Shown here piece after piece: positions 1 to 64,000 of a DNA stretch of 64,000 bases. A model generated the notes under the pieces. That model saw only the letters and a list, made by a program, of their open reading frames with translations. It searched no databases and was not told the DNA's origin. Positions within the stretch are counted from its first letter, which is position 1. The number at the start of each line of letters is the position of its first letter. Both the position numbers and the translations under genes were made by a program. The stretch covers positions 34,075,501 through 34,139,500 of the forward strand of contig CP142455.1 of the NCBI GenBank assembly GCA_038049695.1, given 5' to 3'. This DNA comes from Cinnamomum chago (Eukaryota > Streptophyta > Magnoliopsida > Laurales > Lauraceae).

Positions 1-1875
1 AGGAGAGGAAAGAAAAAATCGGGTACATCACTTACACTCTGGAACCAAAACATAGAGATGGGTTTTGTGAATTTTTTAAGTCGATCAACTACCTAGACGG
101 CTATGCGGCAAACCTCTCGAGGTGTGTAACCTCGAAAAATGATAAATTAGCTGGTTTAAAGAGCCATGATTGCCACATCCTTATCCAACGCATCCTTCCT
201 ATTGGCATGCGTGGCTTTCTGAATAAGGATATCTGTACAACATTATTTGAGTTAGGCAGCTTTTTTCCAAGACCTCTGCTCGAAAACACAGAGACACGAT
301 GATTTGAAAAAATTGAAGGAGCAGATAGTTTTAATATTGTACAAGCTGGAGAGGATTTTTCCTCTTGCTTTCTTTGATGTGATGGTTCATCTATCGATTC
401 ACTTGCCACGCGAGGCCATACTTGGTGGACCGGTGCAATATCGATGGATATACCCGATAGAAAGGTAATAGTTGTTGACCATTGATTAATTATTTATGTA
501 TTAGTGAAATTGCCTTGCATTGAAAATCATAATTGTTATCATTGGTTGTTTAAAGGTTTCTGAAGACCCTAAAAGGGTACCTTCGCAACCGAGCTCGGCC
601 TGAAGGTTCGGTCGCCGAGGCTTACATTGTCAAAGAGTGCCTCATTTTTTGCACAATGTATTTAAGGCAGACTGATCAAGTACAGCGTTATGATGATTGT
701 GGAAAGCGTGGCCCGGGGATGTCGGTCTTCACACAAACTGTCTGTCCCATCGGACTGCTGTCAAGGGCACATGATCCTTCTCAAAGAGAGTGTGACATGG
801 CTCATTGGTTTGTACTGAATAATTGCCCCGGGGTGGAGCCGTATCTACAGTATGTGCTTCAATCTAGCCATATTTATACATTGCTTGTTAATTCCTTTAT
901 TCAGTCTCTACTCTTACTTATTCATTGGAAGTTATCTTGAGTAGGGAACACAAGAATCCAGTGCAAGATCAAAGAGGTGGAGATGTCAAACAGATACAAC
1001 GAAAAGAATTTGCAGGATGGTTCAAACAACGTGTAAGACATATAAAATATTATCATTTTAATTGCTAGATATTATTGAATTACACTTCAAATAACATTAG
1101 TCTAATACATTTGTCTTAATCTGCTTATGTAGATGAATCAATTGCGAACTCTAGGGTCACCAGTAGCTTCTGATGAGATGTGGTCATTAGCAAATGACCC
1201 TAGATCCCTAGTGAATCTTTACCAGGGGTGTGATTGCAATTGCAGCCGATACCACACTATAGATCGTGAGAAATGCCGTAGGAGCCAGAGTAGTGGCTTG
1301 GTCGTGGAAGGGGAATACGAAGGGGTGAAACATGACTACTATGACTACATCTGAAAGTCTGGGAATTGTCCTATGGGCACGGGGATAAAGTGGTCTTATT
1401 TGAATGTGAATGGTACAACACTAGTACCAAGCACAAGATAAACATCGAAGACCATGTTACAAGCATTGATATCACGGGTCGTTGGTGTACGGATGATCCA
1501 TTTGTCCTACCAAGTCAGGTGACACAAGTCTTCTACGTTAATGACACCAGTAGAGGAAAAAATTGGAGAGTCGTAGAACGGGTCAAGCCTCTGGGAATAT
1601 GGGATGTACCCGCTAAGCGGGATGACGACGACAACAACGATGATGTGCCTAATGATGCATTTCAACAAGACGAAACGACGTTTGTTGTCCCAGTCCTCAT
1701 CGATGGTACCAGTGTCCAATACTATAGGGATGATATAGATCCTGAGATCATTCTCAGTGATGAGTCAGTAGATGAGGATGGCCAAGATGAGGATGAAACA
1801 TTGGTAGAGTACGAAAATGAAGAAGAAAATGATGTTCATAGTCAAGACGATGATGAGATGGAATATGACATGTAG
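1..1875 (+). pseudogene. TNP2-like CACTA transposase, C-terminal part, broken
   Basis: Translation of the first 260 bases gives a DUF4218-type segment (GYITYTLEPKHRDGF, then NLSRCVTSKN and PIGMRGFLNKDICTTLFEL). A frame change in a T-run near 260 leads into FPLAFFDVMVHLSIHLPREA and VQYRWMYPIER, then an intron from about 462 to 556. The next exon contains RNRARPEGSVAEAYIVKE and DMAHWFVLNN. After another intron comes MNQLRTLGSPVASDE and the DUF4216 segment VVLFECEWYN, DPFVLPSQVTQVFYVND and GIWDVPAK, ending in an acidic tail with a TAG stop at 1873-1875. A second frame shift near 1350 separates YYDYI from the segment starting LKVWELSYGHGD. The protein would cut and join CACTA ends in the nucleus. 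The homologous gene on the minus strand at 30.3-38.0 kb is much better preserved. Confidence 0.85.
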
Positions 1876-2046
1876 TGTTTGTTTCAGGTTTTTCACATGT
1901 AACGATTAAGTAAATTAATAAAGATATTGTCTTACATAATGACATTGTGTTCAATTTCATTTTCTCTTCTCATTTGTTCATATATAGATAAGATATTTCT
2001 ACATTTCACATTTTATTCTTATTTCTATATATAATAGTTGCAAAAG

Positions 2047-4323
2047 ATGCCAAACGGAGGAAGAAAATGGGTCAAACCAGGAGAGTTGTCCCATCAAGTG
2101 CAAGCATCCAATTATTTATTAAAGAGAAAAAAAACAATTAAGCAGAATGCAGAAAAACTTGCATCTTTAGGGCTCCTGCCGATCGCACCCACTATATTTG
2201 GTTCGGCTCAAGGACAAATGAGAAGGGAAAGAGGAATGTTAGTGGGAATGATAAGGATGAGAACTACATTCCCCCCGAAGATGACGATGTAAATGACGAG
2301 ACATCTTGGTCTCAATTAGATGAGGTAATCTTTCTGTGAATGTCTATGACGTGTACTTGAAACTATTAGTTTTTATGGCGACACTCATGCTAAAATGATT
2401 TTCATTTCCATTTAATGTAAATTGTTGATATTCACTTTATTAATATTGTCGATTTTTGCTAATAATTAGTTATTTTCCTTGTCAGATTGTAGAGATGCCT
2501 CGAGATAACAGGGTGAAACGCGCTCGGAGGATTGCAGCTACACTCAGGTTAGCTCGTGTAGAGAGCCCACTTGAGGCCTCGACACAGCCTCCATCGGCTG
2601 CTCTTCTAGTTACACGGTCTGGAGGATCAGGGAGGACCCCTGATTTGGCAGCCCCCTAGCCTCTGCCGATTTAGCCTCCGACCACACAGCCCTCGCCGAC
2701 CCAGCCTCTGACAAGTCCTCATACAATCGGGAGCAGCGTAGGTGAGAAAATTATATTTTGTTATTATTCAGAATGGTTCACCTCAATTTAATGATTTGTG
2801 TTCACTAACTCATTTAGCACTTTCATTTTAGCAGCATCAGCCCCAACCTCGGAGGTTCCGAGCCGTGTAAGGGGTGTTACGCGAGGGAAGAATGTGACAA
2901 AGCTGAGGAGACAGCTGGGTCATAACATCCCAGTCCCGATCGACATCTCCAGTCATAGGCCAGAAGGGGAACATGCCCCATCACTGGTTAACCATCCTGG
3001 GTTAGCCATTAGAGAGGTTGCCCCAGTCAGGCCTCATGGCTGGAAGAAGCTTGACAATGGGGTCAAGCTTGCAGTCATTGCTACAGTTCAGGTAAACTGA
3101 AAAGAGAAATATCAACCAAATTGATTATAATTGTGCTCCACATTACATAATATGATTAAATTTTGTTATTACTAATCTTTATATGGCTCTCCCCTAATTG
3201 CAGCAAGTTTTTAATATCGGGGACTACGAGGGCGATATGCAGCTCAGGGCGGACATTGACAGCCAATGCGGGGTCTTGTATAAGAGTTGGAAGTACGAGC
3301 TGCATTGTCACTATCTGGAGCTGTTGGAGTAGGGGGTTCCCCGACCCCAGGATCACCTGGCAGAGGGTTGTGATCCAGCTGACTGGCAGTTGATGGTCTC
3401 ACAGTGTTGGGAATCGCCAGCCTGGAAGGTAACTTTGGGATGTTATCTACAACAATTATTTATGTATTCCAACGCAATTCTATTAGTAATGATTTGATAA
3501 ATGACTGCTACTCTATTACTATTTTTCTATGTAGGTGAAGTCGAAAAAAGCTCAAGAGAGTCTAGCCAAGCTGCCATATAATCATACTAGTGGCTCCAGG
3601 TCATTTGCATCAAGACTGTCTCTGATGGTACTAATTATATTCATATGAAGAAACTAGGTTAAGTTTATTAATTTATCAATATGTAGCTAGGTTCATATCT
3701 ACTACAAAGCTATTTCAAATGATAGACAGCACAGAATGCCGGTCAAGCGCAGCCTATTACTCAATTCTTCCACGACACCCACTACAGAGAAAAGAGTAAT
3801 GAGCTCAACAGAGACATGTACGTTTGCTAATAAATCAATTTTGATAAATAATGCCATAAAAGGATTCTAAATTCCTTTTTAATTTAAATGGCAGGAGGCC
3901 TTGGTGCAGCGGATTGAGGAGCAGTCGCAGCCCTCTGTCACGGCTCTGATGACTGAGGAGCAGATTGTTGTTGATGTGCTTGGGCAGAGGTCGGGATACT
4001 TAAAAGGGTATGGCATATATACGGGGACCTCTGCATCTTCCACACAGTCTTGGTCACCAGATCCTAAGGTGATCGCCCTGCGGGAGCAACTAGCTAAGCA
4101 TGGTCGGAGGGTGGCTGAGCAGGATAGGAGGGTGGCTGAGCAGGATAGGAGGCAACGAACACTTGAGGCCCTCGTTCAACAGTTGGCAGTTGCGACAAGG
4201 ATAGATCTGACCAGCTTTCAAGACATCACTAGAGGGACCTCTTCTGCTGGTGATGGCACATCTAGTGGAGATCATGATGCGACCCTTTGGTTAGTAGATT
4301 ATTCTATTGAAATTTTAACATAA
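2047..4323 (+). pseudogene. TNPA-like (Ptta/En/Spm) CACTA accessory protein gene, degenerate
   Basis: Six or seven short exons can be matched in order to the TNPA-like gene of CACTA-2. The first starts MPNGGRKWVKPGELSHQ; then MPRDNRVKRARRIAATL near 2495, a basic exon with VRGVTRGKNVTKLRRQLG and PHGWKKLDNGVK near 2834-3090, a piece with IGDYEGDMQLRADID and YKSWKYELH near 3206, KSKKAQESLAKLPYNHTSGS near 3541, and a final exon from about 3895 with a coiled-coil tail containing tandem RRVAEQD repeats. TNPA-type proteins bind the subterminal repeats of CACTA ends and assist the transposase. At least one frame change in the first exon (around 2215) and ambiguous splice borders suggest it no longer codes. 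Confidence 0.7.
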
Positions 4324-4489
4324 TAACTAGTCAAAATTTATAAACACTAAAAATGTAGCATTTTCAACACCTCGGAAATGTGAATAAAGATTTGATTTTG
4401 GGAATTGGGGTGGATTCTTTTTTAGATTTTGAGATAGAAATGTGAAGATGAGTTCATTGACCTTTGGTTCTTTTCTTTTTTTGGATTAG

Positions 4490-5120
4490 ACTCCGCTTAT
4501 GTTGGCTGCAATGCATGGGAGGATATTTTCTGAGTGGGGGGTTCCTCTTCCCCATGAGAAGTATAAAGACAAGGTTCGGTAAGATTGTTGCAATTAAGTT
4601 ACTTTTGTACATCTGTCTGGCTCTTACCATTATAATTAAATTATTACATGGTTTAATTCATGGGGGCGGTCCATTCAATTAAGTGATTGTATGGTTGGTC
4701 TTTAGTACTGGTGGACCACATAAGTCGAGGTAGACTTACATAAAGCCATTGAGCATGATGTTGATCGAAGGGTTAAGGAACTGGAAAGTGTGGTCCCACA
4801 AATGATCCACTTGATTTGCACGTGTTTTGGACCACAAGTATTAGGGTGTTTTTTTTTGTCCTTTTACTTTTCCCCATAATATCATCTTTTGCATATTTTG
4901 TGGTTTAGGTTCTATTTCCAGTTACCATGTTGTTTCCTGCTGTTTTGGAGAGAACTGGCATTATTGCCTTTGATTTGAGCAAAGTGATAGAGAGTTTTGT
5001 TAGGCATGAAGAAACCCTTCCAAGAGAGTTGAAACAACATCTACATTCCTTGGAAGAGCGGCTGTTAGAGAGTATGGCATGGGAAAAGGGCTCCTCCTTG
5101 TACAATTCATTGATCATAGT
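4490..5120 (+). pseudogene. Two unrecognised plant exon-like pieces
   Basis: Piece 1 (4490-4578) lies between an AG acceptor and a GTAAG donor and reads TPLMLAAMHGRIFSEWG followed by VPLPHEKYKDKVR. Piece 2 starts after an AG at 4908 and reads [20 protein letters not shown], then [17 protein letters not shown] and [20 protein letters not shown]. Both look like real conserved coding sequence: balanced composition, splice signals, no stops. The phases do not join directly, so an exon between them may be missing. I do not recognise the parent gene or genes. Position just downstream of CACTA-1 and just upstream of a neprosin piece suggests captured or relic host sequence. Confidence 0.4.
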
Positions 5121-5149
5121 GAGGCCAGCCCTTTCTGCTGAAATAAACT

Positions 5150-5265
5150 ATTAACTGATGGGGCATGCTGGATGAGTGATTCTGATTTTCAAGGGGTTGG
5201 TGGTTGGGTTCTTTTGGATGAGTTGCAATTAGGTAAGGCTGGTATGGTGGGGGTTGTGGGGTCAA
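5150..5265 (+). mobile_element. Possible LINE RNase H fragment
   Basis: One frame reads [19 protein letters not shown] followed by VLLDE, resembling the start of the RNase H domain found at the end of many plant L1-type LINEs (a DGA motif followed by a Gly-rich strand). It is short and unsupported by a poly(A) tail here. A second RNase H-like piece lies at 7080-7130. Confidence 0.25.
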
Positions 5266-5504
5266 CCTGGGCTTGTAGAAACTCTTGCAAAGTAGACTAA
5301 GCTGGAGACAACGTTTATAGAGGGTGAGCAAAGATGATTCAGCCTCCTGTCAAAACAATTCAGGCATTGTTTAAAACACCCAGATCTTCTTTTTCTTTGT
5401 TTTTTGTAAATTTTTACAGTGTTGGCTTCTGTTGGTGTAGTAAGCTGATCTATTCTTCTTGTTATTGAGGTAATGAGATGAATGTTTTTGGCTTTTGTAT
5501 GCAG

Positions 5505-6713
5505 AGTCCAGATGGTGATCTGATAGATTGTGTATTATCTCATCAGCAACCAGCATTTGATCATCCCAAATTGAAAGGACATAAACCAAGAAAGCGTCCA
5601 TCCATGACAGAGGTGGTGGAAACATTAGAGCATATTCAGGCCATAAAGCAAATGCCCGAAGAGACCAATCCTGTGCATCTCGCTCACCACAATTACTTTG
5701 ACCACCATGCGCAAAACCGTTGGAACTGGAAAAAATGACCATTACAAGGATGGATGTCTCTGGTGAAAGCAATTTCCAAAATTGAGGTAATCTATTCCAA
5801 CATGAACAGTTATGACGATAGTGCTATGTGCATGTCCAATTGTTTGTGCTTACTGGACAGCTTGTGTAATATCATTGTTATTGTTATTTTACTTTCGTTA
5901 ATTGTGATTTGTGGATGTGATGATTTGTATCAATTAACAATTGGATCATTGTATAAAATGATTATTTCTAATGTCTCAAGGAAGCTTGGTTGTTTCCACC
6001 TCAAATTAAGTTTAAATACTATTTGCGATTTGTATTTATTTGAAGTTTCTAATAACTAACGCAACCTTCTTTTGAGATGCAAGTGCAAATAACCTCTAGA
6101 CAATCTTCATATCATCAATAAGATGAAACCCGTTCAATATTTTTGTGATTTACAATTTCTGTTGCCTCTTTTTAGAGAGAGGTTGGACCCTCTAGTATTG
6201 CAAGGTAGCCCACACCAAGTGCCAAAGTGAAATGTCTGGCCATAGAGCTTTAGGATTGTTCAGGAGGCAAAATGTGCTTTGCCATTGAATAAAATTAGTA
6301 AACTGCTTCTCACCCCATTCATGATCAAGATGTCAGGATCTGGTTACGAAGCAAAGTACATGTGCCTCTCCAAATCCGTTTATGACACCTAAAGTTCTTC
6401 CAAATTTCTTGTTTCAAAACATTCAAAAGGTTTGCCTTTGGGGCTCATCTATTTCTCTTTCTTCTTTGATATGTTCTTTGTTTTGTAGGATCCACCTGAG
6501 AGACCCAAAAGACATGATCCAATGGGTTCAGAGATTGAAAGCTTTCAATTGTGGAGAATTTCCGGCGAATCATGTCCAGAAGGGACGATTCCAATTCGAA
6601 GAACGACGGAGAAAGATGTTCTAAGAGCAAGTTCTATCCGAATGTTTGGAAGAAAACGAAGACGACCAGCAGTGAGAGCTGTGAGGCGCGATTCTACAAG
6701 CAGTGGCCATGAG
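5505..6713 (+). pseudogene. Neprosin / DUF239 gene fragment (two exons of the activation-peptide region)
   Basis: Exon A begins after the TGCAG acceptor ending at 5504 and reads SPDGDLIDCVLSHQQPAFDH then PKLKGHKPRKRPSM, ending at a TGA at 5736-5738. Exon B (6489-6713) sits between TTTTGTAG and GTCAGT and reads ESFQLWRISGESCPEGTIPI then RRTTEKDVLRASSIRMFGRK. These are hallmark strings of the N-terminal activation-peptide domain (DUF4409) of plant neprosin-type, putatively secreted peptidases (DUF239). The signal peptide and the peptidase domain are absent, so this is a fragment. Exon B is fully open with both splice sites, which points to fairly recent capture or relatively recent loss of function. 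It lies 1.2 kb downstream of the CACTA-1 genes. Confidence 0.75.
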
Positions 6714-7077
6714 GTCAGTATGAATTTCATTAAAATAAAATGTACCCAGTACTTTTTCTTTCCCATTAGTCATATTGAAGCTGGGTAAAAAACTTCAGCT
6801 TCAGAACTGTCAGTTCCTTACAACGCCATTACATATTTAGATTCCCTCTTGTTAGGGTTCTGATGTTGGAACCAGGGCATGAATGCCATTGATTATTGAA
6901 GTTTCTTTCCATGAATAAGATTCCCGATCAACTATTTGCGGCTTATTCTGCAAGTGTTACGATTAAAAAAAAATGAATGTGGTTAGAATGTGAAGCATCT
7001 AAAGATGGGTTGAAACTATAGGTTTATATGTCATGGATGAAGACATCTTCAACCATTAATGTAGTTTTTCATCAAGA

Positions 7078-7285
7078 GCTTATATAGGTCAACAATGTGG
7101 CGGATGCTTTAGCCAAAAAAGGGGTTGAGGGCATGTGTTTTTTTTTTTTTTAGGGGTCCAATATGTAGTATTGTAGTGTATGGGGTACAATGCTCTTGTA
7201 ACTCGTCCGTTTTCTTTTCTTTTTCCTTATTTTCTCTTTTTCCTTTTAATGAAAGCTGCTTTTTTTTTTTTTTTGACTCGATCAA
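7078..7285 (+). mobile_element. 5'-truncated LINE 3' end (RNase H tail plus T-rich 3' region)
   Basis: VNNVADALAKKGVEG at about 7090-7134 matches the conserved end of the RNase H domain of plant L1-type LINEs. It is followed by the pyrimidine-rich region often seen in their 3' ends. The rest of the element is missing, as expected from 5' truncation at insertion or later loss. Confidence 0.5.
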
Positions 7286-8036
7286 TAAAAAAAACATGAA
7301 TACAGACTATGAAACTGTTAGATGCTAGGCACTTGCCATTGTTCTGCATCCAGGAATAACACATCAACTCAACAACTTCCATTAAACGCACAACCAGGGT
7401 AGCTCACTTGGTTCACCATTTCTCATCCTAGTTTCCATTCCACTCTTCTTTCTTCCTGAAATGAGGAATATGCAAGTTTCCTTCCTGTTAAAGGGGTGCC
7501 ATTGTGCCAACCCCCTTGGCTGGATACCAAAAAGAAAAAATAAATAAATAAATAATAATTATAAACTAAACTTTAGTTTAAGAGAAAAGTTTCTCCCAAG
7601 CACATGGGGGCCCTCTTTGATCTTGCCTATAAGTTAGGATAACTGGTAGCCAAAAAACAATCCAATCAATTTATCCTAACTCTTGATTTAACGATAAATT
7701 TAATTAATATACTATGCACTGGAGAGTGAAGGTTCAATTAGTATAAGATTGAAGCCGGATGACAAGATCAAGCATTCATTTTAAAGATGTAAGATTGTCC
7801 ACAAAAGATCCACCTTTTCTTATTTTCTTTCTTTTGTTTTAGTCTTATTTGAGGGAGACTAAGGTCGATTCCTACCCATCAAGGTGAGAAGTGGGTTGCT
7901 AATCAAATGGATCACCCCTCGTTCTCTTTTTCAAATCGAATTTGGCTTTAGATAAAGAACTCACATCTAATGATAAATCCCATTGGTAAATTCCATCATC
8001 TTAAGAATTTTCATTTCACCCTAGTTCTAGAATTCC
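7286..8036. other. No gene seen
   Basis: AT-rich sequence with homopolymer runs and no convincing open reading frame, splice pattern or repeat end on either strand. Confidence 0.5.
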
Positions 8037-8096
8037 TTAAAAAGGAAATAATTGATGACAACCAATAAACCCAAATTCAGAATCAACATTTAGATA

Positions 8097-8344
8097 CCTG
8101 ATGCCTTGAGGGTTTTCCGGCCAGAAGCTCAAATTCCGGTTTTCCACAGGAAGGGCATTGACAAACATCATGTCACTCCATTGGAGCTTTTGACTGTAAA
8201 TAAAGGACTGACAATAACCTTCCAAGCTGCCTTCCTTATGTGAATAACGCAGTTTCTCTTCCAAGGGAAGATTGTAGAATTCTAGTGTTTGCTTCTTCAT
8301 CTCTTTTATTAATTCCTCTGACACACCATGGTTAATCAATGATC
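8097..8344 (-). pseudogene. 2-oxoglutarate/Fe(II) dioxygenase exon, interrupted
   Basis: On the minus strand the exon reads LINHGVSEELIKEMKKQTLE, then FYNLPLEEKLRYSHKEGS and LEGYCQSFIYSQKLQWSDMM, matching the N-terminal DIOX_N region of plant 2-oxoglutarate-dependent dioxygenases of the SRG1 / codeine-demethylase-like group. A GTATCT donor follows at 8096, which fits the usual intron position in that gene family. The upstream side is cut at 8345 by the end of an LTR retrotransposon, and no catalytic HxD or RxS exon is found nearby, so only one exon survives here. The substrate cannot be told from this piece. Confidence 0.8.
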
Positions 8345-10916
8345 AGACCCCAAGTATAGGGTGCAATTGTAGTAATAGTCTGGTGAGTCCAGGTCGATCC
8401 ACATGGAGCAATGCCTTTTGAAAGTCTTTCCAACTTTGACTTGTCCTAAATAAATACTGAATCTGGCCTAAATGGAAACTAATTAAATTACAAGAAAATT
8501 CCTAAAAACTTAAAATTAGCAATTATAACTTTCCAAATAAAAAAAAACCTAAACTAAGTAAAGAAACCTAGTTTATTTAACCCTATTCTAACTATAACCT
8601 GCAAAAGTACAAACTCATCAAAACAGCCAATTTAATATAAAAAAAATCAAAAAAAAAATTCCTAAATTAGATCCTAATTACCAAAATCAATTTTTATGCA
8701 AATATGAATGATCTATGATGCCCTAATGCAATTTTATGCAAGTTTCTACAAATCTGATGCATGCTGTAAAAAATTCCAAGTATGGAAACACTTGCACAGG
8801 CCCGATTTCGCTGGACTGTACGACTCGTCTAAGTTGATATAAACCTAAATCTAATGGCTGAAATCAATACTCTGATGATGCATGAACACAACAAAAAAAG
8901 AAGAATGGAAAAAGGACTTAAAACGAAAACGACATGATCTCCTAAAGATGCCAACTTGAACTAGTTATGCTGCTGAAATCTGAACGCAGGCTTACCAACT
9001 ACCCCTGTTTGAGCCTCTGGTTGACACGGTTCCCGAATTTATTTTTGGCTGAAATTCTGGAGTTTCAAAGTCCAATTACTATACTTTAAATCTACTATTT
9101 TTTGGATAAAAAATTTAACGTTTACCTGGTTTTTAAATCACGCACTTTTGTAACACAGTTGGTTCAATTCTGTTGAAACTGTGCAGGATTTTTCACTATT
9201 CACATACTAGGTCCGAATTTAGTCTTTCTAATCTGTTGATAATCTTGTGATTTCAGTAACAAAAACCCTAAATATGAAGTATGTGCAAAGACACTTTCCA
9301 ACCATAGATTATGCAAATAAAAAAATAGAAAGTTTCTACTAAACAAAGAAAGATGTAAATTGGGTTCCTAAATCAAGAATTTGCAAGTAGAAAAATAATA
9401 ATCGGAATATTAACTAAAAACTAAAAACAAAATGGTGGAAAAATAAAAAGCGGAAAAGATGTACCAAAGATCTAGAAACTAGATGATCATATAAGTATTG
9501 ACAATGCGATGATGAAATCCTCTCTTCTCAGAGTAGGAAAAAATTAATGCAAGTGATTACTTGTTGTCTCTCGACTTTTAATCTATTTATTTTATTTTCA
9601 AATCCCTAGATCTAATCATGTGAAATATTGTCTCCAATTAAAACACATAAAAGAACTAGAAATAGAAAATTAAACTACTTACATAAAGAATACGCAAAAT
9701 CAATGCAAGTAGTATCTTTATTCCTTGATCTTTAAGTACAAGAAAATTAAGATTCTTCTCTCTTCATCATTCTCTCAACATGATCTCTCAATCTATGTCT
9801 AAAGAATTAGAATGGAGAAGAAGAAGAAGGGACTTAGAGAGAAAGGGTGGATGAGAGTAGAAAGAGAGAAAACTTCCAAGATTTTTCAACTACAAGGCAT
9901 TGGACCTCCAGCCCTTCCCATGACTCCCTTTTATGCTTTTTGCAAATCCTTTTTTAGTAAAGAATCCCTCATCTTTAGGGCTCTTGTTTCCTTATATGTA
10001 GATATTCTTGCTTAGGCTCCAAGCTAGCTTCTTTCTTTGGAAAGACTTTTAAATTTGAGAGATGTCCTTGCCTTATTAGGTTTCTTGATGCACACACCTT
10101 CCTTGTATAATTCCAAGAATATCTCTAAAAATTGCATGATGATGTAGAGGAATGAAACTTTCCAAATATTGAGATTTCTTGCAATTCCCACCTAAAACTG
10201 CAGCAGACAACTTCCCGAGGTCATATCTCCATCAATATAGCTCTGATTTACACAATCTTGGCCTCCACGATATCTACTCGAAAAGAGCTTTCCAACGGTG
10301 GCTAAATTGCGCCAATCCGACACTCGGTTTGAGAATTATGGCCATTTTAAGTTATTGCCCCTGAAAAATCCGGGAATAAATGTGCACAAATGAAAGCTTC
10401 TATGTTGGAATGCAATGGGGTGTGTGGGACCCATGTTGGACATCCAAGGCGTGCTTGGACTCTTTCCTTGCTTGCTTATTAGACTTTCCTTTGACCTCTC
10501 TTCTCAAATTTCTTCATTGTAGGTCCCATGTTGATTTCTCCTACAAGTTGAAAGAAATAAATTTAACATAAATTACATGTAAGAAAATAAACATGAATCA
10601 TGCATTGGACCCTACATGCCTAATGATGCACCCGAATGACAAACTTTCCAAAAATAGCACATGGTGCCAAAAATAGTGGGTATATTTTGATGAAGCTAAA
10701 AAAACTAACTTTGGGGTGACAAATGATATGAAAAACCTTAATTTCACAAAAGTCATGCAATTCAATGAATTTTGACCTATTTTGACCGTGTTTCCAAAAA
10801 TAACCTCAAATGCATGTAATCATGAAATTAAGTGTAATTTTATGCAATTAAACCTAATTAGGTCCACAAATACTCATGAAATGATGACCTAATGACCTAG
10901 TTTTGTGGACTTATCA
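8345..10916 (-). repeat. LTR-A 3' LTR
   Basis: Full-length repeat of about 2.57 kb. Its first 1.33 kb on the plus strand (8345-9672) matches 16226-17554 closely. The inner end TTATCA is followed immediately by the purine tract. The outer end lies inside the dioxygenase exon. Confidence 0.85.
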
Positions 10917-10927
10917 CACCCCCAACC
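10917..10927 (-). other. LTR-A polypurine tract
   Basis: CACCCCCAACC on the plus strand is a purine run on the element's strand, directly abutting the start of the 3' LTR, as expected for plus-strand priming. Confidence 0.7.
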
Positions 10928-12792
10928 AGCTTTTTGCTAGTCCCTTAGCTTAATAAGCGACAAGGAATAAAACACATAAACTAATCCTAAAGAAAAATAA
11001 ACTAATGCAGAAATCAGAACCATGGGAACTTTTCCAAAAGAAAATTTACGAACACCGAATATTCTCGATTCTTGGAATTTTTCAAAGGCAAATATTAAAT
11101 TAGGTTCACAAATCTCATCTTTTGGTCAGAAATTCTCGAAATCATACTAAATTGATCATGCACGGTAATAAGTGCATATACGAGAAAAACATAGGCATCA
11201 AATGATCCACTAAAAATTTCCGTGAAAACGATTTTTTTATCAAAAATTCCGGGCACCTAACCTTAGCAAAGAAAAACAGCCTTCCTCTCAAGGCAACCAT
11301 GATGGCTTTTGCACTACTGTTCTTTTCAAAGGCCGCAAATTAATTTTTTTTAATATATCTCCCTTTTTTTTCTTTTCTCTTTTTTTTTAACACACGCATG
11401 TGACTGTGCAATGTCCAGGTCCGTTAAGCTTTCTAATTAACCCCCATGTAACGAGCATTCAGCCAATGACTCCCAAAACAGATGTCTTTAGGGCACTAGG
11501 TACGTAAATACCCCTACGGGCTTACTAGCTCGAGTTAAAAAGGCTACTTACCCAAACTAGTCACGCACTTTTTTTTTATAAACACTTTTTTTTCTTTTTT
11601 TTCTCTCTTTTTTTTGGACGGTCCCCAACAATAGGCAGCCCTTTCCATGTGCTCGAATTAATTCAATAGTTTGTGGCTGATCAGACCACCCATATGAACC
11701 AGGAGACTGTGAAACTAAGGGTCGGTTTTCCATCATATTTTCAATCCAACCGTCAAAGAAAACGGAAATCATAGCTTCACATTCAAAACCTTGAAAACGT
11801 ATACAGACTGTGTAAAAGTGAGGGATCAAAATTTAGCACTTTTCCAAAAACTCTTTCCTTAAACAAAATAGTGAACCATTTTATTTTATTTTCCTCGCCC
11901 AAAGCATTGAAAATTCCGAAATTCGAGGTATCTTCGTTTTATAAAAATTCTCTCGAAATTTTCTTATTCTTTCAAAAACCCTAAAACCAACAGAAATAGC
12001 AAAAAATTTGAAAAATTTTAGAATTTTTTCCTAAAAAAAAAAACTAAAAACCAAAAAACAAATGTGTAAAAATTCTGTCCAACAACAGACAAGTGTGCTT
12101 GTCCCCACCCCCCAACCTAGTATGAACATCGTCCTCGATGTTAAAATGAATGAAATGCAATGAAACGTATGAAACATGAGGATTAAAAGAATTGGTGGGT
12201 AAAGTGAAGAAGTCTCCTGAGAATTGGAAACTTTTCAGAAACCCTGTCCATCGTTAGACAAAACACACAAAAGACAAAAAAAAAAGAAACAAAAAAAAAG
12301 AAGTTGCACTACTCGGTACTCAACAAGGAATCCACCTGGATCCCAAACAAAATTTTCCTCTACACATGTGACAAAGACTAGATGAGAATTGTCAACAAGT
12401 CGGACCACACATTTCTTGTCCAATGGTGAGAAGGCAACCACCATTAAAGTCTCTTCCTTGAAAAACGAACCATGTAAGTCTAAAGGAAGTGATTGTATAG
12501 ATGAGCTCGGTGGTTCAAGTGATTCCCGTGCATGTAATTCCTCAAAATCGAATTTCTCAAATTCTTCTAGCACAGGTGCGGAACATGCGATGGCAATGTC
12601 GGCAGCTGAATTTTTGTAAGGTGCCACACATGATTCTGAGAATTCAAACTCGAAGGTCTGAAGAAGGCCATTTTCCTCAATTTTGGGAGCAGGGTCCTCC
12701 TTAGGGCCCACAATGAACGCATTTTTCATTTCCCATAACGATTGATCATTAAAAGCTAGGGAATGAGTAATGCATGAGTCCAATGATTTCAA
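10928..12792 (-). other. LTR-A interior, 3' portion
   Basis: Retroelement interior of unknown coding content. An open stretch at about 12.24-12.79 kb on the minus strand reads FDFEELHARESLEPPSSSIQ and VAFSPLDKKCVVRLVDNSH, resembling spacer proteins of plant LTR elements rather than a host gene. Its upstream part is supplied by the nested solo LTR, so it is not an independent gene. Confidence 0.5.
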
Positions 12793-12797
12793 ATTAT

Positions 12798-14541
12798 TGT
12801 TAGGTCTTTTGTTTTTGCAATTTGATGGATGCATTTGCACTTTAGCATCATTTGGATTCACACACTTGCATTATTTTAGAAAACCTTGAAATCTAGTTTT
12901 ATACATGCATAGCTTTTAAGATTTGGAAAAGCTTTTGTTTTATGCATGTTTTGGTTTTAAACTTGGATGCATTGGTTTTAGAACCCAAAACTCTTTTGAA
13001 AACCTAATTCCTTGTGCATTATATTTGGAAAATCATCTTGTGAATTTAGGTTTGAGCTTTGCATACATTCATTACAAAAAGAATCATTTTTGTATGCATT
13101 TTCATTTGAAAAGAGTTTTATCAAATCAAGCTAGCCTTTGGTTTTAAACTTTTGAATCATTTTAGGCTTTGTGTGTTTCATGTTTTTAAATGTTTTAAAA
13201 CATGTTTTTAAGCTTGGTTCAGTGACCCACAAAATTCCACAAAGAAAATCTTCAAAATGCAAAAGTTGGAATTTTTTGGGGTGTCCCGGCAGTGTCGCCG
13301 GTCGACCGAGACCTGGGTCTCGGTCGACCGAGACCACTGCAGGGCAAGTGGACAGTTTTTTGAACTGAAGCCCCAACGGTCAGAAATCTGACCGTTGTGC
13401 CTTCTCGGTCGACCGAGACCTCTTTGCCGGTCGACCGAGAACTAGCCGTTGGCAACTTTTTGGCTATAAAGTCCATTCATTTCCAACCTTTTTTCAAGGC
13501 TTGAACCATGAACCTTTGAGAGCATTTTGGAGCCAAAGAAAGGGGAAGAAGTTGGAAAGGCTAGAGGGCTATTTGGAAATCAAACTCATGAGTTTTTAAA
13601 AGGTACATCTTCTAAGTTATTTTGATTTCCATACAAATGAAAGTCATGCATGTTCAAATCCTTTGTATTTTCATTTATGCATGATTTCAAGTCCTTAAAG
13701 AGTTGATTTGCAAGCTCAATATCTTTCTTGGTAAATTAGATTAGTTTGCAATCACTCTTATCAAATCACATGCTTTCTTAAACTTTATTTTTCATACAAC
13801 TTGTGATTCTTTGAATTTCATGTCATTAACAAGTTGTTTATTATTCATGTGATTTGCATCAAACTTCAATCAAAACTTTTGTGTGTCTTAAACTTTCAAA
13901 TGCTTTAAGCAATATATTGAGTGAGCCTTCTTTTTAAACTTGATTGGAGTCATCACACACACACATCATGAGCATATACTTTTGCATGCATAGAGTGTTT
14001 GTGTGAGTTTGTTTTAAACTTTCATATTAGCCTATTCAAGAGGCAAATTCATTTGAGCTTAAATTGTATCTCTTAGAGTGATCTTTTGTAAAGACACCTT
14101 CTTAGAGAAAAGCTTTGTGTAAGGTTATTGCTTAGCCTAAGAAAAGCATCTTGTAAGGTTATTGCTTAGCCTAAGAAAAGCATTTTGTAAAGGTTATTGC
14201 TTAGCCTATAAAAGCACATAGAGAGGTTGTTGTTTAGCCTTGAAAAGCAACATTGTAAGGGTTATTGCTTAGCCTAGTTAAAAGCATAAATAGTGGAAAT
14301 CCGGTGGGGTGATTGGATTCACAAGCCGGTAGTGGATGTAGGCATTGAGGCCGAACCACTATAAATATTGAGTTGTGGTGATTGCTTGTGTGGTGATTGT
14401 TTATTAGCTTCCGCATATTGATTGTTTAATCATCACATTTGACTAGTTTATATTAAGAAGTTAAAATTGGTGTAAATTGGTCATAGTTGTAGCTCACCCT
14501 ATTCACCCCCCCCTCTAGGGTTAGGATCCCGAGGACTTTCA
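12798..14541 (+). mobile_element. LTR-C solo LTR, copy 1, with 5-bp target duplication
   Basis: A 1.74-kb unit starting TGTTAGG and ending ACTTTCA is flanked on both sides by ATTAT (12793-12797 and 14542-14546), so it is a complete LTR with an intact target duplication and no interior: a solo LTR formed by LTR-LTR recombination. The same LTR occurs at 52754-54621 (minus) and from 60139 (plus). It includes a TATAAA box at 13465-13470, with palindromes and MYB-type motifs upstream. It is nested in LTR-A. Confidence 0.93.
13299..13470 (+). promoter_or_regulatory. LTR-C promoter block: GGTCGACC dyads, MSA-like motifs and TATA box
   Basis: Four palindromes centred on GTCGAC lie at 13299-13308, 13316-13335 (a perfect 20-bp palindrome), 13403-13418 and 13428-13437. 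Between and after them are an exact match to the mitosis-specific activator consensus YCYAACGGYYA (13372-13382, plus) and two one-mismatch matches on the minus strand (13389-13399 and 13443-13453). TATAAA follows at 13465. This layout looks like an LTR core promoter with upstream binding sites. Function is inferred from position and known motifs only. Confidence 0.55.
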
Positions 14542-14546
14542 ATTAT

Positions 14547-16196
14547 CAGAGTCGGGAATTTGAAAAACATCCATGAAAGTTTCAAACCCATTAGGAGGAT
14601 CAAAATGTATATTTTTTATTTCCTTTAAAACTGGAACATCAAATTCTTGGAAAGCAGCAATACTTGAATCCATTGTTGGGAAAGAATCAGAATCTAAGAG
14701 GGACTCCTGGGAATCTTTCTCCAAAATCTCCTCGTGGGACCGTCTCAATCGTTGGGGAAAAAGGATTGCGGGCTTATATGGTTCAGAGTCAAAGTGTTTT
14801 TCTATCATATCACCAGCACTACTCTCGTCTCCACCATTAGATATGGATTGTGCATTTGTGTGATCCGGTAATAAAAAGTGGCCAAGGTTTTTCGGATCAT
14901 CTACTTGAATATCATTTTCATTACTAAGGGTGATGTCCTCTTGTATCATATAGCAAATTGAAGTTGTCAGGTCTCGTAGTTCTTGCTTGATGGTTTGATT
15001 GTATTCATTTTGGCTCTGAATAAATTCATTTTGATTCTGAATAAATTGAGTGATCATATCCTCCAAAGACTGCACCTCCGGGGGTGGTGGTGGTGGGGGT
15101 ACATATGAGCACTCGGATGGTGTTTTATATGACCATTCAATTGATGGGGGTACATATGTCAAGTCCTGCACATATGACCCATCTGAAGTAGGTTCTTGCG
15201 GGAGATTGGAAAGATCATCCATGTGCCCATTTTCCCAGCTGTAATCATAATGATCATCCCATTGTGGATTGCATGTTACCTATGTTATTGGAACAAGGCC
15301 ATTGATATGTGTTGGCTTCATCCTCGAGTTCTCGCAACACCTATATATAATAATCGGATCTTGTCGAACAAGTCCATGAAGATTGGGTGCTGTATCCAGA
15401 TCCTCCCCACACGTTCATAGATGAAGAAGTGTTTGCATGTGTGGGGTATAGGTAATCACGCAAAGACCTTTTGGGTTGGTCATCTTTCATTACTTGTCGA
15501 TTTGGTTGGAGATTATCATGTAGGCTTTTAGACGGTTGGGTCCCACTTAAATTCTCGTATCTTTTATATTCCATGGTGGCACTACATGAACCTGAAGATT
15601 TTGAGAAATTGAGATTTTCATGTGCCCAATTGATTTGCGATTCCCTCTCTTGAAACATGTTTCAATTATGGAATCAAGCGGTAGGACGGGAAATTTTTTT
15701 TTTTTTTAATGAAAAACAACTAACCTAGAACAAACACCTAATCACTCTTAAGGTTGTAGAGTACACCTAGGCCTCCAATCTGGTCCAATGAAACCAACTC
15801 AGCTAGGTAAGCCCCTAGGAAAGTGGTGGGGTCACAATGGTCCCGTTTAAAAACCACTTTCCTCGAACATAAAATGTCTCCCGTCAATGGGACAAGGCTT
15901 TCCTAGATACTGAGGTGATCAAAGAGCGCAATTGGTGAAACCTTGGGTGCGCTTTCCTTCCAATAGAGTGTCCTACTAAAAATAAATCCTAAATAAAAAA
16001 ACAAATTGGAAATTTTCGGTAACTTGTTGGAATTTTCTAAAAATCGATGATGTGAGTTGCTAACATTCCATGCACTTTCCTAATCCAGATTAGGGCAATT
16101 TTAACATTCCATGCATGCACCTCCTATTTCTAGCAAGATGCCAAAAGTAATGCGCAATTTTAAATAGGAAAGTCAGAAAGTTACCTTTACTGGCGC
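14547..16196 (-). other. LTR-A interior, 5' portion with two gag-like open stretches
   Basis: Minus-strand open stretches at about 14.55-15.22 kb (MDDLSNLPQEPTSDGSYVQD, a poly-Pro run, then repeats of IQNQNEF/IQSQNEY) and 15.34-15.66 kb (Ser/Gln-rich). Low-complexity, Pro/Gln/Asn-rich proteins of this kind occur in interiors of non-autonomous plant LTR elements. I see no zinc knuckle or polymerase motif. Confidence 0.5.
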
Positions 16197-16214
16197 TCCC
16201 CGGCAACGGTGCCA
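16197..16214 (-). other. LTR-A primer-binding site (tRNA-Asp type)
   Basis: The minus strand reads TGGCACCGTTGCCGGGGA directly inside the 5' LTR. From memory of plant tRNA-Asp this is complementary to its 3' end with one mismatch. It fixes the element orientation as minus. Confidence 0.8.
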
Positions 16215-16225
16215 AAAACTTTATC

Positions 16226-17554
16226 TGACCCCAAGTATAGGGTGCAATTGTAGTAATAATCTGGTGAGTCCAGGTCGATCCACAGGGAGCAATGCCTTTG
16301 AAAGTCTTTCCAACTTTGACCTATCCTAAATAAATACTGAATCTGGCTTAAATGGAAACTAATTAAATTACAAGAAAATTTCTAAAAACTTAAAATTAGC
16401 AATTATAACTTTCCAAATAAAAAAATAAACCTAAACTAAGTAAAGAAACCTAGTTTATTTAACCCTATTCTAACTATAACCTGCAAAAGTACAAACTCAT
16501 CAAAACAACCAATTTAATATAAAATAAATCAAAACAAAATTTCCTAAATTAGATCCTAATTACCAAAATCACTTTTTACGCAAATATAAATGATCTATAA
16601 TGCCCTAATGCAATTTTATGCAAGTTTCTACAAATCTGATGCATGCTGTAAAAAATTCCAAGTATGGAAACACTTGCACAGGCCCGATTTCGCTGGACTG
16701 TACGACTCGTCTAAGTTGATATAAACCTAAATCTAATGGCTGAAATCAATACTCTGATGATGCATGAACACAACAAAAAAAGAAGAATGGAAAAAGGACT
16801 TAAAACGAAAACGACATGATCTCCTAAAGATGCCAACTTGAACTAGTTATGCTGCTGAAATCTGAACGCAGGCTTACCAACTACCCCTATTTGAGCCTCT
16901 GGTTGACACGGTTCCCGAATTTATTTTTGGCTGAAATTCTGGGGTTTCAAAGTCCAATTACCATACTTTAAATCTGCTATTTTTTGGATAAAAAATTTAA
17001 CGTTTACCTGATTTTTAAATCACGCACTTTTGTAACACAGTTGGTTCAATTCTGTTGAAACTGTGCATGATTTTTCACTATTCCCATACCATGTCCGAAT
17101 TTAGTCTTTCTAATCTGTTGATAATCTTGTGATTTCAGCAACAAAACCCTAAATATGAAGTATGTGCAAAGACACTTTCCAACCATAGATTATGCAAATA
17201 AAAAAATAGAAAGTTTCTACTAAACAAAGAAAGATGTAAATTGGGTTTCTAAATCAAGAATTTGCAAGTAAAAAATATAATAATCAGAATATTAACTAAA
17301 AAAAAAAACGAAAGGGTGGAAAAATAAAAAGCGGAAAAGATGTGCCAAAGATCTAGAAACTAGATGATCATACAAGTATTGACAATGCGATGATGAAATC
17401 CTCTCTTCTCTGAGTAGGAAAAAATTAATGCAAGTGATTACTTGTTGTCTCTCGACTTTTAATCTATTTATTTTATTTTCAAATCCCTAAATCTAATCAT
17501 GTAAAATATTGCATCCAATTAAAACACATAAAAGAACTAGAAATAGAAAATTAA
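16226..17554 (-). repeat. LTR-A 5' LTR, partial
   Basis: Matches 8345-9672 closely, then stops at the CACTAC border of the next element. The remaining roughly 1.2 kb of the LTR is not found downstream. Confidence 0.85.
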
Positions 17555-17650
17555 CACTACTAGAAACTTAAGTATTGGCATTTGAAAAACCGGGTGGGCG
17601 TAGAGATACTTTTAGGCGGTCGCTCCCCACCACTCACTCGAGTAATGCTA

Positions 17651-17771
17651 CTTGGACAAACTTTTTGGCCAGAATTTTGGCCAACCCATATGGTTTCCAT
17701 TGAATATCACTATGATATTCAATGGAAACCATATGGGTTGGCCAAAATTCTGGCCAAAAAGTTTGTCCAAG
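17651..17771. mobile_element. Perfect 121-bp foldback (hairpin) MITE flanked by TA
   Basis: Two 59-bp arms (17651-17709 and 17713-17771) are exact reverse complements around a CTA loop. The unit begins CTTGGACAAA, ends TTTGTCCAAG and is bracketed by TA on both sides, the target duplication of Tc1/mariner-type elements. The absence of any arm mismatch argues for a recent origin. RNA from either strand would form a long perfect hairpin. Confidence 0.75.
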
Positions 17772-17929
17772 TAGACTTTTTGCACTCAAAAACATGTCTT
17801 CTTCAGTTCTTTCTTCCCCAAATTTTTTTCCCATCCCGCGCTCCCCTCTCGTGAAACCCTTCAGACACCTCCCCAAATTTTTTTCCCATCCCGCGAAACC
17901 CTTCAGCCACGCCACCGCACCGGTTCCAT

Positions 17930-18030
17930 CTCTCTCTCTCTCTCTCTCTCTATGCACTGTGCCCTCCCGCGCCCACGCCACTGCCGGAGCCCAAAACGGT
18001 TCTCTCTCTCTCCCTCTCTCTCTCTCTCTC
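17930..18030. repeat. CT-rich microsatellite patches
   Basis: Runs of CT at about 17.93-17.95 and 18.00-18.03 kb inside the small CACTA-like element. Apparent open frames across them on both strands are low-complexity artefacts. Confidence 0.8.
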
Positions 18031-19023
18031 TGCACTGTGCCCACACCATTGTGCCCTCTCGCTCTGCACTCAAAACGGCGTAATCCACTACGTCAAAAAG
18101 GCTGAAGAATGACTCCTACACTTTGGTCTTACCGACTGATGTGGGCTGTCCTTTTGTTTCGACGGATAATCCACTGTTACCGATTGGCAATGGCAGTCGT
18201 TAATGTGAAAAAAAAAGATCCCGGGCATATTTGGGCATTCTCGACACCCTCGCGCCCTTTCACCCTCTTTCCCTCTCTCCTGCCACTTACCCTATCTATT
18301 TTCCCCCTTTCTCCCCCCTACGCACATATTTGATCGGCAGTGGCACCTCGACTTCGATCTGCAGCGGCACCTCTCCCTCTCTCCCACTCGGTCTCTCTCC
18401 CTCTCCTCAACACCTGCAGGGGATGAATAAATGCCCCTGCAACACTTGCTTTTGAAAACATAATGAAACTGCAGATGGTTTCTACTTTCTACTTTCCAAT
18501 GCTATCAAGATGATTTCCTTTCGTTTGCTTCGACTCAGTCTCAGGGTGTTTGTTGCTACTATTCCTACTCGCATTTAAATACACTTTTACCTTCTTTTCT
18601 CCATCTGGGTTGCAGGGGTCCGTGTCTTTGCTTGAGTCAAAACAACACTCGTAAGTCTCCTCTCTCTCTCTCTCTCAAACTGACACACGCCCACACACCA
18701 ACCCACCCACGGATTTCTCTTTTTATGCTTTGTTGGTGTTTCCTATCTGCATTACATGTGTTGGGTTCTATCCTTGTTTTAATTTCAGATATTTCCTCTA
18801 AATCCCCACAACGATTGAATATATTGAAAAAAATATAGTGATATCCTCATCTTTCTGTAAAACAGATTTCCTAAAAATGATTTGATATATTCGCATCAGT
18901 GCTCAAATAAATCAATTGAAATTCTCCATTCATCTCATACAGATAAATCCCCTGTTTTTCACAATCACATGCGAACTATAGACAACCAACCTTTTTAGCC
19001 ATAGCGACAAAGCACCAGTAGTG

Positions 19024-20790
19024 TTGCATTTTTAAGATTTAAGTTAATTAACCCACAAATTTGTCAACCAGCTTGGAAATCAGAAGACCTGATTGGTCTT
19101 CATATGGCCTATAGGCCATAACATATTCTAGTTCTGTGTTATCTTCTATTTCTTATATATTTAAGATAAAGGAAAATGCCCTCACATTTATCAAACTTGT
19201 CACAACCATGTAGAAATATTACATATATTTTGATTTCTTTTCTAGGGTCTATGTGTACCCCCCTTTCTTGAATGTGTTTGACTTTATGCTTGAATGAACT
19301 GATTTTGCAATTTCTTTCATATATAAAAGAAGGTATCATTTTGGAGAAGATGGGTTGAAGTTGTTGTGTGGGCCATCCGTGTGTAGTTCTGAAATGAGGG
19401 ATTTTGAGTGTTTTTTCTAGACTTGGTTTGGGACTTTTGTGCAATACTAAAATGTTACTCTCTCATCCTGAAGCACAATAAGACTTCATTATTATCATCA
19501 TCATGTTCCGCCAACGAACAAAGCTTACCCCTACCCAATTGATATGGGTAAGGTCTTGGTGAGGTTTCAATCTCTCAAAGAAAATATACTATGTACCACT
19601 TTGATGAGAAGGACGTTGGGGTTGAATCGTTGAAACCCACGTTTGCGAAAAGAGAGACCCTGTGAGATGTAGGTAGGTTTCGAAGGCTGGTTAGCAGATT
19701 GATGTATCTGACCATTATTGGACTAGTAATCACTTGCGGAATAGAAGTTAGTATACTTGCTGTCTTTCATTTTCCACACTTTGTAACAATATGTCAGTAT
19801 GCTCTCTCCTCATGCTCGAAATTTTGCAATCTCTACAATGGGAGAGCAACCAAATCAGTGCTGATAACAAAGAGTAAATAAAAAAAAAAAGCCCATGAGA
19901 TGGGCCAGCTAACTATGCTTTTTATAGTTAGAAGAGAGAATTTATATACATTTGGCATTTGCATTTAAATTTCGAAAGGGGAGGAATAGGTTCAATTTTT
20001 TAGGTAAGAGTTGATCTTTAAGATCACTATAGCTGGTAGAATAACATCATGACTTTTTCAATGTGGGTTACAAAGCAATAGAAGTCCAGTTGTGGGTCTT
20101 TTTTGGACTTCAAAAGGGAGTTCAAGGTTCTGATTAATGCTCAGCTTCAAGGGTGGGGAAAACTGCAAGTTGAAATTCACTTGTTCCTGTGCAATGCAAA
20201 ATCTACACCAGCGGAAGCTTTCTTGTGAAGCTCTGTCCACTTGTAACTGATGGATGTAACTATAAAAAATTAATAAAGGAGAATTACTTTTATATTTATT
20301 TAATTTGTTTGTTATATTATGGTGTCATGGTGGGACCAAGTTGAATCACTATCAAACTGATTGGACTGATAATTGGTTCAACTTCTGGTTTTGTTTTTAG
20401 AACATTAATAGAGAGATATGATGATTGTGATCTAATATTATATTCCCCTTTCAAACCCTTATGTCAATACCATGTAAGAATTGGTCTGTAATAAAGAGGT
20501 TGGATTAATTACAAATACAACCTGATCAATATATGGTTTGAGTTTGAGTTGAGGCTGCCACTCCTTATTCAATTGTCAATATGATCTGAAAACTTAATTT
20601 GAGTTGTCAACCTGACCCCTACCCTATTTGTGAAAATATGGTTTGACAACATTTCTAACTCAATTAATAGGGAAGGTCAGATTCAGATTGGGCCCATTCT
20701 AAACCCATTGCATCTCCTAATGAGATTGTCCCAGCCAAAAGAGAACACACACACCAAAGAAAAAAAAAAAAGAGAGAACAAGAGTCAAAG
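19024..20790. other. No gene seen
   Basis: AT-rich sequence. A short minus-strand string near 20.2 kb (KWTELHKKASAGVDFALHRNK) could be a relic exon but has no supporting context. No transposon ends are recognised. Confidence 0.4.
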
Positions 20791-20796
20791 TCCACA

Positions 20797-20866
20797 TTCT
20801 TCATCATCATTATCATCAAAGTCTTGTTTCAATTGTGTTGAGATCACCTACATGGAATGATGTCTC
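20797..20866 (+). mobile_element. Degenerate SINE-like fragment
   Basis: The string CATCATCATTATCATCAAAG followed by GTTGAGATCACCTACATGGA resembles the body of a common plant SINE whose consensus carries TTGGGGTCGGCTACATGAAT. A better match lies at 45.5 kb. Confidence 0.4.
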
Positions 20867-21538
20867 AGTTCATAGTTTAGACATGACACTTTTACCTGCC
20901 CACCTAATGCAATCCTCCTCCTTTTATTTATGCTTGGGACTGGCACTAAACTAGTAGTATTACAGATCCATCCAAGTGCAAGTTACAGAGAAGAAAAATG
21001 GTAAATGCATTCTTCACTGTAATGACTTGATTTGATTAGTACTATGTGGGATTCAGAAATGAGGATACTCTGTTTGTTTTTTCATGGGTTTCTCAATTTA
21101 TTGTTGATGACCCAATCTTAGAGTCAACATCACAAAGCAAATTGCAAAATATACTGTAAAGTTCTTGTTTAAATCTGTAATAAAGAGAGTTGGGGCCAAA
21201 ACCCTACATTATAAAGCTTTTTAATTGCATTGTGCTAATCCATCAATGAAGCTGACCCAAAAGGACTCTCGTCCTAAAATTATAGATACAAGAAAGAAGC
21301 ATCTTTCTTTTAAACATTATAAAATCTGACATTGCAAAATTAAATGCCATTTATGTAGTAAAAATCAATGAGAGAGGGGTGGTGTCATTTATGTAGTAAA
21401 ATTCAATGAGGGAGGGGTGAGGGCGACCAGCACGTGATGAGGCAGACACTCATCGTGGCTCCCATACATCAGTTTCAGCCTTCACGTAGCTCCGACCTGG
21501 AAATTGGAAGTCACTTTCATTCCATATTTTCCTTGTGT

Positions 21539-21541
<3 letters not shown>
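20867..21541. other. No gene seen
   Basis: AT-rich, no convincing coding or repeat structure apart from a short duplicated segment (TTTATGTAGTAAAATTCAATG-like) near 21.35-21.41 kb. Confidence 0.4.

Positions 21542-21608
<67 letters not shown>
21542..21608. repeat. (CT)n microsatellite
   Basis: About 33 uninterrupted CT dinucleotides. The overlapping Ser/Leu open frames are artefacts of the repeat. Confidence 0.95.
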
Positions 21609-21611
<3 letters not shown>

Positions 21612-21768
21612 GCATATTTATTTCATTAAATGGACCAATTTTTACATATCATGTTTCATTAAATTGGAATTTTTTTCATGTTTCATCGATCTAGTTTCCA
21701 TCCTTACTTTTACATTTCAATGTTTTTTTATATGACAACATTATTCAAAGTTCACATTTTTTTTACAG

Positions 21769-22791
21769 CCAGTATGTCACATGATCAATCAACAACACAT
21801 AGTTCTACTGCGTCAGCAACTATACCGTCGAGGTGTAGTTCCCATGAGAGTACATATTGCCAACAATCATTATATGTATTCACTTTTATTTTATTTCTTC
21901 TTAACAAACTAATCCTTACAATAGTCAATTCGAAACAGGCGTGCCTAAGTCAATCACTTTTGACGAGCATGACCAACCTATCGGACTAGATGCTGCCCAA
22001 CTGAGTTCGTTGATAGGAAATCTGGTGAGGACATATGTGTCCCCCATATATGAGGCATGAACAAATGTGCCGAGTGAGATTAAGGAACAAATTTGGAACG
22101 GCGTGATTGTGAGTGCTTTTGCATTTATATAATTTAAAGTTTTATATCAGCATTTCATTATATTCATAACTCCTCATTCATAATCTTTGCAGAACACCTA
22201 CAACATCAGTGAGATCCGTAAAAATTTCACTATGAAGAAAGCAAACATCTCGTGGAAAGGTTGGAAGTATGTTCTTTGTCATCAGGCAATAGACAAATAC
22301 CTCACAGATGTAGAGAGGAAGAGCAATGTGCCCAAGTTCGTGAAACCAATAGATTGGGTAAAATTTGTGGACATATCCTCGACGTTGGCGGCCTTAGCTG
22401 CCAGGGAGGCTGGTAAGATTGCTAGGTCAAAGTTGAAGAGCCTGCACACAACGGGCAGGAAGGGACAAGCCAGAGTGGCTGTAGAGTTGGTAAGATTTGT
22501 GCACATATCTTCTTTTTGCAATTATACTATATTCTTTTATAGATGGTTGATTACAAGACACATAAAAAGAATTAGACTGAATGAACAAAACTTTACATTG
22601 AATATTGTATGGACAGTTGTGTTCGGCACGGGTGCTTGTGCTAGCATATTTTTGAAATATCCCAAATTTTTTTTACAGAAAGCAAAAAATCCGGATCAAC
22701 CATTAACTCGCACGGATCTCTTCTTAGCCACCCATAAAAGGAAGGATGGATCAACATCGAGCCCCCATGTGGTGAGAACCATTTTACTATA
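21769..22791 (+). pseudogene. Third TNPA-like (Ptta/En/Spm) transposase-associated fragment
   Basis: Plus-strand pieces separated by introns: MSHDQSTTHSSTASATIPSR; then TFDEHDQPIGLDAAQLSSLI and VPSEIKEQIWNGVI (21.94-22.11 kb); then NTYNISEIRKNFTMKKANIS with WVKFVDISSTLAALAAREAG (22.19-22.49 kb); then NPDQPLTRTDLFLATHKRKD (22.68-22.77 kb). This is the layout of plant En/Spm-associated proteins, of a lineage distinct from the other two TNPA-like genes here. A TGA in the second piece replaces an expected Trp, and the gene ends abruptly near 22.79 kb, so it is a fragment. No element ends were found. Confidence 0.65.
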
Positions 22792-22797
22792 ATTGGT

Positions 22798-23299
22798 GAA
22801 TAGGTTATTCAATGTCTATCACATACACAATGTCTATCACATACACAAGATAAGATATCAATTGGAGATGTAACAAATGGAAGGTTATACCAAATGAAAC
22901 CAATGGAATATGACAACATGATAAATAGCAAGGATGTGACAAACACAAAATTCCATCAAGCAACATAAATGGATATTCATCACTTTTAAAGATATGACTA
23001 TTGAGCATAGTGATGAACAAGAGAAATTGCAATGCAAAAAGATATGACTTGGCAAAGCATGCAATTTTCAAAGTGTCAAAATCATATGAATTCAACATCT
23101 AAGATATCCATCAAACATATAGAACTACGAGGAATGGATTTCAAAGAGTTTCATATGATTAAGATCACTACTTATGAAGTTGAAACATGTATAAGGATGA
23201 CACCAAGAGAATCTACATGAATCAACATCATAACCATCCAAAAAGAAAAGACTAGAAGGCAAAGAGGATGGATTTTAGTTCTAGTATGGTTTCTACAAA
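22798..23299. other. A-rich sequence, possible far side of the copia-type element split by CACTA-2
   Basis: Begins with an 18-bp tandem duplication (AATGTCTATCACATACAC, about 22811-22846). Composition and short phrases resemble 50.46-51.2 kb, the sequence on the other side of CACTA-2. If CACTA-2 is removed, with one AAA, the two join. This is inference from composition only. Confidence 0.3.
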
Positions 23300-24530
23300 C
23301 ACTACAACAAAATACAGTTTTACCAACGCAGTCACCGCATCTGGAAAAATCAAAATTGCGTCGGGACAGGCTTTACCGACGTAGTACAATGCGTCAACAC
23401 CACATCGGCAACCTAATGCCAAGAAAACCATTCCCGACGTAATAATGTTTAGCGTCGGCTAAAAAGGGCCATTCGCCGACGCAATGGTGCGTCGTCCCAA
23501 ACGTCGGCAATTCCAACAGCGTCGGCAAAAAAATGAACTTAGTGGTCAACCTCACTTCACTGCCAACGCATGACAACGTCGGTTATACATTTGTCGACGC
23601 TAATACTAACGTCGGAATACATATTTGACGACGCATACACAACGCAGGTAATACATATCCCGACGTGTCGAAGCGTCGGGAAATGTCTTCAACGACGCAT
23701 GAGAATTACTTTTAGCGACGCAAAGAATGCGTCGGGAAATAGATTTACCTAACTGCCGACGCATAACAACGTCGGTTATACATTTGCCGATGCTAATACT
23801 AGCGTCGGGATACATATTTGAGGACGCATACAGAACGCCGGTAATACATATCCCGACGTGTTGAAGCATTGGGAAATGTCTACAACGATGCAGGAAAATT
23901 AGTTTTAGAGACGCAGACAGTGCGTCGGGAAATAGATGTACCTAATTACCGACGCATAATAACATCGGTTATACATTTGCCGACGCACATACTTGCGTCG
24001 GAATACATATTTGACGACGCATACACAACGCCGGTAATACATATTCCGACATCTTGAAGCATCGGGAAATGTCTTCAGCGATGCAGGAAAATTATTTTTA
24101 GAGACGCAGAGGGTGCGTCGGCAAAATAGATGTACCTAATTGCCGACGCATAATAACATTGGTTATACATTTGCCAACGCACATATTAGCGTCGGAATAC
24201 ATATGTGACGACGCATACACAATGCCGGTAATACATATCCCGACGTATTGAAGCATCGGGTTATGTCTTTAACGATGCAGGAAAATTACTTTTGGCGACG
24301 CAGAGAGTGCGTTGAGAAATAGATTTACGTCATTGTCGACGCATAATAACGTCGATTATACATTTGCCAACACACATACTAGCGTCGAAATACATATTTG
24401 ACGATGCACGCATACCGCTGGTTATACATATTCCGACGTATTGACGCGTCAAGAAATGTCTCTAACGAGGTCAAGAAATTTACTTTTGGTGACGCAGAGA
24501 GTGCGTTGAGAAATAGCTTTTCTTATCAAT
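23300..24530. repeat. CACTA-2 left end: TIR plus ~193-bp subterminal tandem repeats
   Basis: After the terminal CACTACAACAAA comes an array whose landmark CATTTGNCNACNC-type string recurs at 23588, 23781, 23974, 24168 and 24361, a period of 193-194 bases. Every unit holds several short motifs CGACGCA and GCGTCGG in both orientations. Such motifs are the usual binding targets of TNPA-type proteins. Units decay away from the end. No coding potential. Confidence 0.9.
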
Positions 24531-24885
24531 TAAGAAATAATTGAAAAAATTAGGAAAAATTCCTATACAATATTTTCCTGTTCAAATCTACATTTTTAAC
24601 ATTGCACAAGCATAAGCATTAATAAACAATAAATAATCCCACATTCATCATGTAACAATAAAAAAATAATGTGTCATCAATAAACTAAAACCAATCATAA
24701 AACTTGTCCATGCCACATAAAATGTAATATCCCACATCAAAAAAAGTCAAATATCTCAATAAAGTAAATCTCAACTAAAATCTAATCATCAAATATCCAA
24801 AGCACGCCATGAAATACGGCCAGTAAGGAGGAAAATGAACTTGTTAGAGGGATGACCCATGTCAATTCATAAAACCATCAAATCC

Positions 24886-27800
24886 TTATCTTTCGGAGGA
24901 GCCTGAACCATCCATACCGACTCGGGAAAGCAACAACTTAATCTGACTCTGCATGTGAACCTGCACAGCTGCCTGATCTTGCATTTGCTTCTGCGAGTCC
25001 TCATACTGTCGCCGCAACTCTTCTCTCAAATCTTCTTGTGCTTTCAACGAATCAGCTAGTTGCTGCCGTAGGGTGCTTATCTCAGAAGACATCAAGATAC
25101 CAGTAGAAGATGATGATGGGCCCCTAGAGCGGTACCCTTGCCTCCTTGCGACCCTCTTCCCTAACAGATTCTCGATCACCTGTTGCTCAGCCACTGGAGA
25201 GTTAATTTCAGGCTGCAACAATGCCTCTTCCATTCTTCGCTGCATTATCGAAGCATTCAAATATGTCATGTAATTAATATATGTTAGGCAATTGAAATAA
25301 ACGGGGATCTACAATACTAGCAAAGAGTGCCCCGTGCAACTTGGTGGTCTTCGTCATATTAAGCTTAAAATCATAAGGACTACCCATAAACACTACTATA
25401 TGGCCCATAAGCTTTAAGTATTGAATGAAAATTGACTTAAAAGGAGAGGTCAAATTGAATTTCTCAATAGTCAAAATCAAATTGGAATCAATCACTCACT
25501 TCACTTCATATATAATAATTGTAGTTCTTGCCTTGCCACGAACAATATGAGTAAAGAGAAGTTGCTAAATGGTAATGCAATATGGGATGAGCTATTGCGT
25601 GGCTATTAAATTGTAACATTGCATCACAACATGTTTAACTAGTGATAGGCTTAAAATGACCTTAAGCATAGGTTGTAAACTCCTATTCTCATGTACTATA
25701 TAATACAAACAAATATTCTCATGTCAATGAAACAACTCACATGTGTCTCCTCAGCATGATCTGTGATCCATTTGTTCTTCTTATTGCTATAGTGTCGCTG
25801 TCGATATAAATCAGGTTGAGATGGAGGAGCCTGTTGCTCATCTGCCTGCATGATCGAGAACTGGGCTGCAAATGATCGAGATCCAGATTTATGAAGCGAC
25901 TTCATTTTGCTCCGGCTCTCTTTATTCTTCTGTGACTTGCGCTGAAAATTACAAGTAATAGATAATGAATTGAGTAAGTAAAATTTTATAATAATAGGGA
26001 TAAAAATATTTATAAATAATTATAATAATAGACATAAAAAGGGACACACACACCTAAAAGATTATTTTTATAAATAGAACATAAAAACAAAGACAAAGTG
26101 AGAAAATATCTCTTTGTAAGTTAAAAAAAATTAGAGCAGTTAGGACTTAGTATGATAATCACCAAAAGCCATGTTTAGACATTATTCCAATTTTGTTGTG
26201 CTAATTTTGATTAATTTTGATTAGAATGTTATAATGAAATTATTCTCAGATTGCAAGGGAAGTTTTGGATGCAGCAGCTCGTGTGATCAAACCTGGAGTG
26301 ACAACTGATGAAATTGATGAGGTGGTTCATGAGGCTACAATTGCTGCTGGTTAGTGTCTCCTTGATGACACTGTGTGCCTTTATGCCTTATCAAATAACA
26401 TGATTATAGATCTGTTATCTTCTTGTTGATTTTACAGAAGTTATTGACCATATGCAATTTTCAGTGCTAGATACAAGACATTAATCTCGTAAGGTGTGAA
26501 GCAACAGTTGGATTTTATTGATGTGTTTCTCGATGGATCAATAAAAAGGAATCATAAGAATTGCTCATCTTAGAGTGTTATTGAGGGTTGGATATGTTCC
26601 TTGATCCAAGTACATGCACAGTATTATCAGGCCCTTCATGTATACCTGAGATGCCATAGGTAATCCATTCCAAGCTGTTCATGTGATGGGTTGTTCCTTG
26701 GATAGGTCTGTTGAAAGAAATCTTTAGAGCAAAGACAGCACCTTCATGCGGTTGGAGGTTATGAATAAAATGCAACATATTATTATTTTGGTGTTTGAGG
26801 TTTTTTTATTTTTTTTTATTTTGGGTGGGGGTGGTGGTGGTGGTGGTGGTGGTAGTGGTGGTGGTGTGTTTGTGGGTGGGAAGGAGAGGGCAAGTTCTGG
26901 ATTGATTTGGCAGTTTCCCGTGGTTCATCAGACCCATGTTTTGGGTCACTTTAACATGGACCCAGTGTGTACAAACTAACAAACTAAGTCTCAAGGACAT
27001 TTTGTGCAACCTCAACCTTTAATATCATATAATTTGGCCTACCTTGTTTGAGATAGTTTGTGTCATTTCTTTCTCAAAAACTCACATCTGTTTCTAAGTT
27101 CTTTATGCCCCTGAAGTTTTTCAGGAAGAATCAGCTTCATGTTATGAGGTATCATATTTTCTAAAATAAAAGGAAAAAAAATAAAGCAAAATAGTGTGCA
27201 ATAGTAGAAAGAGAATCAATCCGCTGTAAATGTTGAAGGATGTCTTATATTCCAAGTGTGATAATAATAACAACATTCTTACACCTAGCATGGCAGATAA
27301 TTGATAACCAGTTTTTACTAGAGAGCTATAATTTTCATCTATGAAAACCAATCTTCCCTAGAGAAAAAGTAGAATCGAAACCTAAGGATGTGTACTCTCC
27401 AGACCTTTTTCTACATTTATTATGCCAGTCGAACTCAATAATGTGGAACAGCAGGGACTCGAGTGATATATCAAAACATTAAAGTGACTAGAGTGATATA
27501 ACTCAGCAATGTGGAACAACAGGGTCATTTCAGCTAGGAAAATCATAAATATACAATTCTCAGCCAGAGAAATTGAATATGAACAAAAAAAATAGAAAAA
27601 AGAGAACCCTTTTCTTTTTTCAAAGACTGCTATCACTAACAATCTCGCAATCCTTTCTTAAAAAAGAAAATTTTACATGAAAAATGAACCATCCACTGTG
27701 GGCCCCCACAATGTCTAACAGTTTGGATCATGAAAGGCCACACTTGCCCAACTTGAGAATTCCAGCAAACCATGTGTCTATCTATACAAGCTGAGCAGTA

Positions 27801-30100
27801 ACAGCACCACAGTTTTAAAAAATTGAACAGTTTCCTTACTGTTTAAAAAATTGTTTTATCTAGTGCCCCTCTCTCTCTCTCTCCATCTTTTTCTATCTTT
27901 CTCTTTCTCCATAAAAGAACCTAACAACCGCTCCTTTTAACAAAGCAATAAAACATCCCAATCCACCACCCCCACATGAAAACAACAGCCATAAAACTAA
28001 TAGTAACAAAAATTGAGACATCCCATCCCATCCCATCAAACCATACTACCGACCAATATCATCAATGCCCATATTTCACATCTGCACTCTTTTGCTTTCT
28101 CAGGTCTCAAACTGGTTCATTAATGCAAGAGTCCGGTTGTGGAAACCCATGGTTGAAGAGATGTACCAACAAGAGTCAAAAGAAGAGGAGGATGGAGAAG
28201 CAGATGGCAAAAACAACCACACCCAGAGAGCACAATCACCAATGCCAGCCACTGCAATAACAGCAGGCAAAAGATCCGAAATCAATGCCCAGGATAGTGA
28301 CCCCACAGTCTCACACAAGGCAATCAATAGACTACACTACTCGGAAAACCAATCTGACTTGGGTGACAATGCCGAGATGGGTCGGATCATGGCCCACCTG
28401 GGCTCTGACCCACATGGACCCCTAGGAGACACGTGTCGGATGGATGGGGCCGTAGAGATGGGGACCACTGCAAATGGGGCACATTTAGGACCATCATGTG
28501 TCATGTTTGGATCCACTGGAGATGTGTCACTTACATTGGGGCTCAGGCATGCAGGGAACGTGCCCGAAAAGACCCAATTCTCTGTTGCAGATTTTGGAGG
28601 GTTATAGAAGAAGAAAAAAGAAAATGGAGAAAAACCAAATCTTGAAACATAACAATAAAAAATCACCCATTTTTCTATTTTCCATTCTTCTCTCTTTCTT
28701 TTTCTTCTCCTCGAGAGTTGGGAAAACACATGAATGAGAAGTGAATGGAATTTATTAAAGAGACCCGGATTGATAGATTTGGATGTGGATAAGAGGTGGG
28801 CTCAATATCAGTAGCTGAAATGATCTTAACCCTTAGCTAAAACAACAACAATATTTAAAACAACAACAATATATATTGTGACGACTAATTTAAGCCATGT
28901 ACCGAAAGCAAATCAGTTAATATAATTTAGTTACCTTCCACTCTGGTGTCTCCCACTTGTTTTCTATCAGCCAGACCCACTGGGCCGCCCTCTGCGTATC
29001 ATATGGGCACTGCTTCGGATCGTGGCCATTTTCCAATGACTTCTTATATGCTTTGTATAGCTCTGCCCTGAACTCCCTATAGATATGCATCGCTAGTTTC
29101 CCGATTGCATTTGCTATACGTGCGTCAGTCTTCCAGTCGCCAAAGTCATACTTTTGCTGTCATTTAAAACCCACAAGTGTGAAAAGTAAACAGTAAAGCC
29201 TATGAATATAGATTAGAAAGTATAATATTGTTTTATTACCGCAGCTGCAGTAAAGAATGCCTCCTTGCACCCATCATCAATTGCTCCCCATATTTCTTTG
29301 TCTAATGGTGAAAGCCTGCGAATATGACTCCCCAACTCGATTGCAAATGTAGAGGCATTTATACCTTCAAAAGCCCCCGATTGTGCACCTAGCGGAACAG
29401 AAATCCTACCGCCCAGAATCCTCATCCTCTTCTCTGACTCATGGCCCACCACCCTACCCCGTACACGCCGAGAGGATGATGCTACAACCAGTACAAAATA
29501 ATCCGAATTATTAAACATAAAAAAATGTAATCGAAACAATGAGTTTGAAAAGATAATAGGGTCAAATATTTCTTACCTACGCTGCTGTCTGTAGTAGGCT
29601 GGCTCGATACATTGCGCTGGGTGGCACCGATCTCACACCGATTGGCAATACGATCTGGGACCGATTCTTGAGTGCCTGCTGATTGGCTTTGTCGGCGTCT
29701 CCCTGGGGCCATATATGCGAACTGAATAACACAATAAGTTAGGATAACATCAAGAATTACGAAAAAAACACAATAAGTTAGTATACATGTAAGAAATAAC
29801 ACAATAAGTTAGTATACATGTAAGAATTTTGATATTAGATATAACAACCTCATCTTCTAACTCTTCTTCTTCCTCACTACTTCCGGATGGTCTATACTCC
29901 TTGTCGACGTCATCATGCTCGCCTTCAACAGAGAGTTGAAGCCGAGATGGATTTTGGATTGCTTGTACCAATTGTCGTGCGCCAATTTCACTCATTCTGG
30001 CCATGTTACTTACAATATTCTTATTTCTAGCCAACTCATAAGCATTCTTCTTTTGAGACAATGCGCCAGGAGGAACATAAGCTTTTCTTTTTTTCGGCAT
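24886..30100 (-). CDS. TNPA-like (Ptta/En/Spm) accessory protein of CACTA-2, multi-exon
   Basis: The start [20 protein letters not shown] is at 30100; that exon ends in an acidic run ([12 protein letters not shown]) near 29.85 kb. Further exons: [20 protein letters not shown] near 29.72 kb; [20 protein letters not shown] near 29.48 kb; [20 protein letters not shown] near 29.16-28.94 kb; [20 protein letters not shown] from 25942; and a last exon ending at 24886 with a coiled coil ([20 protein letters not shown]). The intron from 28934 to 25943 (GT...AG on the minus strand) is 3 kb long and contains host exons in the opposite orientation. The protein should bind the subterminal repeats. I see no stop or frame change in these exons, so it may still code. 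Confidence 0.7.
26250..26349 (+). pseudogene. Methionine aminopeptidase 1 (MAP1-type) single exon
   Basis: Between TTCTCAG and a GTTAGT donor the exon reads [20 protein letters not shown] then [13 protein letters not shown], a near-canonical segment of plant cytosolic methionine aminopeptidase type 1, just upstream of the metal-binding part of the pita-bread fold. The enzyme removes initiator Met from nascent proteins. Only this exon is present; no metal ligands are encoded. It sits antisense inside the long intron of the TNPA-like gene, so it is captured cargo of CACTA-2. Confidence 0.85.
26823..26880. repeat. (GGT)n microsatellite
   Basis: A run of GGT/GGG units. Gly-rich or Thr-rich open frames over it are artefacts. 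Confidence 0.9.
28104..28607 (+). pseudogene. BEL1-like homeodomain protein, last exon
   Basis: After TTTCTCAG the exon opens with [20 protein letters not shown], the recognition helix of a TALE-class homeodomain. It runs 167 codons to a TAG at 28605-28607 and includes [12 protein letters not shown]..., the C-terminal VSLTLGL (ZIBEL) motif of BEL1-like transcription factors such as the SAWTOOTH group, ending [12 protein letters not shown]1-like proteins pair with KNOX factors to shape meristems and leaves. The POX/BELL domain and most of the homeodomain are missing. The frame is open, so the copy is young. It lies in the same intron as the aminopeptidase exon and on the same strand. Confidence 0.9.
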
Positions 30101-30275
30101 TTTTTGGACCGCTATTATAAAAAATGACAAAGGGATCATAAATATATAAAAGGATCAAACATATATATAAAAATTTAATAAAAAGTCACAATATAGGCAA
30201 ACAAATGAAAATAAAATTAACAATTCCATTGCATGTAATCCTTGTCCACACACATGAAGAAATGAAATTTACATA

Positions 30276-33200
30276 TCATAATTCCATATCAGAATCAATA
30301 TCAGGGTCGGACTGGTCAGTTTCCTCTTCATTTATGTACTCTGCCAATGTTTCATCCTCGTCACCACCATCGCCAGCAATTGGCTCATCGCCATCTGCCG
30401 CAGGTTCATTATCCTCAATGATGATATCTGGTTCAATGTCATCCCTAGTGTAACAAAAGGAAAAATCCTCGGCAACAGATACTGAGACAATTTCAATGGC
30501 TTCTTCCTGTTGGTATGGCTCGTTTGTCACATTTTCCTCGTTTTCCTCATCTCGCTCTTGCACATCCCAAATGCCCCGATGCTTGGCCCGTTCCATGACT
30601 TTCCAATTTCGGCCTAATTTGGTGTCATTGACATAGAACACTTGATTTACCTGATTTGGCAAGACAAAGGGATCCTCCTCATACCACCGATCCCTAACGT
30701 AAATGCTTGTGACATGTGCCTCGATATTTATTTTAGATTTATGACCTGTATTATACCATTCACATTTGAACAAAACAACTTCAGAACCATTGATGTATGA
30801 CAATCCAAAAATGTTGGTCAAGTAACCGAAAAAGTCAATGTTTTCCTCATTGTGGTCTCCCTCGACGACCACCCCGCTATTTTGGCTCTTGTGACGGTTG
30901 TCGCGGTCTATGGTGACAAACCGGATACCATTAACCATACAACCCGAGTATTGATGCACCAGACAACTAGGACCATTTGCCAATGCCCACAATGCATATG
31001 TTGCTTCTGAAGACCCTTGAGACCTAAGTTGGTTTATCTGCATTAGTTTCATAGAATTAGTTCAAATTGGATTTCCATGTTTTGAGTTGAAAACATTTAT
31101 TATGCATCTGTTATACGTACATGACCTCTGAACCATCCAGAAAACTCTTCCCGTTGTAAATTGGTGATGTTGCGTCCACCGCGCTCATTCACTTGCCTCT
31201 TGTGCTCCCTACTCAGGGTATTAGTGACACATAATCAGTGTGACACATAGGAATATCAGAAAGTTTACATGTAATGCATACAATTAGTTAAACTAAACCA
31301 CTTACTCTAGATAAGGTATGACATCAGGAGTGTTATACAACACAAACCAATGGGCCATGTTGCGTTCCCTATCGGACACATTAGGAGCCCTCTTGATAGG
31401 TGAAAAGGGCCAGACGCGTTGGGTGAAGACACCCAACTCTAGGCCTTGTTCGCCCCCATCATCATTTCGTTCTTCAGGAACTTCTCCCTTTAGGTACATC
31501 TTCATAAAATTAACACTCTCTTTGGCAATATATGCCTCGGCGATCGAACCTTCTGGCCGAGCTCGATTGGTAACGTAGCCCTTCAGTGTTACCAAAAACC
31601 TTCAAACACATACATCAATATCAAGATGAAAATTTTTAAAGAGTAGTAAACACAATCACCTCTCGATACTAATCAACAATTTAAAGAATGACAAAGGGAA
31701 TCACCTCTCGATTGGATACATCCATCGATATTGCACCGGTCCAGCGAGCATAGCCTCACGAGATAAATGAACTGCCAAATGGACCATCACATCAAAAAAA
31801 TGCCGGTGGAAAAATCCTTTCCAACTTACACAGTATGAGGACTATCTTATTTTCCAATTCTTCCACATGTATACATTTCAAAGTCTTTGAGCAAATGTCC
31901 TCTGTGAGAACCCGACCCCTAATCTTGTGGATTAGTGTTGTTTTATTTGTGGATTAGTTTCTTTTACTGGGATTAGTATTTGTTGGGTTGAGTTTGTGAG
32001 CTAGAATGATTTTTCTTCTAGTTTTGGGCTTTTGAGTGCTTTGGTAGCTTGTGGGGCCCTTTGGGGGTTCCCTTTTCGGCTTTGCATTTACTTGTGAGAT
32101 TTTCCCGATTTGTTTCGTATTGGGTTTTTGGCCCGTTGCATTCATCTTGAGGAATCCTACAACTTTCATGTTGATCCCGTATCCATTTGAGAGCCCGAAA
32201 CCCGATTTCTTGGCCTTGAGGGCAAAACAGTCATTGCACACCAAATCTGTACCCAAAACTTGATATTCCCGAAACCCACGAAACATATACTTTTTGGAAA
32301 CTAGATATTTCGACGATCATTTCTTCCTTCTTCGTCGAATCCATCCGAGGTCCTGAATTAGATGATTTCAGCCAAACTAGTCCCTTAAGTTGTGGGACCC
32401 AACCTCCTTTGTTAACATAAGAGAACCCACCCCCTTCATTGCATCCCATTCTCCATTTTTCCAGCACAGCCAGCTGAACCTAGGGTTTTCCCTTGTGTTT
32501 CTCTTCTTCTTGCTTGCTTCTTCATCTCCAAGCCACACCAATCTTGCACCAAACTCGAAATGGAGATCATCAATCTCTTCCTCTCCTTGCAAGCTTCATC
32601 TTGATACCATTTTTGGAGAAATCCATCAACATTGAGATCTTCTTGGAGCTAGTTCTCTTCATTTGGAAGTCATCCAAGTAAGTGATTCTTTCCATCTTCT
32701 AGATTTGTAGTCTTCTAGCCTTAGAGAAGCTCCACCTTTATAATTGAAAGGTTTCCTTGTCATTTCATTGTTTAACCCATTTTAGGGTTTGTTTTGGGGG
32801 TTTTTGTAGAGATTGTGGATCTTGAGCTTGAGAGGTGATTAGGAGCTTGATTTGCTAGATTGGAACCCAAGGCAAGTGGATGAATGGATGGTTTTAATGT
32901 TATCAAAGTTTTATGAGAAAACCCTAAGTTTATTTCTTGTTCTTGATCATTGGATACATGTTTGCACATATGCTCCTTGTCACATATATATGGATTTCGA
33001 AATTTGCATATCAATGGTTGTTTCTATCTTGTTAATCTCTTGGAGACGTATGCATTTCATTTGGTCAAGTTTGCTCATATGGTTTTATAAGGAATAGGAT
33101 TGGTTTGGCTATTCATGGTTATGTTTATGAGTTACATTGATTTGAAATTGATACTCATTTATAGAGTTTTGCTAAAACATCTTTGGTTATGGAAATGTGA

Positions 33201-36200
33201 TCAATAGACTTTGTTTATCCATAGATTTTGGCTCAAATGAACCCTTGTATATGATGGGAACTTCTCTCCTTGTTTGGGGATTAAATGTGGAAAAAAGAGG
33301 TGTTTAGATTTAATGATTCATTGAAGTTTTGATGGGAGTTTTAGTTTAGTTTGGATGTTTGTTGAAGCAAGGAAAAGCTCAATTTGTATAAGAGTTCAAG
33401 TGGAAGAGAAAGGAGGGAAAGGATGTCAAAAAAATAGCAAAATTTCGGTTGCCTCGGAGGTTTCTGCCTCCTGGCGTCCAGACGCCAGGAGACAGAGACC
33501 TGGGCGCCCTTTTCTGCTTCCGGGCGTCCAGACGCCGGGAACCTGCAGGGGGGGTAAAAATTGCCACTTTGAAACGCCTATAACTTTTGATTCCCATATC
33601 GGATTTGGAAGTTCTATATACCGTTGGAAAGCTCTTGAAACAAGGAATCCAATGGTATACTTATCTTAGTGATAAAAGATTGAAAAGTGAAGTGGATATT
33701 TGAACCAATGAAAACTAGTATGTGATTAAGAGTTTTCAACTTGATGTTGTGCATTTGAAAAGCGTAAAAGTGCATAAGGAGCCCGGAATGTCTTCAAACT
33801 CAAGGAGTACCAAGTAATGACTATAATCGACATACGGGACCCCTATTCAATTAAATAGATCTTGAAATTAATGCTTTTCCCGAAATTGTTATAGTTTATT
33901 GTTTCACCTCATTTCCAAGATTTGCATTATATGACTTGTTTTCCCGAAAACATTGAAGTTACTCTAGTAACAGTTATTTGTCCCGAAGTGCATTGCACCA
34001 CATGATATGTCAGTGTGCCCTTGAGCACCCCCGTCTTGCCCGTTTGATTATGTATCTGTACTTGGTTTACTTGCATATGTCTCGATTGTATTTGACCTAT
34101 GAGTCGGCACCACTAAGCTTGGATAACCCTATTGGTCTGATCCACCGACTTGGAGATCCCCCTCTTGTCCCGCCAGCTGCAGTTTGGATCCCGCTACCCG
34201 GTTATTACCGTGGTCTTGTCCCGATACCGCAGATTGCTACTGTGGTCCCCGATGCCCGGCTCGCTACTGTGGTCATGTATAGTATATGTATATGCATTCA
34301 TGAGATCCACTGTTTCTCCTCACCTCGAGTGACTGAGATCAGTGCCTAGTATATGTATATGTATTTATATGAGATCCCCTGTTTCTCCTCACCTCGAGTG
34401 ACTGAGATCAGGGCCTAGTTATTGCTCTATCGCTTTAGTGATAGAGGACTTAGCTTCGTGTGGTTGCCATCTTGCCAGTTCCCGATTCCTTGGTTACCCG
34501 ACACGTTTTATATTGCTTACTTGCTTTCTGATGAATGATTCGTTTCCTTTATGAAAGTTGTTATTTAAACAAGTGTTCATATTCTCCAATGTAAATTCAG
34601 TTATTATTATATTGTTTTTGTCCCTTGTACACGCACATGTTTTAAATGAATGCCGGTTGGGTGAATACCCATGCTTTTACATATGTTTCAAACGATCAAT
34701 GATCTTGCTAGATTTATATGATTACACATGTTTTAAAGGAATTCCCGAGTTGTTAAATATTCGTGCTTTGTTTTGAACGACATTTGGTTTGTCAGATATC
34801 TATGCTTATACCTGTTTTAAATGAATACCCGGACTGTTAAATATCCATGCTTTGAAATATGTTTAAAATGACACGCGTTTTGCTAGCTTCCTATGTTTAT
34901 ACCTATTTTTAAATGATACCCGATTTGTGGAATACCCATGCTTTGAAATATGTTTTAAATGACAATGTTTTGTCCGATTCCTATGTTTATACCTGTTTTA
35001 AATGATTACCCGAGTTATTTAATATCCATGCTTCGAAATATGTTTAAATGAACACTAGTTTTGACAGATTGCTTTGGTTACACCGGTTTTAAATGAACAC
35101 CCGGTTTGTTAAACATCCGTATTTCCCCATATGTTTCAAATGGACATTGGTTTTGCCAGACTGCTACGAATACCTGGTTTGTTGTATACTTATGTTTTTA
35201 CCTAAGTCTCAAATGAACGTTTGTTTTGTCAAACCATTATATTTATACATGTTTTAGACGAACACCCGATTGTCAAATATCTATGATTATAGATGATGTA
35301 AATGAACACATGTTTGATTAGATATTCATGTTTTACCCATGCTTGAAACGAATACATGTTTTGCCCGAGATCCACGATTTTGCACCCGTTTAATTATATG
35401 CAGCATTTAATCAAATAGCATGATTTATCATATGTTTTATTCTTCAGTATATTTATGATCTTTTCATCCACCTGCCAGACCGTCGTGCCTGACCCACTAC
35501 TTTTGGTACTCAGGTTCAGATTTCTTCGCCCCGAGTTGAGTGTTTTTGTTGGCTATTGAGCCATGCCTTGCAGGTTGGTTTGTCGGCTATGTCATGTAGA
35601 CATTGAGCTTGACATCGGAGCTACGTCACATTTGGGTAGTAGTTTATAGCTTATGGTTGTATGGCTTTTATTAGCCTTTTCTTGGGATTCTTAATTAATG
35701 TACATTGATAATTGTAACTTGAACATATATGGGAATGTAATATCCTGTTACTGTCAGCTCTGTATTTTATTGTGATGGTTACTCCAGTCTGATATGATTC
35801 TTGATATATTAGCTATATGCTAAAGGTTGAGTGCGACGCGGAATCCGATGGCCACGGACTTTGGGTCGTAACGCCACAAAAGCTTCCGCAAAATATTCAG
35901 AACATGTTGGAATGTGTTGTCTTCACACACGCGGATCTTGGGAGAAATATAATTTATGCTTAATCCCATTCGCGCCCCCGAGGTTTCGGTTTGGGGGCGT
36001 GACATCCTCGAAGAAGCTACCCAGCTCAAATAGTGTTGTGCATATCTCTTTGTTCACGTACCCACGCATACCAATCGGAAAGAGACGCTGCAGTAGAACA
36101 TGGCAGTCATGGCTTTTCAGACCCGCTAATCTCCCATTCTTTGAGGTCACACACCTCGAGAGGTTAGCAGCATAGCCATCTGGGTACTTGATCGATTTTA

Positions 36201-38043
36201 AATATTGATAAAAACCATCCTTCTCCTTCGGGCCTAATGTGTAGGACGCACGAGGCTTCTCTTGTGTTCCATTGCTTCTTTTTCGTAGATGCAATTCTTG
36301 CCTAATGTTCATATCTGCCAAATCCTGACGGGTGTACTCTGTGTCCTTGCTCTTTTTATCTAAGCCCACCATTGTGCAAAGAAGACTTTCACATATATTC
36401 TTCTCCACGTGCATAACATCAATATTGTGTCGAAGCTTTAGTTTCTTAAAGTACGGTAGCTCATAAAAAATGCTTTTCTTTGTCCAGTTCAAGTCTTCAG
36501 GGTCACGTGGTCTTTTTTTGTTGTTAGAGTGCTTCCCAAACCTTGTATATGGAAGCCGCTCCAATTGTGCTTGTACCTTTTCCACCGATGGCAACTCCAA
36601 TGACATCACTCGATTCTCTACCTTTCCATTAAAGTCCTTGCTACGTCGCCAAGTGTGCCGCTTAGGCAAGAAAGATCTATGGCCCGTGTAACCAATTTTC
36701 CTTCTCAACCTGACGGATAAGGAGTCTTCATTACAAGTGGGACAAGCCTTGTACCCTTTGGTACTCCACCCAGACAAGTTACCATATGCAGGGAAGTCGT
36801 TTATGGTCCACAACAAAGCCGCACGCATTTGAAACCTCTCCTTGCTAGAGGCATCATAAGTTTCGATACCATTCTCCCATAACTCCTTCAACTCATCAAT
36901 CAAGGGTCGAAGATAAACATCAATATCATTACCAGGCTGATGCGGTCCAGGAATAAGCAATGACATCATGAAGAATTGCTCCTTCATGCACATCCATGGT
37001 GGCAAGTTGTACGGCATAAGTATGACAGGCCACATACTGTAAGACGTGCTCATGTCCCCGAAAGGGTTGAACCCATCAGAGGCTAGCCCCAGCCTTATAT
37101 TACGGGTCTCCTCAGCAAAATCTGGATGTTCCTTATCAAGACCCTTCCATTCCTCACAATCGGCTGGATGCCTACCTATCCCATCATCTTTGCGTTTATC
37201 ACTGTGCCATCTCATGTGTGTGGCAGTCTTTCTGGACATGTAAAGTCTCTGCAACCTCGGTATCAACGGGAAGTACCGTAAAACCTTATGCGGTATCTTC
37301 TTTCCCTTCCCATCATTTAGCTTGTATCTGGACTCCCCGCATACCGGGCATTTTTCTAAATCTATGTTCTCCTTCCAAAACAAGGCGCAATCATTATGAC
37401 AAGCATCAATGTGCTCATATCCCAAACCCAAGTCACGCAATATCTTCTTCGCTGCATAAATTGAATCTGGAACCAAATTATCGTTTGGTAGGATTGCCTT
37501 CTGTATCTGCATCACATTGTTGAACGATTTGTTACTCCACTTTCCCTCCACCTTTTGCTCCATCATCTTAATTACAAAATCTAGCAAAGTGTTGTCTGGA
37601 GAGCAACCCGGGTATAGAGGGCGCTGAGAAGCATCCAACATTCTTTCAAAGTGACGCATTGCGTTATTATGGATAGCCTCAACGTTGTTGTAAGTTCCGA
37701 TGTAATGGTCTTCCATCATTTCTTGATATTCATCCTGATCCTCATAATCACTATCACCCCCATATTCCGATTCGACAACGTCATCCACAAGAGGTGTTAA
37801 CTCTCCGTGGTAAATCCAGGTCTTGTAGGATGCTTGCATACCCCAACGGTAAATATGAAAGTTCACAGTGTCGCAGTCATACTGGCGATTGTTCTTGCAA
37901 ACCCTACACGGGCACCAAATATTAGTAGCATCCCCAGCATTCGCCTTTGCAAATTCAATAAATGACTTCACCCCGTCACGATACTCCCAACCCATTCGCA
38001 TCGTGCGATCTTCGCTATCCAGTGTCATCCAAGTCTTGTCCAT
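30276..38043 (-). CDS. TNP2-type CACTA-2 transposase, coding region split by a solo LTR
   Basis: The long first coding block (38043 to 36005) starts MDKTWMTLDSEDRTMRMGWE and carries the transposase-associated domain (CPCRVCKNN), the Transposase_21 region (CPVCGESRYKL, LASDGFNPFG, GPHQPGNDIDVYLRPLIDEL, PTCNEDSL), the HNIDVMHVEKNICESLLCTM motif and the start of DUF4218. A 4.1-kb solo LTR lies inside DUF4218, after which the frame resumes with CSKTLKCIHVEELENKIVLI (31.9 kb). Exons with ARPEGSIAEAYIAKESVNF and NMAHWFVLYN and a DUF4216 exon (VVLFKCEWYN, FVLPNQVNQVFYVND) lead to the stop at 30276. A one-base slip in a T-run near 31.8 kb appears to disturb the exon after the LTR. The first 680 residues are uninterrupted, so the gene was intact until recently. 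Confidence 0.88.
33473..33536. repeat. LTR-B copy 1 palindrome pair
   Basis: The 14-mer GGCGTCCAGACGCC, an inverted repeat around CA, occurs twice (33473-33486 and 33523-33536); the first is extended to 11-bp arms. In LTR-B copy 2 the corresponding place holds unrelated palindromes. Confidence 0.8.
34620..35400. repeat. ~90-bp tandem array within LTR-B copy 1
   Basis: The phrase ACCTGTTTTAAATGAATACC recurs with variation at about 34726, 34811, 34901, 34991 and 35080, alternating with CATGCTTTGAAATATGTTT. Units are diverged. The other LTR-B copy has at most a trace of this array, which accounts for much of the length difference. Confidence 0.75.
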
Positions 38044-39950
38044 ATCTTAAAATTGAATAATCAATAAGTTAATCACATTACTCAAAAGAGAATAGACAAA
38101 AAAATGTGCATATGATTATGAATACAATCAATCACATGATGACCTTGAATGCTTTGAGTTGGAATACAGTCAATCACATGATGACTTTGATAATATGTTC
38201 CACTACCCATGATCTTATGTTTTGCATGCATCTAGTTTGGAACCTACATCCAAGTTTCATCATAAAAAGAAATAAAAAAATGGTATGGGAAGCACATTGG
38301 GAATGGGTTCTGGCAACCCATTGCCAATTCGGTTTAGGACTGCACTAATTGATGAATGGTAGTCATACACTTAAAGGAGTGATTTTTATTCAATCATCAC
38401 ATGATGAATCCCATTTGAAGCCATATGCTAATTTATGATGAGTCCCATTTGAAGCCATATGCTAATTTATTGGATTTGGCTACTTTTTATGCTTTTTCTG
38501 GTTTTGACTTTAGAGTTAGGGTATTTGTGTGTGTGTGTGTGTTTTTTTTTTTTTTAATATTTGTATGCTGATGTAGTATAGCATCTTTTTTTTTATTGTC
38601 TTCTTCACACTACCAACAGAATCCACTCCTTCAAATAGAAAACACATCAGGCCACTCCCCCAAAATTTATTAATTTAGTTTTTTTTAAGATGGCTGCAAA
38701 CCGCAAATAGCAACAGAAATGGAGGGGCAAATGACACCAAATAAATTGACGCCCTATTGGTGTGGAACAGGGATTGATGCAGGGCAGGTAGGAAAAACAG
38801 CTATTGGCATTTTATTATACACAGAAAATAATTTCCTTCTTACAAAGCAAACACATCATACGTCAAAACTCAAAAGTGCATGATTGTAAATCTCCAGCAA
38901 ATAGCTCATCCTTATTAAATAGAAGAAAAGGTAAACTAGTGCAGGAGTGAACATGCAAGGTCAACAAACCAACATAAAATAAACACTAGCTTCACTAGTA
39001 GATGATATCTTCAGAGAATCTGTTTAAAGCACATGTTGGACTCCTTCAAACAAAAGAGACATCGACAAACATATCTGTTGAAATAGATTGGTCAGGACAT
39101 GGACAAACATATCCGTTGATATAGATGATCTAGTGTTACAATCTAGTACATCAGAATCAAAACGTAAGATGCAAATTTCCTTCCTTTTCTAAGTAATGAA
39201 GAATACATGCAAAAGGGAGATACAAATAATCACCACTTTTGAAGCATAGACAAAAGTATAATGTAACAGTAAAACAAAAGAGGTAAAAACTGAAGTTTTC
39301 ACACAAAACTGTTATATACTTGACACCGTCATAAACAAAAAATGGACTCCTTCACTGAGTGCATGAGTCTTACTTTAATAAGCCACTCCTTCATCCAATT
39401 GTGTGACTCATTCAATTATAAATGTGAAGAAGCAAACATTATCAACTGGGAACAGCAACTTGACAGAGCTCTATAACCAACAAAATTTCAGCAGAAATAA
39501 TTAACCCAGTGTATTAAAAACAAAAGGAGAAGAACTGATGGATAAACTAAAATTTCAGGAGATTTTATGTCCTGCATATTGAAAAAATTAACAAAGAAAC
39601 TGAGTACTGAACTGAAATCAATAGAATTAGCCATACTGAGACAGAAATAATAAAACCCAATCACACCCACTAAGCAAAATGCCAGAAAACAAAAACCCAT
39701 TTTACGAAATTAGCAGAGAATCTGATGAAGATAGAAATAACATCAATAAAATCAATGACACCCACGCCATGTAAATAGCTAAAACGAGATAAGCAAATTG
39801 AAATCGAGAAATTCAGTCAAACCCAGATTACAGAAGCTGCAATAATGCAAGCAACAGTCCTGAAATCACCAAACCCAAATCATACTCAACTGTAAAGATA
39901 GCAATAATCGGCAAGAAATTGTATAAAAAAACCATGAGAGAGGAGATCAA
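38044..39950. other. Upstream non-coding region of the CACTA-2 transposase
   Basis: AT-rich, with a duplicated stretch near 38.10-38.20 kb (AATACAATCAATCACATGATGA-like) and another near 38.40-38.47 kb. No coding exon is recognised. It probably includes a 5' leader intron of the minus-strand transposase transcript. Confidence 0.4.
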
Positions 39951-40345
39951 TGGTCAAAATCCAATCCAACCCAATAATTGAAAACAGTAGACGATGAGAA
40001 GAAAAACCGACCTGAAGCAAAAGAATAAACGAGCAAGAAACGCCTCTGAAAACGCAGAAAAGGCGACCCCAGATCGAAGAGTCAATTGGACTTTCCAGAG
40101 GTGTTTGTGAAGTAGGGAAGAAGGATAATGGAAGAGATACAACAACAGAAGAGGAAGATGAAGGAGAAGGAACTAGGTTCCCACACCTGGGTCTCGATCA
40201 CCACACCCATTACAGAGAAAAATGGATGGAGAGATCAAAATACAAAACCCTAGAAAAAGAAGAGATCCAGATGAGAATCGATGGGAAAGATGTTTGGGAG
40301 TTGAATCCGATATGCATGAAGGCCCATTTTCCTTCTTCTATTTAC
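39950..40345 (-). promoter_or_regulatory. Possible 5' leader/first exon of the transposase transcript
   Basis: Read on the minus strand, the segment has the look of a plant 5' leader: CT-rich with CTAGGGTTTTGT, CTTCCATTATCC and TTCTTCCCTACTTC, ending GCTTCAG followed by GTCGGTTTTTC, a plausible donor. It lies 2 kb upstream of the transposase start codon on the same strand. No clear TATA box was identified. It may be captured from a host promoter. Confidence 0.3.
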
Positions 40346-40750
40346 CAATACAATAACAACACAAAGAAATCAACTAGAGGGTTGCTAGGCGGGAGGGTTG
40401 CCTGCTGGCAGAGGTGGGCGGGTGGATGCAGGGGCGGTGGGAGAATAGGGAGGACTGGACAGCATAAAGAGAGATGGAAAGGGAGAGATCATACCTTTGC
40501 TTGCTGTACTTGCAAGAAGAAGATGATTCCGAAGAAAGGTTTGCCTTTCTTTTGCTGCAGTTACAGACAACCGGGTTCACTTTGCTGCAGTTGCAAGAAG
40601 AAGACGATGGAGAAAGAGGAGTTCTCTTGCTGCAGTTGCAAGAAGAAGCCGAGTCCGAAGGACGATTTGGCTTGCAGGAATTGCGAGAAGGAGAAACGAG
40701 AAGAAGAAATTCTGACGGGTTTAGAAACAGGGTATAGGGGTTTGGCGTGA
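40226..40750 (+). CDS. Hypothetical Cys/Lys-rich repeat ORF (doubtful)
   Basis: A 174-codon open frame whose second half is built on repeats of a TTGCTGCAGTTGCAAGAAGA-type unit (about 40.50, 40.55, 40.58, 40.63 and 40.67 kb), giving CCTCKKK, CCSYRQ, CCSCKKK, CCSCKKK and CRNCEKE. I recognise no family. It runs antisense to the putative leader of the transposase, so it may be a chance frame through a minisatellite. Confidence 0.25.
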   Translation: MERSKYKTLEKEEIQMRIDGKDVWELNPICMKAHFPSSIYQYNNNTKKSTRGLLGGRVACWQRWAGGCRGGGRIGRTGQHKERWKGRDHTFACCTCKKKMIPKKGLPFFCCSYRQPGSLCCSCKKKTMEKEEFSCCSCKKKPSPKDDLACRNCEKEKREEEILTGLETGYRGLA

Positions 40751-41164
40751 GTCTTTTATAATGCTGGAAGTTTTAGCGGGAGATCTAATGGCCCATCAAA
40801 AATTAGGTTTAGTTCACCCAATAAAATACTACCCGCTAAAAATATATCTTTAGCCTCAAAAGCATAGGCCGGCACAAAAAAGTTAGACACTATAAACTAA
40901 AATTTTTTAATTTCCACCAAAATCTCATTTTGAGATTATCTTATTGTACGATTGAACAAAAAAAAAAGTTAATAAAACAACAGTTTTTTAGCCATGGTTT
41001 TCTGTTTGGTCAATCTTACAGTGGTTCCAACTCAATTCTAACAAAAAATTGGGATACCCATAATTAAATGTATATGAACTTTTTGAACGACTCTGATTAT
41101 CCATATATGGGTACGAGTGAGACCCATTCAAAAAAGTTCCCACCATACTCCGCTAAAATCTTAA

Positions 41165-41668
41165 GGGCACGTTTGTGTACATGTAATTTTCGTGGAAATT
41201 GGAAATTGCCACATCAGCAAAATCCATGGGTTTCAAATTTTTTAGAAAAGTTTTTCCGCGGAAGTCAAAATTTTATGTTTGGTGCAAAAAGATTTTCCTT
41301 GATGAATTAGTACTAATGTTGTTTGGTGCAACTATGGATTTCTTTAGTGAAAACCATTTTTTTGTGAAAACTATTGGGTGGGTAGGTTGGTATGTGTGTG
41401 GGGTGGGTGGGGTTGGGAGGGGAAGAGGAAGAAAGAGGGTGGTTGGGTGGAGTGAGGGTGAGAGAGAGGAAATTGGGGGGTCGGTTTTTCGTGGAAATGG
41501 ACTTGCCATACTCCCCCATAGGAAGTCTATTTCCATGGTTAGGAAGGAAAAAGCTGACGTGGCGAAAAAGCATTTCTGCAGAAAACTGCCGCACAAAACA
41601 CATGAAAAAGAAGTTTTCCGCAGAAAACTACAACCTTTTCCGCGGAAATGGGCTACACAAACATGCCC
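41165..41668. mobile_element. Tourist-like (PIF/Harbinger) MITE, 504 bp
   Basis: The ends GGGCACGTTTGTGTA and TACACAAACATGCCC are inverted repeats flanked by TAA on both sides (41162-41164 and 41669-41671), the 3-bp target of PIF/Harbinger elements. TTCCGCGGAA motifs occur near each end. Several open frames across it are artefacts. Confidence 0.75.
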
Positions 41669-43690
41669 TAAGAGTTCACTCAATCAAACCCTAATTTTCA
41701 TAATCTAATTTATTAAACTAATAACTTTATTATCATTGTTCCTAACTTTTACAACATCTCTCAAATCACTAACAACTACTTCATACAATCACTAAAAACC
41801 ATAATAACAAGCATAAATATATATATCCTTGCCTTATTTGAAGCTTGGTCTTTGTTTAGCTTAGCTTAAGAATGGAATTCCTCCACTTGAACCTTAATTT
41901 CCAAGAAAACTCTAAGGAAATGATGTAGCAAAGGAAGAAGATGGCTTCCTCTTCACTTGTTTTACCTCAATTCACACTTGATGACCAGAAGAATGGAAGA
42001 AAGAAGAGAAACGGATGGAGAAAGGGGTTGCCTAGGGTTTGAATGAAATGGATGAACTCAAATGAGTTCATCTTATCATATATAAGGGTTGAATTTTACA
42101 TTTAAGTCCACTACTCTTTCTGAATTCCAATTTAAGTCAAATGACGTTCCATTTGATCCGTTTCTCGTCGTACAACTTCGAGTTCAGCATGAAAGTTATC
42201 GTACTCGTCGAGATACGCATGTTGGTATCAAGAGTTTTCGTATTCGACAAAATACGTATAGATTCGTATTTCCGAAAAAGTCCTTGGTTTGGCTTGTTTG
42301 AAGTTCATTTCCATTCAATTCATTTCTTAATCTTATTTACTATTTCATTAAGCCTAAGTTCCTCATGTTTAGGCTAATTTCAATTTCATTTAGTCATTAG
42401 TTCAATTAAACAGGCTTAATTAGCCTTAATCTCAATTAATTAGAGTTAATCGTGATTAACTCGGGACGGAGCCTAACATCTTCACGAGTTGTTTTCGTAA
42501 TTAATTTGTCTTGTCTATTGTTAATATTGATTTGGATTTTGGTTGGGTCAGCAATGGCATCTGTATAGTGTATATTATAAAATACATCAATTGTTCATGT
42601 TCAATTGAAAACTAATTATGTGTGCATATCGGCATAATTTTATCAGTCTTTTAAGGTAGTCATTATTTCCCTCCCTCTCCCCCTCTCTCTATTTCTCTCT
42701 CTCTTTACCGATTTATATTTGTTTATACTTACAGAATTTTTTTTTTCCATTCTCTTGCTCTATCTGCCTGTGTCCCTGTTAAGCATGACTCTGTTATACT
42801 GAAAAGAACTTGTCCATATACTGTCTTGGCTGGAACCCCATAGCACATTGGTTACCTTATTCTCATGGTAGCAGATATGTAGCCCTGCAATTCAAAGTCC
42901 AAAATAGTTGTTAATGACACCCACAAAATCTGGATAGTCCTGGCCCTGCTAGAAGAAAACATGTGAATCTCATTGAGAGAGAGAGAGAGAGAGTGTGTGT
43001 GTCTGGCCTGCTAGAAGAAAACATGTGAATCTCATTGAGAGAGAGGGAGGGAGAAACTTACTTGGTTGGATTTTCAAAGCTGCATAAGATTAAAGCAATG
43101 GAACATGTGAACCAACTTAATTGTGTGGCCCATCTCATGTCAATCAATGGGGTATGCAGAGATTGGAAGATATCATTCAAATTTCAAACTAGGATGGATC
43201 CATATGGGTATGATCTGAACACCTTAACATTTGAAAGTTTAACCCAGCCAATCGGGTTACCCCATTAGGTCATGGGATCGAGATTTGGCATCGGCAATGT
43301 GGTGACAAAAATAAAAAATCATGAATGGCGTGCATCCACATAGGTCCCACAAGGGGCTGAGATTTTTTCCTCATAGGAAACGTGAGGGGTGTTTCTTGGA
43401 TGAAAATTGCCAAATATATACATATGTATATTGTAAGTATATGCTATAAGATATATGAGCTTGAGTTGAGATTTAGCTTATTATGCCATGTCATGCAGAG
43501 CATCTCTAAGCTTGGCTTGATTTCTAATAAAGAATGAGCACTTGAGCTTGGTTAAGTCTATCGGCTCACCTAGGCTGGATTAGTGTTCAACCAAAGCTCA
43601 ATCTCAGCTTGTTTACATCCTTGCCTGCATTTCTACTTTGCACTTGTACTTCTCCCATGTTTAACAATGATTTTAATTTTATTTTATGAT
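41669..43690. other. No gene seen; LTR-like and simple-repeat sequence
   Basis: The part at 42.06-42.48 kb (CGTTTCTCGTCGTACAACTT, repeated TTAATT/AATTAG blocks) resembles LTR debris but lacks ends. Short (GA)n and (GT)n runs lie at 42.98-43.00 kb, and the segment around GGCCTGCTAGAAGAAAACATGTGAATC is duplicated in tandem (about 42.94-43.04 kb). Confidence 0.4.
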
Positions 43691-43709
43691 TCGAGAATAT
43701 GCATGATAG

Positions 43710-43925
43710 GAGGCAAAAAGTAGCAACAGTATTACTCAAAGCCTGTGATCTACTCTCTCTTCACTGGGGTTTTGACTACCTCGCACTACGGGCTTATGAA
43801 GATGATTCGGCTGCACGCAAATTGTATTTAGCGGCAGGCAACAAAGTTGTCTCATGGGATCCCAATTGGATGACTACTTGGATAGGAAGAAAGAGACGTG
43901 TTCTAATGATCAAACAGTCTAGCCT
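43710..43925 (+). pseudogene. GCN5-related N-acetyltransferase (GNAT) exon fragment
   Basis: After an AG at 43709 the exon reads RRQKVATVLLKACDLLSLHW, then GFDYLALRAYEDDSAARKLY and LAAGNKVVSWDPNWMTTWIG with RKRRVLMIKQ. This is the acetyl-CoA-binding and C-terminal part of a plastid-type plant GNAT; the (Q/R)xxGxA-type loop is RRQKVA. The N-terminal half is missing. The sequence stays open well past the usual end. It is part of the host cargo of CACTA-2 and lies on the plus strand like the other pieces. Confidence 0.8.
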
Positions 43926-44649
43926 CAGTGAGTTGTATTTCCACCTGCGGAGTTTTTGCATTCTTCCTTACCACAAAATTTTCATGCCAAACTATTTCAT
44001 TGGTAGAAAGTTAAGAAAAATTAGTTCCAAAGTTTCATTTACTGTCCAAAATTCTGTTCATGGGAATCCTCCATTTGGCAAGAAATGTTGTTAATGATAA
44101 CTCAAGGAAAAGAAGTGAAGAACCCTGTTGGTTTTCCCTTCGTCTAATTTCATTTTCTCGATTTATGTTTGTGCATTTGCAAGTTCATTTGCTAGACCTT
44201 AGAGCCGGTTGAAGGTCATAATAAAGAGTAAGAGTTGGATAAAGCATATGGAGAAGCATCACATGAAGGAAACCAAAATAACCAGAACATAAGGAGCAAA
44301 ATTAGAAGAAGCAAACTTGGGGCACATGACATTTTAATTGACAAGATAATGGTTACTTGTTAGCCTAACACAAACAATAAATTATTGATTGCTTACAGAT
44401 TGAAAGTAAATATAAGAAGTGCTGAATGCAACAAAAGTAAGCATAGAACTCTCCTTGAAATTGTAAAACTTATGTAGAGAACAGATCAATAGTCCCTGTT
44501 TTTGTTGCTGGCCTGAACCTATATTTTAAAATAGAAAATGAAAGATAAAGCAGTTCGAGGATAGGACTTAATTCTCCTTGACAATTGTTTGACTTGTGTT
44601 TGGATCCATGTGGTATACATGGTACCATGTGAAAGCAAATTGGCACTAA

Positions 44650-44680
44650 GGGCATGTTTGTGTAACCAGAAAATGGACTT
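44650..44680 (+). mobile_element. Half of a Tourist-like MITE
   Basis: TAAGGGCATGTTTGTGTAAC at 44648-44667 repeats the terminal sequence of the 41.2-kb MITE, including TAA, but no matching second end was found nearby. Confidence 0.35.
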
Positions 44681-44767
44681 TCCCTCTGTTTTGTGAAGAT
44701 TAAATCTGCAGAAAACGAAAATCCAACAAGTCATTTTTCTACTCAAATGGCACTAGGAAGCCCACGT

Positions 44768-44769
<2 letters not shown>

Positions 44770-44806
<37 letters not shown>
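44770..44806. repeat. (CT)n microsatellite
   Basis: About 18 uninterrupted CT units. The surrounding 44.1-45.5 kb shows no gene. Confidence 0.95.
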
Positions 44807-44808
<2 letters not shown>

Positions 44809-45489
44809 TTCAACAGCACAAGGTACTTTCTCTACCACTTCATGCTTCTAAAACATCTCTAAGAAAGTTTAGGACAGTTGCACTTGAATGAATTTACTCA
44901 GTGACAGGAGTCCATACTTCAATGGGGACTCATAAATTGAGAAATATTTATTGAGTTCTGAGTTTTCTAATGATAGTTCTTTCTTCCATTCTCTATATTA
45001 CCCTGATGAAATTACTGCATTGTTTTTTTTTTTTTTTTAAATCAAAACTTATGGATTCACTAACCATTCAAAAAACAAATTATGAATCCTTTTACTTGTG
45101 ATTTTCTTGAAGATCCCATTAGCTCTTCTTTTTCTTTTTCTTTTTTAATATCAGTGAAGTACTCACATGCCAAAACACAAGATCAACAAAAATAAAAGGT
45201 CGATATAGTATTATAACATATGCACAGAACTAAAATTACATAATGTGATCAACTAAAGGAATTTCCCCATCAGTCCCTTGCTCAGACATTTTGCTAGCCA
45301 ACCTCTCTACATGCTTAAACAGCACTTGAAAGGAAGAAGACAAAGTTTTGATTTTGAGAAGGAAAAGAAAAAAGTAAATGGAGCTTCCATGGCCTGCAAC
45401 AGAAAAAATCCAAGAAACAACATTAGAAAAACCTCTCTCCACTTCAATGAAATGAAGAAGAAAACAAACAAAGAGCTTATAAAATGGCC

Positions 45490-45612
45490 ATCATCTTTGT
45501 CTTATAGACTCTCATCATCATCGTCGTCACCTTGTCCAAACTATGTTGGGGTCGGCTACATGAATTCTACTTCTCCATCTGGATCTACCCTAACCCAAAT
45601 CCTCAAATAAGT
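45490..45612 (+). mobile_element. SINE-like fragment
   Basis: CATCATCATCGTCGTCACCT followed by CCAAACTATGTTGGGGTCGG and CTACATGAATTC matches a widely distributed plant SINE body as I remember it. The promoter A and B boxes were not identified, so it is probably partial. Confidence 0.5.
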
Positions 45613-46229
45613 TAGGAAGATTATATACATGCATCATTCCGGGGTTATTTGAGGCAGGGTTATTGAGCAGAGGTGCTGACGATGCATCAGTGTATCTGCT
45701 CTTTGGTAGTATTAGAAAAAGGGATGCACATGCATAACCCCCTTTTTATAACCGAAGCATCCAACACAAGCACTAAGTAAAAGTAACCAACTGAGAATAT
45801 AGGTGTTGTTTCATCAAACATGCCCAGTTCTACTATAACAACCAGTAAAAAGGATGTGTCAATAACTTTAACAAATTTGTTTCCCAATAGTATAAGAATA
45901 TTAGATAGAGCCACTCTTTTTTCTTTTCCCGCTTGCTTGGTGTAGCGACCAAGTGGGACTACTTAAACCTACCCGCCCAAGGATTGATCCCAGAGCAGTA
46001 TGGTGAGAGAGGAAGTCCTGTCCACATAGACATCCTATATTCTTGGGTCAGTAGTGGATATTGATTATTCACAAGAGATGCAATTTGAGCTTTTTCTGAT
46101 TATTCTTCGCTTTTTGCATAGTTCATCTTCGTGGATTCACGCTCTGGATTTGCATTAAAATAAATTAAATGTGTTTCTCCTTTATGCAGATAATAAACCA
46201 TATAAATGTATGATTTCTTGTGGTGCAGG

Positions 46230-46335
46230 GGATTGGTGTTAGAACACCCCAGGTGCCAAAATGGAAACAGATACTAGTAAGATTGAAGGCTCGTGTCTCC
46301 AAAAAGCTTATTATAGCCACCGGAACTCCGAGCAG
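46230..46335 (+). pseudogene. Unrecognised exon-like piece
   Basis: Following TTGTGGTGCAG the sequence reads GIGVRTPQVPKWKQILVRLK then ARVSKKLIIATGTP without stops. It looks like real conserved coding sequence but I do not know the family. No donor is obvious. It is probably another piece of host cargo in CACTA-2. Confidence 0.35.
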
Positions 46336-46507
46336 CTTTTTTATGCTATGCTCCATTCTTTTCAATCATCTGTAGTCTTTTAATGCAAATACTATGCTGG
46401 TGAAATTACTGGATCCTCACTATTTTTTTTGGGTAGAATGCCTTAACTTCTCAAACATGTCATAGCATAAATTGTAAGATCAAGACTACTCTTCTCTTTC
46501 TTAAGGT

Positions 46508-47240
46508 TTTTTTTTTTGCTAATTGGTAAATTTGTATTGAAAAGAGAGAAGAAGGCCAAAGCCCCAAAGGGAAGGAGAAGAAAGAATACAGCCAAAGTAA
46601 GCAAGCTAAACAAAAGGCCACCTCTTAAATAGGAGGGGCAAAAAACCAGCTGGATCCAAAAGAGGAAGACGAGAACAGGATAATTCAAAACTGCTGAAAC
46701 TTGATGCTGCAGAATGGAGACAGCTCCCAAGGAAGACTTGCGAAGAAACATTGCACAAAACTGGCAGCAACAAATGGCATTCTTTCCTCAGCACTCTGAG
46801 GACGGAGAGGCGTCGCTGCACAACAAAACTCCACTAGAACACTACCTCAGCTCAGCACTGAACAAGCTAAACAGCCAAGAGAGCCAAGCAAGCCATCACC
46901 CAAGGAGAAGAATGCAAGGCTGACATGGAGGAAGAGGGCTAGCTTCTCCTGGCTTGAAGAGAGAAAGGCCCCACAGGGCACAATTTAGAAACAGGGGACA
47001 CACCTAGCAGCTTATCCAGACCAGCAAGAAAGCAGGGCATAACTAGAACTCTGAGAGGAAAGCTGAGCTCCAAAACAGACTCCAAACTCACCAAGGAAGC
47101 AGCCAATATACTCCACTAGGCGTGCCTCACTACCCTGCACCACTGCATCCAGCACTTAACTGAGACTGAAGCTCACGCAAGCTGGCTCTTGCCAAGGGTC
47201 TAGGTGGCGCTGATAGTTCTAAAGGTTGGTGATAGACCGA
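46508..47240 (-). mobile_element. 5'-truncated LINE 3' end
   Basis: On the minus strand the sequence ends CTTTTCAATACAAATTTACC followed by AATTAGC and a poly(A) run, the typical 3' terminus of plant L1-type LINEs. The upstream part is GC-richer 3'-UTR-like sequence with no RT or RNase H motif recognised. The 5' limit is uncertain. Confidence 0.55.
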
Positions 47241-47399
47241 CATACTTAAAAAAAAACAGAGAGAGAAATGTTATATGACTCATTATCAGGTATTATTATC
47301 ATTTTTAAAATTGTCATAACATCAAGCATAAACTTTCAAAGATTGTATATGTAAACGACCTATATAATATATATCTCGAGTCTCGACAAAGATAATGAG

Positions 47400-47600
47400 A
47401 TAGAGCTACTTGTCAATGCTGTAAATAGATTTTAAGAATTTGTCATTGAACACCTTGAATGAGATTGAACCTTGATATCTTTTCTCTTCCAATGCATCAG
47501 AATATGCTTGTATAATGATGGCGTCTTTATGTACATGATTTTTATCATCATATGTCACAAGCAGAAAGATACAGCTTGTAGTTCCATCAACCAATGTGGG
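47400..47600 (-). pseudogene. Unrecognised exon-like piece
   Basis: The minus strand reads VDGTTSCIFLLVTYDDKNHV then HKDAIIIQAYSDALEEKRYQ and GSISFKVFNDKFLKSIYSID. It has a balanced composition and no low complexity, so it may be a relic exon; family unknown. Confidence 0.3.
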
Positions 47601-48847
47601 TATTATGAGGGGGAATGACTAAGATTTTTCTTTTTGTTAATATGTATGTTATCAATTGCATTGCCTGCTGATTTGCTTGTTCATGCTCATGGTCATGGTC
47701 TGTTCAATGCAGATTACTTCAGTTTTAAGAACCTTGATTCCCCATCACATTTAAACAATTCTTAGTGTACTCGATGAGTATTTGCTCTGTTTCCCCATTA
47801 AGAATTTGAATTTGCATAAATTCTTTTGTCACTGACTATAACTAGCTCTTTTTATAGGATGTGGACGTGCCTTCTTTTTAGGATCTTCAAGAGATGTAAC
47901 ATTCCCATGGTGGAAATGGGGACGGTACTGCCTCATTTCTCTCCCTAGAATATCTTCTAGCCAACACTTCTTCACCTGCAGGAGTCCTACACAAGGGCGG
48001 TGTGTGATTTTCAACCCCACCATCCAAACACAAGGAGCAACCTTGAACTAAAGGCAGAGACCAAAAATCCCATGCTGTGTGGGACTCCTGGGAATTTGCT
48101 GAAGGGTGTGGTTTTGGATGTACCCCAGTCCCCAAATCACAAGTGGCACAGATCTACAGATCTATTGGGCGTTGCATTTGTGGATTGGACCGTGGACTCC
48201 AAACCAACAAATGGGGTCACTGGCTTCAATTGTCCTCAACCCGCTCGCAATCACTACAGCTCAATACCCTCTCCAACTCATTGCCTACTCTCTCAGACAA
48301 GTTATGGGAGTGGAATCCCATCCCAGAATCCAGCAGAGAGTAGTTACAAATAATCAGTGAACTGCACATGTATACCGAAATGTGTCATTTGCTTACTACA
48401 ACTTCCTTCTTCATTTCTGTAAATTCAGAGGCAAAACTTGATGTTGGTAAAAAGATGATGTTAAATAAATTTCTTCTCCAATGAGTACTATCATCCATCC
48501 CTTCTCAACCTTAACTGAAGTGGGGTACCAAGCTATTCTTCTATTTTTCTTTTTCCATTGTGTCATTTGTATTGTTGGATAATGGTAACAACAATAATTC
48601 TATGATTGCCATATTTGCTGAACAAAGAATTACCTTGATCTCTGAAAATGGGTTGGGACTCAGGCATTGTTCATATGAAAATGCACAGTGGGACTCATTT
48701 ATATATTCAACTGAACTAATTTTTACAGCCTTTGCAGATTGCAACTTCCTTGGAAGTTAAGGGAGCAAACCATTCCAACCTTTGTTTCTAGTCTTCTTCT
48801 CTACACACACACACACACACATATATATATATTGCATCCATTATTCA

Positions 48848-48878
<31 letters not shown>

Positions 48879-48880
48879 TA
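47601..48880. other. No certain gene; overlapping open frames at 47.85-48.36 kb
   Basis: The block at 47.85-48.36 kb is GC-richer than its surroundings and open in more than one plus frame (for example VLDVPQSPNHKWHRSTDLLG), but no frame gives a protein I recognise. Short (CA)n and (GT)n runs lie at 48.80-48.88 kb, just before the SMG7-like piece. Confidence 0.35.
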
Positions 48881-48881
48881 G

Positions 48882-49788
48882 ATGGCTTCAAATGCGAGAA
48901 TGGCAGCCAAGGCAAAGGTTCCTTCAGATCCTAACGCATGGATTCAAATACGAGAAAATTATGAAGCCATAATACTCGAGGACCATGAATTTTCTGAATC
49001 ACATGAAATAGAGTATTCTTTGTGGCAGTTGCACTATAGACGAATAAAAGAGTTCAGAGCACACATCAATTCTGCTTTGGCATCTCTGGGATCAATCGCA
49101 TCTAAAGGAGGGAAAGGTGTGGTTCGACCTGATCGAATAAAAAAGATACGCTCTGTTTTCAAAGGCTTCCTTTCAGAAGCAACTGGATTTTATCATGACC
49201 TGATTTTGAAAATATGGGCTGCCACTTGGATATTTTTCTGAGGGTTCAGAGAATCAAATTATTCTGTCTAAAGATGTGAAGAAATCTGCTGAGATGACGA
49301 AAGGCTTGGTATCTTGTCATCGTTGTCTAATATACTTGGGTGATCTTGCTCGTTACAAAGGTCTATATGGTGAGGGGGACTATTCTACTTGTGATTATGC
49401 TGCTGCATCGAGTTACTACATACAGGCAGCTTCTCTTTGGCCATCAAATGGGGATCCTCATCATCAGGTATCTCCCTCTTTCTCTCTCTACATGCACATG
49501 TCTATCCATATATACTACTTTGTCTGTCTCTCTCAAGCGTCATTGATCACCTTCTTTTTGTCCTAGCACTCGCATTTTGGCTTAGCATCATTTCCTGTTT
49601 GAACCATGAATCTGCCAATTTTTTTTTTACTTATTTTGAGCATGGATAAGTTGTGCCTTCCATAGCTTGCGATATTGGCATCCTACTCAGGAGATGAGCT
49701 GGTCACAGTTTACCGTTACTTTCAGAGTTTGGCAGTGGATAGTCCTTTCTCTACAGCAAGAGACAACTTGATTATTGCATTTGAGAAG
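48882..49788 (+). pseudogene. SMG7-like (EST1/SMG7 family) 5' gene fragment
   Basis: Starts MASNARMAAKAKVPSDPNAW at an ATG after a (GT)n run and continues IEYSLWQLHYRRIKEFRAHI, then VRPDRIKKIRSVFKGFLSEA and TGFYHDLILKI. A deletion near 49.21 kb shifts the frame to YGLPLGYFSEGSENQIILSK, then RCLIYLGDLARYKGLYGEGD and AASSYYIQAASLWPSNGDPH, with a GT donor after HHQ at about 49.47 kb. A second exon from 49671 reads LAILASYSGDELVTVYRYFQ and SPFSTARDNLIIAFEK before GTATTT. This is the 14-3-3-like/TPR N-terminal region of SMG7-type proteins, which bind phosphorylated UPF1 in nonsense-mediated decay. The rest of the gene is absent. It abuts the right subterminal repeats of CACTA-2. Confidence 0.85.
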
Positions 49789-49849
49789 GTATTTCTTCAT
49801 CTCTTTTTTAATTGCATTGTGAGGTTGGAAATGCCAAGGTGGTCTTACT

Positions 49850-50453
49850 TGTGTTGGTAAAAGTAACAATCCTATGTGACTTTTGCCAACGCAATCCAAA
49901 TATGCATCGGAAATAAGACTTTTGCCAATGCCAATTTTCACTGCGTCGGCAAATAGTGTCGGGAAAGTTTTTCCACAACTTTTGCCAACGCAGTCTTACT
50001 TGAGTCGGTAAAAGAAGCAATTTTCTCTGACTTTTGCCAACGCAACTTTTCACTGTGTCGGAAAATAGTGTCGGAAAAGGTAAGTTTGTCATAAATGGGG
50101 CTTTGGGGACGCAACTCATACATTGGCAATTGTATGAATAAAAACTCAAACCTTTCCCAACGCACACTTGTGCGTCGCTAATAAACAAGATAATTGCCAA
50201 CGCATTATTGCATCGCCATTAGATAAAAACGCGTTGGCAAAACTTTCCCTCTCTTTTGGTGTTTTTTGTTGTTACCGCCAATGTGGTTTCAATAGCTTTT
50301 GCCAACGCGGTCTTACTTGCGTCGGTAAAACTATCATTTCCCGACACTAATTGCCAACGCAGTCCAAATATGCGTTGGAAATAAGACTTTTGCCAACGCA
50401 AATTTTCCCTGCATCGGCAAATAGTGTCGGGAAATGTGCAATTTGTTGTAGTG
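49850..50453. repeat. CACTA-2 right end: subterminal repeats plus TIR
   Basis: Repeats of TTTTGCCAACGCA, TGCGTCGGNAAA and AATAGTGTCGGGAAA in both orientations run up to the terminus TTTGTTGTAGTG, which ends at 50453 and is followed by AAA. The same short motifs occur in the left end, but the 193-bp tandem period does not, so the two ends are built differently. Confidence 0.9.
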
Positions 50454-51203
50454 AAATATAACTAAGATCACAACCATACATGGAACCAATAGTCATTTGC
50501 ATATAAAAAGAATGTAAACAAATAAGCAAGGATGCAAACAACATACATTTCCATTTCTAAGATAATGAAACCAAAAGAAAAGGAAATGAAAACATGGAAC
50601 ATGCTTACATGATTATGACTAATGAAGTTTTAGAGCATTTCCATTCAACCAATCTTCAAATCATTTTGATAAACAAAATCCAACAATGAGCATAAAAAGA
50701 ATGATTTTGAAGATCAATTTTCAACGTTGTATTTTAAAAGATATAACTTAAATGAAACACATACAAGTTGATTTTTCAAAACAATGATTTTCCATATAAA
50801 AGTATAACTTAGAAAACCATGGAAAAACTTGAATTGATTCAAATCATTTGTTAAAAAAAATCTTACCAAGACATCTACACAAATGATTCAACAACAATTG
50901 ATCATGAATAATCTAGCTATGAAAGCTTTTGAACTCACAATCAATTGATCATGTAGAAATGCAATGCAAAACATAAAACTAAATGTGAGCAATAAGCAAA
51001 ACTAACATGAAGAACTTATAATCAAATGATTTTGAAAACCATGAAATGTAACTTAGAATGGTGCATGAAAACAAAATCAATTGATCATAAAGAAACAATG
51101 CATTTTAATAGATGTAACTAAATAGAAACAAAATGCAAATGTAACATGACCAACAATATGATTTAACTATTAAAGAATAGGTTGGTCAAGGAGGTTCAAG
51201 GCC

Positions 51204-52661
51204 TTAAGGTTTGTCTAAGTAGATAACTTTAGGAATCCACCTAAGGTCTTGAGAGGGTTGAACTTTGAGGTCTAGTTTGGAATTCTCACCAACTAAAGGA
51301 GATTTGACTTGATAAATTTTCAATTTAAACTTATCACCATGATATTTAGATTTGACTAAATTTAGCTTAGATTGGTGATTAGTCTTTTGATGTTGGTGAG
51401 TTTGTTTCTTTGGGGATTGATTCACTTTTCTTTTCTTCTTATTTTCTCCCTTTACTTGACTTTTGAATTTTAAATTTAACTTAGTTACTTTATTCAAAAG
51501 TTCTTTCATGGGTTTATATAAGGGAGATAGGTTGAGAAGCTTTTTGTTCATAGATTCTTTTAAACTTGGTTTAACTTGTTTAAACTTTTTAGAATCTATT
51601 TTAGGAGACTCCATTTTAAATGATTTAACTTGTTTAATCTTTTTGGAGTCTTCTTTGGTTTTTAGTGTCTTACCCTTCATAGATTTTGATTCTACCTTTT
51701 TGGGTTCAAATGTGGGTTTAGACACATGGCTTCTTCTTAGTTTGCACTCAAACCTAAAATGCCCTTCAATGCCACAATAAATACATTTAGTTTTGGGCAA
51801 AGGAGAAAGAGTGCTAGAGAATGAGGACTCACCTTTCACAAAAGTGTTGGTGAATTTAGGGTCATGTGACATATTCCTATTAAATCCAAGACCCGTCCTA
51901 TCTCCATGAGGTTTACCCAATTTGAATAATTTTTCAAGTCTCTCTCCACTTTGGGTAAACTTGCACTCATACTTTTGTTTGTAACCTTCAAGTTGAGTGA
52001 CTTTGGTTATAAGGATTGAATTTTCATTTTTGACTTTTGAAAGTTCATTTTCGATTTCCTTATATTTTATTAGCTCTTCATAGGCAAGTTTTAATTTGAA
52101 ATTAAGTTCATTAACAACATTAGATCCAAGTTCTAAGGTTTTTAACTTACATTGAACATTTGTCATGTTTTCCATGGAAATTGACAACTTGGATTCTAAA
52201 TTGATAAAGTCTTTGTCTTGCCTTCTTAATTGATCTCTTAGGTTTACATTTTCCTTTTTAAGATCATCATTTCCTATCTTTAATTCATTTAGTTCATCTT
52301 TGATAGTAGATAGGTTATTTAAAGAGATCATGAACTTAGAGTCTAAACAATTTATGACTTCTTCTTTCTTTCTAAGCTCATCTTTTGAAGAGACTAGCTC
52401 TATGTTTAGTCTATTTGATTCTTCTTTTAAAATTTTATTTCTCTTATCAAGCTTTGAAGATAATGTATATAATTCATTATAGGTTTGTTGAAGATCATCT
52501 TCATCATAATCATTTTCTTCTTCTTTTAACTCATATTGAGATTCATTAATTTGAGGGTTTGAATCTCTAATAGAAGGAAGAATGAGAGGTCTAGAAGAAT
52601 CTACAAAATCTAGACTATCTATCATAGTGGAATCCATCCTAATGATTTTCATGTAAAGCAC
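51204..52661 (-). CDS. Copia-type gag-like open frame
   Basis: 485 codons, Lys/Glu/Asn-rich. Residues of about 60-240 form a long coiled coil (SNRLNIELVSSKDELRKKEE, NLRDQLRRQDKDFINLESKL). A single zinc knuckle CIYCGIEGHFRFEC (CX2CX4HX4C) lies near residue 300, followed by a very basic Lys/Ser-rich tail ending DLRWIPKVIYLDKP. The order fits a Ty1/copia gag region. It would package element RNA. No protease motif is seen. Treated as a retroelement fossil. Confidence 0.75.
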   Translation of the reverse strand: MLYMKIIRMDSTMIDSLDFVDSSRPLILPSIRDSNPQINESQYELKEEENDYDEDDLQQTYNELYTLSSKLDKRNKILKEESNRLNIELVSSKDELRKKEEVINCLDSKFMISLNNLSTIKDELNELKIGNDDLKKENVNLRDQLRRQDKDFINLESKLSISMENMTNVQCKLKTLELGSNVVNELNFKLKLAYEELIKYKEIENELSKVKNENSILITKVTQLEGYKQKYECKFTQSGERLEKLFKLGKPHGDRTGLGFNRNMSHDPKFTNTFVKGESSFSSTLSPLPKTKCIYCGIEGHFRFECKLRRSHVSKPTFEPKKVESKSMKGKTLKTKEDSKKIKQVKSFKMESPKIDSKKFKQVKPSLKESMNKKLLNLSPLYKPMKELLNKVTKLNLKFKSQVKGENKKKRKVNQSPKKQTHQHQKTNHQSKLNLVKSKYHGDKFKLKIYQVKSPLVGENSKLDLKVQPSQDLRWIPKVIYLDKP

Positions 52662-52738
52662 AACACTAGGGTTTTGACTCTAGGTTTTTACACCTAATCA
52701 AGAGTTCCAAACACTTGATCCTAAAAGATAGAGCACGA

Positions 52739-52751
52739 GGCTCGGATACCA
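52739..52751 (-). other. Primer-binding site (tRNA-iMet type)
   Basis: The minus strand reads TGGTATCCGAGCC two bases inside the 5' LTR end, one change from the common plant TGGTATCAGAGC initiator-Met site. It sets the element orientation. Confidence 0.8.
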
Positions 52752-52753
52752 AT

Positions 52754-54621
52754 TGAAAGTCCTGGGATCCTAACCCTAGAGGGGGGCGGGGGTGAATAGG
52801 GTGTGCTACAAATATGACCAATTTAGACCAATTTTAATTTCTTAACATAAACTAGTCACATGTGATGATAAACAATCAAAATGCGGAAGCTAATAAAACA
52901 ATCATCACAAAGCAAACACCACTACACAAAGATTTATAGTGGTTCGGCCTCAATGCCTACGTCCACTACCGGCTTGTGATCCAATCACCCCACCGGATTT
53001 CCATTATTTATGCTTTTCAATAGGCTAAGCAATAACCCTTACAATGTTTTTTTTACTAGGCTCAACAACAACCTTTATAAGATGCTTTTCAAGGCTAAGC
53101 AATAACCTTTACACAATGCTTTTCTTAGGCTAAGCAATAACCTTTACAAATAAAGATTTCTCTAAGAAAGTGTCTTCACAAAAGATCACTCTAAGAGATA
53201 CAATTTAAGCACAATAAATTGCCTCTTAAATAGGCTAATATGAAAGTGTAATACAACTCACACAAACACTAAATGAATGCAAAGATGTATGCTCATGATG
53301 TGTGTGTGTGATAACTTCAATCAAATTAAAAACAAAGCTCAATTAATATATTGCTTAAAGCAATTCAAAGGTTAAGGCTCATAAAAGATTGATTGAAGTT
53401 TAATGCAAATCACATGTATGAGAAACAACTTGTTAATGACAAAAAAATCAAAGACTCACAAGTTGTATGAAAATGACTAACTTAGAATATGTGATGCATG
53501 TGCAATGTTGTTTTCAAAACCAAAAGATTTAACTAAAGATTAAATGAATGAAAACAACAAATTAGGTTTCAACCAAGACAAGGAATCATGCTTTAAAGGA
53601 AATCAAAGACTTTGGCTAAGCATGATTAAGAAAGTTTTTAAAACAACTTGGATTGAAACCAAGGTGAAGAATCCAATCTTAATTAGATCAAAGATTAAGA
53701 GAAGAATGGATTCAACACATCATAGTTATCATGCTAAAAATCATTTACCAATAATTTAAACAAAGCACATAACTTATGATTAAGAGAGGTAGAGCTTACT
53801 TAGAGATTTAACTTCATTAATCCAAGTTTTAGCTCTCCAAAAGACTCTTTGGTCTCTCTTAGTTCATTCCCTTTGTCTTGTCTCCAAATGCCTCAAAGAA
53901 GGCTTAAAAATCTCCAACTTTGACAAAGGAAATAGCTACTTTTTATAGCTCAAAACTGCCCAATGGCTAGTCACAGGTCGACCTAGCAAAGGGGGGGTCG
54001 ACCTGCTACACACAACGGTAAGAAAAATGACCATTGGAGCTTCAGGAGCCCAGTCAACCTGCAGTGTGGCAGGTCGACCTGGGTCCCTGGGCAGGTCGAC
54101 CTACCACACTGCAGGTCGACTGCCTGGGACCAAAAATCCTATTTTTTCACATTAGAAGGTTATTCTTGGAGGGGATTTTTGGGCCACTAAACCAAGCTTG
54201 GAAACATGTTTTAAATCAATCTAAGATGTTTAAAAACATGAAACACAAAAAGCCTAAAATGATTTGAAACTTTAAAACCAAAGGCTAGCTTGATTTCTAA
54301 AAACTCTTTTCACAAATAAATGCATACAAAAAAAGATTCTGAAAGAGATGAATGTATGCAAGACACAAACCTAAATCCTCAATATGATTTCTCAAAAGTA
54401 AAGCAAAAAGAATTAGGTTTTCAAAAGAGTTTGGATTCTAAAACCAATGCATCCAAGTTCAAAAACAAAAACATGCATAAATCATTAGTTCTACAAGTCT
54501 AATATCCAATGCATGAATAAAACTAGATTTCAAGATTTTCTAAAACAATGCATGTGTGAAAATTCAAATGATGCTAAAGTGAAAATGCATCCATCAAATT
54601 GCAAATACAAAATCCCTAACA
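52754..54621 (-). repeat. LTR-C copy 2 (5' LTR of the copia-type element)
   Basis: A 1.87-kb unit, reverse-complement relative of 12798-14541 and of 60139 onward. TTTATA at 53942-53947 is the TATA box on the minus strand. Palindromes AGGTCGACCT at 53975-53984, 54071-54080 and 54093-54102 replace the CGGTCGACCG of copy 1. Confidence 0.9.
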
Positions 54622-54639
54622 TCTTATACTTAAATATTT

Positions 54640-56150
54640 TCAGAACCAGTGATGAGATTGGGCATCTTATCTGACAAGGTTGCAGCACTTTGATCACTAT
54701 GAGATAGTGTGATTTGTCTCGATCAACGGAATGTAAGATTCTGGATCATGGTACTGGTACATTGGATGTATTGAAGGACCATGAGAAGCACCTTATATAC
54801 ACTGTCTTTACTTTAAGGTCTGCTCTCATCATTCCCTAGCAATAGGCTCATAATCCTGAGATATTAATGAACTCAAGTTTCTATCTATGCATTTGCTTTG
54901 AGTCACCAATGAGTGAGGCCAATTGTAGGTCAACACCTCGGTGATTTGGGTACGTGGTAGTAGAGCTGTGGGAAAATTCAATGGTCAAGAAGAAATCTAT
55001 CTTTAATATCCCCTTGTACCAATTAATGGATTTATCATTGGTAAGTGCGCACCCATTCCGATTAAGAGTTAATTAGATCGGTACCAAATTATCACTATAA
55101 TTAATTGGGGCTCAAGGATAATAAGATATGGATCTAATTTGGTGGACAGGTCCAATTGATCCATGAATATTGATAGAGGGGTCTACTTGTGGTACTGAGG
55201 AAGTTTAGGGTCTTCATTGTAATTTATTCATAAGACTGGAGTGCAATTGCATTTATATAGTGGAGTTATTTGCAATTAACTGTGGGCCCGGATTACACAT
55301 GAGATGTGGGGTCGCATTTCCCAATTGGAGCCAGCTTTCTAAGGAATCCCTAGTGGTCTCCATGCTAGCCCAAATTATTAGAAAGATACTAATTCTACTT
55401 GAACTCTAATAGGAAGGTTACTATTTCTATTTGAAGTGAGACTTCTAATAGTGGTAATAGTAAGTTACTAATTATTAATGGAAGTAGGACTTCTATTTTA
55501 ATTAGAAAGGAGAAAGCTACTAATTGTTGTGGAAGTAAGACTTCGATGGCAACTAGCATGGGAGAAGGTTATTATTTTGTAATGGGAGTTTATCTTCTAT
55601 TTCAAATAGAAAAAGAGGTGGATTGGAGGGCTATATAAAGAGGAATAAACCCCTCTTGGTCGTGCATAATAGTGTGAGCAACTTCAGCCCCTTTGTGCAA
55701 GTGTTGCACAAGTTCTCTTCCTCTCTAAGTTCTCATCTCTTTCACCTTTAGATCCTTAGAGTTACTAGTTAGGTTTTCTCTTGGAGATTCCACCATCTTC
55801 TTGAGAAAAGAGATCTAATACGGGTCATAGCGTGGAAGATCAAAAGGTGTTAGAGATTCTGATTTGGTTAGTGAAGGTGTTCATCATCAAAGAAAGAATT
55901 CAAATTCTCCATTAGAGCACAACAAAGCTCCAAAGGTATAAATCTACATACTTGTATGTTGTGAATTTCGTGGTTGCATGTTTAGGTATTGTTTTCTATC
56001 TTCTAGATAGGATATATTGCTGTACATGATTTATGAGTTTGAGTGAATGCATCCTGGATTGGGTTTGTTGTTTTCTAGATTATTGATCCATGCATCAAGT
56101 GGGTCAAAAGTTTTTGAAACCTGTCTGGAAGGCCCTCCCATTTTCCAACA
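54640..56150 (+). mobile_element. Probable LTR-retrotransposon remnant
   Basis: A promoter-like TATATAA at 55632-55638 follows GGAGGGC and is followed by a CT-rich leader, and the segment ends TTTTCCAACA at 56150 as many copia LTRs do (CA end). The left border was not found and no target duplication is visible. No protein is encoded. Confidence 0.4.
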
Positions 56151-57624
56151 ATAATGTCACTAGTGGTGCCTCTAAAAGATTGGGTTATGCTAAATTTAAA
56201 TTTTATGGAAGCAAGTTATGGTCATCAAATGTCCACAAGAATACTTGCATGTATTTAAACCAAATAGTTGGAACTTAGCATATCACCCAAGATACGCAGA
56301 ACTAAGAAAGGCGACATAAAAAAAAGGGAGATTTTCTGTACGGTCACCTACAGTAGCACATATCCCTCCCCTGTTATCAAAGTTCAGCATATTACCAAGA
56401 CGTTCTCCGTACAGCCCGCAAATTATGTTGCGATATCCCAAAGAGACAGGTTAAAAGCCAACGAATGCATTTCTGTTTATAAATGCTTTCCGTTCCGTTG
56501 CTTTCGTCAATCTCTAGCTTAGGTTATCTACTTCTCTGCTCTTTTAAGCGTTGCTTCTGCCACATATTAAGTGATTTCTTTTGCATGTCAACCTTAGGCC
56601 ATTATCATAAATAGCAATTGAATCTCCACCCACATCTTTGTCTAAGGTATTTATTCCATGTTTCCCACCTTGTATGTATCTCCCTCTTATTTATTGTATT
56701 ATTTTTTTCTTCTTTTGTGTCTTTTGAAAAAAAAAGTTAGAATACAAGGAATCCCACTTGTAGAAACATTTGAAATATTTTGTGTAAATATTAATAGTGA
56801 CCTTAGGTTGGACTTGTGGTGCCTCATTTTTTTATGAACATCCTGTTGTTAATATATTAAAAAATCCCCTTGTTCTCACCATGAATTACCAACAACTGGA
56901 TTTGGCCTGGACGTCTAGTTGCAAAAAACAATGAGGCATGTCTTGTTCATCCCGTCCTACGGTGGGCCCCAGTACAAATTCTGTATAAATGTCCACATAT
57001 TCTTTTAGCATTTGCCTGTTATTGTGCCATTACAGACACCATTTTGATCATTATCTTAAACTGCTAATGATTTTTTTAATGCTATATATAAGTAAATGGT
57101 TTAGATTCTTTAGTAGTTATCAACAAATGGTGATATTCATTAGATGAACGGTCTTGATTGATTTCACAATTATTTTATTTAAATGGGTGTTTTATGGTGT
57201 GTATATATATACTTTTGCTAAATGTAGAGAATTAGTACCAATGAGATGTAAAATAAATTTGCTAAAATATCTAGTGTAGAATTGATTAAGATAATGCATT
57301 TATTTACTTTTTTAAAGGACAATGCATTGTTATTTGTTTGTTAATGTTATAGAAATATGTAGCTTCATGATATCCTAAATGTCACTGCTTAGATTTTAAC
57401 TTTTTTAATTTTCCATGTATCCATATAGTAGTTTTTTATTTTACATATAACAACCTTCAAATCGTAGTAATTCCAAACATTCATCTTATTTACTAAAAAA
57501 ACACTTATTCCGATATTTATTTTTAGACGTCAAATCTTCATGGATTATATGGATGTTTGTGGGTAACTTCAAAAATATTCAAAAGTAAATCTTATTATTT
57601 GAAATTTGTGTTCTACTTCGTAGG
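56151..57624. other. No gene seen; probable 5' region of the MULE
   Basis: Contains GGGAGATTTTCTGTACGGTC near 56.32 kb, which could be a MULE terminal inverted repeat, but the opposite end is not in view. The rest is AT-rich, with no coding exon. Confidence 0.3.
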
Positions 57625-60138
57625 ATGGATAATACTGAGATATGTATAATATGCCATTATAATGGTATATTAGACGTAAGCAATGCACTGCCAGTCTACA
57701 TTGGCGGTGAGCAGAAGGTAATATGGGTTGATATCAGTATAACTTTCAATCAACTACTCGGAAAGATAAACGAAGAAACTGGTTGGGAGCTTCATGATGA
57801 GCATATAAATATGCAATATCAGTTTCATAATGGCCGAAGCTTCACGTTCATAACCATAAGAAGTGATGATGATCTCCATCGGATGTTTAGATTATTCCAA
57901 AATGGAAGTCAAGCTATATTTATGTATTTGCATTCAAATAGTGAAGCAAGTGCAAGTCGACAACCATCACATCTAAGGTCTACATACGCTCGGCCTAACA
58001 GCCCGCGAGGGAATAGACCGTCATTTAATTTGAACAGGTACCACCACAACCCATCATAACAAATGTAGTAACTGCTGATCTGTTTAATAGCTTATTTTAG
58101 TTATGTTACTGATTGTTTTATGACAAGGTGATTCACGCAGGGGGAATTTGATGACATATATAAATACCACAAACTTTTCCAACGGTGAAAAGGATACAGG
58201 TGGCCCTTCAACAAGAGAGGATGTTTACAGGTTTGGTTCGCTATACATCTAATATGATTATATTTTGTAATTTATATATGATTGACTATTTGCCATGCAG
58301 GTGCGACGTCTCATCTTATCCTGTTCGAAGCCAGTTTGACCTGAACACGCCTGTTGTACCTCATGATAACCCATTTGCAGACGCCATGCTTGAAGATTTA
58401 ATAGCTCCCATTAATCTTGCAGAAGATGAAAATGAAAAATTCTCTAATAGAAGGGATGAATTTGTCATGGATTGGATGGAAACGGAAACAGTATCCAAAA
58501 TTCCTTGTTTTGATGGAGGGTGCAATGTAGTGGAGGAGGGGGCTAAAAATGATGAAGATGATTTTGATATTGATGTTGACCCTAGAGAATATATATTGCA
58601 AAATGGCATAGGACCAGGAAGAACATGGCATGACCAGGAAGAACATGGCATGCACAAGAAGGATTGGGTCATGCATCAAATGTTGTGAGTGTAGAAGATG
58701 TTATTGATACTTTAGTTCCTGATGATGACCATATTGGTGTGGATCACCATGAGGCATCTTTTCGTGAAATGTGGAATGGAAGACGGTTTCAAACTCGTGA
58801 ATCATTTAGGAATGCATTGAGAAAATTTGCAATGTACAGTAATTTTGAGCTTCATTGGGTGAAAAGGTCTATGACAGAATTAAGTGGAAGGTGTGGTGAT
58901 CATCAATGTCCTTGGCGCATCCATGGATCTATCTTGCAGTCCGGCCCTGAGTTTATTGTGCGAACTTATTCAGAAAAACATACTTGTTCGAAGCCAATGA
59001 TGGGACTCGCACATTCTCAGGACACATCGGCGTTGATTGCCGATTGGATAAAAGAACGGTTGCGTATCCATCCAAGTTACACTCCATAAGAAATTGCGAC
59101 AGACTTTCAATTAGAGTTTGGCATCCATATCAACTACAGGAAAGCTTGGCTAGCAAAAGAGAAAGCATTGATTGACATACGTGGTTCTTATGAAGATTCA
59201 TACAGAATCCTGCCTAGTTATTGTATTGAACTAGAAAGGACAAATCCAGGCAGTGTGTCTCATCTGATCAGGGAAGATGATGATTCATTCCAGAGGTTAT
59301 TTTGGGCTTTTGGCTCAAGTATTCGCTCTTTCAAGAGTTCATTACGCCCATTAATAGCTGTTGATGGTGCCCACCTTCGTGGAAAATACCCTGGAGTTTT
59401 GTTTGTTGCTGTGACATATGATGGAGACCGTAAGTTATTTCCAGTCGCCTTTGCCATAGCCGAGATAGAAGATAGAGATACCTGGGAATGGTTCCTTGCA
59501 GAGTTGGATGTGAACTTAGGGCCCTTTCCAAATTTAACCATTGTATCTGATAGACAAAAAGGTCTCATACGAGCCGTTCAAGAGCGTTTTCCTCACGCTA
59601 GTCATACCTACTGCATGCGTCATATATCAGCAAACTTTAAAGAGAAGTACAAGAACGAGGCTCTGATGGTTAAATTTTGGAATGCAGCAAGAGCATATAG
59701 GCGGGTTGATTATGAGAGATATATGGCTGAAATAAAGGATCTGGATGAAGGTGCATTCAAATGGATTGAAGACATTGGGCCGCATCACTGGGCAAATGTA
59801 TTTGTAAAAGGGCGACGGTATGACATGATCACAACCAATATTGCGGAATGCACGAATAGTTTATTGAAAGAGGCTAGGGAGTATCCAATCACAAAACAAG
59901 TTGAGGCCGTACGGTGTAAACTAATGGAATTTTATGATGTACGCCATCGCAGTTCACTTGGCTTGCGTACAAGACTAACTCCATATGCCGAGAAAATACT
60001 GAGCAAAGAATCTAAAGATGCACGTCGGTTGGGAGTCCGACCTGCAAGCCAATTCGAATACCAGGTTCACTATTCCGAATACATTGATTTGGTGCATCTT
60101 GATTTGCGATCTTGTTCTTGCCGGAAGTGGGATGTCTT
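57625..60138 (+). pseudogene. MULE (Mutator-like) transposase gene, broken
   Basis: Exon 1 (57625-58059) reads MDNTEICIICHYNGILDVSN, a PB1-like N-terminus common in plant MULEs. After an intron, an acidic region (58.3-58.65 kb) leads to the MuDR N-terminal DNA-binding domain (FREMWNGRRFQTRESFRNAL, CGDHQCPWRIHGS, EKHTCSK) and the MULE DDE domain (LIAVDGAHLRGKYPGVLFVA, FPNLTIVSDRQKGLIRAVQE, HTYCMRHISANF, NIAECTNSLLKEAR), then the start of the SWIM finger (SCSCRKWDVF). Three lesions: a 20-bp tandem duplication (58613-58632 / 58633-58652) shifts the frame, a TAA replaces a codon at 59088-59090, and an LTR insertion at 60139 removes the end of the SWIM finger. Confidence 0.88.
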
Positions 60139-60684
60139 TGTTAGGGATTTTGTATTTGCAATTTGATGGATGCATTAACATATTCACATCATTTGAATTT
60201 ACACTCATGCATTGTTTTAGAAAATCTTGAAATCTGGTTTTATACATGCATTGCTTTTAAGATTTGTAAAAGTATTGTTTTATGCATGTTTTGTTTCTAA
60301 ACTTGGATGCATTGGTTTTAGAATTCAAACTCTTTTGAAAACCTAATTCTTTGTGCATTATATTTGGAAAATCATATTGAGAATTTAGGTTTGTGCCTTG
60401 CATACATTCATCACTTTCTGAATCATCTTTGTATGCATTTTCATATGAAAAGAGTTTTTAGAAATCAAGCTAGCCTTTGGATTTAAAGTTTCGAATCTAT
60501 TTAGGCTTTGTGTGTTTCATGTTTTTTAAACATCTTAAGTTGATTTAAAACATGTTACCAAGCTTGGTTTAGTGGCCAAAAAATCCCCTCCAAAGAAAAC
60601 CTTCAAATATGCAAATGTTGGAATTTGGGGTCCCGGCAGTGTCGCCGGTCGACCGGCGCAGAGGTCCCAGTCGACCGGGAACAC

Positions 60685-63662
60685 TGTAAGACCCCGACCC
60701 GAGTGAACCCGATTAGTGCTAATTAAGTTGCGTGTTAGTGGTAAGCTTGATTAGTGTTTTTGATCTAGTTGGGTTTGGAATAACCTTGTTTCTAGTTTTG
60801 GGCTTTTCAGAGTGATTGGTAGCTTGTGGGGCCCTTTGGGGGTTTCCCTTTTTGGCTTTGCGTTTTCTTGCGAGATTTTTCCGATTGGTTGTGAATTGTG
60901 TTTTTGGCCCGTTGCATTCATCTTGTGGATTCTTACAACTTTCATGTTGATCCCGTGTCCATTCGAGGCCCCGAAACCCGATTTTCATAGCCCGGAGGGC
61001 AAAACAGTCATTGCACACCAAATCTGTATCCAAAACTTGATATTCTCGTAAACCGCGAAACATACACTTTTTGGAAACTAGATATTTCGACGAACATTTC
61101 TTCCTTCTTCGTCGAATTCATCCGTGGACCCGAGAGAGATGATTTCAGTCCATTTAGCTTCTTAAGTTGTGGGACCCAAACCTCTCAATGGTTAACAAGA
61201 GGAACCCTTCCCTTCTTCCTCCATTTTCATGTTCCAGCACACTTGAGTCTAGGGTTTTGCTAGCAAGTTTCTCTTCTTCTTCTTGCTTCTTCATCTCTAA
61301 TCCTCACCAATATCGCATCAAACTCAAAATGGAGATTGCCAATCTCTTCCCCATCTCACAAGCTTCATCTTGATACCATTTTTGGAGGAACCCATCAATC
61401 TTGAGATCTTCCTTGAACTAGTTCTTCTCATTTGAAGGTCATCCAAGTAAGTGATCCCTCTCATCTTCTAGACTTTTAATCTTCTAGCCTTAGGGAAGCT
61501 ACATTTGCATTATTGGAAGTTCTTTCATTTTCATTCCTTGTGTAACCCATTTTAGGGTTGTTTTTGGGGTTTTTGATTGTAGCTTGGCTTTGAGCAATAG
61601 AAGTGATTAGAGGCTTGATTTTGGCTAGCTTGGACTTGAGGCAAGTGAATGTTTGGATGTTTTTTAGTTTGAAATGGTTTGGTGAAGTATTTATGGTTTT
61701 CATGTTTTCATTGATTACTTTCATTGATTTTTCTATGGTTGAAATAAATGATCTCTACACATCTTGATAGCCTCATTTAATGTCTTGGAATCATGTGTTT
61801 AAGTCTCCTTGTTCATAGTTAATTGTGGTTGTTGAGGTATTGGAAGGAAAGGAAACAAGAAGGAGAAAAATCAAGTTCCCGGGCATGCTTCACGCCCAGT
61901 GCCGATCGATCGGACCTACAGGCCGATCGATCGGTCTGACTTTTAACTGTAAGGCTTTTTGGACCGATCGATCGGCCGAACGATCGGACCCTACGTATTT
62001 CTGGTACAGTGGGTTTTGAAATTTATTTTTTTTGTGGACTTTGGCTACCCTCGTTGGACTCACTTGACCATATGTGAGAGTGTCTTGAGCCGATGCTCTT
62101 CACGGTTGGTCCGGGATGCATCGAAGTTCAATCGATTCAATCTTGAACGGGATGGAACGACACGATATCCTCTTCATACCTAAATGCAAAGTCTATTTCC
62201 TTGGGTATCGTGAATTCTATTCCTTTCGGTGACTGAGTGGGTTGCTCGATGGTTCCGGGTTGACATCCTACTTAGGGTGGACCGTTTATAGTCTTGTTTT
62301 CCTATCATAATATCTAGTTATAACCATAAGCTCAATTTAAGTTTTAAAAGTCGTAAAAGTGCATAAGGAGCCCAGAATGTCTTCAAACTCAAGCAGTACC
62401 AAGTAATGGCTATAATTGACATACGGGACCCCTATTCACTTAAATAGATCTTGAAATCAATATTTCCCGGAATTGTAATAGTTCGTTTTATTCCTTCATT
62501 TCCAAGATTTACCTTACATGACCTGTTTTCCCGAAAGCTTGAAGGTTACACTAGTAACATGAACTTGTCCCGAAGAGTATTGCCCGATATGAAATGAAAG
62601 TGATACATTGAATATTCTTGCCCGTGCATTGATTTACTTGTACTTGATTTACTTGCATATGTATCGATGTGTTATTTAACCTATGTGTCGGCATCACTAA
62701 GCTTGGATACCTTGTCGGTTTGATCCACCGACTTGGAAATCCCTCTCCCGTCCCGCCAGCTGCAGTTTGGATCTCGATACCCGGTCATTACCGTGGTCCC
62801 GTCCCGATACCCGGTTCGCTACCGTGGTCCCGCTCCCGTATATTTATATTGTATATATGTTTACGTTGCTTCTCCTCACCTTGTGTGACTGAGATCAACG
62901 TCCCGTGATACCGTTGTCACTTTAGTGACAGAGGATTTAGCTCTATGTGATTGCCACCTTGTTATTCCCGATTTCCTTGGTTACCTCGTATGTTTTATCT
63001 TGTTTACATGTTTCTAGCAAATGATTTACCTATTTTATGAGAGTTCTTGCTTTAACAGATTTCCTTGCTTTTCGAGATATTTCATCTATTACATGTTGTT
63101 GTATCTTCTCACTCTCTTGCCAGACCGTTGTGTCTGATACTTTGCTTTGATACTCAGGTCCCGTTGCCGGTTTCCTTGAGGAGGAGCCGGAGGAGGCGGT
63201 AGGTGAGCTGCAGCCTCTAGTTGAGTGGCGTGCTGACGATGTCATGTAGACATCGGGTTGCCAAGAGGCGTAACATTTTGGGGAGGACTTGTTAACTATT
63301 CTTTGGGTTATTATTTTGTAATATTGGCCTTTGTTGGCCTCTAATTTTGGGGAATGTAACTAAATGATATTTTGTCTAACTTTAACAACTATTGGGAAAC
63401 ATGCTATAGATCATTGCTCTTTCTGATACAGTTTTGATATTTGATGTTAATGCTTGCATGACTAGAGATAGTCTTACTATTTGATTTGCTACACGCTTCC
63501 GCACTAAAAAGAAATATTCATGCAAGGTTTAGATATCCTCACCGCGGACACCTGTGGGAAATTAAATAAGTTCTATATTGTGGATGGAGATAATCATCAT
63601 CAATCATCATCCACTCATTAGTCCCGATCCCGGATTGGGATTCCCGGTCCGGGGTCGCGACA
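60685..63662. mobile_element. LTR-B solo LTR, copy 2, with 5-bp target duplication
   Basis: A 2.98-kb unit, TGTAAGACCCCGACC... to ...GGGTCGCGACA, flanked by AACAC at 60680-60684 and 63663-63667. Long blocks match LTR-B copy 1 (for example CGTAAAAGTGCATAAGGAGC near 62.35 kb and the GATCCACCGACTTGG region near 62.72 kb). It is a solo LTR nested in LTR-C copy 3. It lacks the ~90-bp array of copy 1. Confidence 0.92.
61902..61975. repeat. LTR-B copy 2 palindrome cluster
   Basis: The 12-bp palindrome CCGATCGATCGG occurs at 61902-61913, 61923-61934 and 61964-61975, followed by a partial CGATCGG. The equivalent place in copy 1 holds GGCGTCCAGACGCC instead. Confidence 0.85.
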
Positions 63663-64000
63663 AACACTACAGGCAGAAAGGGGCCCTGGCGCACCAACGG
63701 TCAGAAATATGACCGTTGTGTGATCCCGGTCGACCGAGACCTGTTTGCAGGTCGACCGAGGACTAGCCGTTGGGCACTTTTTGATATAAAAATGAGTTCT
63801 TTCCTTTGTCAATGGTTGGAGATTTTGAAGACTCTTTTGAGGAGCTTTGAGACAAGACAAAGGGGATGAACTAAGAGAGACCAAAGAGTCATTTGGTGAG
63901 CTAAAGCTTGGATTAATGAAGTTAAATCTCTAAGTAAGCTCTACCTCTCTTAATCATAGTTTACATGCTTTGTTTAAGTTATTGGTAAATGATTTTGAGC

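Follow-up and report, generated by a model that had tools for sequence, protein, structure and literature searches.

The window, by which we mean the whole 64,000-nucleotide stretch of DNA analysed, contains one CACTA (En/Spm) element of 27,154 bp at 23300-50453. An earlier reading made without database searches (the sequence-only reading) had assigned it exact borders with 12-bp inverted ends and an AAA duplication, and direct reading agrees: the terminal inverted repeats CACTACAACAAA (23300-23311, plus strand) and TTTGTTGTAGTG (50442-50453, minus strand) are flanked by the target-site duplication AAA at 23297-23299 and 50454-50456. Repeat comparison and site counts delimit a left subterminal repeat region (23300-24520), with a unit of ~193 bp, and a right one (49838-50441); 25 of the 30 GCGTCG/CGACGC sites in the whole window fall in 23300-24520. 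The element has features of the CACTA superfamily, namely inverted repeats starting with CACTA and subterminal repeats at both ends. The left-end 12-mer is exact in 27 of 30 five-prime loci examined (the window's own counted), and matching 3-bp duplications (AAA, ACT and TCT) were seen in all three copies examined with both ends.

Related copies bear on whether these two ends belong together. A 22.2-kb sister copy at C3:44372110-44394302 carries the same two ends, is 98.4-98.8% identical to the window element over 23300-29422, 30237-31902 and 36005-50454, and departs from an end-to-end match by only two indels. It is flanked by its own ACT duplication, unlike the AAA of the window. A 23.1-kb copy on C8 likewise has the same two ends and its own matching 3-bp duplication. 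Flank comparison also identified, outside the window element at 51462-52453, a relative of the C3 sister's empty site. This relative is 93% and 85% identical to the two flanks of the C3 element, has a single ACT (51959-51961) where ACT is doubled around the C3 element, and is without everything between the two ends. The C3 sister, with the same ends, a duplication of its own and an uninterrupted relative of its site nearby in the window, shows that the two ends are those of a single element.

Pfam searches place the 5′ part of TNP2 (Transpos_assoc and Transposase_21, the latter with E 1.5e-98) at 36010-38046 and its 3′ part (DUF4216 and DUF4218) at 30279-31601, both on the minus strand. Comparison with the C3 sister shows a 4,102-bp insertion with TG...CA ends at 31903-36004, flanked by the 5-bp duplication TCCTC (31898-31902 and 36005-36009), which we read as a later solo LTR interrupting TNP2. 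Hence 4.1 kb of the element's 27 kb is later LTR insertion, and because the LTR cut its TNP2, the window copy is no longer self-sufficient. An open frame with a coiled-coil-like end at 24889-25308 (minus strand) could be the final exon of a TNPA-like gene, and open frames at 28917-30154 (minus strand) may be TNPA-like or 3′ transposase exons; positions 29423-30236 are missing from the C3 sister. Neither candidate gave a Pfam match above cut-off, nor did ten further open frames. The sequence-only reading had described a near-complete element keeping its TNP2 and TNPA genes. One CACTA element with both ends and a TNP2 gene is indeed present, but the 4,102-bp insertion breaks TNP2, and TNPA was not confirmed.

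Captured exons of host genes lie on the opposite strand. A methionine aminopeptidase 1 (MetAP1) exon was located at 26244-26351 (plus strand) by protein search (E 2e-13) and source comparison, within a shared block at ~25727-27238. A whole-protein query found its source on C6, with ten matches in exon order over C6:5751245-5763379; the captured exon matches C6:5755131-5755250, and all 36 of 36 residues are identical. A PF00557 profile search listed no match close to C6:5.755 Mb; the shortness of the exons is the presumed reason. The SMG7-like (EST1) piece at 48896-49837 (plus strand) comprises three exons and their introns, as judged from Pfam (EST1 and EST1_DNA_bind), splice sites and comparison with a source at C4:17227303-17228264 (96% identity), which adjoins a 646-aa open frame carrying the following exon. 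Its frame is broken, with 11 bp missing in four of four class A copies shown and 4 extra bases in five of five class C copies shown. Within classes, the SMG7 cargo diverges by 0.5-0.9%, which points to recent multiplication.

A longer segment, 43248-46493 (plus strand), is also found at C8:9531763-9534901 with 95-97% identity, and on this match is captured DNA whatever its gene name. It holds an exon (43717-43923) presumed, as to both name and strand, to encode a GNAT-like acetyltransferase. That label was not confirmed: the exon matched no Pfam family at E up to 1 or up to 10, its sole match in a PDB sequence search (E 1.4) was to an unrelated protein, its single-sequence structure model was poor (pLDDT 52), and among the matches listed in a genome-wide PF00583 search none lay near the C8 source locus. 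Rightward, the copy comparison shows that class A copies contain the stretch 46508-47201; in class B copies 46507 runs directly into 47202, at a junction sharing the 4 bases AGGT. The adjoining segment (47202-~48895) is of mixed origin, with parts dispersed elsewhere in the genome. Two exon-like pieces left unnamed in the sequence-only reading are thus also captured or dispersed DNA, the one at 46.23 kb belonging to the segment that also occurs at C8:9.53 Mb and the one at 47.4 kb to the mixed segment.

The remaining captured piece, at ~28104-28607 (plus strand), represents the final exon of a BEL1-like homeodomain gene and was recognised by Pfam Homeobox_KN (E 1.8e-5) and a splice site. Its frame in the window is open to its stop. 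No close source was found in this assembly, the best match outside the family being 63% identical (52 of 52 candidates scored). Against this nearest relative, Ks is 0.75 and Ka/Ks 0.40, and the frame is kept despite a 10-codon length difference; the Ka/Ks value is probably a legacy of the period when the piece belonged to a gene. Because of these three values, the donor looks absent from this assembly. We see an even chance that the donor gene is no longer in this plant, being either a lost old duplicate or another species' gene that the element brought in through hybridisation or horizontal transfer. Of 21 full-length copies, 11 keep the frame open and 10 have in-frame stops; window and C3 copies differ by 0 synonymous and 3 nonsynonymous changes, too few to decide.

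The claims of the sequence-only reading about the cargo therefore fared unevenly. Its MetAP1, BEL1-like and SMG7-like exons stand, and the view that fragments of several unrelated host genes lie in one CACTA element is supported by source loci lying apart on other chromosomes, C6 (MetAP1), C4 (SMG7) and C8 (the 43.2-46.5 kb segment). The search for parent genes that it proposed succeeded for these three and failed for BEL1. Of the four pieces said to run antisense to the transposase genes, the MetAP1, BEL1 and SMG7 exons do so with respect to TNP2, and the GNAT-like exon is presumed to.

We also found other copies with the same cargo, as it had suggested looking for. Among the matches listed, two or more of the four pieces occur together in at least 30 proximity clusters (the window and locus L049 included) and all four in at least 14, clusters being defined by proximity (<32 kb between neighbours) and not by reading each element. 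The grouping took 40 of 186 five-prime-end rows (the others were further pieces of places already represented, or were outside the listing), 43 of 80 SMG7-search rows (short terminal-repeat matches left out), 28 of 48 BEL1 rows (further pieces and non-family matches left out), 33 of 71 rows for the 43.2-46.5 kb segment, and all 25 MetAP1 rows. Both ends, paired by proximity, occur without listed cargo at C7:19834538-19854659 and C1:61983637-61996978. Of the 40 five-prime ends listed, 34 are more than 32 kb from any listed cargo or three-prime end, and most cargo places have no five-prime end among the matches listed. Cargo is rearranged in subclasses of the family; in some copies it has been exchanged, an S-receptor kinase ectodomain replacing the DNA left of 48786.

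Two loci carry the SMG7 block in a different context. At L048 (C11:10.893 Mb) the sequence runs unbroken through 48896, with more SMG7 exons beyond 49837 (EST1_DNA_bind, 2e-18), followed by other exon-like DNA, which may represent retinoblastoma-related exons and for which there was no Pfam match. We rejected L048 as the SMG7 parent, since the SMG7 exons there give way to other DNA. L049 (C9:26.41 Mb) carries 43803-46507, 47202-49837 and then ~30 bases in common with L048; ~1.2 kb past these bases lies TTTCTTGTAGTG, an end of another type. In the SMG7 tree both loci join class A, with distances (L048/L049) of 2.2%/2.7% to class A versus 3.0%/3.3% to class B. Judged by title and abstract, the ten papers listed for CACTA together with SMG7 deal with meiosis, with polyploidy and with Brassica traits and genomes.

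We propose, with a probability of roughly 0.9, that a CACTA lineage took up host DNA stepwise and then multiplied. Capture was at the DNA level, because introns are kept. Faulty repair following excision may have brought the pieces in, or neighbouring elements may have fused and lost their inner ends; the pieces would be passengers without protein function, carried since they did not stop transposition. Counting against this explanation, the capture step itself is unseen, and simple copying of a gene that the host still has does not account for BEL1, one of the four pieces, which has no close source in this assembly. The listed ends and cargo places without their counterparts, and the unconfirmed GNAT and TNPA identities, weigh against it too. 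One caveat is that the BEL1 frame stays open in about half of the copies, which is not required of a pure passenger and counts against the passenger view.

Other explanations compete with stepwise capture. The length of the region and the nested repeats around it could suggest ends from different elements with ordinary gene-bearing DNA between them, a case that the sequence-only reading had named as fatal to its proposal; but the C3 and C8 copies keep both ends with their own duplications, and the empty site is without the interior, so we rejected a chance joining and regard this as extremely improbable. A more serious contender, though we hold it to be the minority view, is that the cargo is second-hand, brought in by a Helitron, a Pack-MULE or another CACTA family inserting in or recombining with the element. 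The longer SMG7 version and subsequent exon-like DNA of L048, the different-type end of L049 beyond the cargo and bases it shares with L048, and the mixed origin of 47202-~48895 all argue for it. However, the one end read near L049 may be an unrelated insertion, decayed family members would also explain why both loci sit nearer class A, and the MetAP1 and BEL1 pieces lie far from the SMG7 block.

Selection might instead keep the cargo, whether as a BEL1 protein or as antisense or small RNAs that would aid the element or regulate host genes. The open BEL1 frame, kept relative to its nearest relative with a Ka/Ks of 0.40, and the antisense position of the named pieces are consistent with this. 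Against it, the window and C3 copies offer too few BEL1 changes to judge, nearly half of the full-length BEL1 copies have in-frame stops, SMG7 is frameshifted, and the BEL1 Ka/Ks probably dates from its time as a gene. We therefore consider selection on the cargo very improbable.

The sequence-only reading called such an element unusual. This was overstated: multi-gene capture, capture with the transposase kept, and opposite orientation are all already described. In soybean, the CACTA element Tgm-Express1 (PMC1947982; also PMC2613891) contains five fragments of unrelated host genes, which undergo processing as exons and introns; it resembles the window element in this, but is 5.7 kb long with no transposase of its own in the description available, versus 27 kb with a broken TNP2. 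In two copies of grapevine Cactavine-5 (PMC2528002), part of a PPR gene sits downstream of the transposase frame in opposite orientation. This too is CACTA cargo antisense to a transposase, although with one fragment and two copies, as described there, versus at least four pieces and many copies here. Chenopodium Jozin-type elements (PMC8978399) combine transposase domains with host gene fragments, in the accessible text from one gene per element (Neprosin, AP2), unlike the several here. For the CACTA captures of wheat 3B, with DTC_famc5 'Vincent' (PMC4290129), 140 capture events and exon shuffling are reported, and a gene common to two CACTA families was taken as DNA exchange between families; these captures differ in involving a grass genome and other genes. 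Pack-CACTA and packFinder elements (PMC8903248) have CACTA ends and DNA from several host loci but are defined there as lacking a transposase match, whereas the window element retains a broken Transposase_21. The Ipomoea Tpn1 family (PMC5105172) is known for carrying host genic regions; as described there, these replace the interior of non-autonomous copies, with transposase genes in a few others. A source gene elsewhere, as in transduplication, was found for MetAP1, SMG7 and the 43.2-46.5 kb segment and not for BEL1.

The phenomenon is thus already known, and the odd point is the BEL1 piece without a close host relative. The family may show capture as layers: ends without listed cargo, shared cargo, exchanged cargo and longer SMG7 versions elsewhere, at a divergence of a few percent. 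Dating these layers by way of the source genes could help to tell the proposed mechanisms of capture apart. If the BEL1 donor is indeed gone, the transposon would have preserved like a fossil, or else transported, a gene that its host does not have, and the source-less piece would be a test case for transposons as keepers or carriers of genes absent from the host.

The element (window 23300–50453) begins with the 12-bp terminal inverted repeat CACTACAACAAA (23300–23311) and ends with its complement (50442–50453), and AAA flanks it on both sides, so the borders claimed in the sequence-only reading are exact as read in the sequence. We located the window at C5:34075501–34139500 and searched the genome (1.06 Gb, 14 contigs). 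At least nine places, window included, match the final 2,454 bases at full length or minus one base, with partial matches besides (40 of 715 first-look candidates scored; counts are lower bounds). The element's first 501 bases match at least 40 places, all at ≥95% identity over nearly the whole query (40 scored places among 448 candidates). A copy read whole, C3:44372110–44394302, shares both ends and aligns with window 23300–29422, 30237–31902 and 36005–50454 at 98.4–98.8%. Its 500-bp flanks match window 51462–51961 (93%) and 51959–52453 (85%), and the ACT doubled around the C3 element is single at the matching site in the window. Another copy, C8:51632823–51655934, has TCT on either side. 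These data indicate that the two ends belong to one element, which moves as a whole unit. A different 12-mer, CACTACAAGAAA, occurs 4,779 times genome-wide (two strands) versus 223 for the reversed control, indicating that another type of CACTA end is abundant.

Two indels separate the window and C3 copies. Nucleotides 29423–30236 are absent from C3, the gap lying between short matching sequences (AATCCT). The window copy carries an insertion at 31903–36004, bounded by TG...CA and flanked on either side by TCCTC; no long direct repeat was found at its two ends, and hence we read it, from sequence, as a solo LTR. Window 60790–63057 holds a relative. Minus this insertion the element measures 23,052 bp, and the C8 copy, at 23,112 bp, is of nearly equal length. 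TNP2, the transposase gene, is indeed there as proposed, but the insertion cuts it, and its reading frame is broken in C3 as well. Elsewhere in the window, inverted copies (12797–14513 and 52785–54621; pieces 74–96% complementary, related to 60138–60640) flank the element and are probably LTR-type repeats. Two long direct repeats within 8417–17554 (8417–9673 and 16297–17554, 96–98% identical) probably represent the two LTRs of a single young retrotransposon, and a perfect 62-nt inverted repeat with a 3-nt gap occupies 17648–17774.

Parents of the captured pieces had been expected in the same genome, and three were found. The MetAP1 exon (26244–26351, a protein-level match) is identical at all 36 residues to its counterpart in C6:5751245–5763379, where ten MetAP1 matches lie in exon order; another part of the protein has weaker matches (61–65%) on C5, C3 and C4. 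The SMG7 exons and introns (48896–49837) derive from C4:17227303–17228264 (96%), downstream of which an open frame of 646 aa includes the next exon; C2:11413523 holds a paralogue. Segment 43248–46493 derives from C8:9531763–9534901 (95–97%), with a partial second copy at C8:9584192–9586159. The GNAT name of its exon comes from the sequence-only reading, and no test (Pfam, PDB sequence search, genome-wide PF00583, single-sequence structure prediction) confirmed it. MetAP1, BEL1 and SMG7 stand as named; the fourth piece is captured DNA with an unconfirmed GNAT label.

The BEL1 last exon (about 28104–28607) is the one piece with no close source in the assembly among 52 of 52 scored candidates. 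The 48 matches listed include 21 full-length copies (94–100%) and 13 partial pieces at places of the element family; the nearest match outside it, C11:49307805–49308344, is 63% identical and sits in a 261-aa open frame. Against this C11 sequence, over 164 codons, Ks is 0.75 (bootstrap 0.54–1.07), Ka 0.30 and Ka/Ks 0.40 (0.25–0.62), and both frames are fully open (168 and 178 codons). Given that the other sources are only ∼3–5% distant in DNA, or identical in residues (MetAP1 exon), this divergence probably built up for the most part when the sequence still functioned as a gene, and the donor is probably absent from this assembly. It may be a lost old duplicate, fall in an assembly gap or belong to another species. 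Although 11 of the 21 full-length copies lack an in-frame stop, the window and C3 copies differ by 0 synonymous and 3 nonsynonymous changes, giving no sign of present selection.

Further copies with the same cargo, which the sequence-only reading proposed to seek, are numerous. Grouping listed places by proximity gave at least 30 clusters (window and L049, at C9:26.41 Mb, included) with two or more of MetAP1, BEL1, the 42–47 kb region and SMG7, at least 14 of them with all four (candidates scored: MetAP1 26/26, BEL1 all, 42–47 kb region 40/5,585). In many, the 42–47 kb match starts at 43857, leaving out most of the GNAT-like exon. At another two places, on C7 (20.1 kb) and C1 (13.3 kb), the two ends occur without any of the cargo listed. 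Among the matches listed, 34 of 40 five-prime ends have neither cargo nor a three-prime end inside 32 kb, and a five-prime end is lacking for most cargo clusters. These unpaired ends and clusters may reflect sampling; as they stand, they speak against a tidy family picture.

Places matching the SMG7-bearing right part fall into three main classes. Class A (window and L040–L043) is continuous over 46500–50453, class B (L044–L047) lacks 46508–47201, and class C (L050–L065) departs from the window at 48786 (48766 in L061). Left of that point L050 encodes B_lectin, S_locus_glycop and PAN_2 domains on the SMG7 strand, by its sequence an S-receptor kinase ectodomain; L051 and L053 are nearly the same there. 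SMG7 cargo differs by 0.8% (n = 5), 0.5% (n = 4) and 0.9% (n = 16) within A, B and C, and by 1.3–1.9% between classes, pointing to recent copying. In the four class A copies shown the SMG7 frame is 11 bp short, and in the five class C copies shown it carries 4 additional bases; it is therefore not a working gene.

SMG7 also occurs in other surroundings. In L048 (C11:10891805–10896662), leftward continuity with the window reaches 47361; on the right SMG7 extends further than in the window and is followed by other exon-like DNA, possibly retinoblastoma-related. A CACTA end, CACTACAACAAA, lies at L048 position 3973 (+ strand), exactly where window homology stops, and hence a further element was probably inserted there. 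L049 holds 43803–46507 and 47202–49837 plus about 30 bases shared with L048, and an end of another type lies about 1.2 kb past them. As one junction is common to several element types, these data tentatively suggest a single SMG7 capture followed by transfer between elements. In the SMG7 tree L048 and L049 both join class A, a placement that decay from the window's own family could also explain. Related SMG7 copies that share the 162-aa frame of L048 occur at C12:37.61, C1:51.40, C2:33.19 and C2:34.75 Mb; another copy, L066 (1–1500), joins an SMG7 exon to LTR-like DNA resembling window 14108–14277. Region 47202–48890 itself has a mixed origin: parts of it recur at C1, C4, C5, C6 and C10 among others.

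MetAP1, BEL1 and SMG7 all run opposite to TNP2, as had been noted, and so does the class C receptor-kinase piece; four of four on one strand (chance of all alike, 1 in 8) is weak evidence. Open frames at 24889–25308 and 28917–30154 bracket MetAP1 and BEL1; should these frames be exons of a single element gene, as they may be, both pieces would sit in its intron.

This kind of element is already known from published accounts. Soybean Tgm-Express1 carries five gene fragments (PMC1947982), Chenopodium elements combine transposase with gene fragments (PMC8978399), and grapevine Cactavine-5, like the element here, holds a captured piece antisense to its transposase (PMC2528002). On these precedents, the combination is less exceptional than the sequence-only reading held. 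Wheat 3B shows 140 capture events, with one gene common to two CACTA families (PMC4290129), and in maize, Pack-CACTA elements contain the most distinct loci (PMC8903248). Fusion of neighboring elements is a proposed capture mechanism, according to a review (PMC13317346). What is of interest to the specialist is the absent BEL1 source, together with the layered and exchanged cargo.
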